Assembly: GCA_009760855.2 (NCBI GenBank)
Contig: WPIO01000029.1
Coordinates: 3,377,501-3,441,500 of the forward strand
Direction of reading: 5' to 3'
Source: Cristatella mucedo
Taxonomy: Eukaryota; Bryozoa; Phylactolaemata; Cristatellidae
Length of the DNA stretch: 64,000 bases
Part shown: positions 1 to 64,000 of the stretch, one piece after another
Layout: each line of letters begins with the position of its first letter
How positions within the stretch are numbered: position 1 is the first letter of the stretch
Notes under the pieces: generated by a model
What the model was told of the DNA's origin: nothing
What the model saw: the letters and a program-made list of their open reading frames with translations, nothing else
Databases searched by the model: none
Position numbers and translations under genes: made by a program

Positions 1-149
1 CATGATAGCTACCTTGTACCTTCACTGCAGTGTGTACAACTTTCTCGACTCGATATGCCAGCTTGCCTAGACGTCAGGCAGCGTCAGTTCGTGCATTCTG
101 GCTGCTCGGCCGACGATTATAGGAACAGTTACCTAAAGACCACGCCCCT

Positions 150-250
150 CGCTGTCATATTGTCACTCGTCTGTAATGTCAATGTAAAGTGCCTAGATAG
201 AGATTGAGTTCTCTGATGGCACTATATCAAATGTATTATTATCTTTGCAC
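150..250 (+). mobile_element. L2-A type 3' tail fragment
   Basis: The end AAAGTGCCTAGATAGAGATT, then the TTCTCTGATGGCACTATATC block and an ATTATTATC run, is the 3' terminal signature seen on every L2-A copy in this window. The same fragment sits at 28,873-28,960 in duplication copy 2. Only the tail is present, with no reverse-transcriptase remnant. Confidence 0.6.
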
Positions 251-472
251 ACTCACCAGCCGGACTTGCATAGCACGAGCCCTCCCCGACCACCCGAGCA
301 GAGCGTGGGCAATCGAGCCAGAGCATTGAGCAGTAAATGCCAGGAGCATGGACATACTAAAGGTGAACCACCGGGGCCACCGTCAAGCTCTCAGGTACAT
401 TGAGCTACCCCCCCCCCTGTACGATTAGAGGCTAGTACGGCCAAGGTCGGTCGTGGTCTGGTATCCTGCTAT

Positions 473-628
473 GCTGGTTTGGTCCAGCGGTTAAGGTGCT
501 CGCCCCCCCCCCGACCAAGGTCTGGCTGAGGTCGTGGGCTCGAGCACCGAGGCATATGAGAAGCGCCTGAATAGAGATTAAGTTCACTTAGGGCACTGTA
601 CAAATGAATTATATTTTATTTTATTTTT
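473..628 (+). mobile_element. tRNA-derived SINE, family 1
   Basis: The head has a tRNA-like A box (TGGTCCAGCGGTTAAGGTGC) and B box (GGGCTCGAGCACC). A spacer follows, then AAGCGCCTGAATAGAGATTA and a TTCACTTAGGGCACTGTAC tail with T-rich DNA. The tail resembles the L2-A 3' end, which is the usual sign that a SINE borrows the LINE enzyme. A poly-C run lies between the boxes. Other copies are at 29,189, 20,523, 45,871 and, reversed, 11,505. Confidence 0.8.
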
Positions 629-814
629 TTATCGTGGGCACAGCGAGTTCCCTATATGAGCAGCCTTGCTTGGGTGGGGCAGGCAAGTCAAGCAGCAACT
701 ACGGCTGCTGGGTGATCACAGAGCACGAACCGCCGGTAAGCTGAACGCAATTATAATGGCCAAAGCAAAACTGGACGTCACCGAAAAGCAGCCGATCTCG
801 GCGGCAAGTCAGAA

Positions 815-820
815 TTTATT
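815..820 (-). promoter_or_regulatory. Polyadenylation signal overlapping the stop codon
   Basis: AATAAA on the minus strand overlaps the TAA stop at 818-816 of the zinc-finger gene's second exon. It is conserved in copy 2 near 29,534-29,539. A used site here would give an almost absent 3' UTR; a site further downstream is possible. Confidence 0.4.
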
Positions 821-2048
821 CTTCGACCTGCTTCTCCGTCATGAGCCCACTAATAAAAGCCAAGCCGTGAGAGCGAGAGTGACGCCGGAGAGAAGCCTCC
901 GTGTCGAATCTAAGGAAGCAGACGCTGCAACGTCTGTCTGGATCGGCTACAGCATCAGCTGCAGCAGGAGCAATGGTGGCAGCAGGAGCAGCAGGAGTAG
1001 AATCAGCTGCAGCAGGAGGATCAGCACAAATAGCAGCATCAGGAGTAATAGCAGCATCAGGAGTAATAGCAGCATCACGAGTAATAGCAGCATCAGGAGT
1101 AATAGCAGCAGGAGTAATAGCAGCACGAGTAATAGCAGCACGAGTAATAGCAGCACGAGTAATAGCAGCAGGAGTAATAGCAGCAGGAGTAACAGCATCA
1201 GGAGTAATAGCAGCAGGAGTAATAGCAGCACGAGTAATAGCAGCAGGAGTAATAGCAGCACGAGTAATAGAAGCAGGAGTAATAGCAGCACGAGTAATAG
1301 CAGCAGGAGTAATAGCAGCACGAGTAATAGCAGCAGGAGTAATAGCAGCATCATAAATAGTAGCAGGAGTAATAGCAGCAGGAGTAATAGCAGCAGGAGT
1401 AATAGCAGCATCATAAATAGCAGCACGAGTAATAGCAGCAGGAGTAATAGCAGCACGAGTAATAGCAGCACGAGTAATAGCAGCACGAGTAATAGCAGCA
1501 TCATAAATAGTAGCAGGAGTAATAGCAGCACGAGTAATAGCAGCAGGAGTAATAGCATCAGGAGTAATAGCAGCACGAGTAATAGCAGCATCATAAATAG
1601 CAGCAGGAGCAGCAGCAGGAGCAGCAGCAACAGCATCAGCACAAGCAATAGCTGCAGCAGGGGCCATTACATCGGGTTGCTCGCCAACGCCTACCCCTCG
1701 GAGAGGTGGCACTGGTGCTGCTTCCTCACTGCTGCTGGCGAGGGCAGAGCCCGACTGAGCGGGTGTGCCGCTGTCAATGCCTGCAGCCGGAGGCAGGATG
1801 ATGCAGCCTTGGACTGAGCCGGGTAGTGGTACGAAGTACATCTGCTGATAAAGATCGTCGGAAGACAAAATAGCAGATGCTGCAACACGAACTGCAGCAG
1901 CGGCAGCAGCAGCAGCAGCAATCCTGCTGGCAGCTGACTCAGAGGCAGGAGACCCGTGTGAGACTGCCGGTATGCCGGTCCTTACAGTCAGGACGAGGGG
2001 ACATGTCTTGCCCTTGTGAAAACTGCCTCCGTTGCTTTGGGGTAAAGC
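816..2048 (-). CDS. Zinc-finger gene, exon 2 (Ala-Ile-Thr repeat plus C2H2 finger)
   Basis: This frame opens directly after a strong acceptor, a pyrimidine run ending TTTCTTTAG at 2,050-2,049. No ATG is found between there and the conserved LSSDDLYQ segment, so it reads as an internal or terminal exon, 410 codons in phase 0. In order it holds an Ala-rich linker with a run of nine Ala, a conserved stretch containing FVPLPGSVQGCIILPP, a low-complexity domain of 5-residue units AAITR/AAITP (about exon residues 150-340), and a C-terminal C2H2 finger: C374-x2-C377-x12-H390-x3-H394. The protein ends KQVEE. The repeat unit is 15 bp, a multiple of three, so expansion keeps frame. Joined to exon 1 it would give about 860 residues. 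A nuclear DNA-binding role is inferred from the fingers; function is unknown. It could instead be a separate gene starting at the ATG at residue 70. Confidence 0.7.
   Translation of the reverse strand, partial: ALPQSNGGSFHKGKTCPLVLTVRTGIPAVSHGSPASESAASRIAAAAAAAAAVRVAASAILSSDDLYQQMYFVPLPGSVQGCIILPPAAGIDSGTPAQSGSALASSSEEAAPVPPLRGVGVGEQPDVMAPAAAIACADAVAAAPAAAPAAIYDAAITRAAITPDAITPAAITRAAITPATIYDAAITRAAITRAAITRAAITPAAITRAAIYDAAITPAAITPAAITPATIYDAAITPAAITRAAITPAAITRAAITPASITRAAITPAAITRAAITPAAITPDAVTPAAITPAAITRAAITRAAITRAAITPAAITPDAAITRDAAITPDAAITPDAAICADPPAAADSTPAAPAATIAPAAADAVADPDRRCSVCFLRFDTEASLRRHSRSHGLAFISGLMTEKQVEE
1025..1610. repeat. Coding minisatellite, 15-bp unit
   Basis: About 39 units. 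The main forms on the plus strand are AGCAGCACGAGTAAT, AGCAGCAGGAGTAAT and AGCAGCATCATAAAT, with a few 18-bp forms at the left edge such as AGCAGCATCAGGAGTAAT. On the minus strand these read AAITR, AAITP and AAIYD. Variants are interspersed rather than in blocks. All six frames stay open, so overlapping open frames here carry no information. Confidence 0.95.
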
Positions 2049-2734
2049 CTAAAGAAAAGACGTGCACCGATAAATTCTACGACCGTGCCTGCCATAATAC
2101 TGAGCTGTCCCGACGTGACAATTAAACAAGGCCCGTAGCAAACGTAGTTTCGATGGTGGGCATGCCTGGCAGCGAGCTGCAACAAATTTCAGAAGTGAGA
2201 GCGACGAATGTAGAGGCCGGAGTGTGAGCCTAGCACTGAGTGATCGAGCATTTTATGTGGACCGCATGAAATCAGCTATGTGCCAAATATTTAAGCTGTA
2301 ACTTCCCAAGATGCTTGAATATGCAGCAGCCCGAGAAGCAGATTCTTGCCGACATTTCGTCGACAGCAAACTACTTGTCTACTCGAAATGAGCATCTCAA
2401 TCAGATGTCAGCCAAATAGCATGCAAGCTAAATATAAGATGCTCTAATGGCACATTCAAATACCGGTTTAGCACTTCAGCTTTGTTGCCTTTAGCAAGCG
2501 GAGCACCGGTGCTTAAGAATAATAATAGCCAATAGCCAGTAAGTTCTCGTGCATGCTGTGTATTTGCACACACTCAAGTCTCTGGTCTCTGGTCTCTTTC
2601 ATGTGCTCCATATCGAGACAGGTATGACCAGTGGCTGATCCTGGATTTTCATCAAGTGGCAAGACTTGCACAATTTTTAAGTAGGGACAAGAGCCGTAAA
2701 ATATTAAAAATGAGGCAAAACCCGACAAATTCTT

Positions 2735-2850
2735 ATGTATGCAGGCTAGACCAACCTCAAATCCTTTGGAGACCATGCATTTAGTTCGTATGCTCCCAAA
2801 GCCCGGAACTCTTGGGGGTTGCAAATGCCACCTGGCTCCGACACTAGGTG
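2735..2850 (+). mobile_element. L2-A scrap (C-terminal coding remnant)
   Basis: The stretch CTCAAATCCTTTGGAGACCA followed by GCATTTAGTTCGTATGCTCC matches the L2-A C-terminal coding sequence seen at 35,980-36,030, which encodes NLKSFGDRAFSSYAP. It is very short and broken on both sides. Confidence 0.55.
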
Positions 2851-2969
2851 TGACTGTGTCAAAAGCGAGCAATGCTAGCAATGCGCCCTCAGTTTGTAGC
2901 AAAGAAAGCTCGGAGCAAAAATCAAAGCGTAAAATTGAAGCATCTAAACATGCTTCTTGGCACTAGGTC

Positions 2970-3040
2970 TTTACTGCCCAGTCGGTTAGTGCTCGCACTT
3001 CACAACTCTGGGGAGCTTGGGGTCGAGTCGTGCAGCAGCA
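2970..3040 (+). mobile_element. tRNA-like SINE head fragment
   Basis: GCCCAGTCGGTTAGTGCTCG resembles an A box and TTGGGGTCGAGTCGT a B box. No recognisable body follows, only a short CAG run, so family assignment is open. Confidence 0.35.
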
Positions 3041-3937
3041 GCAGCAGAAAATAGTGAAAGCAAAGTTTTGCGATTTCCACAGCTTCGCTTATATATGGAG
3101 CGGCAGATGAGCCGTAGCGGCTTCTGCTGCCGCTCCATATATGGGCAATACACAGTATCGCCAGCAGCTGAATTGGACAGTGCGACCTGGGTCGTGAAGT
3201 GCTACTAGCTAGCGCCTTGCTTCCAAGCGAAGACCCATGGGCGAAAGTCCCAAGGTGAAAGCTGCTCTGGTCTATCGCTGCTACATAACTGAGGCAGTTG
3301 AATCAGCTGCTCTCGAACTTTCAGAGAAAGGCCAGCAGCCTGTTGTCGACGAGAGGAGTGACTAGGGAGCCTTGAGAGCTTTCTGCAATAAATAAATATC
3401 TCACACTTTAACTCTCACTCAAAATCTGATGTTGTCTGTAGGTTCAATGCAAACATCTAAATGAAAAACTATTTAACTAAAATACAATGTGTATGTGCAA
3501 CGAGACACGAGGAAACATGACTGGGAGCTTATCTGGCAAAAAGACTTAACCCAAGTACTCCACCTAGAGTGCTTGCGGCTTCCGGTGTGCAATGGAACCT
3601 AGGCTTCTGGTGAGGTAAAGGCATAGAGAAAATGTAATGCCCGAGTAGAGCAGTCGTGAAGCAATCGGCAGGAAACGGGGCGTTTGCAGCACTCACGTCC
3701 AGAAGCAAGGATCCAGAATAAAATGAAAGATGAGAGCAGCCAGACAGAGTGTGTTCGCAACAGCGACCGGGAACTCTGCTCCCCTCCCCTCCCGCCTGGT
3801 TTTTTCGGAAAAGTAAATGCATCCTCAGCTGCCGACTGCAATGCGGCTGAACCGAGGAACCTGAGTGGGCGCAATGTCGCGATGAGCCACAGCCGGCCTG
3901 GCGACGCCACGACGGAGCCTCGCGATCGGTAGCTCAC

Positions 3938-5287
3938 CAGGTGCAATTTGAGCTGCCCCGAGGTCTGAAACTCTTTGCCGCATCGGTTGCACATGTGGTC
4001 GATGACGGCACGCCCGTGCTCCTGGCGAAGGTGCGCTGCGTAGGCGCGCCGAGAGCGGAACGTCGGCCTGAACTCGTGAGCCTTGACCGGCGGGCAGAGC
4101 AGGCACCGATACACAAGGCTCGCCTCGATCGGACGAGTCACGCACCAGTCGAGCAGCTGCCTGTGATCCTCCACGACTCTGCAGCCCTGCTGAGCCGCCG
4201 ACGTCGTCGGTAGCTCGCTCGGCGACCCGACGGCACCTTGTCCGTCACGGCGGCCGCGGCACGTGCTGCCACACATGTACACGCCGTTGGGTCTGGCCTC
4301 GGCGCACGACGACTCGTTGGCGCCCAGAGTGTGCTCTCGGAACAGCTCCTCCGAGTCAAACATCTGCTCGCACTCGGAGCAGTGCCACCAGCGGCGAGCA
4401 CATCGAGCCATCAGCCAATGCTGCGGCCTGCTCATCCAGTGCTGCTCCAGCAGCTCCACGGTGGCGAATGTGTCCGAGCAACCGCCGCACGCATGGGCCA
4501 GCTCGTGGCTGCCGTGCAGGCACCGCCAGAGGGCATGTTTGCGAAACGTGGCCAGGTCGCCAGGTATTGTAGTGCCGCACTCGGGGCAGACGAACGGCCG
4601 CGTGCCACTGTGGATGCGCAAGTGGGCGCTGAGGGCGCACTTCGTAAACAGGACGCGGCTGCAATGAGGATCCACGCAGACGTAGCGCTGCACCATCGAA
4701 GCGGCCGTCGGTGGCTCGCTGATGTGCGAGCGCAGGCTCTGCCTGTCCTTGAAGGACATTCGGCACTCTGAGCAGCTGACAAGTCTGGCTGCAGGAGAGG
4801 CTGCAGGGGAGGCTGCAGGGGAGGCTGCAGGGGAGGCTGCAGTGGAGGCTGCAGGAGAGGCTGCAGGAGAGGCTGCAGGAGAGGCTGCAGGAGAGGCTGC
4901 AGGCAGCGCAGCCAAGCCAGGCCCTGCTGCTTCAGCAGCAGCAGTGATCATGACGAGGACAGGTTTCAACATCGGCTTCTTAGCGACGGGAGGGGCAGGT
5001 GCCTTGGGCAAGATGGGCCTCAGCCGTTTTCCAGGCTGGGGTTTGGGTGCAACTGGCGGCTGGAGCGACTGGACAGGCGGTTGGCGAGTCGGAGCCTGGC
5101 ACGACGGAGAGCTTGTGTCAGTGGCAGCTGGCACACAGGCCTCAGGGGCGGCAGCGGCGCTACCTGGAACGGTGGAATGCTTGCTGCCGCCTGTCGCCCC
5201 GCCCCTCGATTTCTTTGGAGTCTTCCGGTTCTTCTTATTCGTCTGCTCAGAGCCGTTGCCCTGAGGCACATCGTCGGCAGGAGGCAT
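3938..5287 (-). CDS. C2H2 zinc-finger protein, exon 1
   Basis: The ATG at 5,287 has A at -3. The 450-codon exon ends at a GTGAGC donor; the open frame continues past it only into intron. Order of parts: a basic KKNRKTPKKSR stretch (residues 18-28, likely nuclear localisation), a Pro/Ala/Lys-rich region (40-128), an Ala-Ala-Ser-Pro repeat (129-167), then seven finger-like units. These are C172/C175/H188, C204/C209/H222/H226, C234/C237/H251, C267/C270/H283/H290, C303/C306/H319, C395/C398/H419/H424, and C433/C436/H449, the last cut by the donor. Several fingers have unusual His spacing or lack the final His, so not all may bind zinc. It probably splices to 2,048-816. A TATA box lies about 590 bp upstream. 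Role in gene control is inferred from domains; targets are unknown. No transposase or reverse-transcriptase motif is fused to it. Confidence 0.75.
4788..4905. repeat. 12-bp coding minisatellite
   Basis: About nine tandem GAGGCTGCAGGA units inside exon 1. On the minus strand they encode Ala-Ala-Ser-Pro. This repeat is missing in copy 2 because it falls in the deleted part. Confidence 0.9.
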
Positions 5288-5875
5288 GATTTATGCCTGG
5301 CACCGAGCAGTAAGCCGGTGGCAAGGACACTGGAGTGTCAGCGTCCTCTTAGTGACTGCCTCTCAGCGAGGGCTGCTCCTTCGGTTTACTCGGCCTGCAA
5401 TGGCAAGAAGAAACAGGAGGCTCACAGTCGGGAGGAGAAGGTAGGAGGAAGGGGAGAAGGGAGAGGGGAAAAGGACGGGGATAGGGGACTGGGAGAGAGC
5501 GCTGGGAGAAGGGGAAGCCACTGCCTACCATCTCGTCCATTACCCTCTAAGACATGTTCAGCTTTGGTTGTCTGCCGGCTAGATCGACTATCTCTGCTCG
5601 TTCCTAGGTCTCTACACGAGCTGCTTAATTGACGTGACACGCTTCTTCAAGATTGTGCCTGACGAAGTTGGGAGAGCGGCATCCCTAGAGCCAGTATGCC
5701 TGCTGGATGCAGGCATTCACTGCCTGAACCTGGCACTCTCCCGTCTCTCCGCTGAGAGCTATTTCACTCGTGCTACTCGAGGCTCACTCTGCCGTGGGCA
5801 ATGCATGCACGACTTGCCTGCGCCCTAGACAGCAGAGCAAGAGCAGGTGACTTGAGATAGCCCATTCGATCTTCC
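5288..5875 (-). promoter_or_regulatory. 5' flank or 5' UTR of the zinc-finger gene
   Basis: Non-repetitive stretch between the start codon and the TATA box. The part 5,288-5,480 is shared with copy 2, where it is GA-rich from about 5,403. The part 5,523-5,875 is absent from copy 2. I see no open frame of note. Confidence 0.4.
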
Positions 5876-5883
5876 TTTATATA
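5876..5883 (-). promoter_or_regulatory. TATA box for the zinc-finger gene
   Basis: The minus strand reads GCTATATAAAGG. A start site is expected near 5,850, giving a leader of about 560 nt. It lies 80 bp inside the end of the GA tract and has no counterpart in copy 2. Confidence 0.45.
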
Positions 5884-5966
5884 GCACTGCCAAGCCGAAA
5901 CGAACCGAGTGCAATCGTTTAGCGCTGGCGCACCTCAGCTGACTGCAACCGCAACCGAACGAGAGA

Positions 5967-6003
<37 letters not shown>

Positions 6004-6008
6004 AGAGA

Positions 6009-6050
<42 letters not shown>

Positions 6051-6429
6051 ACACAGACAGAGAGCCAGACAGACGGAGTGACAGACAGAAAGAGAAACAT
6101 GAAGGCAGATAGAGGGACAGAGAGTGAGAGAGACGAGCGAGAGAGACAAAGACACAGAGATGAAGAGAGAAGAAAAGATATAGACACAGACAGAGACAGA
6201 CAGAAAAAGACAGACAGAGACAGCAAGAGGCAGAGGGGGAAAAAGACAGACAGAGACAGCAAGAGGCAGAGGGGGACAAAGGGAGCCAGAGCGAGCCAAA
6301 GAGAGACAGCGACAGAGAGAGACAGCAACAGAGGGAGACAGCAACAGAGGGAGACTGCAACAGAGGGAGACTGCAACAGAGGGAGACTGCAACAGATGGA
6401 GACTGCAACAGAGGGGGACAGAGAGACAG

Positions 6430-7565
6430 ACAGAGAAAGACGCAGGCAGCTAGAGGGAGATACAAAGACCAAGATAGCAACAGAGGGAGACAGCAACAGA
6501 AAGAGACAGCAACAAAGGGAGAGAGTGACAGGGGAAGACAGCGACAGAAAGAGACAGCGACTGAGAGGCAGCAACAGAGAGAGAAAGAGAGAGAAGATAG
6601 AGAGACAAAGACAGAGAGAGACAGACAGAGACAGCAAGAGACAACGACAGAGAGAGACAGCGACAGAGAGAGACAGCGACAGAGAGAGACAGCGACAGAG
6701 AGAGACAGCGACAGAGACAGAGACAGAGAGAGAAAAACAGAAAAACGTGGCGAGACAGAAACGCAGAACGAGAAAGAGCAAGTGACGATAGCAATAAACA
6801 GAGAGAAAGGGAGACAGAGAAACAGACAGAGACGGACAAGAAAAGACAGACGGAGAGAGACAGACAGAGACAGGGAGAGACAGAAGGAGACAGTGACAGA
6901 GGGAGACAGCGACATATGGGGACAGCGACAGAGGGTGAGAGCGACATATCGGGACAGCGACAGAGGGTGACAGCGACAGAAAGAGAACCAGGCAGCTAGA
7001 TGGAGAGACAGAGAGAGACAGGGAGAAACAGACACAGAGATGGAGACCGGGAGAGAGTGGCAGAGGGAAACAAAGAGGCTGAGAAAGATAGATAATAGAG
7101 TGAGCGACAGATACAGCGAGATAAAGATAAAAAGAAACAGAAAGATAGAAAGAGAGAGCGAGAAAGAACAAGTGGCGATAGCAAGAAAGAGAGAAAGAGA
7201 CAGACAGACACAGGGAGAGAAACAGAAAGAGAGACGGGGAGGACAGAGAGAGAGACGGACAGAAACAGTGAGAGAGAGAGAGAGCGAGAGGGAGAAAGAA
7301 AGAGAAAGAAAGACAGAGGGAGAGAGAATGAGAGAGAGGCGAGCGATAAAGTGAGAGCGAGAGAAAAGAGAGAGAAGAGAGAGACAGATAGGAAGAAGGA
7401 AGAGAGAGAGAGAGACACAAAGGCAATTGGAGACACAAGAGAGAAACAGAGATAAAGAGAGCGAGATAAAAAGGCAGAGTGAGACACAGAGAAAGAGACA
7501 GGGAAGCAATTTGAGACAGAGTGAGAGAGAGAGAGAGAAGAGAGGGGGACCGAGAGAGCAGAGGC

Positions 7566-7603
<38 letters not shown>

Positions 7604-8642
7604 AGAGAGGGGGACCGAGAGACAGGAAGAGAGAGAGAGACAGAAACAGAGAGATAGAGAGAGACATAGCGATAGAGACAGAGAGGTAGACAGACAGGAC
7701 GAGAGAGGAGAGACAGTGAGACAATGAGACAAACCAGGTGCAGGGAGATAGACAGAGACAGACTGAGAGAGACAGAGATAGAGAAAAACCGAGATATAGA
7801 GACAGAGACAGGAAGAGAGAGGGGGAGAAGAAGAGACAGGGAAAATGGAAGACACGGAGACAAAGAAACACAGACAGGGGCAAAGAGGCAACAGGTGACA
7901 GAGAAAGACAAGCAGGGAGAGAGGGAGAGAGCAGTAGAGAGAGGGAGAGAGAGAGAGAGAGAGAGAGAGGGTAGGGAGGGAGCCGGAAACAGCAGAGGCA
8001 GAGACAGAGATAGAGTGACACAGAAAAAAGACAGAAAGAACTGACACAGGAAAAACATCAGAAAGAAGCAATAGGGAGTCCGCTGAGAGATAGAGACAGA
8101 AAGAAGGGGAGAGATAGAGACAGAGACTGAAACAGAAAAATCCAGAGATAGAGAGAGAGAGAAACATTACGATAGAGACAGAGGCAGGTAGACAGACAGA
8201 ATGAGAGCGGAGAGACATTGAGATAAAAGCAGAGACAAGGAGATAGACAGAGACATAGATTGAGAGAAACAAAGATATAAAGAGAGAGAGAGAGGCAGCT
8301 AGAGGTAGACAGAGAGAGGGAGATAGCGATAGTGGGAGACATTGACAGAGGGAAACAGTGACTGGAAGAGACAGCGACTGAGAGAAGTAGTGACAGTGAG
8401 GCAGTGACAAACAGACAGAAACAGAGACAGCGGCAGTGAGTGACAGTGACAGAGGGAGACAGCGACAAAGAGACAGAGGGACAGACAGAGAGACACCGGC
8501 AGCTAGAGGGAGACACAAAGACCAAGATAGCAACAGAGCGAGATAGCTACAGAAAGAGACAGCAACAAAGGAAGACAGCGACAGAGGAAGACAACGACTG
8601 AAAGAGACAGCGACTGAGAGGCAGCGACTGAGAGGCAGCCAC

Positions 8643-8708
<66 letters not shown>

Positions 8709-8717
8709 AGAGAGAGA

Positions 8718-8778
<61 letters not shown>

Positions 8779-8896
8779 CACAGACAGTGAGAGAGAAGAC
8801 ACAGACAGAGAGACACAGACAGACAGAGACAGCAAGAGACAACGACAGCAAGAGACAGCCACAGAGAGAGACAGCGACACAGAGAGAGACAGCGAC

Positions 8897-8927
<31 letters not shown>

Positions 8928-9926
8928 GACAGCGACAGAGGGAGACAGCGACAGAGGGAGACAGCGACAGAGGGAGACAGCGACAGAGGGAGACAGCGAC
9001 AGAGGGAGACAGCGACAGAGGGAGACAGCGACAGAGGGAGACAGCGACAGAGGGAGACAGCGACAGAGGGAGAAGCAGGCAGCTAGAGAGAGACACAGGG
9101 AGAGATAGGTAGATAGAGAAAGAGAGAAACAGACACAGAGCCAGAGACTGGGAGAGAGTGACAGAGAGAAACAAAGAGGCAGAGAAAGAAGTAGAAAGAG
9201 AGATAGAGCGACAGACAGAGACAAAGATAAAAAAAAACATAAAGACAGAGGGAGAGAGAGAGAGAAACAAAGAGCAAGAAAGAGCAAGTGACAATAGCAG
9301 GAAACAGAGAGCAAGAGAGACAGACACAGAGAGAAACAGATGCAGGGAGAGACGGGGAGAAAGAGAGACAGACACACTGGGAGAGAGAAAGACAGAAAGA
9401 GAGAAAGAGGGGGAGAGACAAAAAGACAGAAGAGACACTGAGGGAGAGAGCACGAGAGAGAGAGAGAGAGAGGGCGAGCGAGCAAGCGAGAGCGAGAGAG
9501 AAGGAGAATGAGAGAGCGGGAGGGAGAGAGATACAACGACAAAGAGAGAGATGCAGAGAGAGACACAAAGGCAATTGGATACACGGGAGAGAAATAGAGA
9601 GATAAAGAGAGCGAGATAAAAAGACGCAGTGAGAGATACAGTGAGGTAATTTGAGACAGCGAGAGAGAGGGAGACTGAGAGAGACAAGGGGATAGAGACC
9701 AAGTCAGAATCAGCAACAGAAAGAAACAGAGAGATAGAGAGACATAGCGATAGAGACAGAAAGGTAGACAGACAGAACGAGAGCAGAGAGGCAGTGAAAC
9801 AGTGAGACAAACCAGAGACAGGGAGATAGACAGAGACGGAGATAGACAGAGACGGAGATAGAGAAAAACCGAGATAGAGAGACAGAGATAGAAGAGAGAG
9901 AGAGAGAGAGAGAGGGAGAATGAAAG

Positions 9927-10003
<77 letters not shown>

Positions 10004-10540
10004 AGCAGAGATGCAACAGGAGACAGAGAAAGAGAAACAGAGAAAGAGAGAGCAATAGAGAGAGGGGAGCAAGCAAGAGAGAGAGAGAGAGAGGAAGGTG
10101 AGAGATGGAAAGAGCCGAGATAGAGAGACAGAGAAAAAGACAGAGATAGAGAGAGAGAAGGGAAGCGATAGAGACAGAAGCAGGATCAGAAACAGGAAAA
10201 AACAGAGAGATAGAGACATTGCGATAGAGACAGAGAGATAAACAGACAGAATGAGAGCGGAGAGACTGAGAGATAATGAGACAAAGTCAGAGACATGAAG
10301 ATAGACAGAGACATAGACTGAGAGAGACAGAGATAGAGAGAAACAGAGACAGCAAGAGACAAGAAGAGACAGCAAAGGAGACAGAAGGAGTTGCAAAAGG
10401 AGAGAAAGAGAGAGAAGGAAAGACACAGACAAACAGAGACAGAGAAACACAGAGAGAGAGAGACCGAGAGAGGGAAAGAGACACAGAGAAAGAAAGAGAA
10501 AAAGAGTCAGGGGACAAGAAGAGAGAGAGACTTTAAGAGG
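6430..10540. repeat. Higher-order duplication in the GA tract, about 2.07 kb unit
   Basis: Rare non-GA landmarks recur in the same order: GGCAGCTAGA at 6,445 and 8,498 and again at 6,991 and 9,078; AAACCAG at 7,731 and 9,809; CATTACGATAG at 8,165 and CATTGCGATAG at 10,217. Offsets are 2,052-2,087 bp. Within each unit a block containing GCGATAGAGACAGA and AGACAGACAGA words is repeated about 490 bp apart (7,650/8,155 and 9,735/10,210). Confidence 0.8.
8934..9073. repeat. 16-bp minisatellite in the GA tract
   Basis: About nine near-perfect copies of GAGGGAGACAGCGACA in a row, the most regular part of the tract and so probably the most recently expanded. Confidence 0.9.
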
Positions 10541-11504
10541 CAGACAGACTGGGAGACCGACAGAGAGTGGAGACAGACAGAGATAGGGCCACACAAAGAG
10601 ACATAGAGAAAGAGACAGACAGATAAAGAGAGACAAAGAGAAAGGGAGACGGAGAGAGAGAGATGGAGAAAAGGAAACAGAGCCACGGGTGGAGGTCATC
10701 AAACTCAAGCTTAAGCTGCAACGATAGGACACTCAGGGTGCAGTGGGACTTGCCATGAAAAGTGAGAGCACCGCAAGCCCTTGTGCCCAGCCACCGAGCC
10801 TAGCCGATTGGAAACATTTCTGGTCAAGTTTAGCTAGTGCCAGACAGAATCTGTAGGAAAAAACCCAATTACCGAGGAAAACCTGTGAGACCAGGGGGGT
10901 GCCATTCCTTGAAAATCTGCCCGACTTTGGGTCTAGTTTTTGGAAGCTTGCTGTCATTTTTTTGACCGACGTGATACGCAATTTCACTCGACAGTATTTC
11001 AAACATTATTGGTTTGCACGTGTGGTGGGAGACATGTACCGGATATTGCTTTTGCTTTTTGAAAGGCCCGGGTCCATTACTGTCTATGCCTGGAACGAGT
11101 GGGATTTCACTACGTGCTGGATTGAAATACCTGCCATGTTAACAGAGATCTCAATCGGGCTTGGTGTGCATGTTCGTAGATACAGTCTTCAAATAGATGT
11201 GCTTCACTAGCTCTGCGCCCACGATTGCCGAGGGGGCTGTCATCAAGGAAACTCAATCGGTGGAAAAGCCCAATTGCGGCATTTGCCCTGCAAATGGCGC
11301 AGCACGAACCATCTGAGAAGAAGCAGTACCATAGTGAAGTACCACAAAGAAAGCACTGACACCCCTAGCCCAATGTAATTATCAGCCGGCCATATCTAAA
11401 CTGGCTAATCTAGATTTTAAATTTTGGCAGCACGCATTTCGCACAAACAAACTCCAGACAAGCAACAGTAAAATGCTCAGCCGCCTGGCACCAAAATCAT
11501 GGTA

Positions 11505-11655
11505 CTATAGATTTTTAAAATGTGGGTTCGTTTGTATAGCACCCAAGTCTAGCTTAATCTTTATCCAGGAGCTTAACATACGCTGCAGGGCTCGAGCCCA
11601 TGACCATAGCCTTTCAAGTAAAGTGTCGACTTTGGGCAGCACTCTTCAACTTTGG
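11505..11655 (-). mobile_element. SINE family 1, diverged copy
   Basis: Read on the minus strand it shows a B box GGTCATGGGCTCGAGCCCTG, then AAGCTCCTGGATAAAGATTA and GGGTGCTATACAAACGAA, the family-1 tail. The head is degraded. Confidence 0.6.
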
Positions 11656-11877
11656 GCAGCACATATGTCATACAAGCAAGCCTTAGGCAAGAAATAGTTT
11701 CACAGCAACCCATCGGTTTTCAATCGCATCTTTTATGCCGATCAGCCATCTATTGCGTCACTCAAGAAATTGATTGCATGTGACAGCTGACACTGAAGGT
11801 GACATGACAGCTGCAGTAGGATTCTTCTCTAAAAACATTGCCAACTCATATAACAAGCTTCGCAAGCGGTCGTAGCC

Positions 11878-12183
11878 GAACTAGACTGTGGAACTCGCTT
11901 CCACAATTCTTGCGCAACGACATCTACTCTCCAACTGCCGACTATGGCACATCTTTTTCAGCGGTCCTGAACTGCTACTTCTATGCTACTCACTACCTCA
12001 ACTGCTCTCCTAACTCTGCTATGCTTCCCACTTTCTCTTTGTTGCGTGAGACGAAGTCTGTTGGCTACCGAATGCGTACCGAAAGCCGCTTAGGCTGTGA
12101 GTGCGCTAAACAAAACTCTCCTGCGTAACACCCACATGGTCTTTATGACTTTGTGGAGTTACTGACGGAGATACATTACATTA
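11878..12183 (+). mobile_element. L2-B, short 5'-truncated copy
   Basis: It encodes the L2-B C-terminus from RLWNSLPQFLRNDIYSP to the stop after NSPA, followed by the family 3' UTR (GGAGTTACTGACGGAGATAC) and an ATTACATTACAT tail. It matches 28,594-28,869 closely, with few changes. I did not find a convincing target-site duplication. Confidence 0.8.
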
Positions 12184-13000
12184 CATAACTGCGTCTGAGC
12201 ATCTCCCACACCTCGGGCGCATTGGTAGCACTCGCAGCACTTGCTGCGAGTGGAGTAGCGAGTCGCCGGAAGTCTCTGGAAGCAAGCATGCAGGCAGACA
12301 GACAGCAAAGGGCTGGCGCTGCCGAGTCGAACTCCCGACACTGTGCGCGCTCTCTCGCAGGGCTCAGAGAGGACGGTGCAGCTGCATCGAGAAGACGCTC
12401 GAGTTGCCAGCACAGAAGCCTAGACCGAGAGAGCTGGACGTGGCTGGCAAGGAACTGGGCCTTGAAGTCAACTAGGAGCCGCGGCAGCGGACGAGCACGG
12501 TAGCACAGTCGGCCGGTCGGCGACCGTATGCTCGACCAACGGTGGCTGCGGATAAAGCTACCCGAAAGACCGGCAAGCAGCGGTGCTGTCAGTGAGGCGA
12601 GCGCTTCTAGCTGCTGCCGCCGCATTTGGGAAGAAGCGCTACTTCTGCGTGATGCAACCACTTGTTTCTTACCGAAGCAAAGCAGCGTGCTAACCTCGGA
12701 GGCTCAAGAAAGGTATGCTGCATGAGAGAACCATGTGCCAGGCGATGAAAACGGTCAACACTATCTGCCCGCCTGCTCCTTAGTGGACTGCACTGCAAAG
12801 CCAGGCAGCTGCGGTTTCGGTCGCATGGATACTCGGCGAGGTGTCGCCTGCATCACGACCGCCCCTCACACGCCCCTTGGGTTTACGCATGCGCGCCCGC
12901 GAAGTCGTCTGCTCGCGCGAGTCTGCTTGCGCTAGCGAACATCGCTGCATGCTTGCATTAACTGTGGCTGCAAGCCAAGGAATGTGTGCAGTTCTGCAAG

Positions 13001-13010
13001 TATATATAAG
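13001..13010 (+). promoter_or_regulatory. Candidate TATA box, plus strand
   Basis: TATATATAAG is followed at 13,125 by a donor-like GTGAGTGTCC, which is also kept in copy 2 (34,520). This could be a core promoter with a short non-coding first exon pointing right. The TATA itself is degraded in copy 2 (34,400). No downstream coding exon was identified. Confidence 0.25.
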
Positions 13011-13194
13011 GGGATGGTCACTATAAGGGGAAGAACACGAAGTAGTCGTACAACTTTTTACCTTAGCAGCATCTCACCCAGCTCGCTGCCCCACGTGTGA
13101 ACGTTTTGCCGGCGTGTTCCTGCGTGAGTGTCCTTTTGTTAGCAGCAACGTGACTCGTCGACTGCTATAGCCACAAAGTGCTTTTCAAGCCCAG

Positions 13195-13395
13195 AATTTG
13201 GGTGTGATTATACGAATAATAATAATAGCACGTTTGCATAGTTCCCTCAGAGAATTGTATCTCTTTGTGGGCACTTTGCATATGCTGTAAAGGAAGCTTC
13301 GCGAATGGTTGGTGGCAACACGCACAATGTCAACAAGCATTACATGGTTAGAGTGACATACACAGTGTCAACCTATAGAAAATGGTTAGTGATAA
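13195..13395 (-). mobile_element. L2-A type 3' end, reversed
   Basis: On the minus strand it reads CAAAGTGCCCACAAAGAGAT, TTCTCTGAGGGAAC, then TATTATTATTATTCG. It is shared with copy 2 at 34,660-34,860, so it was present before the duplication. Confidence 0.65.
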
Positions 13396-13545
13396 AGCTT
13401 CTAGGTAGTGCATTACTCTAACCGTAAGGCATCGATTTCCGAAAAGCAAAGGCAGCAGGTTTGCATTATAGGCAGGATGTGAAAGTATTTTAACACATAG
13501 CTGCATAATACATGGCCGTGCACAAAATTCTACATCAACATATTG

Positions 13546-15170
13546 CAAGTAGCACCCCAGCTCGTGGCTTCTCCTCAGGGGGAGGAGGTTTGATACTACT
13601 TGCACCGGCGACCAAGGACCTGGTACCGGCTACCGTCGCCTCTACTGTAGCCACAGTCATCCCTCACAGTGGATCTCCATTCTCTGACTGCCTCCGCTAT
13701 CACCCAGCTCAAACCAAGAGAAAAGAGGGCATGTCAAGCATCGGCAGGTGCCCCTTCTTGCGACTTGCTGCTCCGGCGCCTGCTTCACTCCCGCCAGCAA
13801 AGGCGGCATTCAGCTGCTGCTCTCGGCGGCGGAAAGGGGAAAGTACATCTTCTCTGCGATACACATCAACTATCGGCCGAATCCGACGAAGGCAGAGCGG
13901 CCAGGTACCGTGTCTGTTCGCTCTCATCCTCCAGCTCCTTCAGAAAGCGGGTCGCATTGCCCTCGACCTGCTTCAGGCCGCTCTCGACCTGCTTCAGGCC
14001 GCCCGAGAAAAAGGAGCCAGCGGTGGGGCGGCATCAAGCAAATGGCCACAGCCTTCCTTACCCACTGCCGGGCTGGGCGGGAAGCGGGTCAATCGGTTAC
14101 ATTTGCGAAGATTCCCAACAACGGCAGCGGCACCGAACTGTTTAAACGAGGCTCAAATCGGAAATACTTACTGTGGAGAAGTCTATGTAGACTTCTAAGA
14201 CTTCGTATCTTCTTCAACTTAGCCGGCGCGAGCCTAGCGATTTCTGAAGCTCGAGCCCTGTTAGACGCTTGATAGACGCTTGTTAGATCGCTTGCCGACA
14301 CTCTAAATTTAAAAGTTTCATCTGTAGCGGCTAACACAACACGGCTGAACACAAAACGGCTTAAAATCGTTCGTAGCAGGCAAACAAACTTTGCAAAGCG
14401 TCGGCGATCGAGTGGCCGATCTCCGCGCGGCCGATCGGCAAACCATGCCGCCGGCCGGTGATCCTGAAAGTCAAGGTTAGACTACTCACCTCTTCACACT
14501 GTCCCCTGCCACGGTGTAGTTCTACTAAAGCGCCAATCTAGTGGACCAGGAATCCTTCAAAAAGGCTATGCGGGTAGCGACTGCTGAGCCACCAAAGTAG
14601 GCAATAAATATGCAGCACACCAATCAACATGGAAGCCGATCAGGCTACTTGGACGGAGGCAGTACTTGCCCGAAGTGATTACATGTATTCCTACGACCCT
14701 GTGTAGAGAAGGTGTGTCCTAGGTTTGCTATTGGCAGTCAAGCATGTTTTATCATTTATTTACACTTAAAAGTTTTCTTAAACTACCGTTTTGTTCGATA
14801 TGGCAGAATGACAAGCATTTATACTATTAGCACACCACTCTAATCTGCGGAGCAGACAGATTCTTATTACTAAGCCGCCTGGCTATGGCGCGGTGACTTA
14901 GATTAGTGACATAGTGCTCGCCCGAGTTCCCTTCAGCACAGTGGGCAATTCTGCGTGGCCGATGCAAATGCCGATGGAGTCTGTAATGCTGCTACAGCTC
15001 TTTTGTTCGTTCTGTGCTTCGATCCACCTTCCTCGTCTAATTTTTCACAGCCAACCGTCTAGATGTCTAGCCGCTACAAATAACAGATTTAGCATTATTG
15101 CAGAAGTAAAGTAAAGGTTGGCTGATTCGACAGCATTCTATTTTAAAGCACTGAAGGGGATCGGCTTCTG
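13546..15170. other. No supported gene; CG-rich part then AT-rich part
   Basis: 13,560-14,470 is CG-rich with several overlapping frames of up to 228 codons in all directions, which suggests composition rather than coding. A 19-bp CTCGACCTGCTTCAGGCCG unit occurs twice near 13,968. From 14,480 I see no feature. Confidence 0.5.
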
Positions 15171-15175
15171 TCGCC

Positions 15176-15260
15176 ACTCTTGGCTTGGCGCCACTCTTGG
15201 CTTGGCGCCACTCTTGGCTTGGCGACACTCTTGGCTTGGCGCCACTCTTGGCTTGGCATT
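15176..15260. repeat. 17-bp minisatellite
   Basis: Five copies of TCTTGGCTTGGCGCCAC with one change (GACAC in copy four). Confidence 0.9.
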
Positions 15261-17240
15261 ACAGGATCACCTAACCCCTCTAACAGGTGCCTGCTAATAG
15301 GCTTTGTTTCTGCGATTGCTTCTGGGTGCACTCAGGAAGTGATCGCACTGTTGAAGGATGCCTTTAACGTCTGGGACTTGACTCTAGCTTATGTTGCCAC
15401 CTGCATCGAGATTCCGTCTCATTCAAAGGCTGCTCACTTTTTCCTGCCTCCAAACTAGTCTTTGTTTATTCTTCTTTTCTTGATTACCTGTGCAATTATT
15501 TGGCGAAAGTTACTAACCAAGTATGGCTCTGAGCACATTGTATTTTAATGCTTGTCTAAGAATGGTACCTCAGTTTTCATTAACCCTTGGTAATCAGTTC
15601 TCATGTACTATATTGCACAGCATCTGGATCGAGATCCGGTTCTCTTAGGGCACCATACAAACGGCTTATTATTATTATCGCTAACCATGGCCAATAGAGC
15701 TGTTTCATTCTCCTAGCAAGTTGGCCGAAATCCAGTTTCGTTGACCGCATCTTTGCCTACACGCTTAATGTAGAGTGCTAGTGTGCATTAGCATGCATTT
15801 TAACTTGTCTTAAAGAATTTTAAATTATTGTGTAGACAATACTATTCTAAGAAATTGAAATAAAAAACTTGAAATTATTCAACTGCCTACCTGTCTTGCT
15901 TTGTGCTGAGTTTAACAGTCCAGGTGGCTTTGCTGACAGAGGCTAGCTGTAGTTCTGGAGAACTACTGCCCGGACCTTGCTGCCACATTTATTAGCCTTG
16001 CCTGATGGAGCTGTGGCTCATCGGAGTGGGAGCCCGATGGGGGGTCTACCACTGCCTACTGCAAGGTACATGCCTTATGCTCCTCATTCGAGTAGCTTTA
16101 AAAGAAAACAGGCTCCGTTTTTCTACACTCATGCAACCAATATAACCAATGTGTGGTTTAAAGACCTCACTAGAGCCCGAATATACAATTACGGAAGTGT
16201 GAAGGACCTGAGCTGTGATCTAAAACCTGGCCGCTCTCTAAAGCTGGCATGATCCAGCTATTTCTTCTTGCAAAGTCATCAGTTTTTTGCTACAAGGTGT
16301 AGTATATGTGTACTCTTGTAGCAATGGTCACCAACGCCTTAACTTGTTCATGACTAGTTGACGGAGTAAAATGCCAACAAAATCTAATGCAGATTGTATA
16401 TCTGATCGGATTTCCACACCATAGTTACGGATCAATATCAAAGAGGCATGATCTGTGTTGCACTGTCACTGGTAGTATATCAAACCGTAATAGATATGCA
16501 ACCAGTTATGAAGGTCATCGCTATGCATGCAAGCTATTGGAAATGACTGGGTGGACCTCATCACGACATGAATAACAAATCTCGTGCACAGCGTTTGCAT
16601 GATTAGCTATTACTAGTGAGTCCAATCGTGCCAAAATCCGGCACTGCTCACGGCGACACTGAGCCACCAACGTGAACATGGCAATGTCCTTGCACGCTCG
16701 TGTGGATATATCTTACCTGCACATCTTGATTCCACCATATAAAATATTCTTTTCAAAAATGGATCGAATCTACTGATTCTGCAGCTTTTTACTGATGTAA
16801 ATGCCTACCGGATCACATCAGTTTTGATTTATCGTGTAAGGTGGTGCGACCAAAACTGCTAAACCGAGCCTCAGCAGTAGGCTTGAGCCATACCTTTGCT
16901 GCTGAAGCATTTAACCACAACAGCACATGCAGTTCAAGAACGATTGTAGGTTTCTATGTCAATAAGTTTCAGATCAGTATCCTGCTTATGCTGCTGCTAC
17001 TACTCGAGTGCCCATGCAAGCATGTGCTAGGCTCATGGCTACCCTAGAAGCATTTGTAATCGCACAGCATTCAGAAGCGGTAGCCTCCTCAAGCAGGAAT
17101 AGCCCTCATACTTCCCCATGTTCTACCTGGTCCAGCAACTCACGGGCAGGAAATTACTTGAATGCAACAATGAAACCAAGACTGGAAGCGATAAGCCAGA
17201 TACAAATGGCAGTTGCAAGTTCTTAACTCAGGTAATTCAG
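15261..17240. other. No supported gene; one SINE/L2 tail
   Basis: Moderately AT-rich. At 15,630-15,690 a TTCTCTTAGGGCACCATAC plus TTATTATTATT tail marks a truncated L2-A or SINE end on the plus strand. Otherwise I see nothing. Confidence 0.5.
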
Positions 17241-18480
17241 AACCTGGGCTACCAGAGAAGTTTAACCTCAATCACAGCAGATCCATTTCGAGCACGGTCG
17301 AATATAAGAAAGTGACACGGCAGCATAGAAAAACGCATGGCGAACACAATTGCTGCACGGCTTCGTTCGACACACGCACTACTCTGGTGCCCAGATCTTG
17401 CCGATGATTGCCGTGCCATTTGACCAAGCATGTGACTCATAGTAGGCATCCGAGTTGGACACGGGAGCCAAGCCGCGGAGAAGCACTCGGCGATTTGGTG
17501 AGGCAGACTTTGGTCGGCTAGCACTTCGGGTGCAGCAGTAGCACAACTTGTACCCAACGAGCAACGAGCTAGAGCCAATGCCTCCTCAACCAGAAGGCGC
17601 TGCCGGTGGTGCAAAACGCACCACCCCTACATCCGGCGTTTTCTTGCACACCCTTTCGTCTGCACTGCCGAATGAGCGTGGCGACTCTGCCACAGCATCC
17701 GGCATCCTAGGCAGAGGCAGGTAGCTTTTGCTGCAATCAAAATTCGAGCACCCCTGACAGCACAGCAGCTGCACCCCAGCGTGGCTTTCTAAGTGGGGTG
17801 GAAGATGCCACGAGCATCTCGGCTGGCAGACGCCACGAGATGCGCCACGCCATCGTCGCCGATTGCCATCACGATAACCGATGGCAAAATGCAAAGAAGG
17901 GGCAGAGCTCTCGGTGCTGACACGTGCTGCCCAGTGGCGCTCTGCCAGCCGATGTCAGCCAGAGATCATAAATAAACACGGAAAGGCAGCCGAAGCTGCG
18001 CTAAGCAAGTGGGATACCAGGCAGGGCTCTCACCGAAGGGCGCAGAAAGAGGGCACTCGATGCATCCGAGACTGGCCGCCCGGTGGGCAGTTGCAAGCTA
18101 GAGGGGGCGCAACAAGGCCGAGGCACCGGGGATGCTGGTGCTGCCAGTGGGCCACAGGCGACAGCGGCAGTGAGTATGGACTATTTGTCAGCTGCAAGCC
18201 GTCGCCCATCCAGCAAAGTGGAGCTTGGCAGCACTGCCACATGCTGGCTCGCACGTTGGCTCGGGCGTTTTTGCTGTGCAATTTCTGTCTCGTCCGTTCC
18301 CGCCAAGCATTTGCACTCGATGCAGCAGCAGGGGTCGCGAAGTGACAGCACGGCAGGCAGTGCAGGTATATCGACGCCATTATCCTCTGCAGGCAGAGGA
18401 TGAGCTACGCCATTGCAGAATGGATGTCGGCAAGCCGATGCCAACGATCCTCTCTCAATGTGCTCGATCGCCCGGTGCTC
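17241..18480. other. CG-rich stretch without a supported gene
   Basis: Frames of 100-155 codons occur on both strands, rich in Ala, Arg, Ser and Cys, without motifs. Nothing links them to a family I know. Confidence 0.4.
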
Positions 18481-18487
18481 TTATAGT

Positions 18488-20120
18488 AGCAATAATAATA
18501 ATAACACACTTGTAAATCCACCCTCAGAGAACTCAATCTCTTTCTAGGCATTTTACATTTGATGCAAAGGAAACACGATCGAATGGTTAGTAAGAGCATG
18601 CTCGATAAAAAAAAAAGAATAACATGGTTAGGGGTGACATGCACAGGGTCAGCATGCAAGTCTAGGGACAACATGCATAGTGTCAGTATGCATAAGCACA
18701 TGAAGGACCATTCACTGGGACCCACTAAACGCTGTGCTAAATAGGTGTTTTTAATTTCTTTTTAAGTATTGTCAAATCAGAAGATGTCGTGATGCAAGTC
18801 GGGAGTGAGTTCCAGGCTTTGAGAACATACGAACTAAATGCACGGTCTCCACAGGATTTGAGGTTTGTATGAGGGATTGGTAAACTGTTGGATTCCAAAA
18901 AGCAGGTGGTGTGATGCCTAGCCTGGTGTGGCAATTGATCTGATAGGTAGACTGGAGCCAAAGTATGGAGGGACATAGAAGTGAGTGACAAAATCTTGAA
19001 GTCGATGCATTGCTTGACTGGAAGCCAGTGCAGGTCGGCGAGAAGTGGTGTGATATGGCAACTGCGATGCTCACGACAGACAAGCCTGGCTGCCGAGTTT
19101 TGCACCAGTTGGAAGCGCCTGATTGCACAGGCCTGCAAGCAGTGAGTCACACAAGTCAAAACGGGATGTCATGAATGCATGGACCAAATTAGATGTGGTA
19201 TCCTTTTCTAAACAAGCCCGAATTTTAGCAATGTTATATAGCTGAAAGTAGGCAGACTTGAATGTGGAGCTCATGTGGCCGTCTAATGAAAGGTCACTTT
19301 GGAACATGAGACCTAGATTTCGTGCAGATTCAACAAGAGATATGCTGGCAGAGCCGATTTTGAACGTTAGCCTTTCCAATTTCTGATTTAAACTTGGTTT
19401 TCTGATTACTAGTAAGTTAACTTTATCACCATTCAATTTAAGAAAATTTGCTGCCATCCATGTATGGATGTCATCAATACATGCAGCAAGGGAGCTGAGA
19501 GAATTGGATGTGCTCGAGGTCTGGGAGGGATCAAAGCAAAGGTACAACTGAGTGTCATCCGCATAGAAGTGAAAGACTCGATTGCGCTTGGCAATCACAT
19601 CAGCAAGAGGGAGAGTATAAACCGTGAAAAAAAACAGGAACAAGCACGGAGCCCTGAGGTACCCCATATATTATAGATTCCTCGGATGATCTTTGTCCAT
19701 TCACCTCAATACTGTGGAGTCTCCCATTGAGATAGGACCTGAACCATTGCAAAGCACCACCAGTAATTCCCAGGCGGATGAGAGGCGCTCAAGAAGGGCT
19801 TGGTGATCGATTATATCAGAAGCTGCCAAAAAATCAAGCAAAACAAGCAGGAATTTTCTACCCATGTCTGCATTCCTAAGTAGGTTGTTGTACATCCGAA
19901 GCAATGCTGACTGTCGAGTGATTAGCTTAAAGCCGGACTGGAACTTACTAGCAAGGTTTGAAGCTTAAATATATGAGTTCAGCTGGTCTGGTACGACTCG
20001 TTCCAGTGTCTTTTATAAGAATGGTAGAGGGGAGATTGGGCGATAGTTGCTCAAGTTCTCTTGGTCTAGTGTTACTGAGAAGTGGCCTGACTACAGCCTT
20101 TTGAGAGGTGCTGAGACATG
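18488..20120 (-). pseudogene. L2-A retrotransposon, broken reverse transcriptase
   Basis: The longest L2-A remnant. Read on the minus strand, the frames give LLVLLDFLAASDIIDHQALL (reverse-transcriptase motif A region), then a GYLRAPCLFLFFFTVYTLPL region, FYADDTQLYL (the catalytic YADD box, near 19,570), SLAACIDDIHTWMAANFLKL (thumb side) and the C-terminal HITPLLADLHWLPVKQCIDF and CGDRAFSSYVLKAWNSLPT. These are hallmarks of the L2/CR1 group. The coding line is broken by frameshifts into at least three frames. The 3' UTR and a TTATTATTATTATTG tail end at about 18,488. The 5' end and endonuclease are missing. Confidence 0.88.
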
Positions 20121-20522
20121 CCTTGAGGCTAACAACATATTAATTATGTTAGCTATGCATGGCAGCAGCAGATCAATGCATCATAGAAGCAGGACAGTGG
20201 GAATAGGATCCAAAGGGCTGGTTGTCTTCGTCTTCTATGGAACATAGGGCCCTTGGCCAGCCGACTAGCAAAACCTGCATCTGAAAAGACGACTGGGCAG
20301 ATGCCATCAGCCTGGGAGCCGTCGAGTCATCATCCATAGCAGCAGTAGCAGCCATCGATACAGCAGAGATGGCAGCAGCAGCCCCAGTAGCAGGATCATG
20401 ACTGGCCATTGGTTGGCTGGAGTGTGCAGTCGTTGTGCGGGATCCTGTGAACAGACGTCAATCCTGCTGCTGCTGCTGCTGTTGGGCAGATGCCGTCAGC
20501 CTGGAAGCTGTAGAGTAACCAA

Positions 20523-20662
20523 GCTGGTTTGGTCCAGTCGTTAAGGTGCTTGCCCCGAACAAATCGTGGCTGAGGTCGTGGGCTCGAGCCCCGAGGCATA
20601 TGTGAAGCGCCTGAATAGAGATTAAGTTCTCGTAAGGCGCTATACAAACGAATTATATTTTC
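20523..20662 (+). mobile_element. SINE family 1
   Basis: Same A box, B box (GGGCTCGAGCCCC) and AAGCGCCTGAATAGAGATTA tail as at 473, but without the poly-C. It abuts an L2-A 3' end. Confidence 0.8.
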
Positions 20663-20664
20663 AA

Positions 20665-20858
20665 ATAACCACACTTGCATGCTGACCCTGTGCATGTCAC
20701 CCCTAACCATGTTATTCGTGTTGTTTATCAAGCATGATATTACTCACCATACAATCGCATTTCCCTTTGCAACAAATGTAAAGCACCTAGAAAGAGATTG
20801 AGTTCTATGAGAGTGCTTTATCAAGTGGATTATTTTTATTATTATTAACCGTCCATAG
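20665..20858 (+). mobile_element. L2-A 3' UTR fragment
   Basis: ACACTTGCATGCTGACCCTG, CCTAACCATGTTATTC and TTTATCAAGCATGATATTA, then the standard AAAGAGATTGAGTTCT tail with ATTATTATT. Nearly the same as 36,185-36,370. Confidence 0.8.
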
Positions 20859-21107
20859 CAGCAGTAGCCATTACATGGTCTGTCTTGCCTGTCCGTCATC
20901 AGTCTTGCTTTAGTCTGAGGTGGATGTGTCACCAACACTATTTTTGAGGCATCCAAGACGGATGGAAGATTGAACAAAGACAGGGAATCTAAGCACGATT
21001 TTACTTCTAGGCCAAGGCAGAGGCAAAGCCACACAAATGACCAATCATGTGCATCCGGCAATAAATAAATGTTAGCCGATGGAACAGCCTCACTTGTATA
21101 GAGGCAC

Positions 21108-21222
21108 ACGAGCCTTAATGGCTATCGCCAGTGCTTGCAGTTGGCAATAAAGGATCGCCAGCTGCAGGATTCGAACCCAATGACCTCGGTCATGTCGAGT
21201 GAGTACCTTACCTTGGGCTATC
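21108..21222 (-). mobile_element. SINE family 2, partial
   Basis: On the minus strand: a B box-like GGTTCGAATCCTGCAGC, then CAAGCACTGGCGATAGCCAT. It shares these with 40,089-40,266. The 5' part is degraded and is followed by a run of nine G. Confidence 0.6.
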
Positions 21223-21974
21223 TGGGGGGGGGGGCTATCACGGCCCTTAGAGCACACCTACCTCACTGCTTTAAAAGGGATGGCTGACGCCACGACGGGC
21301 GAAATCATAAATGCATGTCACGAGAGTTGGACTCCCTGTTTTTCGTTTGCTTTTAGCTCTTCATTTAGGAATCAGATCATGGGGCAGGGTAGATAAAGGC
21401 GGCTATCACTGATCGGTTTAAATTTATCTGGAGATGCATCACATAGGGTCATTTCCTACCTCCCTAACACTAAACCCCTGATTACTCATAGCATTGAGTT
21501 AGGTTGGTAGCTAGAAGGAAGCAAGACCGAAGGCAAATCGACTGTGTAAACTCCCTTCAAGAAGGAAGATCGAAGCAAGACAGAAGCAGAACAGAAGCAA
21601 GGCAGTCTGTCTAAACACGGCTTAAAAACCTTGACACAGACTATGCCTGCAAAAATTCTTGTCCTTGCCCCTCATCCATCCGACCAGCCTTCACTGAGGA
21701 AATGTGTAACAGCACGACACTGGCCGATGTTCAGGATGAGATTGCTACTCTGACTACGTAAGTATATTACATGCTCCTGCTCAGATGATCTGTGATTTAC
21801 TGAAGACATTGAACTAGGTAGGGCGCACTAGGTCAAGCTTAAAAAAGGATGCAAAAGTTCAGGAATAATTGCTCACCAACCGGTATACTAGGACTATTGC
21901 AAGTCATAGCAATCCATGCTAACTAAGGCAGTGTGTATCTTCAATAAGAATATAGTGGAATCACGGCTGTATTC

Positions 21975-23760
21975 AATAAAAATGTTGATGTTGACCATCA
22001 ACATTCTCCTTAACCACTGCCTAATCGGCTCCTTCCTAGCGACCCTTGCGCTGATCTAGCAGATCACTTTTCTAGCTTCCCTGTCACCGAGACATATAAG
22101 ATCAGAGAATCCACCTCAAGGTATGATATTGATTGGACTCTTCAACCGCCATTCCTTACTCTACCTGTATATCCATCTTCAAGCCTGCCACGACTGACTT
22201 CATCTTGAAGTTCATCTCGAAGTTAAACTTCTAGTCTAAGAAGACTACTGGCCCTCTATACCTCATAACTGGTGCTCTCCTTCTGAGATGCCTAGATTTG
22301 TTGCTGCACAGCATAAAAACGATAATGAGTATTTCTTGATCTTCAGGTCTGATCCCTGCAACATTTTAAAGACTATTGGTAAGCCATTTATTAAGCAGTC
22401 GAAAATACAAAAGGATAAATTCAACTATTTCTGTCCAGTCTCCATATTGTTTTCCTATAAAAGACAGTGGAAGGAGTGGCAGATCAGCTAAACTCTACTA
22501 TCAAAAGTTCAAATCACGAAAATATGTTCCCATTTGGTTTTAGAGCTAATAATAATAATAATAATACATCGTCTAGCACTCAAAGAGAACTTCATCTCTT
22601 TCCAGGCAATTTTTACGTGCACTAAAGGAAGCATTATCAAACGGTTAGTATCAATATGTAACTGTAGTTAGTGGCAGCATTCACAGTGTCAGCATGAATA
22701 AGCACATACAGGACAAATCACAAGGACCAGCCAAATGCAGTCAAACAGGTGCGTTTTTAGCTTAATTTGAAATTTTGTCAAGTCGGGGGTGTCGTGATGT
22801 CAGTCGGGAGTTAGTTCCAGGCTTTGGGAGCATTAGCTAATCACCCCAAAGAGTCAGTTTAGCTGTGAGTGTACTCTGACGTTTTCAGGAATACTTACCT
22901 AGCCAGAGTCTCAGCTAACTCTGGCGATCTCTCGACAGCATTTGATAGCATTGATATTTAAGTCCTTCTGAAGCGTTCATCATTGTAGTTTCGTTGCACT
23001 GCCTCTTCTGCCTAGATCGGCGTAGTGTGCGAATTGGGCCACTGGAAGTTAGGGAAGTCCGGTGGGGAAAGTCGTGCTTCCTCCCGCTCTGTGGGTAGTG
23101 AAATATAAACTGGTGGTCCTGGTCGTCGGCAGGCACTCTGTGCTCCGCATGATGGCAATTAAACTTATACCATCTCGCCTGGATCAGTGGCACTGCACTG
23201 TAATGCCTTCAGTCCCATCTAAATTGAAGAGTTCAGATCAAAGTTGTCAATGGGCAAGAGGCCTTTAAAGCATCAACGGTACTATAGAAATCTGTTTCTG
23301 TTGTAAGTGAAACAGTAAGTATTGCTGTAAGTGAAACAAAGGCTTTCATCTTAATGAATATGACACACGGCAGTTATCGCACAGTGATCCTTACCTGCCT
23401 TCCAGCATCTCAAACTCTCTGAGCTCCCTTACAGCATGCACTGCGGAAATTCACACTTGGATGGCACCACACTTTCTCAAATTAAAACAAGCATAAAATT
23501 ATTAATTATTGGTAAACCTAGTGCCAGTCAGACATACAAAAATCTAGCCCTCCAGTTATGCTCAGCCAGCGTATCCCCTATAGTAACTGCCTGCCTTTTG
23601 GCGCTCATGTTCTAAAATGACCTTTCATTAGACAAACACATCTGACTTACAGTCACGACAGCCTTCTTTCAGAAATTCAATTGCAATGATATTACTAATG
23701 ATAAAAGCCGCAGAAAAATACCTGAGGGGTTCGTAGCATGCATAGTATTACGCATTCAAA
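21975..23760 (+). pseudogene. L2-A-like retrotransposon, old and heavily mutated
   Basis: Recognisable in order despite many stops: a LADHFSSFPV..YKIRES segment, IPATF..LLVSHLL, a FGFRAN motif (22,533-22,550), GDLSTAFDSIDI (motif A, about 22,922), a WFRSYL-like stretch, then SNSLSSLTACTAEIHTWMAP (about 23,405-23,465) and a SDLSLD-like region. It is split by a second element at 22,551-22,834. YADD is not legible. Its age is clearly greater than that of the copy at 18,488. Confidence 0.75.
22551..22834 (-). mobile_element. L2-A 3' end inserted into another L2 copy
   Basis: A reversed 284-bp 3' end with an AATAATAATAATAATAAT tail. It is flanked by AGCTAAT at 22,544-22,550 and 22,835-22,841. Removing it rejoins the host codons for FRAN-HP, so the boundaries are certain. 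Confidence 0.88.
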
Positions 23761-23814
23761 AGCAAAAAAAAAGTATCATGCTTATTCTGGCATGCTCCAA
23801 CTACCACGAAGATA

Positions 23815-24240
23815 CTCATAGCCAACAGTTACCAAGACCTCCGGCAAGTAACATGAACTGAATCATACGTAGGTGCGCAAGCAAAGCACACCAGAACAAA
23901 AAAAAGACAAGTTCACACGGGCAAAGGGAAAACTGACCAGGACATCTGTGTCTTAAGCTAAACTTTGAAAGACTCACGGTCATCGCAGGGCATGAGCATA
24001 AACGGTAGCAAGTTCCAGACATTTGGTGCATTTGAGCTAAAGGCTCAAGCAAAGACTTCAGTTTAGTGCCACGGACTACGAGATGACTTGATGCAGAGGA
24101 GCTGGTGGTGCGACAGAACACTGAGGAAGGAAGCAAGGAGTTCGCATAGTCCCAGGGTGGTGCACGTAGAGAACCAGCCTGGGAGCCAGACAAAAGTTTA
24201 TAAAATCGGTTCGATGCTTGATAATTAGCCAGCAAATTTT
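23815..24240 (-). pseudogene. L2/CR1-like C-terminal remnant, separate family
   Basis: The minus strand, with frame changes, gives SSNAPNVWNLLPFMLMPCDD and SFKVLKTQMSW, the pattern that ends L2 and CR1 polyproteins (APxxWNSLP). The 3' sequence differs from both L2-A and L2-B, so it is probably a third family. Confidence 0.5.
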
Positions 24241-24334
24241 AGACTAAAGTGGTATGGTGATGTAGCAGCTAGGCCGTTGACAACAGACCGGAAGAGCTGA
24301 GAAGAGCCTGTTGAGTAAGGAACCCGTATTGACC

Positions 24335-24415
24335 ACTGCAAGCAGTGGTGACAGCCATTATCTGCCGCTATATAAATGATGCTGCTAAAACAGTTAAACT
24401 TGTTTATTATTATAA
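24335..24415 (+). mobile_element. SINE family 2, 3' fragment
   Basis: CTGCAAGCAGTGGTGACAGC followed by GCCGCTATATAAATG and a TAAAACAGTTAA end match the 3' half of 40,089-40,266. Confidence 0.5.
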
Positions 24416-24689
24416 AGGCACGGGCCGTGAGTTCTGGAAAAGTGAAGTGCAGAATCTAGGCACGATGTCACAAAAGCGTTAACTAGCCTAGCTACCATGC
24501 GCTCATCTAAGCAGATTTTGATTTGACTCTACAGGAGTGATGCTAGCTCAGCCAATCTTGATTGTCAGAATTTCCAACTTTCAGCTGACAGTAGATTTTC
24601 CTATAACTATCTAAAACATAACACCAAACACACTCGAGCTTGCTTTTTTCCATAGGGCTGCCACAGCAATGCTGGCATATGTATTGTTG

Positions 24690-25295
24690 ACTTATTAAAG
24701 TTGAAACAAAACTGTGCAACTTACCTTGTTCGTCGTGAACATTGCCACTGTCGTATTACCCTGCATCTCTGTGAGCTTCACTGGCAACCCACCAAGCACC
24801 GAGTAAGCTTCAAGGCTGCTTCCTTTGCAGCAAATGTAAAGTGCCTAGAAAGAAATTGCGTTGTCTGAGGGCACTATATCAAACATATTACTATTATTAT
24901 TATTATTATCATTATTAAGGCACTTTCATTATCTTATTCCAGCCTACCCATCTGAAATACTTCACAAAATTAGGCTTCGCATTGCACCACCGGTAACATT
25001 AACTTAAGCCGTTTACTGCATGTCTAACCAACTTCAGAACTTTGGAGACTGTCTTTCGGCTGGTGCATTCCCCAATCCCACTGCCGACGAAAATTACGAC
25101 ATCCAGTCACTTGACTGATTAAAAATAAGCCAACAACCCACTAGTTCCTCACAGCAGTTGCTAAGTCATCGCGAATCGTCCGTTGTACGCTTACCACTGC
25201 TGAAATTGTGCACGCTATCACTTACCAGTAGACATGCTTCCTTTATAGCATACGCCAAGTGCCTAGAAAGAAACTTAGTTCTGTTTGGATGGTGT
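24690..25295 (+). pseudogene. L2-A C-terminal remnant split by a tiny insertion
   Basis: The first part reads NCATYLVRREHCHCRITLHL and LHWQPTKHRVSFKA, the second YPSEILHK and SNQLQNFGDCLSAGA. Both align in order to the L2-A C-terminus of 18,770-19,150. A terminal tail AAGTGCCTAGAAAGAAACTT ends it. A 100-bp insert at 24,817-24,916 separates the parts. Confidence 0.75.
24817..24916 (+). mobile_element. 100-bp L2-A 3' end insertion
   Basis: It contains only TGCTTCCTTTGCAGCAAATG, the GTGCCTAGAAAGAAATTG tail and an ATTATTATT run. It is flanked by AAGGC at 24,812-24,816 and 24,917-24,921. This is an extreme 5' truncation. Confidence 0.75.
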
Positions 25296-26590
25296 CCAAA
25301 ATTTTAGTCTCAATATCGCTATTACTAGCAGTACTAGTTGATACTACTGAGAGTGCGGTACGGGCGATAATACATGAGCATACAGAGACCGCGTCATTGG
25401 CTGCAGTTAGACGCAGCGCTTCGACGCCAGGCGACATGAAGCGCTGAGGCCCGCCGCGGTGGCTGCCGCCGCCAGGGCATAAGCACTTCGCTGGCAACGG
25501 GCACTCACGCTCGCCTCACTTACTCACTCACTCACGCTCTTACTCACGCTCTTTGGGTTGTCTTTGGCGGTTGCTGCGCAAGTCACGGCTCCGCCGCTTT
25601 GCGTCGAAGCAGAAAGCCCGAGCAACTCGCGCGCGAGTCCTGAACGCGACTATAGCTACAAGTGCCGCCGCGCGCACACAGTGGGCTACCGATGACGCCG
25701 ACGCTGCTCGGCCGCTCTTTCGCTGGGCTTCGTAACGCCGATCTTCCTCCGCGGGCTGCCGCAGCCGCCGCCTGCCCGCGATCTAGCCGAAGCGCTGGAC
25801 GCCAGTATACCGATTCTACTTGCATCTACCGCCAGCCGCCGCCACTCCGCCGTGAGAATTTCTCTGCGAGTTCGCCAATCTCGGAAGCCTCTTGCGGGGC
25901 GCGCGAAATTCCCGTCGAGGCCGAAATCTCTGCGCTTCGCGCCCGGTTGTAGCGAGGTGCGCACGACCGGACCCAACGTCCGTCCGTGCGGATGAATTTT
26001 CCCGAGTGGCCAACGGACGGATTCCGATATGATGGACGGCCGTTCGTGTTATAGTAGCTTACTGAGCGGCCACCAAGACACTCGAGCGTTGCACGTTTCG
26101 GCGGTAAATCGAGCTAGCGTCGAACTACCGACCGCCCGCCGCGGCGTTCGGTCGGTCGGGGAGACGATAAGAACCGCCGGAGCCGCGACGGCGCCCTAGC
26201 GCCGGCGGACCGTCGGGACCTCAGAAGATCCGGTACTCCCGTTGCGCTGGATCGTTTTTCGAAAAACCGCGTACGGCAAAGCAATCATTACAAAGCACGA
26301 TGGGCATTGGGCTGCGTTTCGTAACCAGTAGCCAGTTTATGGTAGCCACCTCTTCCCCCCCCCCCCACCGGGCTATCGCCGGACCCCGTGCCCGCCAGCC
26401 CGGCTAGCGGGCTCTTTGAGCAGGCTCTTTGAACGCCCGGCTCTGAAGGTTCCTGAAGGTTCCGGCCCAGAGCGGTTCGGTTACCGCCCTGCCAGCCTGC
26501 AAGCAAGCGTCGGTGTGCTCGTGTGGACTGGTGGCAGCCCGCTATGGCCTGACCTCGCCATCGTCGACGACGGCGAAGTCGGACCACGGT
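25296..26590. other. CpG-rich segment with no supported gene
   Basis: From about 25,440 CG dinucleotides are very frequent. A CTCACTCACGCTCTTACTCA repeat (25,505-25,550) and a poly-C run (26,356-26,367) are present. Short frames in all directions lack motifs. It could be an unmethylated island or a diverged CG-rich part of the adjacent satellite. Confidence 0.45.
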
Positions 26591-27540
26591 TCGACGAATT
26601 AACGTCACCCACTCTCCAATTAAGCTTAAGTCGATCAGAACTCGGCGGCGGCGTGGAGCTCCAATTTCGAGCGAATGTTTTACCACGCCGTCGTTATAAT
26701 GTGTCCACAAAATGTTCGCGTTATTGCGCTCACTTGCTCTCGTGCAAACGATCCGCTAAGACTCGCGTCTGTACCGCAATCCGCCGCCGCGAGATCCGCC
26801 TCAAATCCACCAGAAATCGGCGGCTTCGCGAAGCTCCAACTTTAGGACTGTTCGGAACGCTTCTCCATATTTCAAGCGTACATCCAAAATTCGCGCCAAT
26901 TCAAGAAGGCTTTCTCACACAGCCCACTTGCAAATTAATGTGGCGTCCGGGGCCGATTCAGCAATCCACCTCATTCCACCCCAAAGCGAAATAATTCCTT
27001 TGCGATGAGCTCTTTTTATGGCACATAGCAGTGTACTGTGCGAAAAGTGTGCTCGTCAAATATTTCTTGACTTTGCAAGGGCTTTCTTGTGCAATGCGCA
27101 GAAATCGATTGCAATGGCCCCATGAAATACCGCAATCCACTTTAATCGGCCACATGATGCCCCGAAAAAAGGTAGACTCCGATTTTTATTGCATATCAAG
27201 GCGTGCTGTGCCAAGTCGGCAACCATGTAAATTAAAGCCTTTGTGCACGCGCGATCAATGCCAATGCACTGCAATCGCCTAAAATTGCCTGGGCAAATAC
27301 CAATATCCACTCTAATACACTGCAAATCATACTGAAATCGTCAACGAAAAGCTACAATTTACACTGCTTATAACGTGAGACTCGTTTTAAAGGGCCCTAC
27401 AAAATTTCGCACCTTTTCACGTGCCTGTTCTCAGGAAATGCATTACAATCGACAGCAACTGCCTGATCCAAACCGCCATCCACCACAAAACGACAAGAAA
27501 TCGCACAATAGAGTGGCTACAGAGTAGCTTTGTAGCTTGT
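26590..27540 (-). repeat. 170-bp satellite, array A (minus orientation)
   Basis: The core, read on the minus strand, is like GCCATTGCCGTCGATTGC followed by GTGCATTG. It recurs at about 27,437, 27,262, 27,092 and 26,934 (spacings 175, 170, 158 bp). Further GC-richer units are seen as GAGCTCCAATTT- and AGCTCCAACTTT-like blocks at 26,660 and 26,845. The same family is at 62,590-64,000 on the other strand. Confidence 0.8.
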
Positions 27541-27739
27541 AAATTTTGAAACTCGACCAGTCCTTCACGAATCAACTGGAAATTTGAAATATGAGTTTTC
27601 GTCTTAGCGTAGACATCTTCCTGGTTGTTTATTTCTGATTTCGGTGGGATAAGTGTTGCTATACATGTCCTTGATTGCAGAAAATATAAAGCTCCAGAAC
27701 ATTCGATGGCATGTATAGCAACACTGCACGTTGCACCAG

Positions 27740-27900
27740 CTGTAAGCACCTGATTGCACAGGCCGGTAGACCAGCAAGCAGTGAGTAACAGAAGTTCAGA
27801 CTGGATGTCACTAATGCATGGACCAAATTAGATGTGGTATCCCTGGCTAAACAAGCCCAAGTTTTAGCAATGTGAAGTAGCTGAAAGTAGGCAGACGTGA
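27740..27900 (-). mobile_element. L2-A internal fragment
   Basis: It matches 19,112-19,262 with few changes (for example ATGCATGGACCAAATTAGAT and TAGCTGAAAGTAGGCAGAC). It is truncated on both sides. Confidence 0.8.
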
Positions 27901-28173
27901 CTGCCGAGACTTGACTTTGGAACTTTCATTGGTAACTTGTTCAACCAATTAGTCAAACGAAGCCACTTTCGGTCGGTTGCTGACCCCCTAGTCCTCGGGC
28001 TCCCTGGCACACTCTCTCGGCTATCACAATGCTCGCTCGCCCCCACTAGCCTTGCCTAAGGCATCTTCCTCAGTTTGCCTAGACGTCAGGCAGCCTCAGT
28101 TCGTGCATTCTGGCTGCTCGGCCGACGATTATAGGAACAGTTACCTATAGACCACGCCCCTCGCTGTCATATT

Positions 28174-28869
28174 AGCTGTCTCCCACAGTGGCTTGTAAAA
28201 AATTTAACTAGCTCTTTAGTTCAGTCTCGGCTTGATTATTGTAACTCCCTTTTGGCTGGGCTGCCAAAGAAAGCTATTATGCCATTACAGCGGACTATGA
28301 ATATGGCTGCAAGGCTGGTCTTCAAGTCCCAGCGATTTGAGCACGTGTCACCTCTGCTGAAAGAGCTAGGATGGTTGCCGGTTGAGCAAAGGATACAGAG
28401 CAAAGTTCTTACGCTGACCCACAAGGCCTGCCACGGCTTGGCTCCTTCATACCTAGCTGAGCTGCTGCATCAGTTTCAGCCTGTTTGCACCCTCCGGTCC
28501 TGTGTGGACAATAAATTAGCTGTCCCATTCCTCCACTTAAAGACAGTTGGTGACAGAAGCTTTAGCTCTGCAGGTCCTAGACTGTGGAACTCGCTTCCAC
28601 AATTCTTACGCAACGATATCTACTCTCCAACTGCCGACTATGGCACATCTTTTTCAGCGGTCCTGAACTGCTACTTTTATGCTACTCACTACCTCAACTG
28701 CTCTCCTGACTCTGCTATGCTTCCCACTTTCTCTTTGTTGCGTGAGACGAAGTCTGTTGGCTACCGAATGCATACCGAAAGGCGTTTAGGCTGTGAGTGC
28801 GCTATAGAAAACTCTCCTGCGTAACACCCACATGGTCTTTATGACTTTGCGGAGTTACAGACGGAGATA
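28174..28869 (+). mobile_element. L2-B, recent 5'-truncated insertion
   Basis: A 696-bp insert flanked by CATATT at 28,168-28,173 and 28,870-28,875. Duplication copy 1 has the single uninterrupted CATATT at this point, which is a true empty site. One clean frame runs from the left edge to the stop at 28,824: SLVQSRLDYCNSLLAGLP, RTMNMAARLVFKSQRFEHVS, LGWLPVEQRIQSKVLTL, YLAELLHQFQP, GDRSFSSAGPRLWNSLPQFL and a Cys-containing end RRLGCECAIENSPA. These are the last 215 or so residues of an L2 polyprotein. The catalytic domain is absent, so this copy is dead on arrival despite its clean frame. Confidence 0.93.
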
Positions 28870-28872
28870 CAT

Positions 28873-28960
28873 ATTGTCACTCGTCTGTAATGTCAATGTA
28901 AAGTGCCTAGATAGAGATTGAGTTCTCTGATGGCACTATATCAAATGTATTATTATCTTT
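28873..28960 (+). mobile_element. L2-A type tail fragment
   Basis: Partner of the tail at 150-250 in copy 1, with no visible difference in the shared part. Confidence 0.6.
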
Positions 28961-29188
28961 GCACACTCACCAGCCGGACTTGCATAGCACGAGCCCTCCC
29001 CGACCACCCGAGCAGAGCGTGGGCAATCGAGCCAGAGCATTGAGCAGTAAATGCCAGGAGCATGGACATACTAAAGGTGAACCACCGGGGCCACCGTCAA
29101 GCTCTCAGGTACATTGAGCTACCCCCCCCCCCCTGTACGATTAGAGGCTAGTACGGCCAAGGTCGGTCGTGGTCTGGTATCCTGCTAT

Positions 29189-29350
29189 GCTGGTTTGGTC
29201 CAGCGGTTAAGGTGCTCGCCCCCCCCCCCCCGACCAAGGTCTGGCTGAGGTCGTGGGCTCGAGCACCGAGGCATATGAGAAGCGCCTGAATAGAGATTAA
29301 GTTCACTTAGGGCACTGTACAAATGAATTATATTTTATTTTATTTTTTTA
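29189..29350 (+). mobile_element. SINE family 1 (duplicated copy)
   Basis: Duplicate of the SINE at 473 carried by the segmental duplication. The internal poly-C run is longer here, the main visible difference. Confidence 0.85.
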
Positions 29351-29534
29351 TCGTGGGCACAGCGAGTTCCCTATATGAGCAGCCTTGCTTGGGTGGGGCA
29401 GGCAAGTCAAGCAGCAACTACGGCTGCTGGGTGATCACAGAGCACGAACCGCCGGTAAGCTGAACACAATTATAATGGCCAAAGCAAAACTGGACGTCAC
29501 CGAAAAGCAGCCGATCTCGGCGGCAAGTCAGAAT

Positions 29535-32006
29535 TTATTCTTCGACCTGCTTCTCCGTCATGAGCCCACTAATAAAAGCCAAGCCGTGAGAGCGAGAGTG
29601 ACGCCGGAGAGAAGCCTCCGTGTCGAATCTAAGGAAGCAGACGCTGCAACGTCTGTCTGGATCGGCTACAGCATCAGCTGCAGCAGGAGCAATGGTGGCA
29701 GCAGGAGCAGCAGGAGCAGAATCAGCTGCAGCAGGAGGATCAGCACAAATAGCAGCATCAGCACAAATAGCAGCATCAGCAGTAATAGCAGCATCAGCAG
29801 TAATAGCAGCATCACGAGTAATAGCAGCATCACGAGTAATAGCAGCATCACGAGTAATAGCAGCATCACGAGTAATAGCAGCATCACGAGTAATAGCAGC
29901 ATCACGAGTAATAGCAGCATCACGAGTAATAGCAGCATCACGAGTAATAGCAGCATCACGAGTAATAGCAGCATCACGAGTAATAGCAGCATCACGAGTA
30001 ATAGCAGCATCACGAGTAATAGCAGCATCACGAGTAATAGCAGCATCACGAGTAATAGCAGCATCACGAGTAATAGCAGCATCACGAGTAATAGCAGCAT
30101 CACGAGTAATAGCAGCATCACGAGTAATAGCAGCATCACGAGTAATAGCAGCATCACGAGTAATAGCAGCATCACGAGTAATAGCAGCATCACGAGTAAT
30201 AGCAGCATCACGAGTAATAGCAGCATCACGAGTAATAGCAGCACCACGAGTAATAGCAGCACCACGAGTAATAGCAGCACCACGAGTAATAGCAGCACCA
30301 CGAGTAATAGCAGCACCACGAGTAATAGCAGCACCACGAGTAATAGCAGCACCACGAGTAATAGCAGCACCACGAGTAATAGCAGCACCACGAGTAATAG
30401 CAGCACCACGAGTAATAGCAGCACCACGAGTAATAGCAGCACCACGAGTAATAGCAGCACCACGAGTAATAGCAGCACCACGAGTAATAGCAGCACCACG
30501 AGTAATAGCAGCACCACGAGTACTAGCAGCACCACGAGTACTAGCAGCACCACGAGTACTAGCAGCACCACGAGTACTAGCAGCACCACGAGTACTAGCA
30601 GCACCACGAGTACTAGCAGCACCACGAGTACTAGCAGCACCACGAGTACTAGCAGCACCACGAGTACTAGCAGCACCACGAGTACTAGCAGCACCACGAG
30701 TACTAGCAGCACCACGAGTACTAGCAGCACCACGAGTACTAGCAGCACCACGAGTACTAGCAGCACCACGAGTACTAGCAGCACCACGAGTACTAGCAGC
30801 ACCACGAGTACTAGCAGCACCACGAGTACTAGCAGCACCACGAGTACTAGCAGCACCACGAGTACTAGCAGCACCACGAGTACTAGCAGCACCACGAGTA
30901 CTAGCAGCACCACGAGTACTAGCAGCACCACGAGTACTAGCAGCACCACGAGTACTAGCAGCACCACGAGTACTAGCAGCACCACGAGTACTAGCAGCAC
31001 CACGAGTACTAGCAGCACCACGAGTACTAGCAGCACCACGAGTACTAGCAGCACCACGAGTACTAGCAGCACCACGAGTACTAGCAGCACCACGAGTAAT
31101 AGCAGCACCACGAGTAATAGCAGCACACCACGAGTAATAGCAGCACCACGAGTAATAGCAGCACCACGAGTAATAGCAGCACCACGAGTAATAGCAGCAC
31201 CACGAGTAATAGCAGCACCACGAGTAATAGCAGCACCACGAGTAATAGCAGCACCACGAGTAATAGCAGCACCACGAGTAATAGCAGCACCACGAGTAAT
31301 AGCAGCACCACGAGTAATAGCAGCACCACGAGTAATAGCAGCACCACGAGTAATAGCAGCACCACGAGTAATAGCAGCACCACGAGTAATAGCAGCACCA
31401 CGAGTAATAGCAGCACCACGAGTAATAGTAATAGCAGCACCACGAGTAATAGCAGCACCACGAGTAATAGCAGCACCACGAGTAATAGCAGCACCACGAG
31501 TAATAGCAGCACCACGAGTAATAGCAGCACCACCACGAGTAATAGCAGCACCACGAGTAATAGCAGCACCACGAGTAATAGCAGCACCACGAGTAATAGC
31601 AGCACCACGAGTAATAGCAGCACCACGAGTAATAGCAGCACCACGAGTAATAGCAGCATTATAAATAGCAGCAGAATTAGCAGAAGCAATAGCTGCAGCA
31701 GGGGCCATTCCATCGAGGTTCTTGCCATCGCCAATCCCTCGGAGATTCTATTGGCTCTGCTTCCTCACTGCTGCTGGCGAGTGCAGAGCCCGACTGGACG
31801 GGTGTGCTGCTGTCAATGCCTGCAGACGGAGGCAGGATGATGCAGCCTTGGACTGAAATGGGTATCGGTACGAAGTACAGCTCCTGATGAAGATCGTCGG
31901 TAGACAACATAGCAGATGCTGCAACACGAACTGCAGCATCGGCAGCAGCAGCAATCCAGCTGCCTTGCCCTTTTGAAGGCTGCCTTCTTTTGCTTTGGGG
32001 TAAAGC
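29535..32006 (-). pseudogene. Zinc-finger gene copy 2, exon 2, frameshifted
   Basis: The acceptor TTTCTTTAG (32,008-32,007), the LSTDDLHQ stretch and VQGCIILPPSAGIDS are conserved. A net 2-bp loss between the Glu-Glu-Ala codons and the Met-Ala-Pro codons (about 31,709-31,765) throws the frame into a stop at 31,677. Only 109 exon-2 codons are read, without the repeat or the last finger. More frame changes lie inside the repeat, at 31,128, 31,428 and 31,530. The 3' end with the CSVC finger and stop (29,535) is essentially identical to copy 1. A truncated protein of about 369 residues is the most this copy could make from exon 1 plus exon 2. Confidence 0.75.
29745..31665. repeat. Expanded minisatellite, 18-bp unit
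   Basis: About 105 units. Variants come in clean blocks from left to right: AGCAGCATCACGAGTAAT (about 29,815-30,239), AGCAGCACCACGAGTAAT (30,240-30,515), AGCAGCACCACGAGTACT (30,520-31,085), then AGCAGCACCACGAGTAAT again to 31,660. Three length errors occur in the last block. Read in the ancestral frame the unit would encode AAITRG. Confidence 0.96.
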
Positions 32007-32463
32007 CTAAAGAAAAGACGTGCACCGATAAATTCTACGACCGTGCCTGCCCCACTACCAAGCTGTCGCGACGTAACAATTAAACTAGGCCTTAAGCAAA
32101 CGTAGTTGGAATGGCGGGCATGCCTGGCAGCTAGCATGCCTGGCCGTGAGCTGTGGCATGTAATGCCCGAGTAGAGCAGTCGTGAAGCAATCGGCAGGAA
32201 ACGGGGCGTTTGCAGCACTCACGTCCAGAAGCAAGGATCCAGAATAAAATGAAAGATGAGAGCAGCCAGACAGAGTGTGTTCGCAACAGCGACCGGGAAC
32301 TCTGCTCCCCTCCCCTCCCGCCTGGTTTTTTCGGAAAAGTAAATGCATCCTCAGCTGCCGACTGCAATGCGGCTGAACCGAGGAACCTGAGTGGGCGCAA
32401 TGTCGCGATGAGCCACAGCCGGCCTGGCGACGCCACGACGGAGCCTCGCGATCGGTAGCTCAC
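32007..32463 (-). other. Predicted intron of gene copy 2
   Basis: Donor GTGAGC at 32,463 and acceptor TTTCTTTAG at 32,007, as in copy 1 but only about 456 bp long. The join at 32,160 is where homology to copy 1 jumps from about 2,170 to 3,638. Confidence 0.5.
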
Positions 32464-33243
32464 CAGGTGCAATTTGAGCTGCCCCGAGGTCTGAAACTCT
32501 TTGCCGCATCGGTTGCACATGTGGTCGATGACGGCACGCCCGTGCTCCTGGCGAAGGTGCGCTGCGTAGGCGCGCCGAGAGCGGAACGTCGGCCTGAACT
32601 CGTGAGCCTTGACCGGCGGGCAGAGCAGGCACCGATACACAAGGCTCGCCTCGATCGGACGAGTCACGCACCAGTCGAGCAGCTGCCTGTGATCCTCCAC
32701 GACTCTGCAGCCCTGCTGAGCCGCCGACGTCGTCGGTAGCTCGCTCGGCGACCCGACGGCACCTTGTCCGTCACGGCGGCCGCGGCACGTGCTGCCACAC
32801 ATGTACACGCCGTTGGGTCTGGCCTCGGCGCACGACGACTCGTTGGCGCCCAGAGTGTGCTCTCGGAACAGCTCCTCCGAGTCAAACATCTGCTCGCACT
32901 CGGAGCAGTGCCACCAGCGGCGAGCACATCGAGCCATCAGCCAATGCTGCGGCCTGCTCATCCAGTGCTGCTCCAGCAGCTCCACGGTGGCGAATGTGTC
33001 CGAGCAACCGCCGCACGCATGGGCCAGCTCGTGGCTGCCGTGCAGGCACCGCCAGAGGGCATGTTTGCGAAACGTGGCCAGGTCGCCAGGTATTGTAGTG
33101 CCGCACTCGGGGCAGACGAACGGCCGCGTGCCACTGTGGATGAAGCCTGTCGCTCCACCGCTCGATAACTTTGGAGTCTTCCGGTCCTTCTTATTCGTCT
33201 GCTCAGGACCGTTGCCCTGAGGCACATCGTCGGCAGGAGGCAT
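32464..33243 (-). pseudogene. Zinc-finger gene copy 2, exon 1, internally deleted
   Basis: 260 codons from an ATG at 33,243 to the donor. Residues 1-33 differ from copy 1 at about five positions (KDRKTPKLSSGG versus KNRKTPKKSRGG). The frame then jumps to HSGTRPFVCPECGTT and is identical to copy 1 to the donor. About 570 bp (190 codons) are missing: the Pro-rich region, the Ala-Ser-Pro repeat and fingers 1 and 2. The deletion is in frame, so the exon itself is open, but the gene is broken in exon 2 and lacks the TATA segment. An expressed shorter form cannot be excluded. Confidence 0.65.
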
Positions 33244-33399
33244 GATTTATGCCTGGCACCGAGCAGTAAGCCGGTGGCAAGGACACCGGAGTGCCAGCGT
33301 CCTCTTATTGACTGCTTCTCAGCAAGGGCTGCTCCTTCGGTTTACTCGGCCTGCAGCGGTAAGAAGAAACAAGAGGCTCACAGTCGGGAGGAGAAGGTA

Positions 33400-33620
33400 G
33401 GAGGAAGGGGAGAAGGAAGAGGGACAAAAGACAGGGATGAAGCACTGGGTGAGAGAGAGACAAAGACAGAGAAAAAAGAGAGAGAGAGTGAGAGAGAAAA
33501 AAAGAGAAAGAATAAGAGAGAATGAGAGAAAGAGACAGCGGGAGAATGAGAGAGACAAGGAGACATGGACAGAGAGAGACGTAGAGATACAGAAACAGAG
33601 GCAGGCAGGCAGAGACACAC

Positions 33621-33672
<52 letters not shown>

Positions 33673-34270
33673 AGGTAAATAGAGATAGAGAGACAATGAC
33701 AGAGAGAGAGAGAGAGATGCAGAGACAGTAGGAGACGGAGAGGCTGGTAGAAGGGGAGAAGACGAGAGACAGACAGAAACAGTGACAGAGAGAGGCAGTG
33801 AGAGACAGAGAAAGAGGGAGACATTGAGATTGAGAGACAGAGAAAGATTGCAACATTTGGAGACAGAGAAAGAGAGAGACGCTGAGATTGAGAGGCAGAG
33901 AAAGATGGTGACATTTGGAGACAGAGAAAGAGAGAGACATTGAGATTGAGAGACAGAGAAAGATGGCGACAAGAGAGAGACACTGAGATTGAGAGGCAGA
34001 GAAAGATGGTGACATTTGGAGACAGAGAAAGAGAGGGTGAGAGTGGAAACGGAGAGAGCGACAGTGAGAGGAGAGCCGTTAATGCATTTTAGGTAAAGCA
34101 GTTGCTTTTCACTGATTGGGGTCCTGGGTTCGAATCCTGTGGTGAGAGATCCTATTGCAGCTGCAAGCCGTGTTGATAGCCATAAAGGTTCTTTTGTCGC
34201 TATGCAAAAGAGGTTGTTAAATCAGCTAGAGACAGAGAGAAGAGGAGACAGAGAGAGATGGGAGAAGGGA
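33400..34270. repeat. Polypurine (GA-rich) tract, copy 2
   Basis: Short counterpart of 5,965-10,690. Both borders match (GTCGGGAGGAGAAGGTAGGA on the left, GAACAGAGCCTCGGG on the right). It contains a GA run at 33,627-33,669 and a 58-bp unit (ACATTTGGAGACAGAGAAAG...) at 33,853, 33,911 and 34,012. Long Ser/Leu-rich frames on the minus strand are compositional. Confidence 0.9.
34070..34235 (+). mobile_element. SINE family 2 in the GA tract
   Basis: B box GGGTTCGAATCCTGTGGTG, then CTGCAAGCCGTGTTGATAGC, GTCGCTATGCAAAAGAGG and TTAAATCAGCTAG. It is specific to copy 2. Target-site duplications cannot be read in GA-rich DNA. Confidence 0.75.
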
Positions 34271-34659
34271 ACAGAGCCTCGGGCGGGCGGGTCGCCTGCC
34301 GGAGCGAACGCCTGCTAGCGCTAGGGAAGACCGCTGTGCGTTTACATTGGGAGTCAGCTGTTGCTGCAGTCAGGCAATTCGTACGGTTCTACAAGTATAA
34401 TGCTCACTATAAGTGGAAGAAGACATACTGCAGCTCGGCTGTCGTACAACGTTTTACCTTAGCAGCATCTCACATAGTGCACCGCCCCACGTGTGAACGT
34501 CTTGCCGGCATGTTCCTAAGTGAGTGTCATCTTTCGCATTGGCCTGTATGAAGTGAGGCCTGCTCTAACGTAAGTGTCCTCTTCCGCATTGGCTCGTACG
34601 AACCCACGTGACCCGTCGAGTGATAAAACCTGCAAGTGCTTTTAAAGACCAGCGTTGGG

Positions 34660-34860
34660 ACGCGATTATACGAATAATAAAAATAATAATAACGATAGCA
34701 CGTTTGCATGGCTCCCTCAGAGAATTTTATCTCTTTGTAGGCACTTTGCATATGCTGTAAAGGAAGCTTCGTCGAATGGTTGGTGGCAACATACACAATG
34801 TCAACATGCATTACATGGTGAGAGTGACATACACAGTGTCAACCTATAGAATATGGTTAG
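34660..34860 (-). mobile_element. L2-A type 3' end, reversed (duplicated)
   Basis: Partner of 13,195-13,395. Confidence 0.6.
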
Positions 34861-35012
34861 TGATAAAGCTTCTTGGGAGTGCATTACTCTAACCATAAGG
34901 CATCGATTTCCGAAAAGCAAAGGCGGCAGGTTTGCATTCTAGGCAGGATGTGAAAGTATTTTAACACATAACTGCATAATACATGGCTATGCACAAAATT
35001 CTACTACTTACG

Positions 35013-35880
35013 CTACCTCACACCAGGGCTCGATGGTCATTAAGAGTCGATTTAACACATGTGACCGAAAGAAAATATTCGTTTTTTTGCGTCAAAATTT
35101 CCTTTTTCTGCGTCAGCCCATTGATATTCAAAAGGCTGGAGTAATACCGTTTAACTCTGGTTATCGCTTGGACCCAGCTTGGGTCTATTTTAGGCTACAT
35201 TTGCTTTGATCAGGCTTATAAACGATAACGCTTGCTAGTATTCAAAAAACTGAAAAATCATAAAGTTTTATTTTGGTAGAGTTATTGCAGGAACTGAAAC
35301 ATAGCTACAGCAAGTATAACTGGGATAGTAATTTATTCGTCGATGTCGTATCGTCCAAAATCGTTGTCTTTTCAGAAATGCTTTAGCACCTACATGAATC
35401 CCCGCGATATGACATTTTTTTCAAATCTGCTCCTCGGGGCTCCCCTTTTTTGCAACTAACCCATTCAAACAAAAATGAGAAACAAGAAACTCCGTCCGAA
35501 AATTTGCATTCGTACTTCATAGTTCGGCCAGTACCAGGCCAGCCTGCCCCAAGTCACTGAGCTAGAGCAGATTGTAGAAAGATTTCCCGAGTAAGACAAA
35601 ATTAGTCTTCGCGACTGCTTGGAGTTTCAGTTGGAGATGCATTAAACTCTAGTGTGACAACATTTCCAAAGCGCAGTTGGTGTGGCAGCAATAGTACCGT
35701 TTCGCGAACGCCTGCGGTTAACTCAAATGTAGGGCCAACTCGTATCACTCACATTGAAAGCGAACGAGTTTGCCTTAATTTGCATCCTCAAAGCGTGCTG
35801 TAAGCTACAGCAAAGCCTTCCTTATTACCTCCTGCAAAGTTCACGTGTAGTTAATATTTATAGTTCAATGCTAGACTAGC
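35013..35880. other. AT-rich, nothing recognised
   Basis: Starts at the right edge of the segmental duplication. No open frame, repeat or motif that I can support. Confidence 0.5.
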
Positions 35881-35884
35881 CTAT

Positions 35885-36372
35885 GCACTTCCAAATAAAG
35901 GGAGACTCCAACTCCCCCTCCAGGCCAAGCATCGTACTATCCGCCTTTTCGGAATCTAACTATTTACCAATACCTCGTACAAACCTCAAATCCTTTGGTG
36001 ACCGTGCATTTAGTTCGTATGCTCCCAAAGCCTGGAGCTCCCTCCCGACTTTCGTCAGAACATCTCCTGACTTGACCACGTTTAAAAAGAACTTAAAGAC
36101 GTACTAATTTAGGACAGCATTTAGTGGGTCCTGCGATTCGTCTTTCTGTGCTTATATGTGCTGACACTGTGCATGCTGCCACTAACCACACTTGCCTGCT
36201 GACCCTATGCATGTAACCCCTAACCATGTTATTCATGTTGTTTATCAAGCATGATATTAGTCACCGCTCGATCTCGTTTCCTTTGAAGCAAACATAAAGC
36301 GCTTAGAAAGAAATTGAGTTCTCTCAGGGCGCTTTATCAAGTGTATTATTATTATTCTTATTATTAACTGCT
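35885..36372 (+). mobile_element. L2-A, 5'-truncated copy
   Basis: Encodes SNYLPIPRTNLKSFGDRAFS and SYAPKAWSSLPTFV, ending KKNLKTY-stop at 36,107. The L2-A 3' UTR and an ATTATTATTATTC tail follow. The frame is clean over the 70 or so codons that remain. Confidence 0.85.
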
Positions 36373-36960
36373 AACGGAGTTGGGATATTGTGTCTTCTTG
36401 ACCTGGCTGGTGAGTGGCACTACTGGCAATCTTTCGCGAAATTTTCTTAATGCAGCCAAATCTGCGTTGAAGGATACAGAAAAAAGAGTATTTGCTGTTT
36501 TTTAGTCCTAAAATTATCACACTTTCGTTGAGATTCGGCTGCTCATCGCTGACCGGTTTTCGTAATTTCCTTTTCTTACTGTTTCTTTTTTCATAATTGT
36601 GTCCTTTTCTTATTTTTGTCAGTTATAGCTTTCCGGCATACATCGTTTTCAAAGATTGGTATTTTAATTAGTCAGGTAACTTCTCACTTTTGGTCTTTTT
36701 CGTAAGAAATTAGTTTTTTATGGTGAGAGTACATTTTTTCGTTCGTATTAACATTTTGATGGCGCTCTCGCCGCCGTTCAGAACATGCTTAGCGAATTCG
36801 GAGCGGGCATCGATGAAGGGGCATTAATTAGCAAGATTTCAATTCAGCGTATAGTGCTGGCACGAACACTATGCACACCAATGGAATCAACGAAAATCTT
36901 AAACATTGCTGTATTTCACAAAAATGAGGCAAGCATGCCACCACAAGGTAGCAATAATGC

Positions 36961-37046
<86 letters not shown>

Positions 37047-39041
37047 CTTACTTTTCAGTGCTTAGATTACTGTATATAAAAATGGCGACTTTTTCGGAAA
37101 CCAGAAATTGCCTCAGATACTACCAAGTGGGTACTTTCACGCGTTCTTGCACTTGTGCACTTAGTAATAAAAATGTTTCGGCATACACTATTTGTTACAA
37201 ATATTATTAAATCGTGTGAATTTAAATTTTCGGGTAAATCTGTTTATTCGCCACTCTATAAAACGCTGGACCATTTGAGTGCATTTCTTGATCCCGAAAG
37301 TACGCAAATTTTGTGCGGCAGCACTCTATATATGAATGGTGCTCAACAATTATTGGCTTTGTGAGCCACCGAACGTAATGACCCTCTTGTCGTGTGGTTT
37401 TACTGGAATCAATGCCCGGATCAGCTGTCCGATATTTCTTAAGATGAGCTTGACAGGAAGAGATTTACTATAAGTTGTTAGAAATAACCGGTAGAGGTCG
37501 ACAGCTCCAAAATTGAACCTGCTCTTTCTGGGTAGCATAGTCCTGCATAGCAAGCTTACATAGTTTGCAACATGATGCAGTTTAACACAGAGGCACGACC
37601 GAGAAAAAGTTCATAATGCACCGAAATCCTTACTTCGTAACGTCGTAAGCGTCAAATTCTAGAGTGAGCGCGATCTAGCGGAGGGCATACTGCTCTTGCG
37701 TTTAGTAAGCGATTGACACGAATTAGTAGAATCTGCCAGTGATTTTTCACAGGGGGCTAGCTGCACAGTTAATATAAATTAAAAGACACTCAGCACGTGT
37801 TAACGTTCCGAACACAAAATTTAATGCTGATTAGCTACCCGGCGTTGACGAATAAATTTCATAAAATTAGATTTCATGTTCTTTTTATAAGAAAATTAGT
37901 AAATTTCTGGTCAAAAACAAAACTAAGGTCAAAAACAGAAAGATGTTGAAGGCGGGATTCAAGCACTAGACGACCGAGGCCGTCTTTGGCAGTCCTTGGC
38001 CGACGGTAGGCCGGCTCACCAGCTAGGTTTACGGCTAGGTCAGCAGACGACACTGATGCAGCATTGCAACAAACCACTGAAATTTCTGGCGAATTTTTAT
38101 GGACATAAGCTAGCTTTAATATACATGGGCACTTTATATTAATAATAGTGTTTTCAATACAAAACACTTAATAGATTAAAATCAGTTTCTAGGCACTTTG
38201 CATGAGGCCAAAAGGAAACTAATAACCCATTGGTGACAATCGTAGCACAATGCTGCCCATTGAGTAAGCCTTCTTGCCGAGGGTTCGCATTCTTGTTTCC
38301 TCGACTGCTGCTGCAGCTGACCAACTTCTGACCGAAGCAGCGATTTGCTGCCGAGGTTTACTTTGTCTCCTGCCCTGCAGCTGCTGCCAGGCTTGAAGTC
38401 AGCAAGGGCAGTACATGGTGCATGGGGGCACCGGATGCTTCTCGAACGGAGCAGAGCAGTTAACGTTAGACGTTAACTCACGCCCGGTCTGCCTTGGTAT
38501 GCTTGCCGCACAGCATTGCCAGCAGTCGAGGAGCCGCCTGACCCCCGGAGCCTCTGCTTCAGCTGGGAAGCTGCTGGCCGGAAGCAAGCAGAGGAAACCA
38601 ATGTCTGCAGCAGATGGCAAATAGAGCACTGAGCTGTTGCAGGCAGGGGTGGCAGTAAGCATTGACAGTAAGCACCGGATGCTTCGAGGGGAGTCTGGAG
38701 CATGGTTAATTTAATTTCAATCTCACTCTGCCGACCGAACACCAGCCCGTGTAGGCTAGATGGCTTTTTCCGAAAGTCGTACCAATGCTAAGCTATAGTA
38801 GACTGAGTATAAAAAGAGCACAATCCAGTGGCTTTGGCTAGCTAGCAGACGAGGTAAGCGGCCCCTAATCTTGGACGTGGAGTTGAACATGATGGTGGCA
38901 GCCACTGGGAGCAGTCTTCTAAATAAAAACTAGCAACTGGTCAGCTGGTTATCAAAGAGAACACCCAAAGTAGCAACACTTCACGATACGACCCGAGCAA
39001 CCTAAAGCCCAAATCAATATCGAAAGGCAGAGCTGCGCTCA
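36373..39041. other. AT-rich intergenic DNA, no supported gene
   Basis: A TA/TG microsatellite lies at 36,960-37,045. A short local duplication (GCACCGGATGCTTC at 38,428 and 38,672) is present. Frames of up to 141 codons cross the microsatellite and are not credible. Confidence 0.5.
36960..37045. repeat. TA/TG microsatellite
   Basis: Alternating TA and TG blocks, ending in a TA run of about 22 units. Confidence 0.95.
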
Positions 39042-39242
39042 GCAGACAAATGTAATGCAACACATTTCTGTCAGTAACTCCACAAAGCCTAAATGGTTGT
39101 TCCTCAGGAGTTTTGTATAGCGCACTCAAAGCCTGAGTGGCTTTCGGTATGCATTCGGTGGTCAACCGATTTCATCTCAAGCAGCGAGCAGAAAGTCAGA
39201 AGCATAGCCGAGTCAGGAGTTGAGGTAGTGAGTAGCATAGAA

Positions 39243-39845
39243 AGCGATTAGGCCACTGCAGCTGACTATGAATATGGCCGCAAGGCTAGTCTTCAAGTCC
39301 CAGAAGTTTGAGCACGTGTCTCCTTTGCTAAAAGAGATAAGATGGATGCCGGTCGACCAACGGATTTGGAGCAAGGTTCTTACTCTGACCCACAAGGCCA
39401 GCCACAGCTTAGCTCCTTCGTACCTAGCTGAACTGCTGCATCCGTTTCAGCCTGTTTGCGCCCTCAGGTCCTGTGTGGACAATAAATTAGCTGTTCTATT
39501 CCTCCGCTTAAAGACCGTTGGCGACAGAAGCTTTAGCTCTGTAGGTCCTAGACTGTGGAACTCCTTTCCACGATTCTTACGCAACGACAACTACTCTCCT
39601 GCTGCCGACTATGGCTCATGCTTTTCAGTGGTCCTGAGCTTCGACTTCCATGCTACTCACTACCTCAACTGCTCTCCTGACTTCGCTATGCTTCCCACTT
39701 TCTCTTTGTTGCTTGAGACGAAGTCTGTTGGCTACCGAATGCGTACCGAAAGCCGCTTAGGCTGTGAGTGCGCTATACAAAACTCTCCTGAGTAACACCC
39801 ACATGGTCTCTATGACTTTGTGGAGTTACAGGTGGAGATACATTA
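39243..39845 (+). mobile_element. L2-B inserted into an older L2-B
   Basis: Target-site duplication CATAGAA at 39,236-39,242 and 39,846-39,852. It encodes MNMAARLVFKSQKFEHVSPL to NSPE-stop in one frame, then GGAGATACATTA. The interrupted host resumes exactly on each side. Confidence 0.92.
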
Positions 39846-40091
39846 CATAGAAGTAGCAGCCTAGAACGGCTGACAGGGATTTTTCATAGTCGGCAGCAGG
39901 AGAGTTGTTGCATCAGAATTGTGGAAGTGAGTTCCACAGTCTAGGACCTGCACAGCAAAAGCTTCGGCTGCCAACGATATTTGAACAACTAATTCATTGT
40001 CCATAAAGGACCTTAGGGTATGAAGAGGCTGAAACTGGTGGTGCAGTTCAGCTAGATGTGAAGGAGCCAAGCCGTGGCAGACCTAGTGGGG

Positions 40092-40266
40092 AGCCGTGAT
40101 GGCTGACTAGGTAAGCCGGTTGCTTTTCACGACCTTGGTCCCGAGGTCGTGGGTTCGAATCCTGTGGTGGGTGAACCTATATGCACTGCTGCAAGCAGTG
40201 GTGATAGCCGTAAAGGTTTTTCTGTTGCTATACAAAAGAGGCTGTTAAATCAGCTAGTATTTTTTT
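40092..40266 (+). mobile_element. SINE family 2, best copy
   Basis: AGCCGTGATGGCTGACTAGG leads to GTCCCGAGGTCGTGGGTTCG (B box), CTGCAAGCAGTGGTGATAGC, GTTGCTATACAAAAGAGGC and TGTTAAATCAGCTAG with a T run. It is inserted in the L2-B host between CTAGTGGGG (40,083-40,091) and CTAGGGGG (40,267-40,274), a slightly diverged target-site duplication. Confidence 0.85.
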
Positions 40267-41238
40267 CTAGGGGGTCAGCATAAGAACTTTGCTCTACATC
40301 CGTTGATCAACCGGCAGCCATTCAAGGTCTTTCGGCAAAGGAGACACATGGTCAAACCTGTTGGATTTGTAAACTAACCTTGCAGCCATATTCATTACCA
40401 GCTGCAGTGGCCTAGTGGCATATTCCGGTGGCCAAGCCAAATTAGAATTGCGATAATTTAGCCTAGACAGAACCAGGGAGCTTATTGAATTCTTTGCAAG
40501 CCACCGTGGGAGACAGGACGTTGTGGCTAGCTGTGAAAGCAGTCTTCTTGACGAAGCTTTCAAAATGTAGGCAGCTGTCAAAGACGACACCTCAATTCCG
40601 AGTGCATGGTGATGGTTTCACAATAGCATTGCCTATAAGAAGAGCAAAGTCTACTAGTCTAGCCACACGCTTGGGGTGTCTTAGGAGTTGCACTTCAGCT
40701 TAATTGCCTTTTAGTTTAAGGGATTTTGCCGACATCCAGGACCGAATGTATACAAGGCAATCATTCGGTTTATCGGTCACTTCAGAGTACGACGGTTTAA
40801 GTGACGAATACAGCTGAGTATCGGCATCATATAAGTGATCGCCTAATCCATGGGCCCGAGTAATTTTCCTCATAGGTTGAGTATAAATGGTGAACAGCAA
40901 GGGGCTGAGGATGAACTCTTGCAGAACTCCATAGGTAACCGGTCTGGTGGATGAGACCTGACCCCCACACGATACGGATTGAACAAGACAGGGCAAGTGT
41001 GATTTGAACCATCCAGTGCCCCGTCTGCCAAGCCGTGGTAGTTCTCAATCGTTCAAGCAGAATATCATGATCAATAGTGTAGGCGGCAGCAGCTGGTAGA
41101 TCTAGCAGTGCTAGGGCAGTGACATTCCCGTCATCGTTGCTGCATAGGATGTGATTGTTAAGCATGCAGCAGTGAGCCTCTAGTAGTAGCAACAAGGCTA
41201 ACCAGTCTAGTGACGCGAGCGGCTGTCTTTGCAGACAA

Positions 41239-41254
41239 GCTTCGACATGAAAAA

Positions 41255-41293
<39 letters not shown>

Positions 41294-41692
41294 CATAAAT
41301 GTGCAAACTTACAAGGCAACATGAACAGTGGATAGTGCAATTTTAGCTTTGTAGACATACATGAATTGCTATGATCGGTCAAAAACAAGCTTACAATCCT
41401 ACACCAATCAGTTGCTACTCCAACTGTGCCCACATGCAGACATTGTGTATGGGCTACAGGCCAAAAGGTAAAGATAATAATGAACAAACTAATAGTGATC
41501 TCACGAAGCATTGCCCCAATGCATATTCTATGACAACGCATTCTCTCTCAGCTGTAGTGCTGCTGTGCTTATATAGCAGCATTTGCGGCCAACCACATCC
41601 CTAGCTCCCCGGCTAATCATTACCATCGTCATTAGGTCAGCACACCGTATGTCGAAGGCACAGGCAGGATCGCCTGAATGGGTGTCGCCGGT
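41239..41692. other. No supported gene; AT microsatellite
   Basis: An AT run at 41,257-41,290 and a palindromic CTTATATAGCAGC near 41,569; otherwise nothing. Confidence 0.5.
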
Positions 41693-42934
41693 CTATAAAT
41701 GATTTTGGGATGCCAGGTTATGCAGACCGGGCGGCGGCGGTGGAATGAGCGTAAGCTGCAGAACCAGAAGAGTGGTGGGCACCCATTCGATGGTAGTGGA
41801 CACCACGGTGACATTGGCAGGCACCACTGTCACAGGCACGAATGTGGAGATAGTGACAGGCACCAATGTTGTGACAGCAACAGGCACCAATGTGGTGACA
41901 GCAACAGGCCGTAATGTGGTGACAATGGCAGGCTGTAATGTGGTGACATTGGCAGGCCCCAATGTGGTGATAGTAGCAGTCCCCAATTCGGCGACAGTGG
42001 CAAGCTGCACAGATGCGGTAACAGTGGCAGGCACTGATGGACCGGCTTCAGGCGCCACCGCAATGGCTGACGGCAGCTCTGTCACAGTCTGAGGCACAGG
42101 CAGCCTTACAGCAGGGTGCTCATCCACTGCCATTGCAGGATCAGCAATGGCTTCGGAATCCTCCGGGTCACTGCCGTCGGCGCATCCGCTCCTGTCGCTG
42201 AAGTCGATGACCAGCCTCCCGCTAATGTCGCTGTCATCGCTGTCACTATCGACGATCATTGCCGTCTCGGAGCTGTTGCCAGGCACCAAGCTGTGCTGTG
42301 GCAGCAGCGGGGCGACCGAAGCCGCTCTGCCGCTGCCGATGCCAGCAGTGGAGCCTGGCTGCAGCAGCGATGCAAGCGCCGCTCCATCGGCTTTGCCACC
42401 ATCCACAGTGGAGCCTGGCTGCAGCAGCTGCTCGACCGCAGCTGCCCCGGCAGCTCGACCGCAGCTGCCGGCACCGGCAGCAGCAGCTTCGGCAGGGCCT
42501 AGCTGCAGCCGAGGCGTGAGCACCGCCCCGCCATCTTCGACATCTTCGCCCGCAGCGGAGCCTAGCTGCAGCGCACTGGCACCGACTGGCTGGTGCTTTC
42601 GGGTGTGGCTGACTGCCTGACACTCGTTGACAAAGAACAGCTCTTGCTGGCAGCTGGGGCATTCCAAGCGCACCAGCGGCGTCTTTCTCTGCAGATGGTC
42701 GACAAACGACGACGGAGAGTGGAACACTTGTCCGCATGTCCAGCAGGTGAGCTGCTCTTCGTCTGCTGGTGGACATTCATCGTGTCCTCCGCTCGTGGCA
42801 GCATGCTGCACAGCCCAGATCGCGGCAGCGGCTGCAGCAAGGTCGGGGGCATCTGCCACTGGGTCGGCACCGGAAGGTACGGCCTCGAGCTGGCTGCTGG
42901 CGGCGCGTCTGAGAAGTGATCGCTCGTTGTCCAT
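41693..42934 (-). CDS. Zinc-finger protein related to the duplicated gene
   Basis: 413 codons in one frame. The ATG at 42,934 has G at -3 and G at +4. Order: an Ala-rich N-terminus, a finger-like pair CWTCGQVFHSPSSFVDH and CPSCQQELFF..C..SHTRKH, a Gln/Pro/Gly linker with QPGSTV and QPGSTA repeats, an acidic patch MIVDSDSDDSD followed by LVIDFSD, and a C-terminal domain of about seven 8-residue units like VAVTTLVP. The finger pair lines up with fingers 1-2 of the gene at 5,287 (C-x2-C-x12-H, then C..C, L-F, C, S-x-H-x-R-x-H). The hydrophobic core next to Ser/Asp resembles a SUMO-interacting motif. Nuclear protein is inferred; function is unknown. The stop is TAG at 41,695-41,693; a splice donor inside the exon cannot be excluded. 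A TATATA-like site lies near 43,428 on the minus strand, far upstream. Confidence 0.65.
   Translation of the reverse strand: MDNERSLLRRAASSQLEAVPSGADPVADAPDLAAAAAAIWAVQHAATSGGHDECPPADEEQLTCWTCGQVFHSPSSFVDHLQRKTPLVRLECPSCQQELFFVNECQAVSHTRKHQPVGASALQLGSAAGEDVEDGGAVLTPRLQLGPAEAAAAGAGSCGRAAGAAAVEQLLQPGSTVDGGKADGAALASLLQPGSTAGIGSGRAASVAPLLPQHSLVPGNSSETAMIVDSDSDDSDISGRLVIDFSDRSGCADGSDPEDSEAIADPAMAVDEHPAVRLPVPQTVTELPSAIAVAPEAGPSVPATVTASVQLATVAELGTATITTLGPANVTTLQPAIVTTLRPVAVTTLVPVAVTTLVPVTISTFVPVTVVPANVTVVSTTIEWVPTTLLVLQLTLIPPPPPGLHNLASQNHL
41815..42000. repeat. 24-bp coding minisatellite
   Basis: Units like ACAGGCACCAATGTGGTGAC(AGCA) in tandem, about seven, encoding the VTTLVPVA-type octads of the gene above. 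Confidence 0.85.
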
Positions 42935-45402
42935 GCCCTACGAAAACGAACACGAGAGCCATGCTGCTTCAGTCTCATGGCTGATTTTGCGTGGCCACTG
43001 CTAACGGCGATTATTAATAGCTGTGACCTAACCATCACCGGCAGCCAGTGATGGTGGTGGTGCAAGCACATTCTGATGGGCAATCCTTTTGACACAGTTC
43101 TCTGTATTCCATCAATGATGAGCCCTTACTTAGCAGTGCAATAGACCTTAAGTTGATAGATAATAGGATAGGAAAGACTTATGATGCCCTCCCCCCCCCC
43201 AGATATGTGCCAGCTCGAGTCGAGCTACTGCAGCAGTGATATACCCACTAGAAGACAAAGACATGCTTTGGCGACCTAGCCATGCGGACTACTACAAGCG
43301 AATCCAAAGTCTGTCCAACTCCACCCACTATAGACATAGAACCCTGCATCGTTCTCTGCAAGAAAGGTAATGCAGATACTAGAATGTAAATTGTTGATGA
43401 GGCCACCGACATGAGCCAAGCCACAAATCATATATAGCAGCATTGAGCATCCTACTTGTATACCTTTCTATGACTGCAGTCGGTCGACTAAGTAAATTAT
43501 GATGGCATTATCAAACTTTCACTACATTGGCTCATTTATGAAAATAAAAGCTCAATCTAGTCAATACGGAAGACGGTAGCTTAAATGGTAGCTGCCGTTA
43601 TCGTGGCTAAGCCAAGATTTTGGCACGCAGGGCTCACTCAACTGCAACGGTAAGAGCTTGGTCCAAGGTCAAGGCTTTCTCATTTAAATGTATGACCGAA
43701 TGTTTTTTTAGCCCATGTAAAAAGAAGACTGCTGTTCCCATTTCGAGAGCCTGCAGCTCAATGCTAGCCAATGGCTGGGAAGCCTCTTTTGGCTCCCTGG
43801 TCAAGAAATTTAAGAAATGTTGCCCTCCCTATTTGGACAGTCTGAGCTTGCACAGGATGGGCCACTCGGTGGGCTTTTTTAGAACTTGAGTCGAAGTGCC
43901 GAACTGAATTCACCATTCGAACGAGCAGTAAAAAGGACCGCACAACGAATCACAATTGAACTTGGCTAGGTCAATCATGTGGGCCACCCAGCTCAAAGGC
44001 ACTTACTATCGTGCACAGGCAAGGATATCGCCGGCAGCCACGAAATTCAAAAACAAAAACTGCAAGGATGGCAAAGTAGAAGCCGAAAATCGGCTAAGAG
44101 TGGAACGACGCACCACGATCAGAGACACTAGGATTGCAGCATTGATGCATAAAACAAGTGGCCGATGCTTTAGGATAGGCAGCATGACGACACTTTTTCC
44201 TTGTAAAATCTTAACTGCATAATTGAAACTTTGGTCTATGTGTGGGAAGATCACGAGCATAAGATTGCTTTTATCTGCTAAGCACTAAGAATTTCTAAAT
44301 GCATTTGTTCAGTGCATAAACGCTATAGGCAAATAGTGTAAGAAGGGGAGCATCATTTTATGAGCTCAAATGCAGACTGGCAACCTAATGACACCTCCGG
44401 AAAACCGACCTGAATATGGGAAATCTCAACAATAGATCCTGTCACACTGTCACACTATGTAGACAGCAGCTAAGAACGATTACTAACTCCCCCACGATTA
44501 GAACGTTAGATTGCAGTTTCTCAACTTCCGTTTGCCCTCGGGAGCAAATATTGGCTTGTCAACTTTCATTTAACTATTCCTTCCTTAGTATGCATTATCA
44601 ACAAAAATGAAGCCAGCATATATAGGTGATTTCGGGCCCTAGGTCTTCTTTATCGGGCGGTGCACCCGATCAAATAGTGCACTTCTCTCACCAACAGGGA
44701 TTAAAAATAAAAATATACGGCTCCCTGCTGGGTGAATAGCAGTTAAAGTAAGGATTCTGGGAAGCTGAAATATAGAATGTGTGCTGCAAATTTGGCAGAG
44801 AGCATTGTAGCAAAACGTCTGGAGCCTGAGCCGGCGAGAGTGGATAAACCGGCAGCTGACCGGATGTGCACTTCACAGTCTCAGCAACCATGGCTGGTTA
44901 CGCACGCACGCGCCACACACAAAAGTAAAACCATCGGGCATATGTAACGGCAGCTGCCTATGGCCCCTCCCTCTTGCATTGTACGACTTACCTCTGATAT
45001 CAACTCTTGAATGTATACTATTTCTCTTCTCTACTCGAAAGCTTATCTGATCAAAGTTATCCTATGTGACAAAAAGAAAGCATAAGATCCTGGCGTCAGA
45101 GCTGCTTGTATCCTGCATGCTTGCTCACTTTTCCTGCATGCAGCTGCTGCACACATAAAACAGGAAGAATTCCCCTTCAATATCTGCCCTTTGGATGGGC
45201 TTGCCAGACTAGCTACATGCATTCCATGTAACTTCAGACAACCCATTCCATGCGTGAAGCAAAGCCCTGAGGAGTTATGATTATAGCAGATGCCCATTAT
45301 CTACACCGGTTTAAAAAGCATCTCCATTGCATGGACTGCTATTGTTATTATTTATTTATCAGAAGCTAGTAGGCCTTACTAGCTTGCTCAATTTTGTGCA
45401 AA

Positions 45403-45404
<2 letters not shown>
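42935..45404. other. No supported gene
   Basis: A poly-C run sits near 43,190. Short frames (up to about 90 codons) lack motifs or ATG starts. No transposon was recognised. Confidence 0.45.

Positions 45405-45480
<76 letters not shown>
45405..45480. repeat. CA microsatellite
   Basis: About 37 uninterrupted CA units. Confidence 0.97.
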
Positions 45481-45482
<2 letters not shown>

Positions 45483-45870
45483 TATAAACATCTGCGTATA
45501 ACCACTGTTAAGCCTATTTAGTCTATACTGACTTGGTAGATTAATGCAGATAAATAAATATATGAATCTAAAGATTCATCTCTTTCAAAGTGATCTAACC
45601 AGTAAAGAACATCATGCCAGGCTCACTTTTCAGATGCCATATGAAGCCAGTCTAAACAGTAATAGTTGAGCCAACCGGTCTGCCGATGACGTCATCATAC
45701 ACCGCCAGTAAAGGGAACACAGCTGGAAGACGACTGTTAAGGCGAGTGCCATACAAGACTGCCGTAAACATTGCTCAAAAGCGACATCATCATCAGCACG
45801 GTCAGCTCCATGCATGACAGAGAGAGCAGTAATGACATACAAAGAGCTTTCGGTTTCGCACATCACTAGA
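45481..45870. other. No supported gene
   Basis: Nothing recognised between the CA microsatellite and the SINE. Confidence 0.5.
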
Positions 45871-46019
45871 GCTGGTTTGGTCCAGCGGTTAAGGTGCTCG
45901 CCCCAACCAAGGTCTGGCTGTGGTCGTGGGCTCGAGCCGCGAGGCATATGTGAAGCGCCTGAATAGAGATTAAGTTCTCTTGGGGCGCTATATAAATGAA
46001 TTATTTATTTATTTATTTA
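45871..46019 (+). mobile_element. SINE family 1, best copy
   Basis: Box A TGGTCCAGCGGTTAAGG, box B GGGCTCGAGCCGC, AAGCGCCTGAATAGAGATTA, GGGGCGCTATATAAATG and a TTATTTATTTATTTA tail. It lacks the poly-C of the duplicated copies and is probably closest to the family consensus. Confidence 0.85.
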
Positions 46020-47448
46020 GTATGATTTATTGCTAATGGCAGGAATGGAACTATTAGACCAGTGAGATCAGCATCCCCACCTCCACCTTCCCCTACCCCC
46101 AAGTTAAAGTTCGACAGTCCATGGATTTATTTCACAACACACACAAAACTAGTAGCATTATCCGATGACTAGCCACCTATGAACTATTTTTGATATACTC
46201 TAGCAGCATGAGTCGGCTCTGCAAGATAGAAAATCTCACTGGATTGACCAGGCTCTGCTGTTGCCTGTGTGCCTAGCCTTATGCCATCCATCATAGCCAC
46301 ATACTCTTAAGCCGAACTGGCTGTGTGGCATATGCAGGTAATCCAGGAAACAGACATCAAGGCTCCCATTAAATGAATAAAAACTTGTGTTGCTCAAATA
46401 GCAAAATACTCAAAACTCAAAGATGTCAAGTAAACGATCAGTATTCAAAACTGCACTAACAGGCTAGCTGGCGCCAATAACAGCAGCTATTGAATACAAA
46501 AACCGAGCCCTTTTAAGGTCACTAGTCGGTATTTCCTATGGGCACAACAAACACCAGGCCCCTGCATCTGTTTGCCTGACCAGAGCAACTGGACCTGATA
46601 CAGTTTTACTAAGAGGCTATTGACAATGCTAACACATTTACATGCTTATTGCTTCAGTGAGGAATATTCACGAGTCGTTTGAAGGAATCGCAGTGCCCAC
46701 TACCTTCTAGAGCTATAAGTTTGCTTGCATATGTGTACAGCTAGCCAGCAAGTGTACCCACACGCCCGAGTTTCAGTGTGAACCTTTGGAGCTGGCCTCA
46801 ATGCTGCTACACAGTAATACATGTACATCGGAGCAAATAGGTATAATGGGAATGTACATATTCACCAAAGCTCCCAATCCTCATACCTTAATGAAGAGCT
46901 GATATATTGGCATGCTTGCAGAAGCTAGAGTCAGCTCAGGTGGCTGGCTTAAGGACCGGCTTAAGCACCCTCCACTGCCTCCCAGTACAGATGCAACTTG
47001 TAGCAGTGAGCATGCAGCATCACATTGCCAATGCCATTGATTTAGCTATTGATTTAATAACTGTTTGATTTCTAGACATGAGCTCCATGAATGACCCATG
47101 GATTGTCTCAGATATTCATTAACGTTACCAGTTAAAAGTCGAAGGTTGAATTCCCACTGATTCTCACAGCCAAGCACTCGAGATGTCCTGCTCGCACCTA
47201 CTTCGCAGGCTAGGCAATGTACTAAATTAATAGCAATAGCAATGCTCAGCAAAGTTTATCTCTAGGAAATACCCACAATCTCATGATCAGACGGCTGCGA
47301 CATGACATGGCCATCTGCTGCTTGCGAACATACCTTCCTCTCTGCTCAAAGGAGGCAAGCATTCACCAGAACTGCCATGCCACTAGGCTGACAAGCACCG
47401 GCGTCGCCAGCCAATTAATTGGTCTGCCTGCTTTGCAGACACCTTGCT
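46020..47448. other. No supported gene
   Basis: Unremarkable base composition. I recognise no repeat or conserved frame. Confidence 0.45.
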
Positions 47449-47530
47449 GGACACTTTTCGAGGGACACTTTTCGAGGGACACTTTTCGAGGGACACTTTT
47501 CGAGGGACACTATGCGAGGGACGCTTTGCG
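47449..47530. repeat. 14-bp minisatellite
   Basis: Six copies of CACTTTTCGAGGGA, the last two diverged (CACTATGCGAGGGA, CGCTTTGCG). Confidence 0.9.
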
Positions 47531-49285
47531 CTATGGTTCCGGCAACAGCAGTAGGCTTTCCAGCTTCGAGCTCTGGAGTTGCGTGCACGGGTGCCGGCGG
47601 CAGCACACGCTTTGAAGTCGTCACCGCTCTGAGGAGACTGCAGATGCTGTCTGCTATCTCCTAAAGGTAGCACCGATGCACGCGCCGAGCGACCATCCTG
47701 CAGCTCGGAAGGCGGCAACACTCTCCTTCTCCACTGCTGCGCGCACCTGCCCGTGCGCCGCCACTCCTCCGCTGCCTCACACGCGTCATTCGGTCTCACT
47801 TGCAAGTGGGATTTTCGCCCCTTCGGGACTGCCGCTGCTTGCCCGTACAAGATTGCCGCAGATTTTCGCCAGAGCAATCACGGCTGGAGGCTCTGGAGAC
47901 GGGGTCTGGACAGCAACTAAACTGATTTTGGGGCGGCGCCGCCGCACGGATTCGCCGTTTATTGCGGGTTGAGCCCACGGGCTGTGAAAAATTCATTGGC
48001 TAGAGCTTCTTGGGCGCGGATGTGGCTCGTCGATGGCGCGCTAATTGGCCGTTGGAGCAGCGTAAAGCCAGCAAAGCAGCATTAACCTTGCGAGACCGAT
48101 TTGCCGACCGACCATGCCGCCCCGCACAGCCGATCACCCAAAATGGCTGACCGCTACCGGTCAAGGTCGGTGGGTGGCCAGCAAGCATGAATATGAATAA
48201 ATCTTGCTTGAAGATGGCAAGCACAGCTAAGTGAGATGGCCTATCTCTTTGCTTGGTGCAGCGGCGAAATAGGAGTGCGCTTCCCAGCCTGCCGCTCACC
48301 AGCCTCCGGGGCGATGGAAGGAGATTTGGCCAGCGGTGGTCAGCATCGAGATGGCGGCCGGTCGGCCGGCCGGCCGGCGCGGTCAAACCAGGTCGAAGCC
48401 CGGCAGCAGACAGACTTACCTCTAGCCTCGCGTGATACGTGCAGCACAGCACAGAGAAGGCCACCTAGCAGTAAAACCGGGGTCGATCACGATCGACCAG
48501 CGCTCTTTTGGCTGCGTCGGCTCAGCTTCAGGAGCGGCTGGCTTGGCCAGGCTCAGGGCGACTGGCGTGGCTACAAAGACAATGAGAGGTGTCACCTATA
48601 GCATGAATACACTACTCCCCCCCTGCATGCATGACAGCTGCTGGGGAGGGGGTGTGGCTAGAGGCGTGGCCCAGACCTGCGCAGTCGCGCCGAGGAGGGT
48701 GGAGGGAAGTGGGGTGTGCTGTGACGTCAGGTTAGGTACCGTGGCGGGAATCCTTTCTTCCTTCTTTTCCGCACTCCAGCAATGGCCTGCTTGAAAGCGC
48801 AGCAAGCATGGGATGCCTGTGAGCAATCAAGCGCTTAAGGCTGTGCGTCGAGGGCATGCGGTTTACTGCAGCAGAGACAGATACACGGCGGCAGCGCTAT
48901 CATTTGGGATGCATATGGCCTGTGACCCAGAGAAGCTCAACCGCCCAGGCTACGCCAGACGGGGGCGCGGTGGTGAGCCCAGGCTATGCTGATCCGGCGG
49001 GGAGGAGGCAACGCTGGACAATTGCGGGAGCTTTCGAAAAGAGCTACTGCAAAAATGTTGAGTTCTGAAAGACGGCTGAGAATATACATTACTCTGAGGA
49101 CCCCTCATCCGAGGTGAAGTTCGGGAGGGGGTAATGAAGCGGGAAGGGCGTGCTGCGGCTTGGCCAACTACCAAAGAAGTCTGAAAGTGTACTTATCGAA
49201 ATACTAGAAGCCTTCCCTTGAGAAAATTTCAAGATGTGGTTCGTAAGAAAATGTTATAAATGCGGGTCAAACAGAGACTATACCG
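47531..49285. other. CG-rich stretch without a supported gene
   Basis: CG-rich to about 48,800 with overlapping frames of up to 164 codons in several directions. There is a CGGCCGGCCGGCCGGC palindromic run near 48,366. No motif was found. It may be a CpG island of a gene whose exons lie outside recognisable sequence. Confidence 0.4.
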
Positions 49286-49385
49286 CTCTGCTTTTAACAG
49301 ATGTAAACCTGCAACTTTTGAATATGCTTGACCGATGCTCTAACCGTTCAGCTACATAGCAACTGGTATCACTATCTACAGTATA
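49285..49385 (-). mobile_element. tRNA-derived SINE head, family 3
   Basis: The minus strand reads TGTAGCTGAACGGTTAGAGC, then GTTGCAGGTTTACATCTG, a good A and B box pair spaced like a tRNA. Its head differs from families 1 and 2. Confidence 0.5.
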
Positions 49386-49941
49386 GGTAATGCTTGGTGG
49401 TGTTTCCTGTTGCTTTCTGGCTTGTGAGACTCCCACACTGGAGCTGGATCACTCGACAGCCTTTATGAGTATAGAGGCCGTTACCGATTCTATGCAGATG
49501 TGTGCTGTGAGTGGCACACTGAGCAGTTCCATAAGCCAGATATATATCTGCCAAATTTAATGGCTAAGTCAGAGTCAATTTTGCAGCCCTATTCAAAAGG
49601 AAGAAGTTGGTGTAAGTGGCTGCGAATTTTCTGCCAGATAAACCTTGACCTTGAAGAACCGGAAACCGCCTAAAGTGAGCTCTTGTCGGTTTATTCCCAG
49701 CCTTCATAGTTGAAGGAACCGATAACTGACGTGCTTCCTTCTGATTGTGCCCGTTTAGTTGAAGCAACTAAGTGGTTGAGTGTCGACCTGCCTGGGGGCT
49801 CGATGGATTCTGAGACTCGTCCCGGCTGATATCCACGAAGCCCGAGGTCCAGGTACCTCTTTCGAACCTGTCGGTCAGTTCCACCGTTAAGTTACAGTGT
49901 TTAAGGATACCCTTGCATAATTCAGTAATTGCATTAATGCT

Positions 49942-49991
<50 letters not shown>

Positions 49992-50803
49992 ATCCGAAGT
50001 CTTTGGTGAGATATCAAAGCAATAATACACAGCGCTAGGTACCGGATAAGGGAATCTGCGGGCGTCAGCATTTACAGCTTGCTTTGTGTTTGCATCGCAC
50101 TTTGGGCAACCTGCGCCAAATTCAAGTTGCTACAATTATGAAGTTCCCTGCACAGATAAGCAGCGACTAGAGAAAAAAATTATTTAGCACCTCAGCTACT
50201 GCAGGTCGATACTCCTGATTCCATGCCCATTGAGCAGCTGGACAAAGAGCTGTCCTTATGGAATAGCCTGTCTTTCAAGCCAGTCGAACTTTTCTGCACC
50301 GGCACCCCTGTTGCCAGTTTGCCACAGCTAGTACGTACTTATCATTGTCTCTTGTCTAAGGACTTTAGATGCGAGCTCCTCAGTCTAGGAACTTCGCAAA
50401 ATATTTGCCTCTGGCCAATTGCCTCTAAGCAAAAGAACACAAGTGCTAAAGTATAAGTCCTTAGAGAAGCAAAGTCCATAATGTAGCTGAGTTTGCTATT
50501 CTACAACAGTTCAACCAGATATGCAGCATCCAAGCCGTCACAGGCTCTGTAGGTCAAGAGTGTGAGAAACTGTGTGCTTGTATGCATGGTTGGACCGTGA
50601 GCGACTGCTGTTCCATTAAGACAGAGGAAGTATCTCGTGATGTCTCTAGAGTGTAGTGTAAAGATCAAATTTAGGAGTCTTGGGTGAATGCATTACTAGG
50701 TAGTTCTGTTGAGAATAGAATAGAGGAATTGCTAGAAACGTAGAGGTAGTAAGATCCTGAGCTAACCATTGTGATTAGTAATACTCACGGGAAGCATAAG
50801 CAG

Positions 50804-50839
<36 letters not shown>

Positions 50840-50895
50840 AGAGAGGGTTAGAGTGCTAGAGGTGGGAGTCAAAAAAATGAAAGAAAAGAAAGACA
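49386..50895. other. No supported gene; two GA microsatellites
   Basis: GA runs at 49,944-49,988 and 50,804-50,836. Otherwise I see nothing I can support. Confidence 0.5.
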
Positions 50896-51040
50896 AGCTG
50901 ATTTAACAGCCTCGGTTATGTAGTGGCAGAAGAGCCTTCACCGCTATCACCACCGCTTAGTGGTCAATAAAGGATAGACCACTGCAGGACTCAAACCCAC
51001 GACCTGGCTCGTGAAGAGCAAGCACCTTAGCCCTTGGATG
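50896..51040 (-). mobile_element. SINE family 2
   Basis: Reversed copy: CAAGCTGATTTAACAGCCTC, then ACCACCGCTTAGTGGTC, then ACTCAAACCCACGACC (reverse of the B box) and a degraded head. A second scrap of the same family is near 51,365-51,425. Confidence 0.75.
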
Positions 51041-53240
51041 AGACAGAAACAAGATCTTGAGAGGCAGAGACAAAAAGAGAACGATAGACTGAGTCGAAAA
51101 TCGGGAGATCTTCGAAGATGACACACGGACTAAGAGCACAAAGCAAAGCACTAGCCAATTAGCAACTCGACATCCTCGGTTTTTGCTACACGTTTCACAC
51201 TTCCGATGGCGAGCAGTTTGGTTTTTGTTGCTCGATTTAGATATTTTTGTTGGCATCTATAATCTAATTTTTGAAAGAGAGGAGACCAAGTTCTCAACCT
51301 TTGCAATCAACTCTCAAGGTATTCAAAGTAGCTATCTCAGCAGAATTGTTTATACAGCAGCAAAGCAACCTTAGTGGCTTTCACATCACTTGTAGTGGCC
51401 AATAAAAATTGTCTGGTGCAGGACACACGTCTGGAATGAACTGGATCGTGAAGTGTGAACTGCTCATTACTGGAATAAGACTAGGTACTAGGTGTGAATA
51501 CGTGTGAACTATATCTAAGGCGAGACGTCATCAGCATATGACTGATAACCAATGCTACAGGCCTGAAGTACCGTCTCAGTAGGTGCTGTATATATTGAGA
51601 ATGCTAAGGACCAACGACTGAGCATTTTGGACCTTAGCAAGGGAAAATCCTGCTACACTAGACATGACTCTCAAATGACATAGACCAGACTGCAATGAAA
51701 TGGGGCGACTCTAAGGTGCAGATGACATTGTTTTGATGTGCCATAACAAACAGTACATTCCAAGATCTGCACTGTGACAAGCAGTTCCGGAATCTTTGAT
51801 AAGCAAGACGAAATAAGAGAGTCGGGGTAGAAGCAACCAGAACCTCCGAATTTGTCAAGGGCATTTTTAAATGGGACACAATCGAGTGGATCTTGAATGA
51901 CTTCTGTTAGACAAAATTAAAGACTGGGGCAAGTATTGACAACCCAACTCTCGGTAAGCTTATTGGATGTCAGAACAGCCTTGGTGAGCTTTACAAAGCA
52001 CGTACATATTTGACAGTAGCTGCGACAGGTAGCTGATCTTGGTGGGTAAGGCCAGTGCACCAGCGATGTCAGAAGCCAGATACTTGGAATAACAAAAACT
52101 AACCTAGGTACGTAGGACATTAAAGCAGAAACTAAGCAAATGGATCAAGTGCTGCAAAGGGCATGCACAGACCTGCTTCGCTATCGTAATGCTAGTGCGA
52201 AACCAAAACCTAGCATCTCTGCTCACTTCTACACCCTGAAATTGCTTCAACTAAGTCATGCAGGTAACCGATGAGTAGACACTTATAAAAGTGCCCAAGC
52301 TACTTTGATAAATCAACACACTGTCGACAATGAAATTGTCTAGCCAGATACTCACGACTCTCGGCTCCTTTGCTCAAGTTGCTTAAAACTCGAACGCTCC
52401 ATCTGTTTCTCAGCAGCACCAGCAGATAGTGTGCTGCTCGAGCAAATGCGAATGCCAATGAAAACTGCAAGGATGCTTGGTTCAAAGGCGTGATCCCTAA
52501 ACATGTGAGAACGATCTTTACTAACACTGTTACGTGTTAGCACAGGGGCAGCCATTTGATAAGCAAAGGAAACTACACTGCTTGCTCGAACGTTGCTTCG
52601 GCCACCTCTGCCTCTGTTTTGAGCATGCATCCCAAAGATGAAAGTATGGCATCAGACCTGTCATTATTATCGTGAGCAGTCTCCGGGTCAGCTCACCTGA
52701 AGTAAACAAGACATCCCAAGCCTGTTTCGGCAATAGAAGCAGCCGTGACATTGCTGCTAGTGCCTATCTGCAAGGCCCTGCTGCTGCAATGCCAGAGGCA
52801 CCGGTCGCCAGTCGCTCCATGCAGCTGCTGCTCCGTGCTGCTGCTGCTCAGTGCTGCTGCTGCTCCACTTTGTTGCTGCTCCGAGCTGCTGCTCCGTGCT
52901 GCAGCTGCTCAGTGCTGCTGCTGCTCCACTTTGTTGCTGCTCCGTGCCGTGGATGATCCGTGTAGCCCCTGTTCCGAGCTGCTGCTGCTCAAATTTAAAG
53001 GAATTCCTGCAATGAAATGATAGCATTTTCGATACCGGTTTATCATATAACAACCAGTTTTCAAATAGCAGTCTTACGGCAGGGACAATAGGAGGCTAGC
53101 CGGCCAAGGCCCATCCTTTATGCCACTTATGAAATTTTTATTATGTTGGGTGGTTAGCCACCCGACCTGATCCTCTAGTCATGCAACGATTGAAAAATTG
53201 TTGATAGGATCATGGTTTGGCCCCAGTTGGGGTCTTAGTC
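51041..53240. other. No supported gene; CTG-rich repeat
   Basis: At 52,820-52,995 a CTG-rich block contains a 61-bp unit twice (GCTCAGTGCTGCTGCTGCTC at 52,846 and a GCTCAGTGCTGCTGCTGCTC copy at 52,907). Nothing else was recognised. Confidence 0.5.
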
Positions 53241-53330
53241 CTTTATAACAATAATAATCTAGTTTGCATTGGCTCAAAAGAGAACCAAATCTCTCTTTTG
53301 GAGCTTTACAACTTGCTGCAAAAGAAGCAG
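53241..53330 (-). mobile_element. L2-A type tail, reversed
   Basis: The minus strand reads AGAGATTTGGTTCTCTTTTG, then GCAAACTAGATTATTATTG. Truncated to the tail. Confidence 0.5.
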
Positions 53331-54430
53331 CAACCAGAGTTAATAACGACAAGCAAGGTATCCTGCTTAGGCAAGCATGCAAAAGAGCACAAGAAGACAC
53401 TCACGGCCGCTGCTTATCCGGACCCTTGGCTAGATGCATGCACTGAATCGTGCAAGCACTCAAAGCACACGAGGAAAAGAGGTTTACCGAAATGCTGTAC
53501 AAAAGCATATAATTCTTGCCCATATAGTCAAGACATCGACACTTACATAGCCTATCATTGCACAAGTGACAATTCTCTCGGACCAAGCAAAGACTGTAAA
53601 GAGCATGTAGATTTGTTGTCGGTTTTTTGGCTCTTTGTTTGAATGCTGTCGGATCAGCAGACGGTATGACGTCAGCCAGCATAGCATTGCTATGCTACTA
53701 CTACTCATCGAGCGACATGAATGTGATGCTGCTGTATATGCAGTGCCTGCACGGTGGCTGCAAATGTCCTGATACCTGATGGCTAGCTACCCGAGCAGCA
53801 TCTGCTAGATTCAATGCCAGAGACCGCTGGGAGCACTTGCACTGACGGTCGTAGCAAATCGTCAGCCAGTGCTGTGGCCATTGCAAGCCGTGCGCCACCC
53901 ATGGCATCTGGAGCATGCATGCTCGTGACACTCGACGCACTGGGCTGTAACTGTGGAACTCCAGGAAGGAAGTACGTGCATCAGGATCATGTCACATTCT
54001 CTGGCTGCAAAGAGCTCAGTTAAGAAGCAGTCTGCACTGACAACACAGCAGTGTACGTGTGTACTGGCAGCACATAACCGAAAAGTGGCTGCCGTGAAGC
54101 ATCATGCAACAACGCAACCGGGATTCAGCATGCCCGACTTACTCCCACTGCTGATGGCTAAAGTTACACTGCAGCCTGGCTAATTAGCAGAATGCATGGA
54201 GCAGCCAGCACGGATGGACAGCCTTATCGCTAATGTAGATATTTCTTTGATGTGGTGACTTCTTTTATGCCACCCTTAAGCTTCATAGGCAGGTAGTGTA
54301 TGGTCCTTTGATGTGGATACCGGCTCCTTTAATGTTGATTCATGTGCTGGCTCTTGTATGCCGGTTTATGGCCAGCGGCTAATAGAAGGTTAAGGAGGCA
54401 GACAATAAATATCAAGAATGATAGTTGTAA
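53331..54430. other. No supported gene
   Basis: Several frames of 60-90 codons, none with motifs; nothing else seen. Confidence 0.45.
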
Positions 54431-54431
54431 T

Positions 54432-54834
54432 AATAATACGATATTAGTAATGTGCCCTCAGAGAGCTATTCTCTTTCTAAACAGTTCAAATCTGCTGTTC
54501 AGGAAGCATGTAGGCATACTTAGTGATAGTATGCACAGTGTCAGCATACACAAGCAAGCATAGGACAATTCACGCAGACAGATGTGAGGACTGGTGCGTT
54601 TTTAGCTTCTTTTTAAATGTCAAGTCGGAGGGGGTGTCATGACATCAGTCGGAAGTCAGTTTAAAGTTGTTTGAAGGAATAGCTCAACGAATCTAGGTTG
54701 TATGATGCCTGGCCTGATTGGTAAGTAGTTATGATAGGTAGGCCGTGATATAGAAGTATATAATATAAATATATATATGCGTGTGTGTGTGTGTGCATGT
54801 GTTTGTGTGTGTGTGTGCATGTGTTTGTGTGTGT

Positions 54835-54877
<43 letters not shown>

Positions 54878-55990
54878 ACGTGTGTGTGTGTACTAAGATA
54901 TCTTAAGTAAACTATCTTAGGATGTACACTAGGATATAAGAGCAGCATAGGAGTGAGAGAATGAAGGGACCTCAAGGTGAGTGAAAAAACGTTGAAATCG
55001 ATGCTTGATGGGGAGCCAGTGCATGTCTGCATATCAGTGATATGTGGTGTCATGTGAAGAAGTTTGCAATGGGCAGCAGTTTGGATACGTAGGCTGGACC
55101 AATAGGATGGGGGACTTAAAAATGAGTGATCCCATGCTAAAGTCGATATACTGCTTGATGAGGAGCAAGTACAAGTCGGTGATAAGCAGCCTAATGTGGC
55201 AAGTGTAACGTTCCCTATAGACGTGCCTACAGCAGAGCTTTGTAACAACTGTAAGCGCCTTTATGCATAGGCCGAAGACCTTCAAGCAGTCAGTTGCAAA
55301 AGTCGAGATGGGATGTCACAAATGCAGGGACCAACTAGGCTGTGGTATCCCTGCCGAAACAAGCTCGAATATTTTTGCAATTTAAAGTAACTTGAAGGAG
55401 GCAGACTTGATTGTGGAGCTGGTGTGGTCGTACAGTGATAGTTCACTTGAGAACCGGGAATCCAAATTTCTTATAGACACTACCGGAGATTTTCCGAACA
55501 AGCCTAGTTCGATAAGGTTTCCCAATTTCTGAGTAACACTGGGTTTGTCCATAATCAGCGATTTGGTTTTATCTTCATTCAATTTGAGAAAGTTGTTCGT
55601 AATCCAATTGTGAATGTCTGCGATACATTAAGCAAGGGAGTTGAGAGTGAGTTTGACCTGTTGGAAGGCAGGAAGAGATCAAAGCACAGGCCTAGCTGTG
55701 CTTCATCTGCACAGAAATGAGAGCCTATATTGTGCTTGGCGCTTGCATCAGAAAGAGGAAGAGCATAAAAATTAAAAAGAAGTGGACCAAGCACCGATCC
55801 CACCGTTACACCGTACTTCGGAGGTTCCTCCGATTACAGTGGTCATTAATATCAAACGCTGCCGAATGATCCAGCAGACAACCCGTGAGATTATAACTAA
55901 GTCTGCATTCGTGAGAAGGATGGATAGCCTGCCAACACGAATACTGACGAACTAGTACTAATTCTACTGCTAGTGCTAGCACTAGTAGTC
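54432..55990 (-). pseudogene. L2-A retrotransposon, decayed, with a TG microsatellite
   Basis: From the tail (TTATTATTAC at 54,432) leftward-read it gives the 3' UTR, a duplicated C-terminal segment (two HWLPIK..DF-like stretches at about 55,010 and 55,155), then CRHVYRERYTCHIRLLITDL, SIRNLDSRFSSELSLYDHTS, EDKTKSLIMDKPSVTQKLGN and GSVLGPLLFNFYALPLSDAS with a mutated FCADEAQLGL in place of FYADDTQLY. Catalytic residues are lost. A TG microsatellite (54,779-54,893) sits inside it. The left end of the coding part fades near 55,990. Confidence 0.8.
54779..54893. repeat. TG microsatellite
   Basis: Interrupted TG run with GCATG and TTTG breaks; the reverse strand encodes His/Thr-rich noise. Confidence 0.95.
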
Positions 55991-58677
55991 GTAAAGTCTG
56001 TTTGCTCGAACTTGCATCGGCTCGGCCGCCGGCCGGCGAAGTAGGCAAAATAGCCGGTGCACACCTAAGTAGTGCTAGAGGCGGTGCACGGGGCAGCAGC
56101 AGTCTGGCTAGCTTCAGGCGTGTAGCCACGGTCGGCATCTCGTCACTGCTCTCCGGCAGCCGAGGCTCCTCGGTTGACGGGACGGCTGTCCCAACAGAAA
56201 ACGGACAGCTGCCTCAACGAAGTTGCCAAGGAAGAGGCAAAAGTAGAAAAAATATCCAGTTCTGCAAAGCTTTCCTATGCGAAATGAAGTGCAACCATTC
56301 TAGAGTGAATTAGAAAGAGTTTCTTAAAAGCACGACCCCTTAGCTATTGCAAGCAGGCAAATTCGGGCCACCAGATAGATGACAATGAACGTAAATATCT
56401 CAAGACCCTCGTCACGACTCTTTATTGGAATAAATTAGTAAGTTATATTATTCAACAATATATTTAGAAACACCAATCGGAAGAGCAGTGGTGCGAGATT
56501 AACTGCCAGAAAGGCATCGCACCACCGATTTTAGCAGCTAGGCGTACGCTAGCCGGGGGCCAAGCTGGGTCGAAAACGGTGATTTCACGTAGAATGTATG
56601 GTTTTTGCACAAACATGAGAAATAAATAATTAATACTATGATTTCGGGTGAAAATTAAGATGTGCTCTTTTTTGTGACCGAAACCGCGTGCAGAAGCAAT
56701 GCCTCGCGTCCGACTTTCGTCTCGTTCGATCTCTCATCCGGGTTGGCAACCAGCGCCGACATGGATCGGAATGAGATCACGAGCTGTCGCACGGCTTTGC
56801 CTTCCCCGTTACAATGCTAATACGATTCACGCGGAGCGACGTTTTGCAAGATACTTTCGTTCTGCTGCCTTTTACTTTGAAGAGCGGTAGTTGTCCTATC
56901 GGTTTAGCAGCGCCAGCTTAGTTTATTCTGCACAGCCTCTCAATTATTCTTCCGTTTCAGCTTGCTTGCTTGCCAAAGCGGCAGTATAAGGCTCACTTTT
57001 TCGCTCACAATGCGAAACTTCCTATAATGTTTTTGCGAGGGGTTTCTCGCAGCTCTCTGCCCATTTATCCGACGGCCGAGAATTACCAGCTGCCATCGCT
57101 AGGCAGACCGACGTATACACTGCAGGAAATGTGAGAAGGCATTGAAAAAACCTTGCTTAAAGTCTTGCAATATGGCTATTTCGACCGGTGTTTCTAAATA
57201 TATCGTCACATTTCTTACTCGCATAGTTATGACAAATATTAATATAAGGGGTCACGCTTTTACGAAATTCTTTTTAACACACTTTAGAACTATCGTACTC
57301 CGTTGCACAGAAAAATATTCGTGCCCAAATGAATTAGTCGTTTAAACTGTTAGCATTGTAACGAACGCTGTGTGCGGCTTCCGCATCCGACAGAACTAGG
57401 CCATAAAAACACGGCGCTACGGTTCTAGTATCAGCCGACGAAGGGCGTATACTGATGACGTCTGACTAACTACTTATATCGCGGCTAAAGACTTGTAGGT
57501 GCAGCACCAATGCGCGCGGAACATGTGCCAACCGTTGTGGAACACTGCAGTAACGGTGAGCGCCCATACCTCAGCATAACAAGTCCATAATCGTTGCGTC
57601 AACAAGTCAAAAGTCCATAATCATTGCGTCAACAAGTCTATTTGACAGCGACTGAGTGATACGGGTGTTCAACAGCAGCCACGTTGTACTCGAACGGCTC
57701 AGTGGCCTAGAGCTCAAATTCCTCAGAGCCAAATCTGGAAGCCCATCTGACTGCCCGTGGTACGGCGTCGGCATTTATGCAGCCTCTGATTGCCATAGAT
57801 TGTCGCATAATCAATTCCTAGCTGCTACGAATTTAGGACTGCCAATACTGAATATCAGTCACAATCTAGCGGACTTGGCTCGCCGCCGTTTCAGCACCAT
57901 CGGAGCTGACTGGTACGCATAATAAATGCCTTTGCCAGCAATCAGTCGTGGACGACAGCTAATTTCCATCGGCTAAACGACGATAAGACCAAATTCCTAC
58001 GTAACGTAATAATAACGTAAAATAGCGTAATGCCGAATATTCGGCAGAGGGGTCATACCCTGCCGCTTGCAAAGCGTCCTAGCCAACTGCCGAATTCGAT
58101 TCGGGGCGGGCCTACGCAAATAAGCAGGCCGCCTCGTCTACAGTGCTTCCGGTGCCAACCTGCTTACCGCTACTGAGGGGTCGCGAGTTCGCAGCGTAAA
58201 CTGGACCGAAATACTCGCATATACAAAGAATTCTACTGACAATTAAAATTATTCTCATTCACAGGCTGAAATTCAACGCGAGCAATGCCGCTGCACATCT
58301 AGTTTAGTTTTATTCCCACACTCCTCGAAAACGCTCAGCAAAAAAACTCTTAGCAGGGGAAATATCTCCCTTACTTTGGTCACCTGCGTCTATGCTGTGG
58401 CGAAACCTACCTAGACGGTGGGCGCAACCTACGTAGACGAAGGGCCCGAACAATCAGACACGCTATTAGCGACGTCGGTTCAGGCGTGCAGCGGCTTCCA
58501 CAGAAAGCACCGACACCCCGATCGTCGCTTCACAGTACGCTAACTCCAGACCGAAGAACCAGGATTCCACTTCCGCCTTACTCGAAGGCAGGTAACTGAG
58601 GGCTGTTTTGCTAAACGAAAACAAGCCTTCCTTCCGCCTCCTCTCAGGAGAGCGGGCGGGTAGCCCTAATAATACTA
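55991..58677. other. No supported gene
   Basis: A CG-rich patch lies at 56,000-56,220. A 29-bp unit is repeated at 57,586-57,640 (AAGTCCATAATC..TTGCGTCAACAAGTC twice). A frame of 63 codons starts with ATG at 56,699 but has no motif. The TAACGAACGCTGTGTGCGGC stretch at 57,360 resembles part of the LTR-like repeat at 58,878. Confidence 0.4.
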
Positions 58678-58950
58678 CGTAACGGCGACGCCAGCCAAAC
58701 CAGTCGAATTATGGCGGTCGGTCAGCTATTACTCGTGATTATATGACAGTTTATCGCCGAGGCCGTTCAAAAGGCCAGCGCTTTTTGATGCAGCACCTGC
58801 AAGTAGCTGGCCATGCTACACACGGTGCAGGAGTTGCTGGTAGTCGTCGAACGTCGGCCGAGACTAGCACCGTAACGAGCGCTGCGTTTGCGGCCTAGTT
58901 CTGACCGGACGTGGAAGTCGCCCGCCACATGTGTAACATTTGGTGTCGGG
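58678..58950 (+). repeat. LTR-like direct repeat, left
   Basis: Shares with 60,810-61,295 the blocks AAACCAG.CGAATTATGG, GACAGTTTATCGCCGAGGCC, AAAAGGCC, CTGGCC.TGCTA and CTGACCGGACGTGGAAG in the same order. TTTGGTGTCGGGAGTGGAAT follows directly, placed and worded like a primer-binding site after a 5' LTR. Confidence 0.45.
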
Positions 58951-60809
58951 AGTGGAATTGTGAAATAACTGACTGCTGTGCCGAACTTAAGGATTTGGTT
59001 CTGTGAATTTTGATGCTGCGCTCAGCTAATAATAGGCGAATTGGCGAAGTCTATAGTTCTGACCTTTCGCGACTTATGGAAATATGGTCCTGGCATAGCA
59101 GTCACGAAGCGATACTGGCGGCTGAGCAGCATGGAGCATTTAGACGTAATAAATAAATCCTAGCTGATTAAACAGCCTCTTTTTGTATAGCGACAGAAGA
59201 GCTTTTATGGCTATCACCACCGCTTGCAGTCGCGATAAAGAATCGCCCATCGCAGGAATCGAACCCACGACCTCGGGACCGAGGTCATGAAAGCAACCGC
59301 CTTAACTAGTTGTGTAGAGATTAGACTGATTCTCTTAAGGAAGAGATACGCCAGCGTCTGAAGCAAATGAAAAAAACCAGCAGATAGCTGAGAGTAATGC
59401 TGAGACTGGTACGTGGCTGGAAAGTGAGCGTGCTAATGACGGCAGCAGGCTAGAACTTACTACAGTTAATTTAGAAGATGTCAAGGGCGATAAGGTGAAC
59501 AATGTAGCACAGGCGGTGCGGGCCATAGTTGAAGCTCCGAGTATGGAAATCGGGAAGCTCGATCTACGGCTCGAGAAGACAGAGATCGTGATTTCGCGCG
59601 AGATCATAGAAACGGCTGCCGATGACCTTCATATGTCTGGTATCTTAGCTTTGACTGACGAATTAGAGTTACGAAGTGGTCGTTCTTCCTGAGCTGGTTA
59701 CAGCCGCTGTGGAGCCTGTGACTGTTATAACTTGCTTCGAGACGGCTACCGTTTGAACGGTTGAGGTTATGGGCTGCTGCTCTGACGCTGAACAAGCTGC
59801 TTTCTGTTACTGCGAGCCTACTACTACAGATGGTGTCTGAACTACAAGTAATGTGACTGTAGCCAAGCCTTGCTACATGCCAGCCGAGGAGCAGTGCTTT
59901 GGAAAAGTTCAGTAATGACAACGGTATATGTCGAATGCCACTGCTGCATGATGATGGAGAGTACTATCTGTCTATGTAGAAAACTCTTAAGTTTTAATGG
60001 CGACTGCTTTTCGCATGCTTTCCGACTCCAGGAAACTTTTTCTCTTGCGTCATTCTATCTGCACGACTTCTTCTGCGATAATACCATTGACTAGACAACG
60101 CGATGAACCCACTCGAGTGTCGATCAAGGTCGAGTGGTTACGACAACGTCACGACTGCTGAATCGGCGTGTCGTAAAAGCAACCGCATTGGACTTCTTGT
60201 TCCTGTTCGCACTGACAGTTAAATGTTCACTGCGCTTCGAGAATCTGCCGGTGGGTGTATTCTGTTAAGAGACGTTGAACGCCGGAGATTGTCTATCATA
60301 CCCTACAGACTAACTTGAGCTAAAGGGAGACAAGACTGGATTGCTGAGGCAATGCCGGTACTGGGCACGATAATACGAAGACGCAATTGCTCGCGCTACG
60401 ATGCAGAGAGGTCTGCTCCTCCTTGTGCTGTGTGCAGTACTAATACCGCTCTAGTACGAGATTGCTTCAGGTATTTGTTAAGATAGCACTACCACTAAAG
60501 GTGCTTTTCTGTCTCCTACGAAGTGAAAGTGCTGACGACCTGAGCCTATGCAAAGCAGAGAGTTCTGGAGATGCTTTGAAGTCCAGCTCGTTGGTGAGAC
60601 GGTTGCTGGCGAGCAAGGATGAAGCCACGACAGCCAACGCGATAGCTTAGAAGAAGGAGACGACGCCCCGAAAATCCTCAATGTAGCAATTTGTGTTAGA
60701 GCCCGACGAGGTGGCGAAGCCGAACGTCGACAACTACAATTGCTGGTTGTTTAGGATTCTTAATTCACTGCTGAGAAGGAGAACGGCCTTTATTTATGTA
60801 CGAGGCAGA
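58951..60809 (+). mobile_element. Interior of a possible short LTR element
   Basis: About 1.86 kb between the two repeats. A purine run GAGAAGGAGAACGG (60,773-60,786) lies just before the right repeat, as a polypurine tract would. A frame of about 65 codons (59,495-59,692, GTG start) is not recognisable as gag or pol, and no protease, reverse-transcriptase or integrase motif was found. A SINE is inserted at 59,157-59,312. A non-autonomous element or a heavily decayed one are both possible. Confidence 0.35.
59157..59312 (-). mobile_element. SINE family 2
   Basis: Reversed copy with CTAGCTGATTAAACAGCCTC, GTATAGCGACAGAAGAGC, CTATCACCACCGCTTGCAG and AATCGAACCCACGACCTCGG (reverse of the B box). 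Well preserved. Confidence 0.85.
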
Positions 60810-61295
60810 GTAGCGGCGGTGCCTGGTAAACCAGCCGAATTATGGTGATCAGATATTATTCGCGGATATGGGAACGTGCGACAGTTTATCGCCGAGGCCG
60901 TTGAAAAGGCCGGCGCCCTGAGATAGGCGGGGGTGTGTGAAGATTCGGGAATGAGGAGGCATCGGCATTGGGGCTGACGTGAGCTATACGCCACATAGCC
61001 GTCGGCGAACGTCGTGGCCTCTGTCGAACGCCTGTAACCGACCGCTGACGTTAAATTGATTCGTCTGCATTACGGATACGGACTCGATACGATAAGCTAC
61101 GGCCGTTCGTCGCCGCTGCCGCGTTTCTGCTACTGTCGGCATACCTGCGTGCATTGGCGTTGCAGCTACAAGTACCTGGCCGTGCTATAAGGTTCGTGCG
61201 TCGCCAGTATTCGTCAAGCGTCGGCTGAAACTACCACCCTTACAAGCGCTTCGTTTACGGCCTACTTCTGACCGGACGTGGAAGCCAAACGCCAC
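60810..61295 (+). repeat. LTR-like direct repeat, right
   Basis: Partner of 58,678-58,950, but with about 220 bp of extra sequence in the middle (about 60,915-61,145) before homology resumes with CTACAAGTACCTGGCCGTGC. Confidence 0.45.
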
Positions 61296-61583
61296 GTTTG
61301 AAACGACGATACAGCGCCAAATCCCTCCGCCGGGACAGCGCGCAAAATGCGAGCCGCGTGCGCTATACGAACGTATTCGGTGGAGTCCGCCGAATGTTCC
61401 TCCTGACTCGGGCTCTTGTTGTCCCGCGGCCGTCGCTCTCTTGTGCGGCGAACGATCGCCCGCCCACCTCCCACTTTCTAATAGAAACGAGTCCGGCGAC
61501 TATCGGACGTATGGCGGCGGCGACGGAGGAGACGGCAGCGATGGCGGCGATGGCGGAGACCCTGAGCGAGCGGCGGCTTTTCT
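61296..61583. other. CpG-rich stretch with a short upstream frame
   Basis: Very CG-rich with GGCGGCGGCGACGGAGGAG-like triplet runs near 61,512. A 24-codon frame (ATG 61,511) ends just before the ATG at 61,587. It looks like a promoter or 5' UTR by composition only. Confidence 0.3.
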
Positions 61584-61586
61584 AAA

Positions 61587-61796
61587 ATGGCTAGCCGGGG
61601 ACACAATAGGATTGCCAGGCCAGCCCGCATCAATCAGCCTCGTGATTCACCGCAACCGCTTTCGGAACCCCTCGAGCTCACTGCTCGAGGACAGCGGTGT
61701 TTTTTTTCAGCCGAGCAGCTCGCGCGCGTCCTAAAATTAGGCCAGACTGGCCGCTGTGCTATAATTGGACACCTTAAATGTACGGTTAGACAGTAA
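61587..61796 (+). CDS. Possible small first exon, unknown protein
   Basis: ATG with A at -3 and G at +4 in a CpG-rich setting. The 69-codon frame is basic (ASRGHNRIARPARINQPRDS) and then reads CFFSAEQLARVLKLGQTGRC. It ends at a stop that overlaps a GTAAGA donor-like site (61,793), so it could be a first exon rather than a full gene. I recognise no family. Chance is a serious alternative. Confidence 0.2.
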   Translation: MASRGHNRIARPARINQPRDSPQPLSEPLELTARGQRCFFSAEQLARVLKLGQTGRCAIIGHLKCTVRQ

Positions 61797-61984
61797 GACT
61801 TTTCTACTTTAATCGGTGGTGCGCTACAGCCACTGTCGTCGTGTGCTTGGAATTTAGGCGTTCTCTTTAACGGCTGCTTGACAAGCTTTAGTCAGACTCT
61901 TTCGTTCCATTCACCCCTTCACAGCTAGCCATCTCGTTCGATCCCTGTCCGAGATTAGCAAGACTACCTACTGCCATGGCTGGC
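61797..61984. other. No feature seen
   Basis: Short unique spacer. Confidence 0.4.
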
Positions 61985-62400
61985 TAAAGATCTCACAAGC
62001 TTCCTGTTTCTTTCTTACTAGACTATTGTAATTCAGTTTTGGCTAGGCCACCGAAAAAGCCATTAAGCCAATTCAGCCGACGATGAATATATCTACAAGG
62101 TTGGTTAAAAAGACCCAAAAACCGGCTAATTTTCACGTCTCGTTTGTTGAAACAACTTCGATGGCTTTGGGTTGATCAAAGGATACAGAGCAAAGTTCTT
62201 ATTCTGACCGACAAGGCTCGGCTCCTTCATACCTAGATAACTGCTCTATCGGCGTCAGCCTCCTCGCGTATCTTTCCAGTTCCACTGTGGGCAATATATT
62301 AGCAGTTCCTTTCTTTCCCATGAAGACCTTTTGGCGACAGAAGCGATTGCTGTATGGTTCCTAGACTGTGGAACTCGCTTCCGCAGCTGTTACAAGCTTT
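61985..62400 (+). pseudogene. L2-B remnant
   Basis: Diverged match to 28,230-28,620: CTATTGTAATTCAGTTTTGG, AAAGGATACAGAGCAAAGTT, GGCTCCTTCATACCTAG and AGACTGTGGAACTCGCTTCC in order, with deletions and stops between them. Older than the copies at 28 and 39 kb. Confidence 0.8.
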
Positions 62401-62589
62401 ACTAATTAATGTAGCTTCTCGCTTTACTGCTGATCATATAGCGCTACCTGGTACTGTAATGCTCACCACACCTGGCCGCGGAGGGCCGGTGACATGTTTT
62501 TTTCTGCTAACCACACGGTCTCCCTCACCTGATACTATCGCTTGACCCATATTCCTGGTCTCACGACTTGAGTTGAGTGCGTACACTTA

Positions 62590-64000
62590 CAACAGATAGA
62601 TTTCCGTATTTTCCCGGGCCGTTGGCGTCGATTGCCGCGCATTGCCCTCGCATGTACGTTCAAGATTGGTTGATAGGATGCGGTTGCACTTTTATCACAG
62701 CACACTGTTACTCAAGAAAAACGTGATCTTCTCCCACCAGCTCTGTTTGTAGTTGTAACAGACGATCATAGATTGCTGTACTGTCTCGGGCAATTGCCGT
62801 CGATTGCCACGGATTGCCCAAGGTTGAACGCGAAAAAGGACAGCATGTGCGCCAACAGCGAGCGTTAAGTGGTAGGATAATTACAAATTCAAACAGCCAA
62901 TTTCCAGCAAAGTTGAGCCAGATGGCTGCAGAGACCGGGCCATCGCCGTCAATTGCCGTGCATTGCCCTCGATTGTGCCTTTATCGATTGCATAAAAAGA
63001 TGTGGCTGCACTTTTAATGAAGTGTACTGCAATACGCAAGAAAAGTTGGAGCTTTTTACAGCAACTGTCGGTCCATTTGTAACTGTCCTTTATGGATTGG
63101 GGTATTTCCCCGGCCATTGCCGTCGATTGAAAATTCCACGGCTTTACTTTGGACGCAGCGGAATCTTATATGCTATGACTATTGAGGCTTTCGAGCTGCC
63201 AATTTCTCTTCAATTTGCCGGGAATTGAGGTATTGGCCCAGGACATTGCTGTCGATTGACGTTCATTGCTCGCGATTGTACGTCTGCGATTGGTTGAAAG
63301 GATTTGATTGCACCTTCAACACAGTGGGTTGTGACAGGTAAGATATATTTGATCTTGGCCCAGTCACTTTCCAGTGATTTGCGATGGACCATAATGGATT
63401 GCCGTATTTGCCCGGGCCATTGCTGTATATTGCCGTGCATCGCCCAAGATTGAACGGTCAGAGCTGATTGAATGAGTTGGAAGTATGTTCTCGCGCCGTG
63501 AGATATTACGTGAAATGAGAATTGGAGCTTGGGGCAGCCGATTTCTCGTCGATTTGCCTCAGATTTTGGTATTGGTCCCTGCCATTGCTGTCGATTGCCG
63601 TGTATTGTTGACAATTAACGTGAAAAATAGCTTGAAAGTCCTACAATTTCACTTTTAGGACAAAGAAATGTGAAATGCGATGACAATCGGCACTTCGTGC
63701 AGCCAATTTAGTGTCAACTTGCCACGGATTGTTGTTAATTGCTGCTTCGAGCCGAGCCGTAGATTGCCATGCATTCCCCGAGATTGTACGAGCACAATTG
63801 CTTAAAATGATGTGGTTGACTGTAACTAGTGTGTTTTGTAACATGCATTAAAAATTGGAGCATTGCGAAACCGATTTCAGGGCATATTGCATCGGATTGC
63901 TGTAAATTGGGGTATTGGCCCGGGCCACTGCAGCACATTGCAGTGCATTGCTGCCGAATGGTTGAGGCAATTGTAGTGAAATTGTGGGATTACGTAACCA
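62590..64000 (+). repeat. 170-bp satellite, array B (plus orientation), runs off the window
   Basis: A core like GGGCCATTGCCGTCGATTGC plus GTGCATTGCCC.CGATTGTACG recurs at 62,615, 62,788, 62,936, 63,111, 63,238, 63,413, 63,578, 63,753 and 63,921. Spacings are 173, 148, 175, 127, 175, 165, 175 and 168 bp. Between cores, blocks such as GATTGCACTTTTAACACAGTG- and AAAATTGGAGC-like words also recur. Units are quite diverged from each other. Confidence 0.88.

Follow-up and report, generated by a model that had tools for sequence, protein, structure and literature searches.

A tandem zinc-finger gene pair in Cristatella mucedo whose two copies appear to have re-amplified a common coding repeat from different units

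The 64,000-nucleotide stretch of DNA analyzed here (the window) carries a predicted C2H2 zinc-finger gene of putative ZNF592-type relation on the minus strand and, 28.7 kb away on the same strand, its tandem duplicate; a sequence-only reading had proposed the gene duplication. In a manner familiar from other pairs of a variable-repeat gene and its pseudogene, each copy would have re-amplified a common coding repeat from a different unit. We consider it probable that, as a whole, the pair reflects tandem duplication, loss of the frame in copy 2, re-amplification of array 2 from one 18-bp unit type, and ectopic conversion between the copies. Gene models, expression and array lengths all rest on one assembly from one individual. 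The features are as follows.

816..2048, minus strand: predicted exon 2 of copy 1, acceptor to stop, with array 1 and one C-terminal C2H2 finger; phase-0 splice
1029-1610, minus strand: array 1, in exon 2 of copy 1, reading AAITP/AAITR/AAIYD
3938..5287, minus strand: predicted exon 1 of copy 1, ATG to splice donor; open frame, GT donor, zf-C2H2
28174..28872, plus strand: LINE fragment of ~700 bp, in copy 2 only; copy 1 resembles the empty site
28870..29747, no strand assigned: array 3' flank tract, from LINE end to array edge, matching 156-1028 of copy 1
29535..32006, minus strand: region of copy 2 matching exon 2; frame ends ahead of array 2, at predicted residue 369
29748-31663, minus strand: array 2, in the exon-2-matching region of copy 2, in 18-bp blocks
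31116..31135, minus strand: 20-bp frame-shifting unit of array 2, from the unit split and translation
32158..33142, no strand assigned: identical tract of 985 bp, 100% identity to 3632-4616 of copy 1, covering exon 1 and intron
32464..33243, minus strand: predicted exon 1 of copy 2, in frame, without the 12-bp repeat and 570 bp shorter than that of copy 1

Besides its C2H2 zinc fingers, exon 1 of copy 1 contains a coding repeat of 12 bp (4787-4903), and the predicted 860-aa frame of this copy remains open right across array 1. An exact unit split divided the array into 38 segments, 33 of them 15 bp and four 18 bp long, with one 33-bp edge remnant, close to the approximately 39 mostly 15-bp units counted previously; all four 18-bp units are located at the left edge, where they had been reported. 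The TRF score was 810, and the maximum among 100 triplet shuffles was 172. With tandem units within the range of about 10-100 bp, lengths in multiples of three and a predicted open frame, array 1 has the make-up of a putative in-frame VNTR, and the description of the repeat as a coding minisatellite holds for this copy. Its "interspersed" order is shown merely as non-blocky: a check for higher-order repeats found no recurring run of at least five unit types, and neighboring identical units (6/32) were not significantly below permuted orders (p 0.18).

Of the 106 segments into which array 2 was split, 102 are 18 bp long and the other four measure 20, 24, 21 and 15 bp, in agreement with the roughly 105 units of 18 bp in homogeneous blocks that had been described. 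From the left it consists of three edge 18-bp units, 24 ATCACG units, 16 of the ACCACG/AAT type, 32 of the ACCACG/ACT type, a 30-unit end block of the ACCACG/AAT type (27 regular units plus those of 20, 24 and 21 bp) and finally the 15-bp unit, so that most 18-bp units fall in four long blocks. The TRF score was 3254, and that of the cut-out stretch was 2899, as compared with a maximum of 90 in 100 triplet shuffles. The 102 units between 29802 and 31648 carried 0 singleton substitutions, whereas units retained since the split should, at the divergence of the flank, show ~110 over 1890 bp. The claim that the array was rebuilt after the duplication is thereby supported, as the singletons are absent in spite of a 12% difference in the unconverted flank in exon 2.

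Near-identical 18-bp units are difficult for error-prone reads, and the three odd interior units all lie in one end block, which is what might be seen if the assembler had created the length of array 2 or its frame errors. However, the window contains no N, contigs reach 15.8 Mb, suggesting long reads for which 1.9 kb is short, and the upstream -2 indel sits in diverged unique DNA outside the repeat. We regard such an artefact as very improbable.

Each of the two unit lengths was present in both arrays: in the unit maps, array 1 has a single ATCACG 18-bp unit against 24 in array 2, and a 15-bp AT(C/T)ATA unit stands at the right end of both. Because both lengths are common to both arrays, what had been termed a new unit length would better be understood to mean that each copy amplified a different unit of one mixed array, although the left-edge 18-bp units common to both could have originated by conversion rather than in a mixed ancestor. 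The sequence-only reading had instead started from a 15-bp ancestral array, with copy 2 rebuilt with a new 18-bp unit and still encoding a protein domain. The predominance of 15-bp units in copy 1, the copy with the open frame, is in keeping with this, but the presence of 18-bp units in both arrays and of a 15-bp unit at the right end of both is not, the copy 2 frame ends upstream of the array, and no outgroup array was found to polarize the change; we judge that version unlikely.

Comparison of the DNA around the arrays revealed a sharp asymmetry. In the 3' flank tract, 871 of 873 compared bases match, leaving 2 mismatches, and two C runs differ in length, while on the other (5') side 304 of 344 bases agree (88% identity, with indels), a difference with a Fisher p of ~1e-20. 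The near-identity asserted for the DNA beside the repeat on the 3' side of the exon is thus confirmed, and is confined to that side. The separate 985-bp tract is identical at 985/985 positions, whereas 792 bp elsewhere contain 86 differences (p ~4e-32), so that patches of near-identity stand within paralogues that are otherwise diverged (304/344, 118/136 and 284/312). An identity break at the array, together with a separate identical tract, suggests that the copies have undergone ectopic gene conversion, and the sharp change in identity also marks the array as a site where conversion between the paralogues may have ended.

The same break would be the expected breakpoint had an unequal crossover within the arrays produced a hybrid copy 2, with an old 5' part and the 3' part of copy 1, the other copies being lost later. 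Such an event would leave the internal 985-bp identical tract unexplained, however, and the 103 bp past the LINE site are less alike than the tract (3/103 versus 2/873 differences, p 0.01). It seems to us unlikely, and conversion is the reading that we retain. The conversion-like tracts, and the one identity break at the array, did not feature in the sequence-only reading.

In copy 2 the alignment to copy 1 places indels of +1, -76, -6 and -2 ahead of the array, a net frameshift, and the C-terminal finger is located past the stops. Frame-disrupting mutations are thus found in one copy of the pair, the arrangement of a gene with a pseudogene. Array 2 does not behave as a coding minisatellite, since the frame stops ahead of it and one unit is 20 bp long; that unit, at 31116, is also the exception to the statement that both lengths are multiples of three, which is true of the 15- and 18-bp units themselves. 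Given that the frame ends before the array and that the 20-bp unit shifts it again, the array is probably translated in copy 1 only, and the notion that array 2 still forms a fast-evolving protein domain is not supported under the gene model. The upstream -2 indel and the +2 of the 20-bp unit cancel each other, which might hint at a frame preserved via a different splice form. Two of the fingers of copy 1 itself look degenerate when read by eye against the paralogue translation, so that full function may be lacking in this copy as well. Pooled over the unconverted coding parts (141 codons), dN/dS was 1.17, and for the exon 1 piece of 33 codons alone it was 0.49; in this sequence comparison, with dN/dS near 1 over a short stretch, decay of copy 2 and rapid change in copy 1 are indistinguishable.

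In the course of events that we favor, a ZNF592-type gene on the minus strand would have been duplicated in tandem when the Ala-rich linker in its last exon had already become a mixed-unit minisatellite, with 18-bp units on the finger side and 15-bp units at the opposite end. Copy 1 would then have kept its open frame, its array now consisting mainly of interspersed 15-bp units, while copy 2 acquired the frame-breaking indels seen before its array, leaving the array, under the gene model, out of frame and beyond the last-exon stop. Array 2 would next have been re-amplified from a single 18-bp unit type, by local bursts that followed one another and left a nested set of homogeneous blocks, with slippage or sister-chromatid repair as the likely engine. 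Judging from the sharp identity breaks, ectopic conversion would have wiped out differences on the 3' side of the array and over 985 bp spanning exon 1 and intron sequence, and one of the tracts would end at the array or inside it. It is a doubtful further step that loss of the frame freed array 2 from coding constraint and that a conversion tract ending in the array seeded the unit switch. If so, the pair would provide a natural experiment on the restraint that translation places on a minisatellite. The two arrays have a single origin, lie 28.7 kb apart and differ in predicted coding status, so that the effect of an open frame on length, unit choice and homogeneity can be compared between them.

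The pair would be a clean case of a known kind, its close precedents being CEL/CELP, PRDM9/PRDM7 and the blocks of MSY1. Human CEL has a coding-region VNTR and a nearby pseudogene, CELP, with exchange at the 3' end of the gene (PMC5584208); it likewise sets a VNTR gene beside a pseudogene copy, but the protein is another one and CEL-HYB is described as a population allele formed by crossover, whereas here conversion-like tracts are deduced from one assembly. PRDM9 has a rapidly changing coding zinc-finger minisatellite and its paralogue PRDM7 an array with disruptive mutations (PMC4874674, PMC3890296), again a zinc-finger gene with a coding minisatellite and a disrupted paralogous array; there the unit is the zinc finger itself (84 bp) and is kept by both paralogues, whereas the present repeat encodes an Ala-rich linker, with a prevailing unit length that is not the same in the two copies. 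The human Y minisatellite MSY1 resembles array 2 in its long homogeneous blocks, for example (1)15(3)42(4)20, and its mutation is attributed to synthesis-dependent strand annealing between sister chromatids (PMC2599865). MSY1 is described as haploid, on the Y chromosome, with a predicted hairpin, whereas three of four 90-base stretches of the present arrays fold no better than shuffles; as for DNA folding as a driver, the four showed no clear excess (z 0.40, -1.72, 1.33 and 1.17), the best-folding being weakly better (z -1.72, with 15 of 200 shuffles as good). The clustered MaSp2 silk genes of Argiope are also paralogues with coding repeats homogenized within genes and with evidence of conversion between genes (PMC9779670), but they form a large cluster, unlike two copies of which one is broken.

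The units are particular to this pair. A search of the whole 572-Mb assembly found no further arrays of them; a search with a pair of 15-bp units placed 25 of 25 matches in array 1, and one with a pair of 18-bp units placed 98 of 100 in array 2 and the other 2 in array 1. A dispersed minisatellite family was considered from 63 rows, of which 55 lie away from the window copies, and ten of these loci (L042-L051) were rejected as relatives: they are AGC/AGG-rich arrays with periods of, for example, 3, 6, 9, 15 and 21, each has 5 to 447 13-mers in common with the window arrays, and the unit markers AATAGCAGCA and AGTAATAGC had 0 occurrences in all ten.

Searches with the exon 1 protein, the right flank and the left flank did not turn up a third copy that has the two exons or the array. 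Two exon 1 finger fragments with internal stops at C23 align with copy 1 over 466-467 bases at ~74-75% DNA identity, and similar fragments with internal stops at C112 have 75% over 139 and 82% over 57 bases. The window exons were unmatched in the flanks L031 and L032, where matches were to stretches that recur in the window, except for one 65% match to 26951-27488. Three open-frame paralogues show 40-43% protein identity; one of them, L033, lies 1.6 Mb away with 43% identity to copy 1 over the finger block (tblastn, exon 1), and the C-terminal finger of copy 1 is 62% identical to the paralogue over 29 aa (BLASTP, exon 2). The GT donor, the AG acceptor and the phase, as read by eye, are common to copy 1 and L033, so that homology extends over finger block and splice. 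L033 may be a member of the ZNF592/ZNF532/ZNF687 family, to judge by one Pfam match near the cut-off, the ZNF592-like N-terminal finger PF25412 (27.2 bits, cut-off 27). A Pfam scan gave no match to PF25412 in the predicted copy 1 protein; in the window it appears only in a separate ORF (41693-42937), at 22 bits and below the cut-off. The three full paralogues L033, L035 and L037 are without a long array of these units; in L037 there are 1.9 copies of a 15-bp repeat, with a different sequence.

A C2H2 zinc-finger gene, its fingers recognised by Pfam, is predicted on the minus strand in two tandem copies 28.7 kb apart, and each array falls within the final exon predicted for its copy. The predicted product of copy 1, joined by a phase-0 splice, is 860 aa long.

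5287 to 3938, minus strand: predicted exon 1 of copy 1, open from its start codon (ATG, 5287) to the GT donor that follows 3938
2048 to 816, minus strand: predicted exon 2 of copy 1, phase 0, with the AG acceptor preceding 2048 and the stop codon at 816
4787 to 4903: another coding minisatellite in copy 1, with 9.8 copies of a 12-bp unit at 96% matches
28174 to 28872: LINE fragment in copy 2
41693 to 42937, minus strand: separate ORF of 414 aa with a ZNF592-like N-terminal finger
41832 to 42034: 24-bp repeat within that ORF
L039 3394 to 3843, L040 4521 to 4975, L041 3627 to 3808: degenerate exon 1 finger fragments containing stops, on two further contigs

L033, a paralogue that the contig carries at a distance of 1.6 Mb, shares 43% identity with the gene over the finger block and 62% over 29 aa of its terminal finger; its GT donor and AG acceptor, compared by eye, correspond in place and phase. 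It was examined for a tandem array of this kind and has none, nor do two paralogues on another contig (L035, L037), which form a second tandem pair, 17.8 kb apart and free of long arrays. The degenerate fragments of L039 and L040 stand amid stretches that also match 18497-20229 of the window.

Split exactly on unit starts, array 1 (1029-1610) comprises 33 units of 15 bp, four of 18 bp, all at its left edge, and one edge remnant, while array 2 (29748-31663) comprises 102 units of 18 bp and single units of 20, 24, 21 and 15 bp; the counts of 39 and 105 in the sequence-only reading thus agree within the counting of edge units, and its observations hold overall. The repeat scores of both arrays were never approached by triplet-shuffled versions. 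Array 1 is the less homogeneous, its two main 15-bp variants (n = 13 and n = 11) being intermingled, and array 2 runs as three edge units followed by variant blocks of 24, 16, 32 and then 30 units, the last including three indel units. As far as found, the units occur at these two arrays only: all 25 matches to a pair of 15-bp units fell in array 1, and 98 of the 100 matches to an 18-bp pair fell in array 2, with two in array 1. The ten loci examined from the search for dispersed relatives (L042-L051) hold AGC/AGG-rich arrays, the one in L044 running to about 2.9 kb with units of 21 bp.

Identity between the copies is patchy. The 3' side of the gene, left of the arrays, agrees at 871 of the 873 bases compared, and 3632-4616 in copy 1 is identical to 32158-33142 in copy 2 over 985 bp; agreement is 304/344 in exon 2 and the first intron bases to the right of the arrays, 118/136 in the adjoining intron, and 284/312 over the beginning of exon 1 and the DNA upstream of it. 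These contrasts are far from chance in Fisher tests that take bases as independent. Every near-identical tract is bounded by sites where the copies differ greatly, namely the LINE, the array, intron sequence without a counterpart or the deletion in copy 2 exon 1 by which the 12-bp minisatellite is absent there. Such a pattern is the trace to be expected of ectopic gene conversion between tandem copies, in either direction.

The LINE fragment is one of a large family, with 10948 candidates at first look. Of these 40 were scored, and the 39 strong rows other than that of the window itself stop at query position 712-719, the fragment's 3' end here. Because CATATT borders it on either side and copy 1 resembles an empty site at the corresponding place, it probably inserted in copy 2 after the duplication, and deletion between two CATATT motifs could instead have removed it from copy 1.

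From 29802 to 31648 array 2 holds 102 units without a singleton substitution, which differ by only two block-wide substitutions and the three indel units. If these units dated back to the split of the copies, half the divergence of the flank would predict about 110 private substitutions over 1890 bp. The array's present content therefore either postdates the duplication or undergoes steady homogenisation. The block order suggests sequential bursts, in which ATCACG would have come first, followed by a change of ATC to ACC and, within the ACC block, of AAT to ACT.

The sequence-only reading, that array 2 was rebuilt with a new 18-bp unit after duplication, was half right: its direction from 15 to 18 bp is not established, as both lengths occur at matching ends of both arrays, units of 18 bp at the left and, at the right, one 15-bp ATC/ATT-ATA unit. 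The ATCACG 18-bp unit occupies 24 places in array 2 and one in array 1. On the simplest reading the ancestral array was mixed and the two copies went on to amplify different units, although the common left edge may stem from conversion.

Judged by its sequence, copy 2 is broken. From acceptor to array its exon 2 differs from that of copy 1 by +1, -76, -6 and -2 bp, in that order; the first two are jointly frame-neutral, the -2 breaks the frame, and the predicted protein ends at residue 369, upstream of array 2. Through its extra 2 bp the 20-bp unit brings the units after it back into one frame with the C-terminal finger, yet upstream of the array the stops persist. Should the gene model be right, this stop falls within the last exon; a truncated protein could then still arise, and array 2 would belong to the 3' untranslated region. 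Between the copies, dN/dS over unconverted coding sequence is 1.17 pooled (141 codons), 1.47 for the exon 2 part (108 codons) and 0.49 for the exon 1 part (33 codons); the pooled value fits relaxed constraint in one copy or both.

According to the cited papers, CEL, with a coding-region VNTR, has exchanged its 3' end with the nearby pseudogene CELP (PMC5584208), PRDM9, a zinc-finger gene with a coding minisatellite, has the disrupted paralogue PRDM7 (PMC4874674), and there is evidence of conversion between clustered repeat-bearing silk paralogues in Argiope (PMC9779670); MSY1 has long unit blocks, for example (1)15(3)42(4)20, attributed there to repair between sister chromatids (PMC2599865), a layout of the same kind as in array 2. 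Our literature search on repeat-bearing paralogues found nothing closer than these, and a closer case may be in print; the pair adds a neat case to a known kind and is best used to compare a translated with a probably untranslated minisatellite of common origin.

Further similarity, in the same order as in the gene copies, joins 12904-13533 and 34291-35004 (71% and 88%), so the duplicated block may reach beyond the purine-rich GAGA/GAGACAG repeat, which spans about 4.6 kb (6003-10663) by copy 1, with a like stretch of 0.6 kb (33451-34070) by copy 2. The finger of the 414-aa ORF is 48% identical to the paralogue over 56 aa and scores 22 bits against PF25412, under the cut-off of 27, which L033 itself barely passes. 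Since the ZNF592-like N-terminal finger of the paralogue shares one exon with the other fingers, the ORF may be the product of an exon split here, or another gene fragment.
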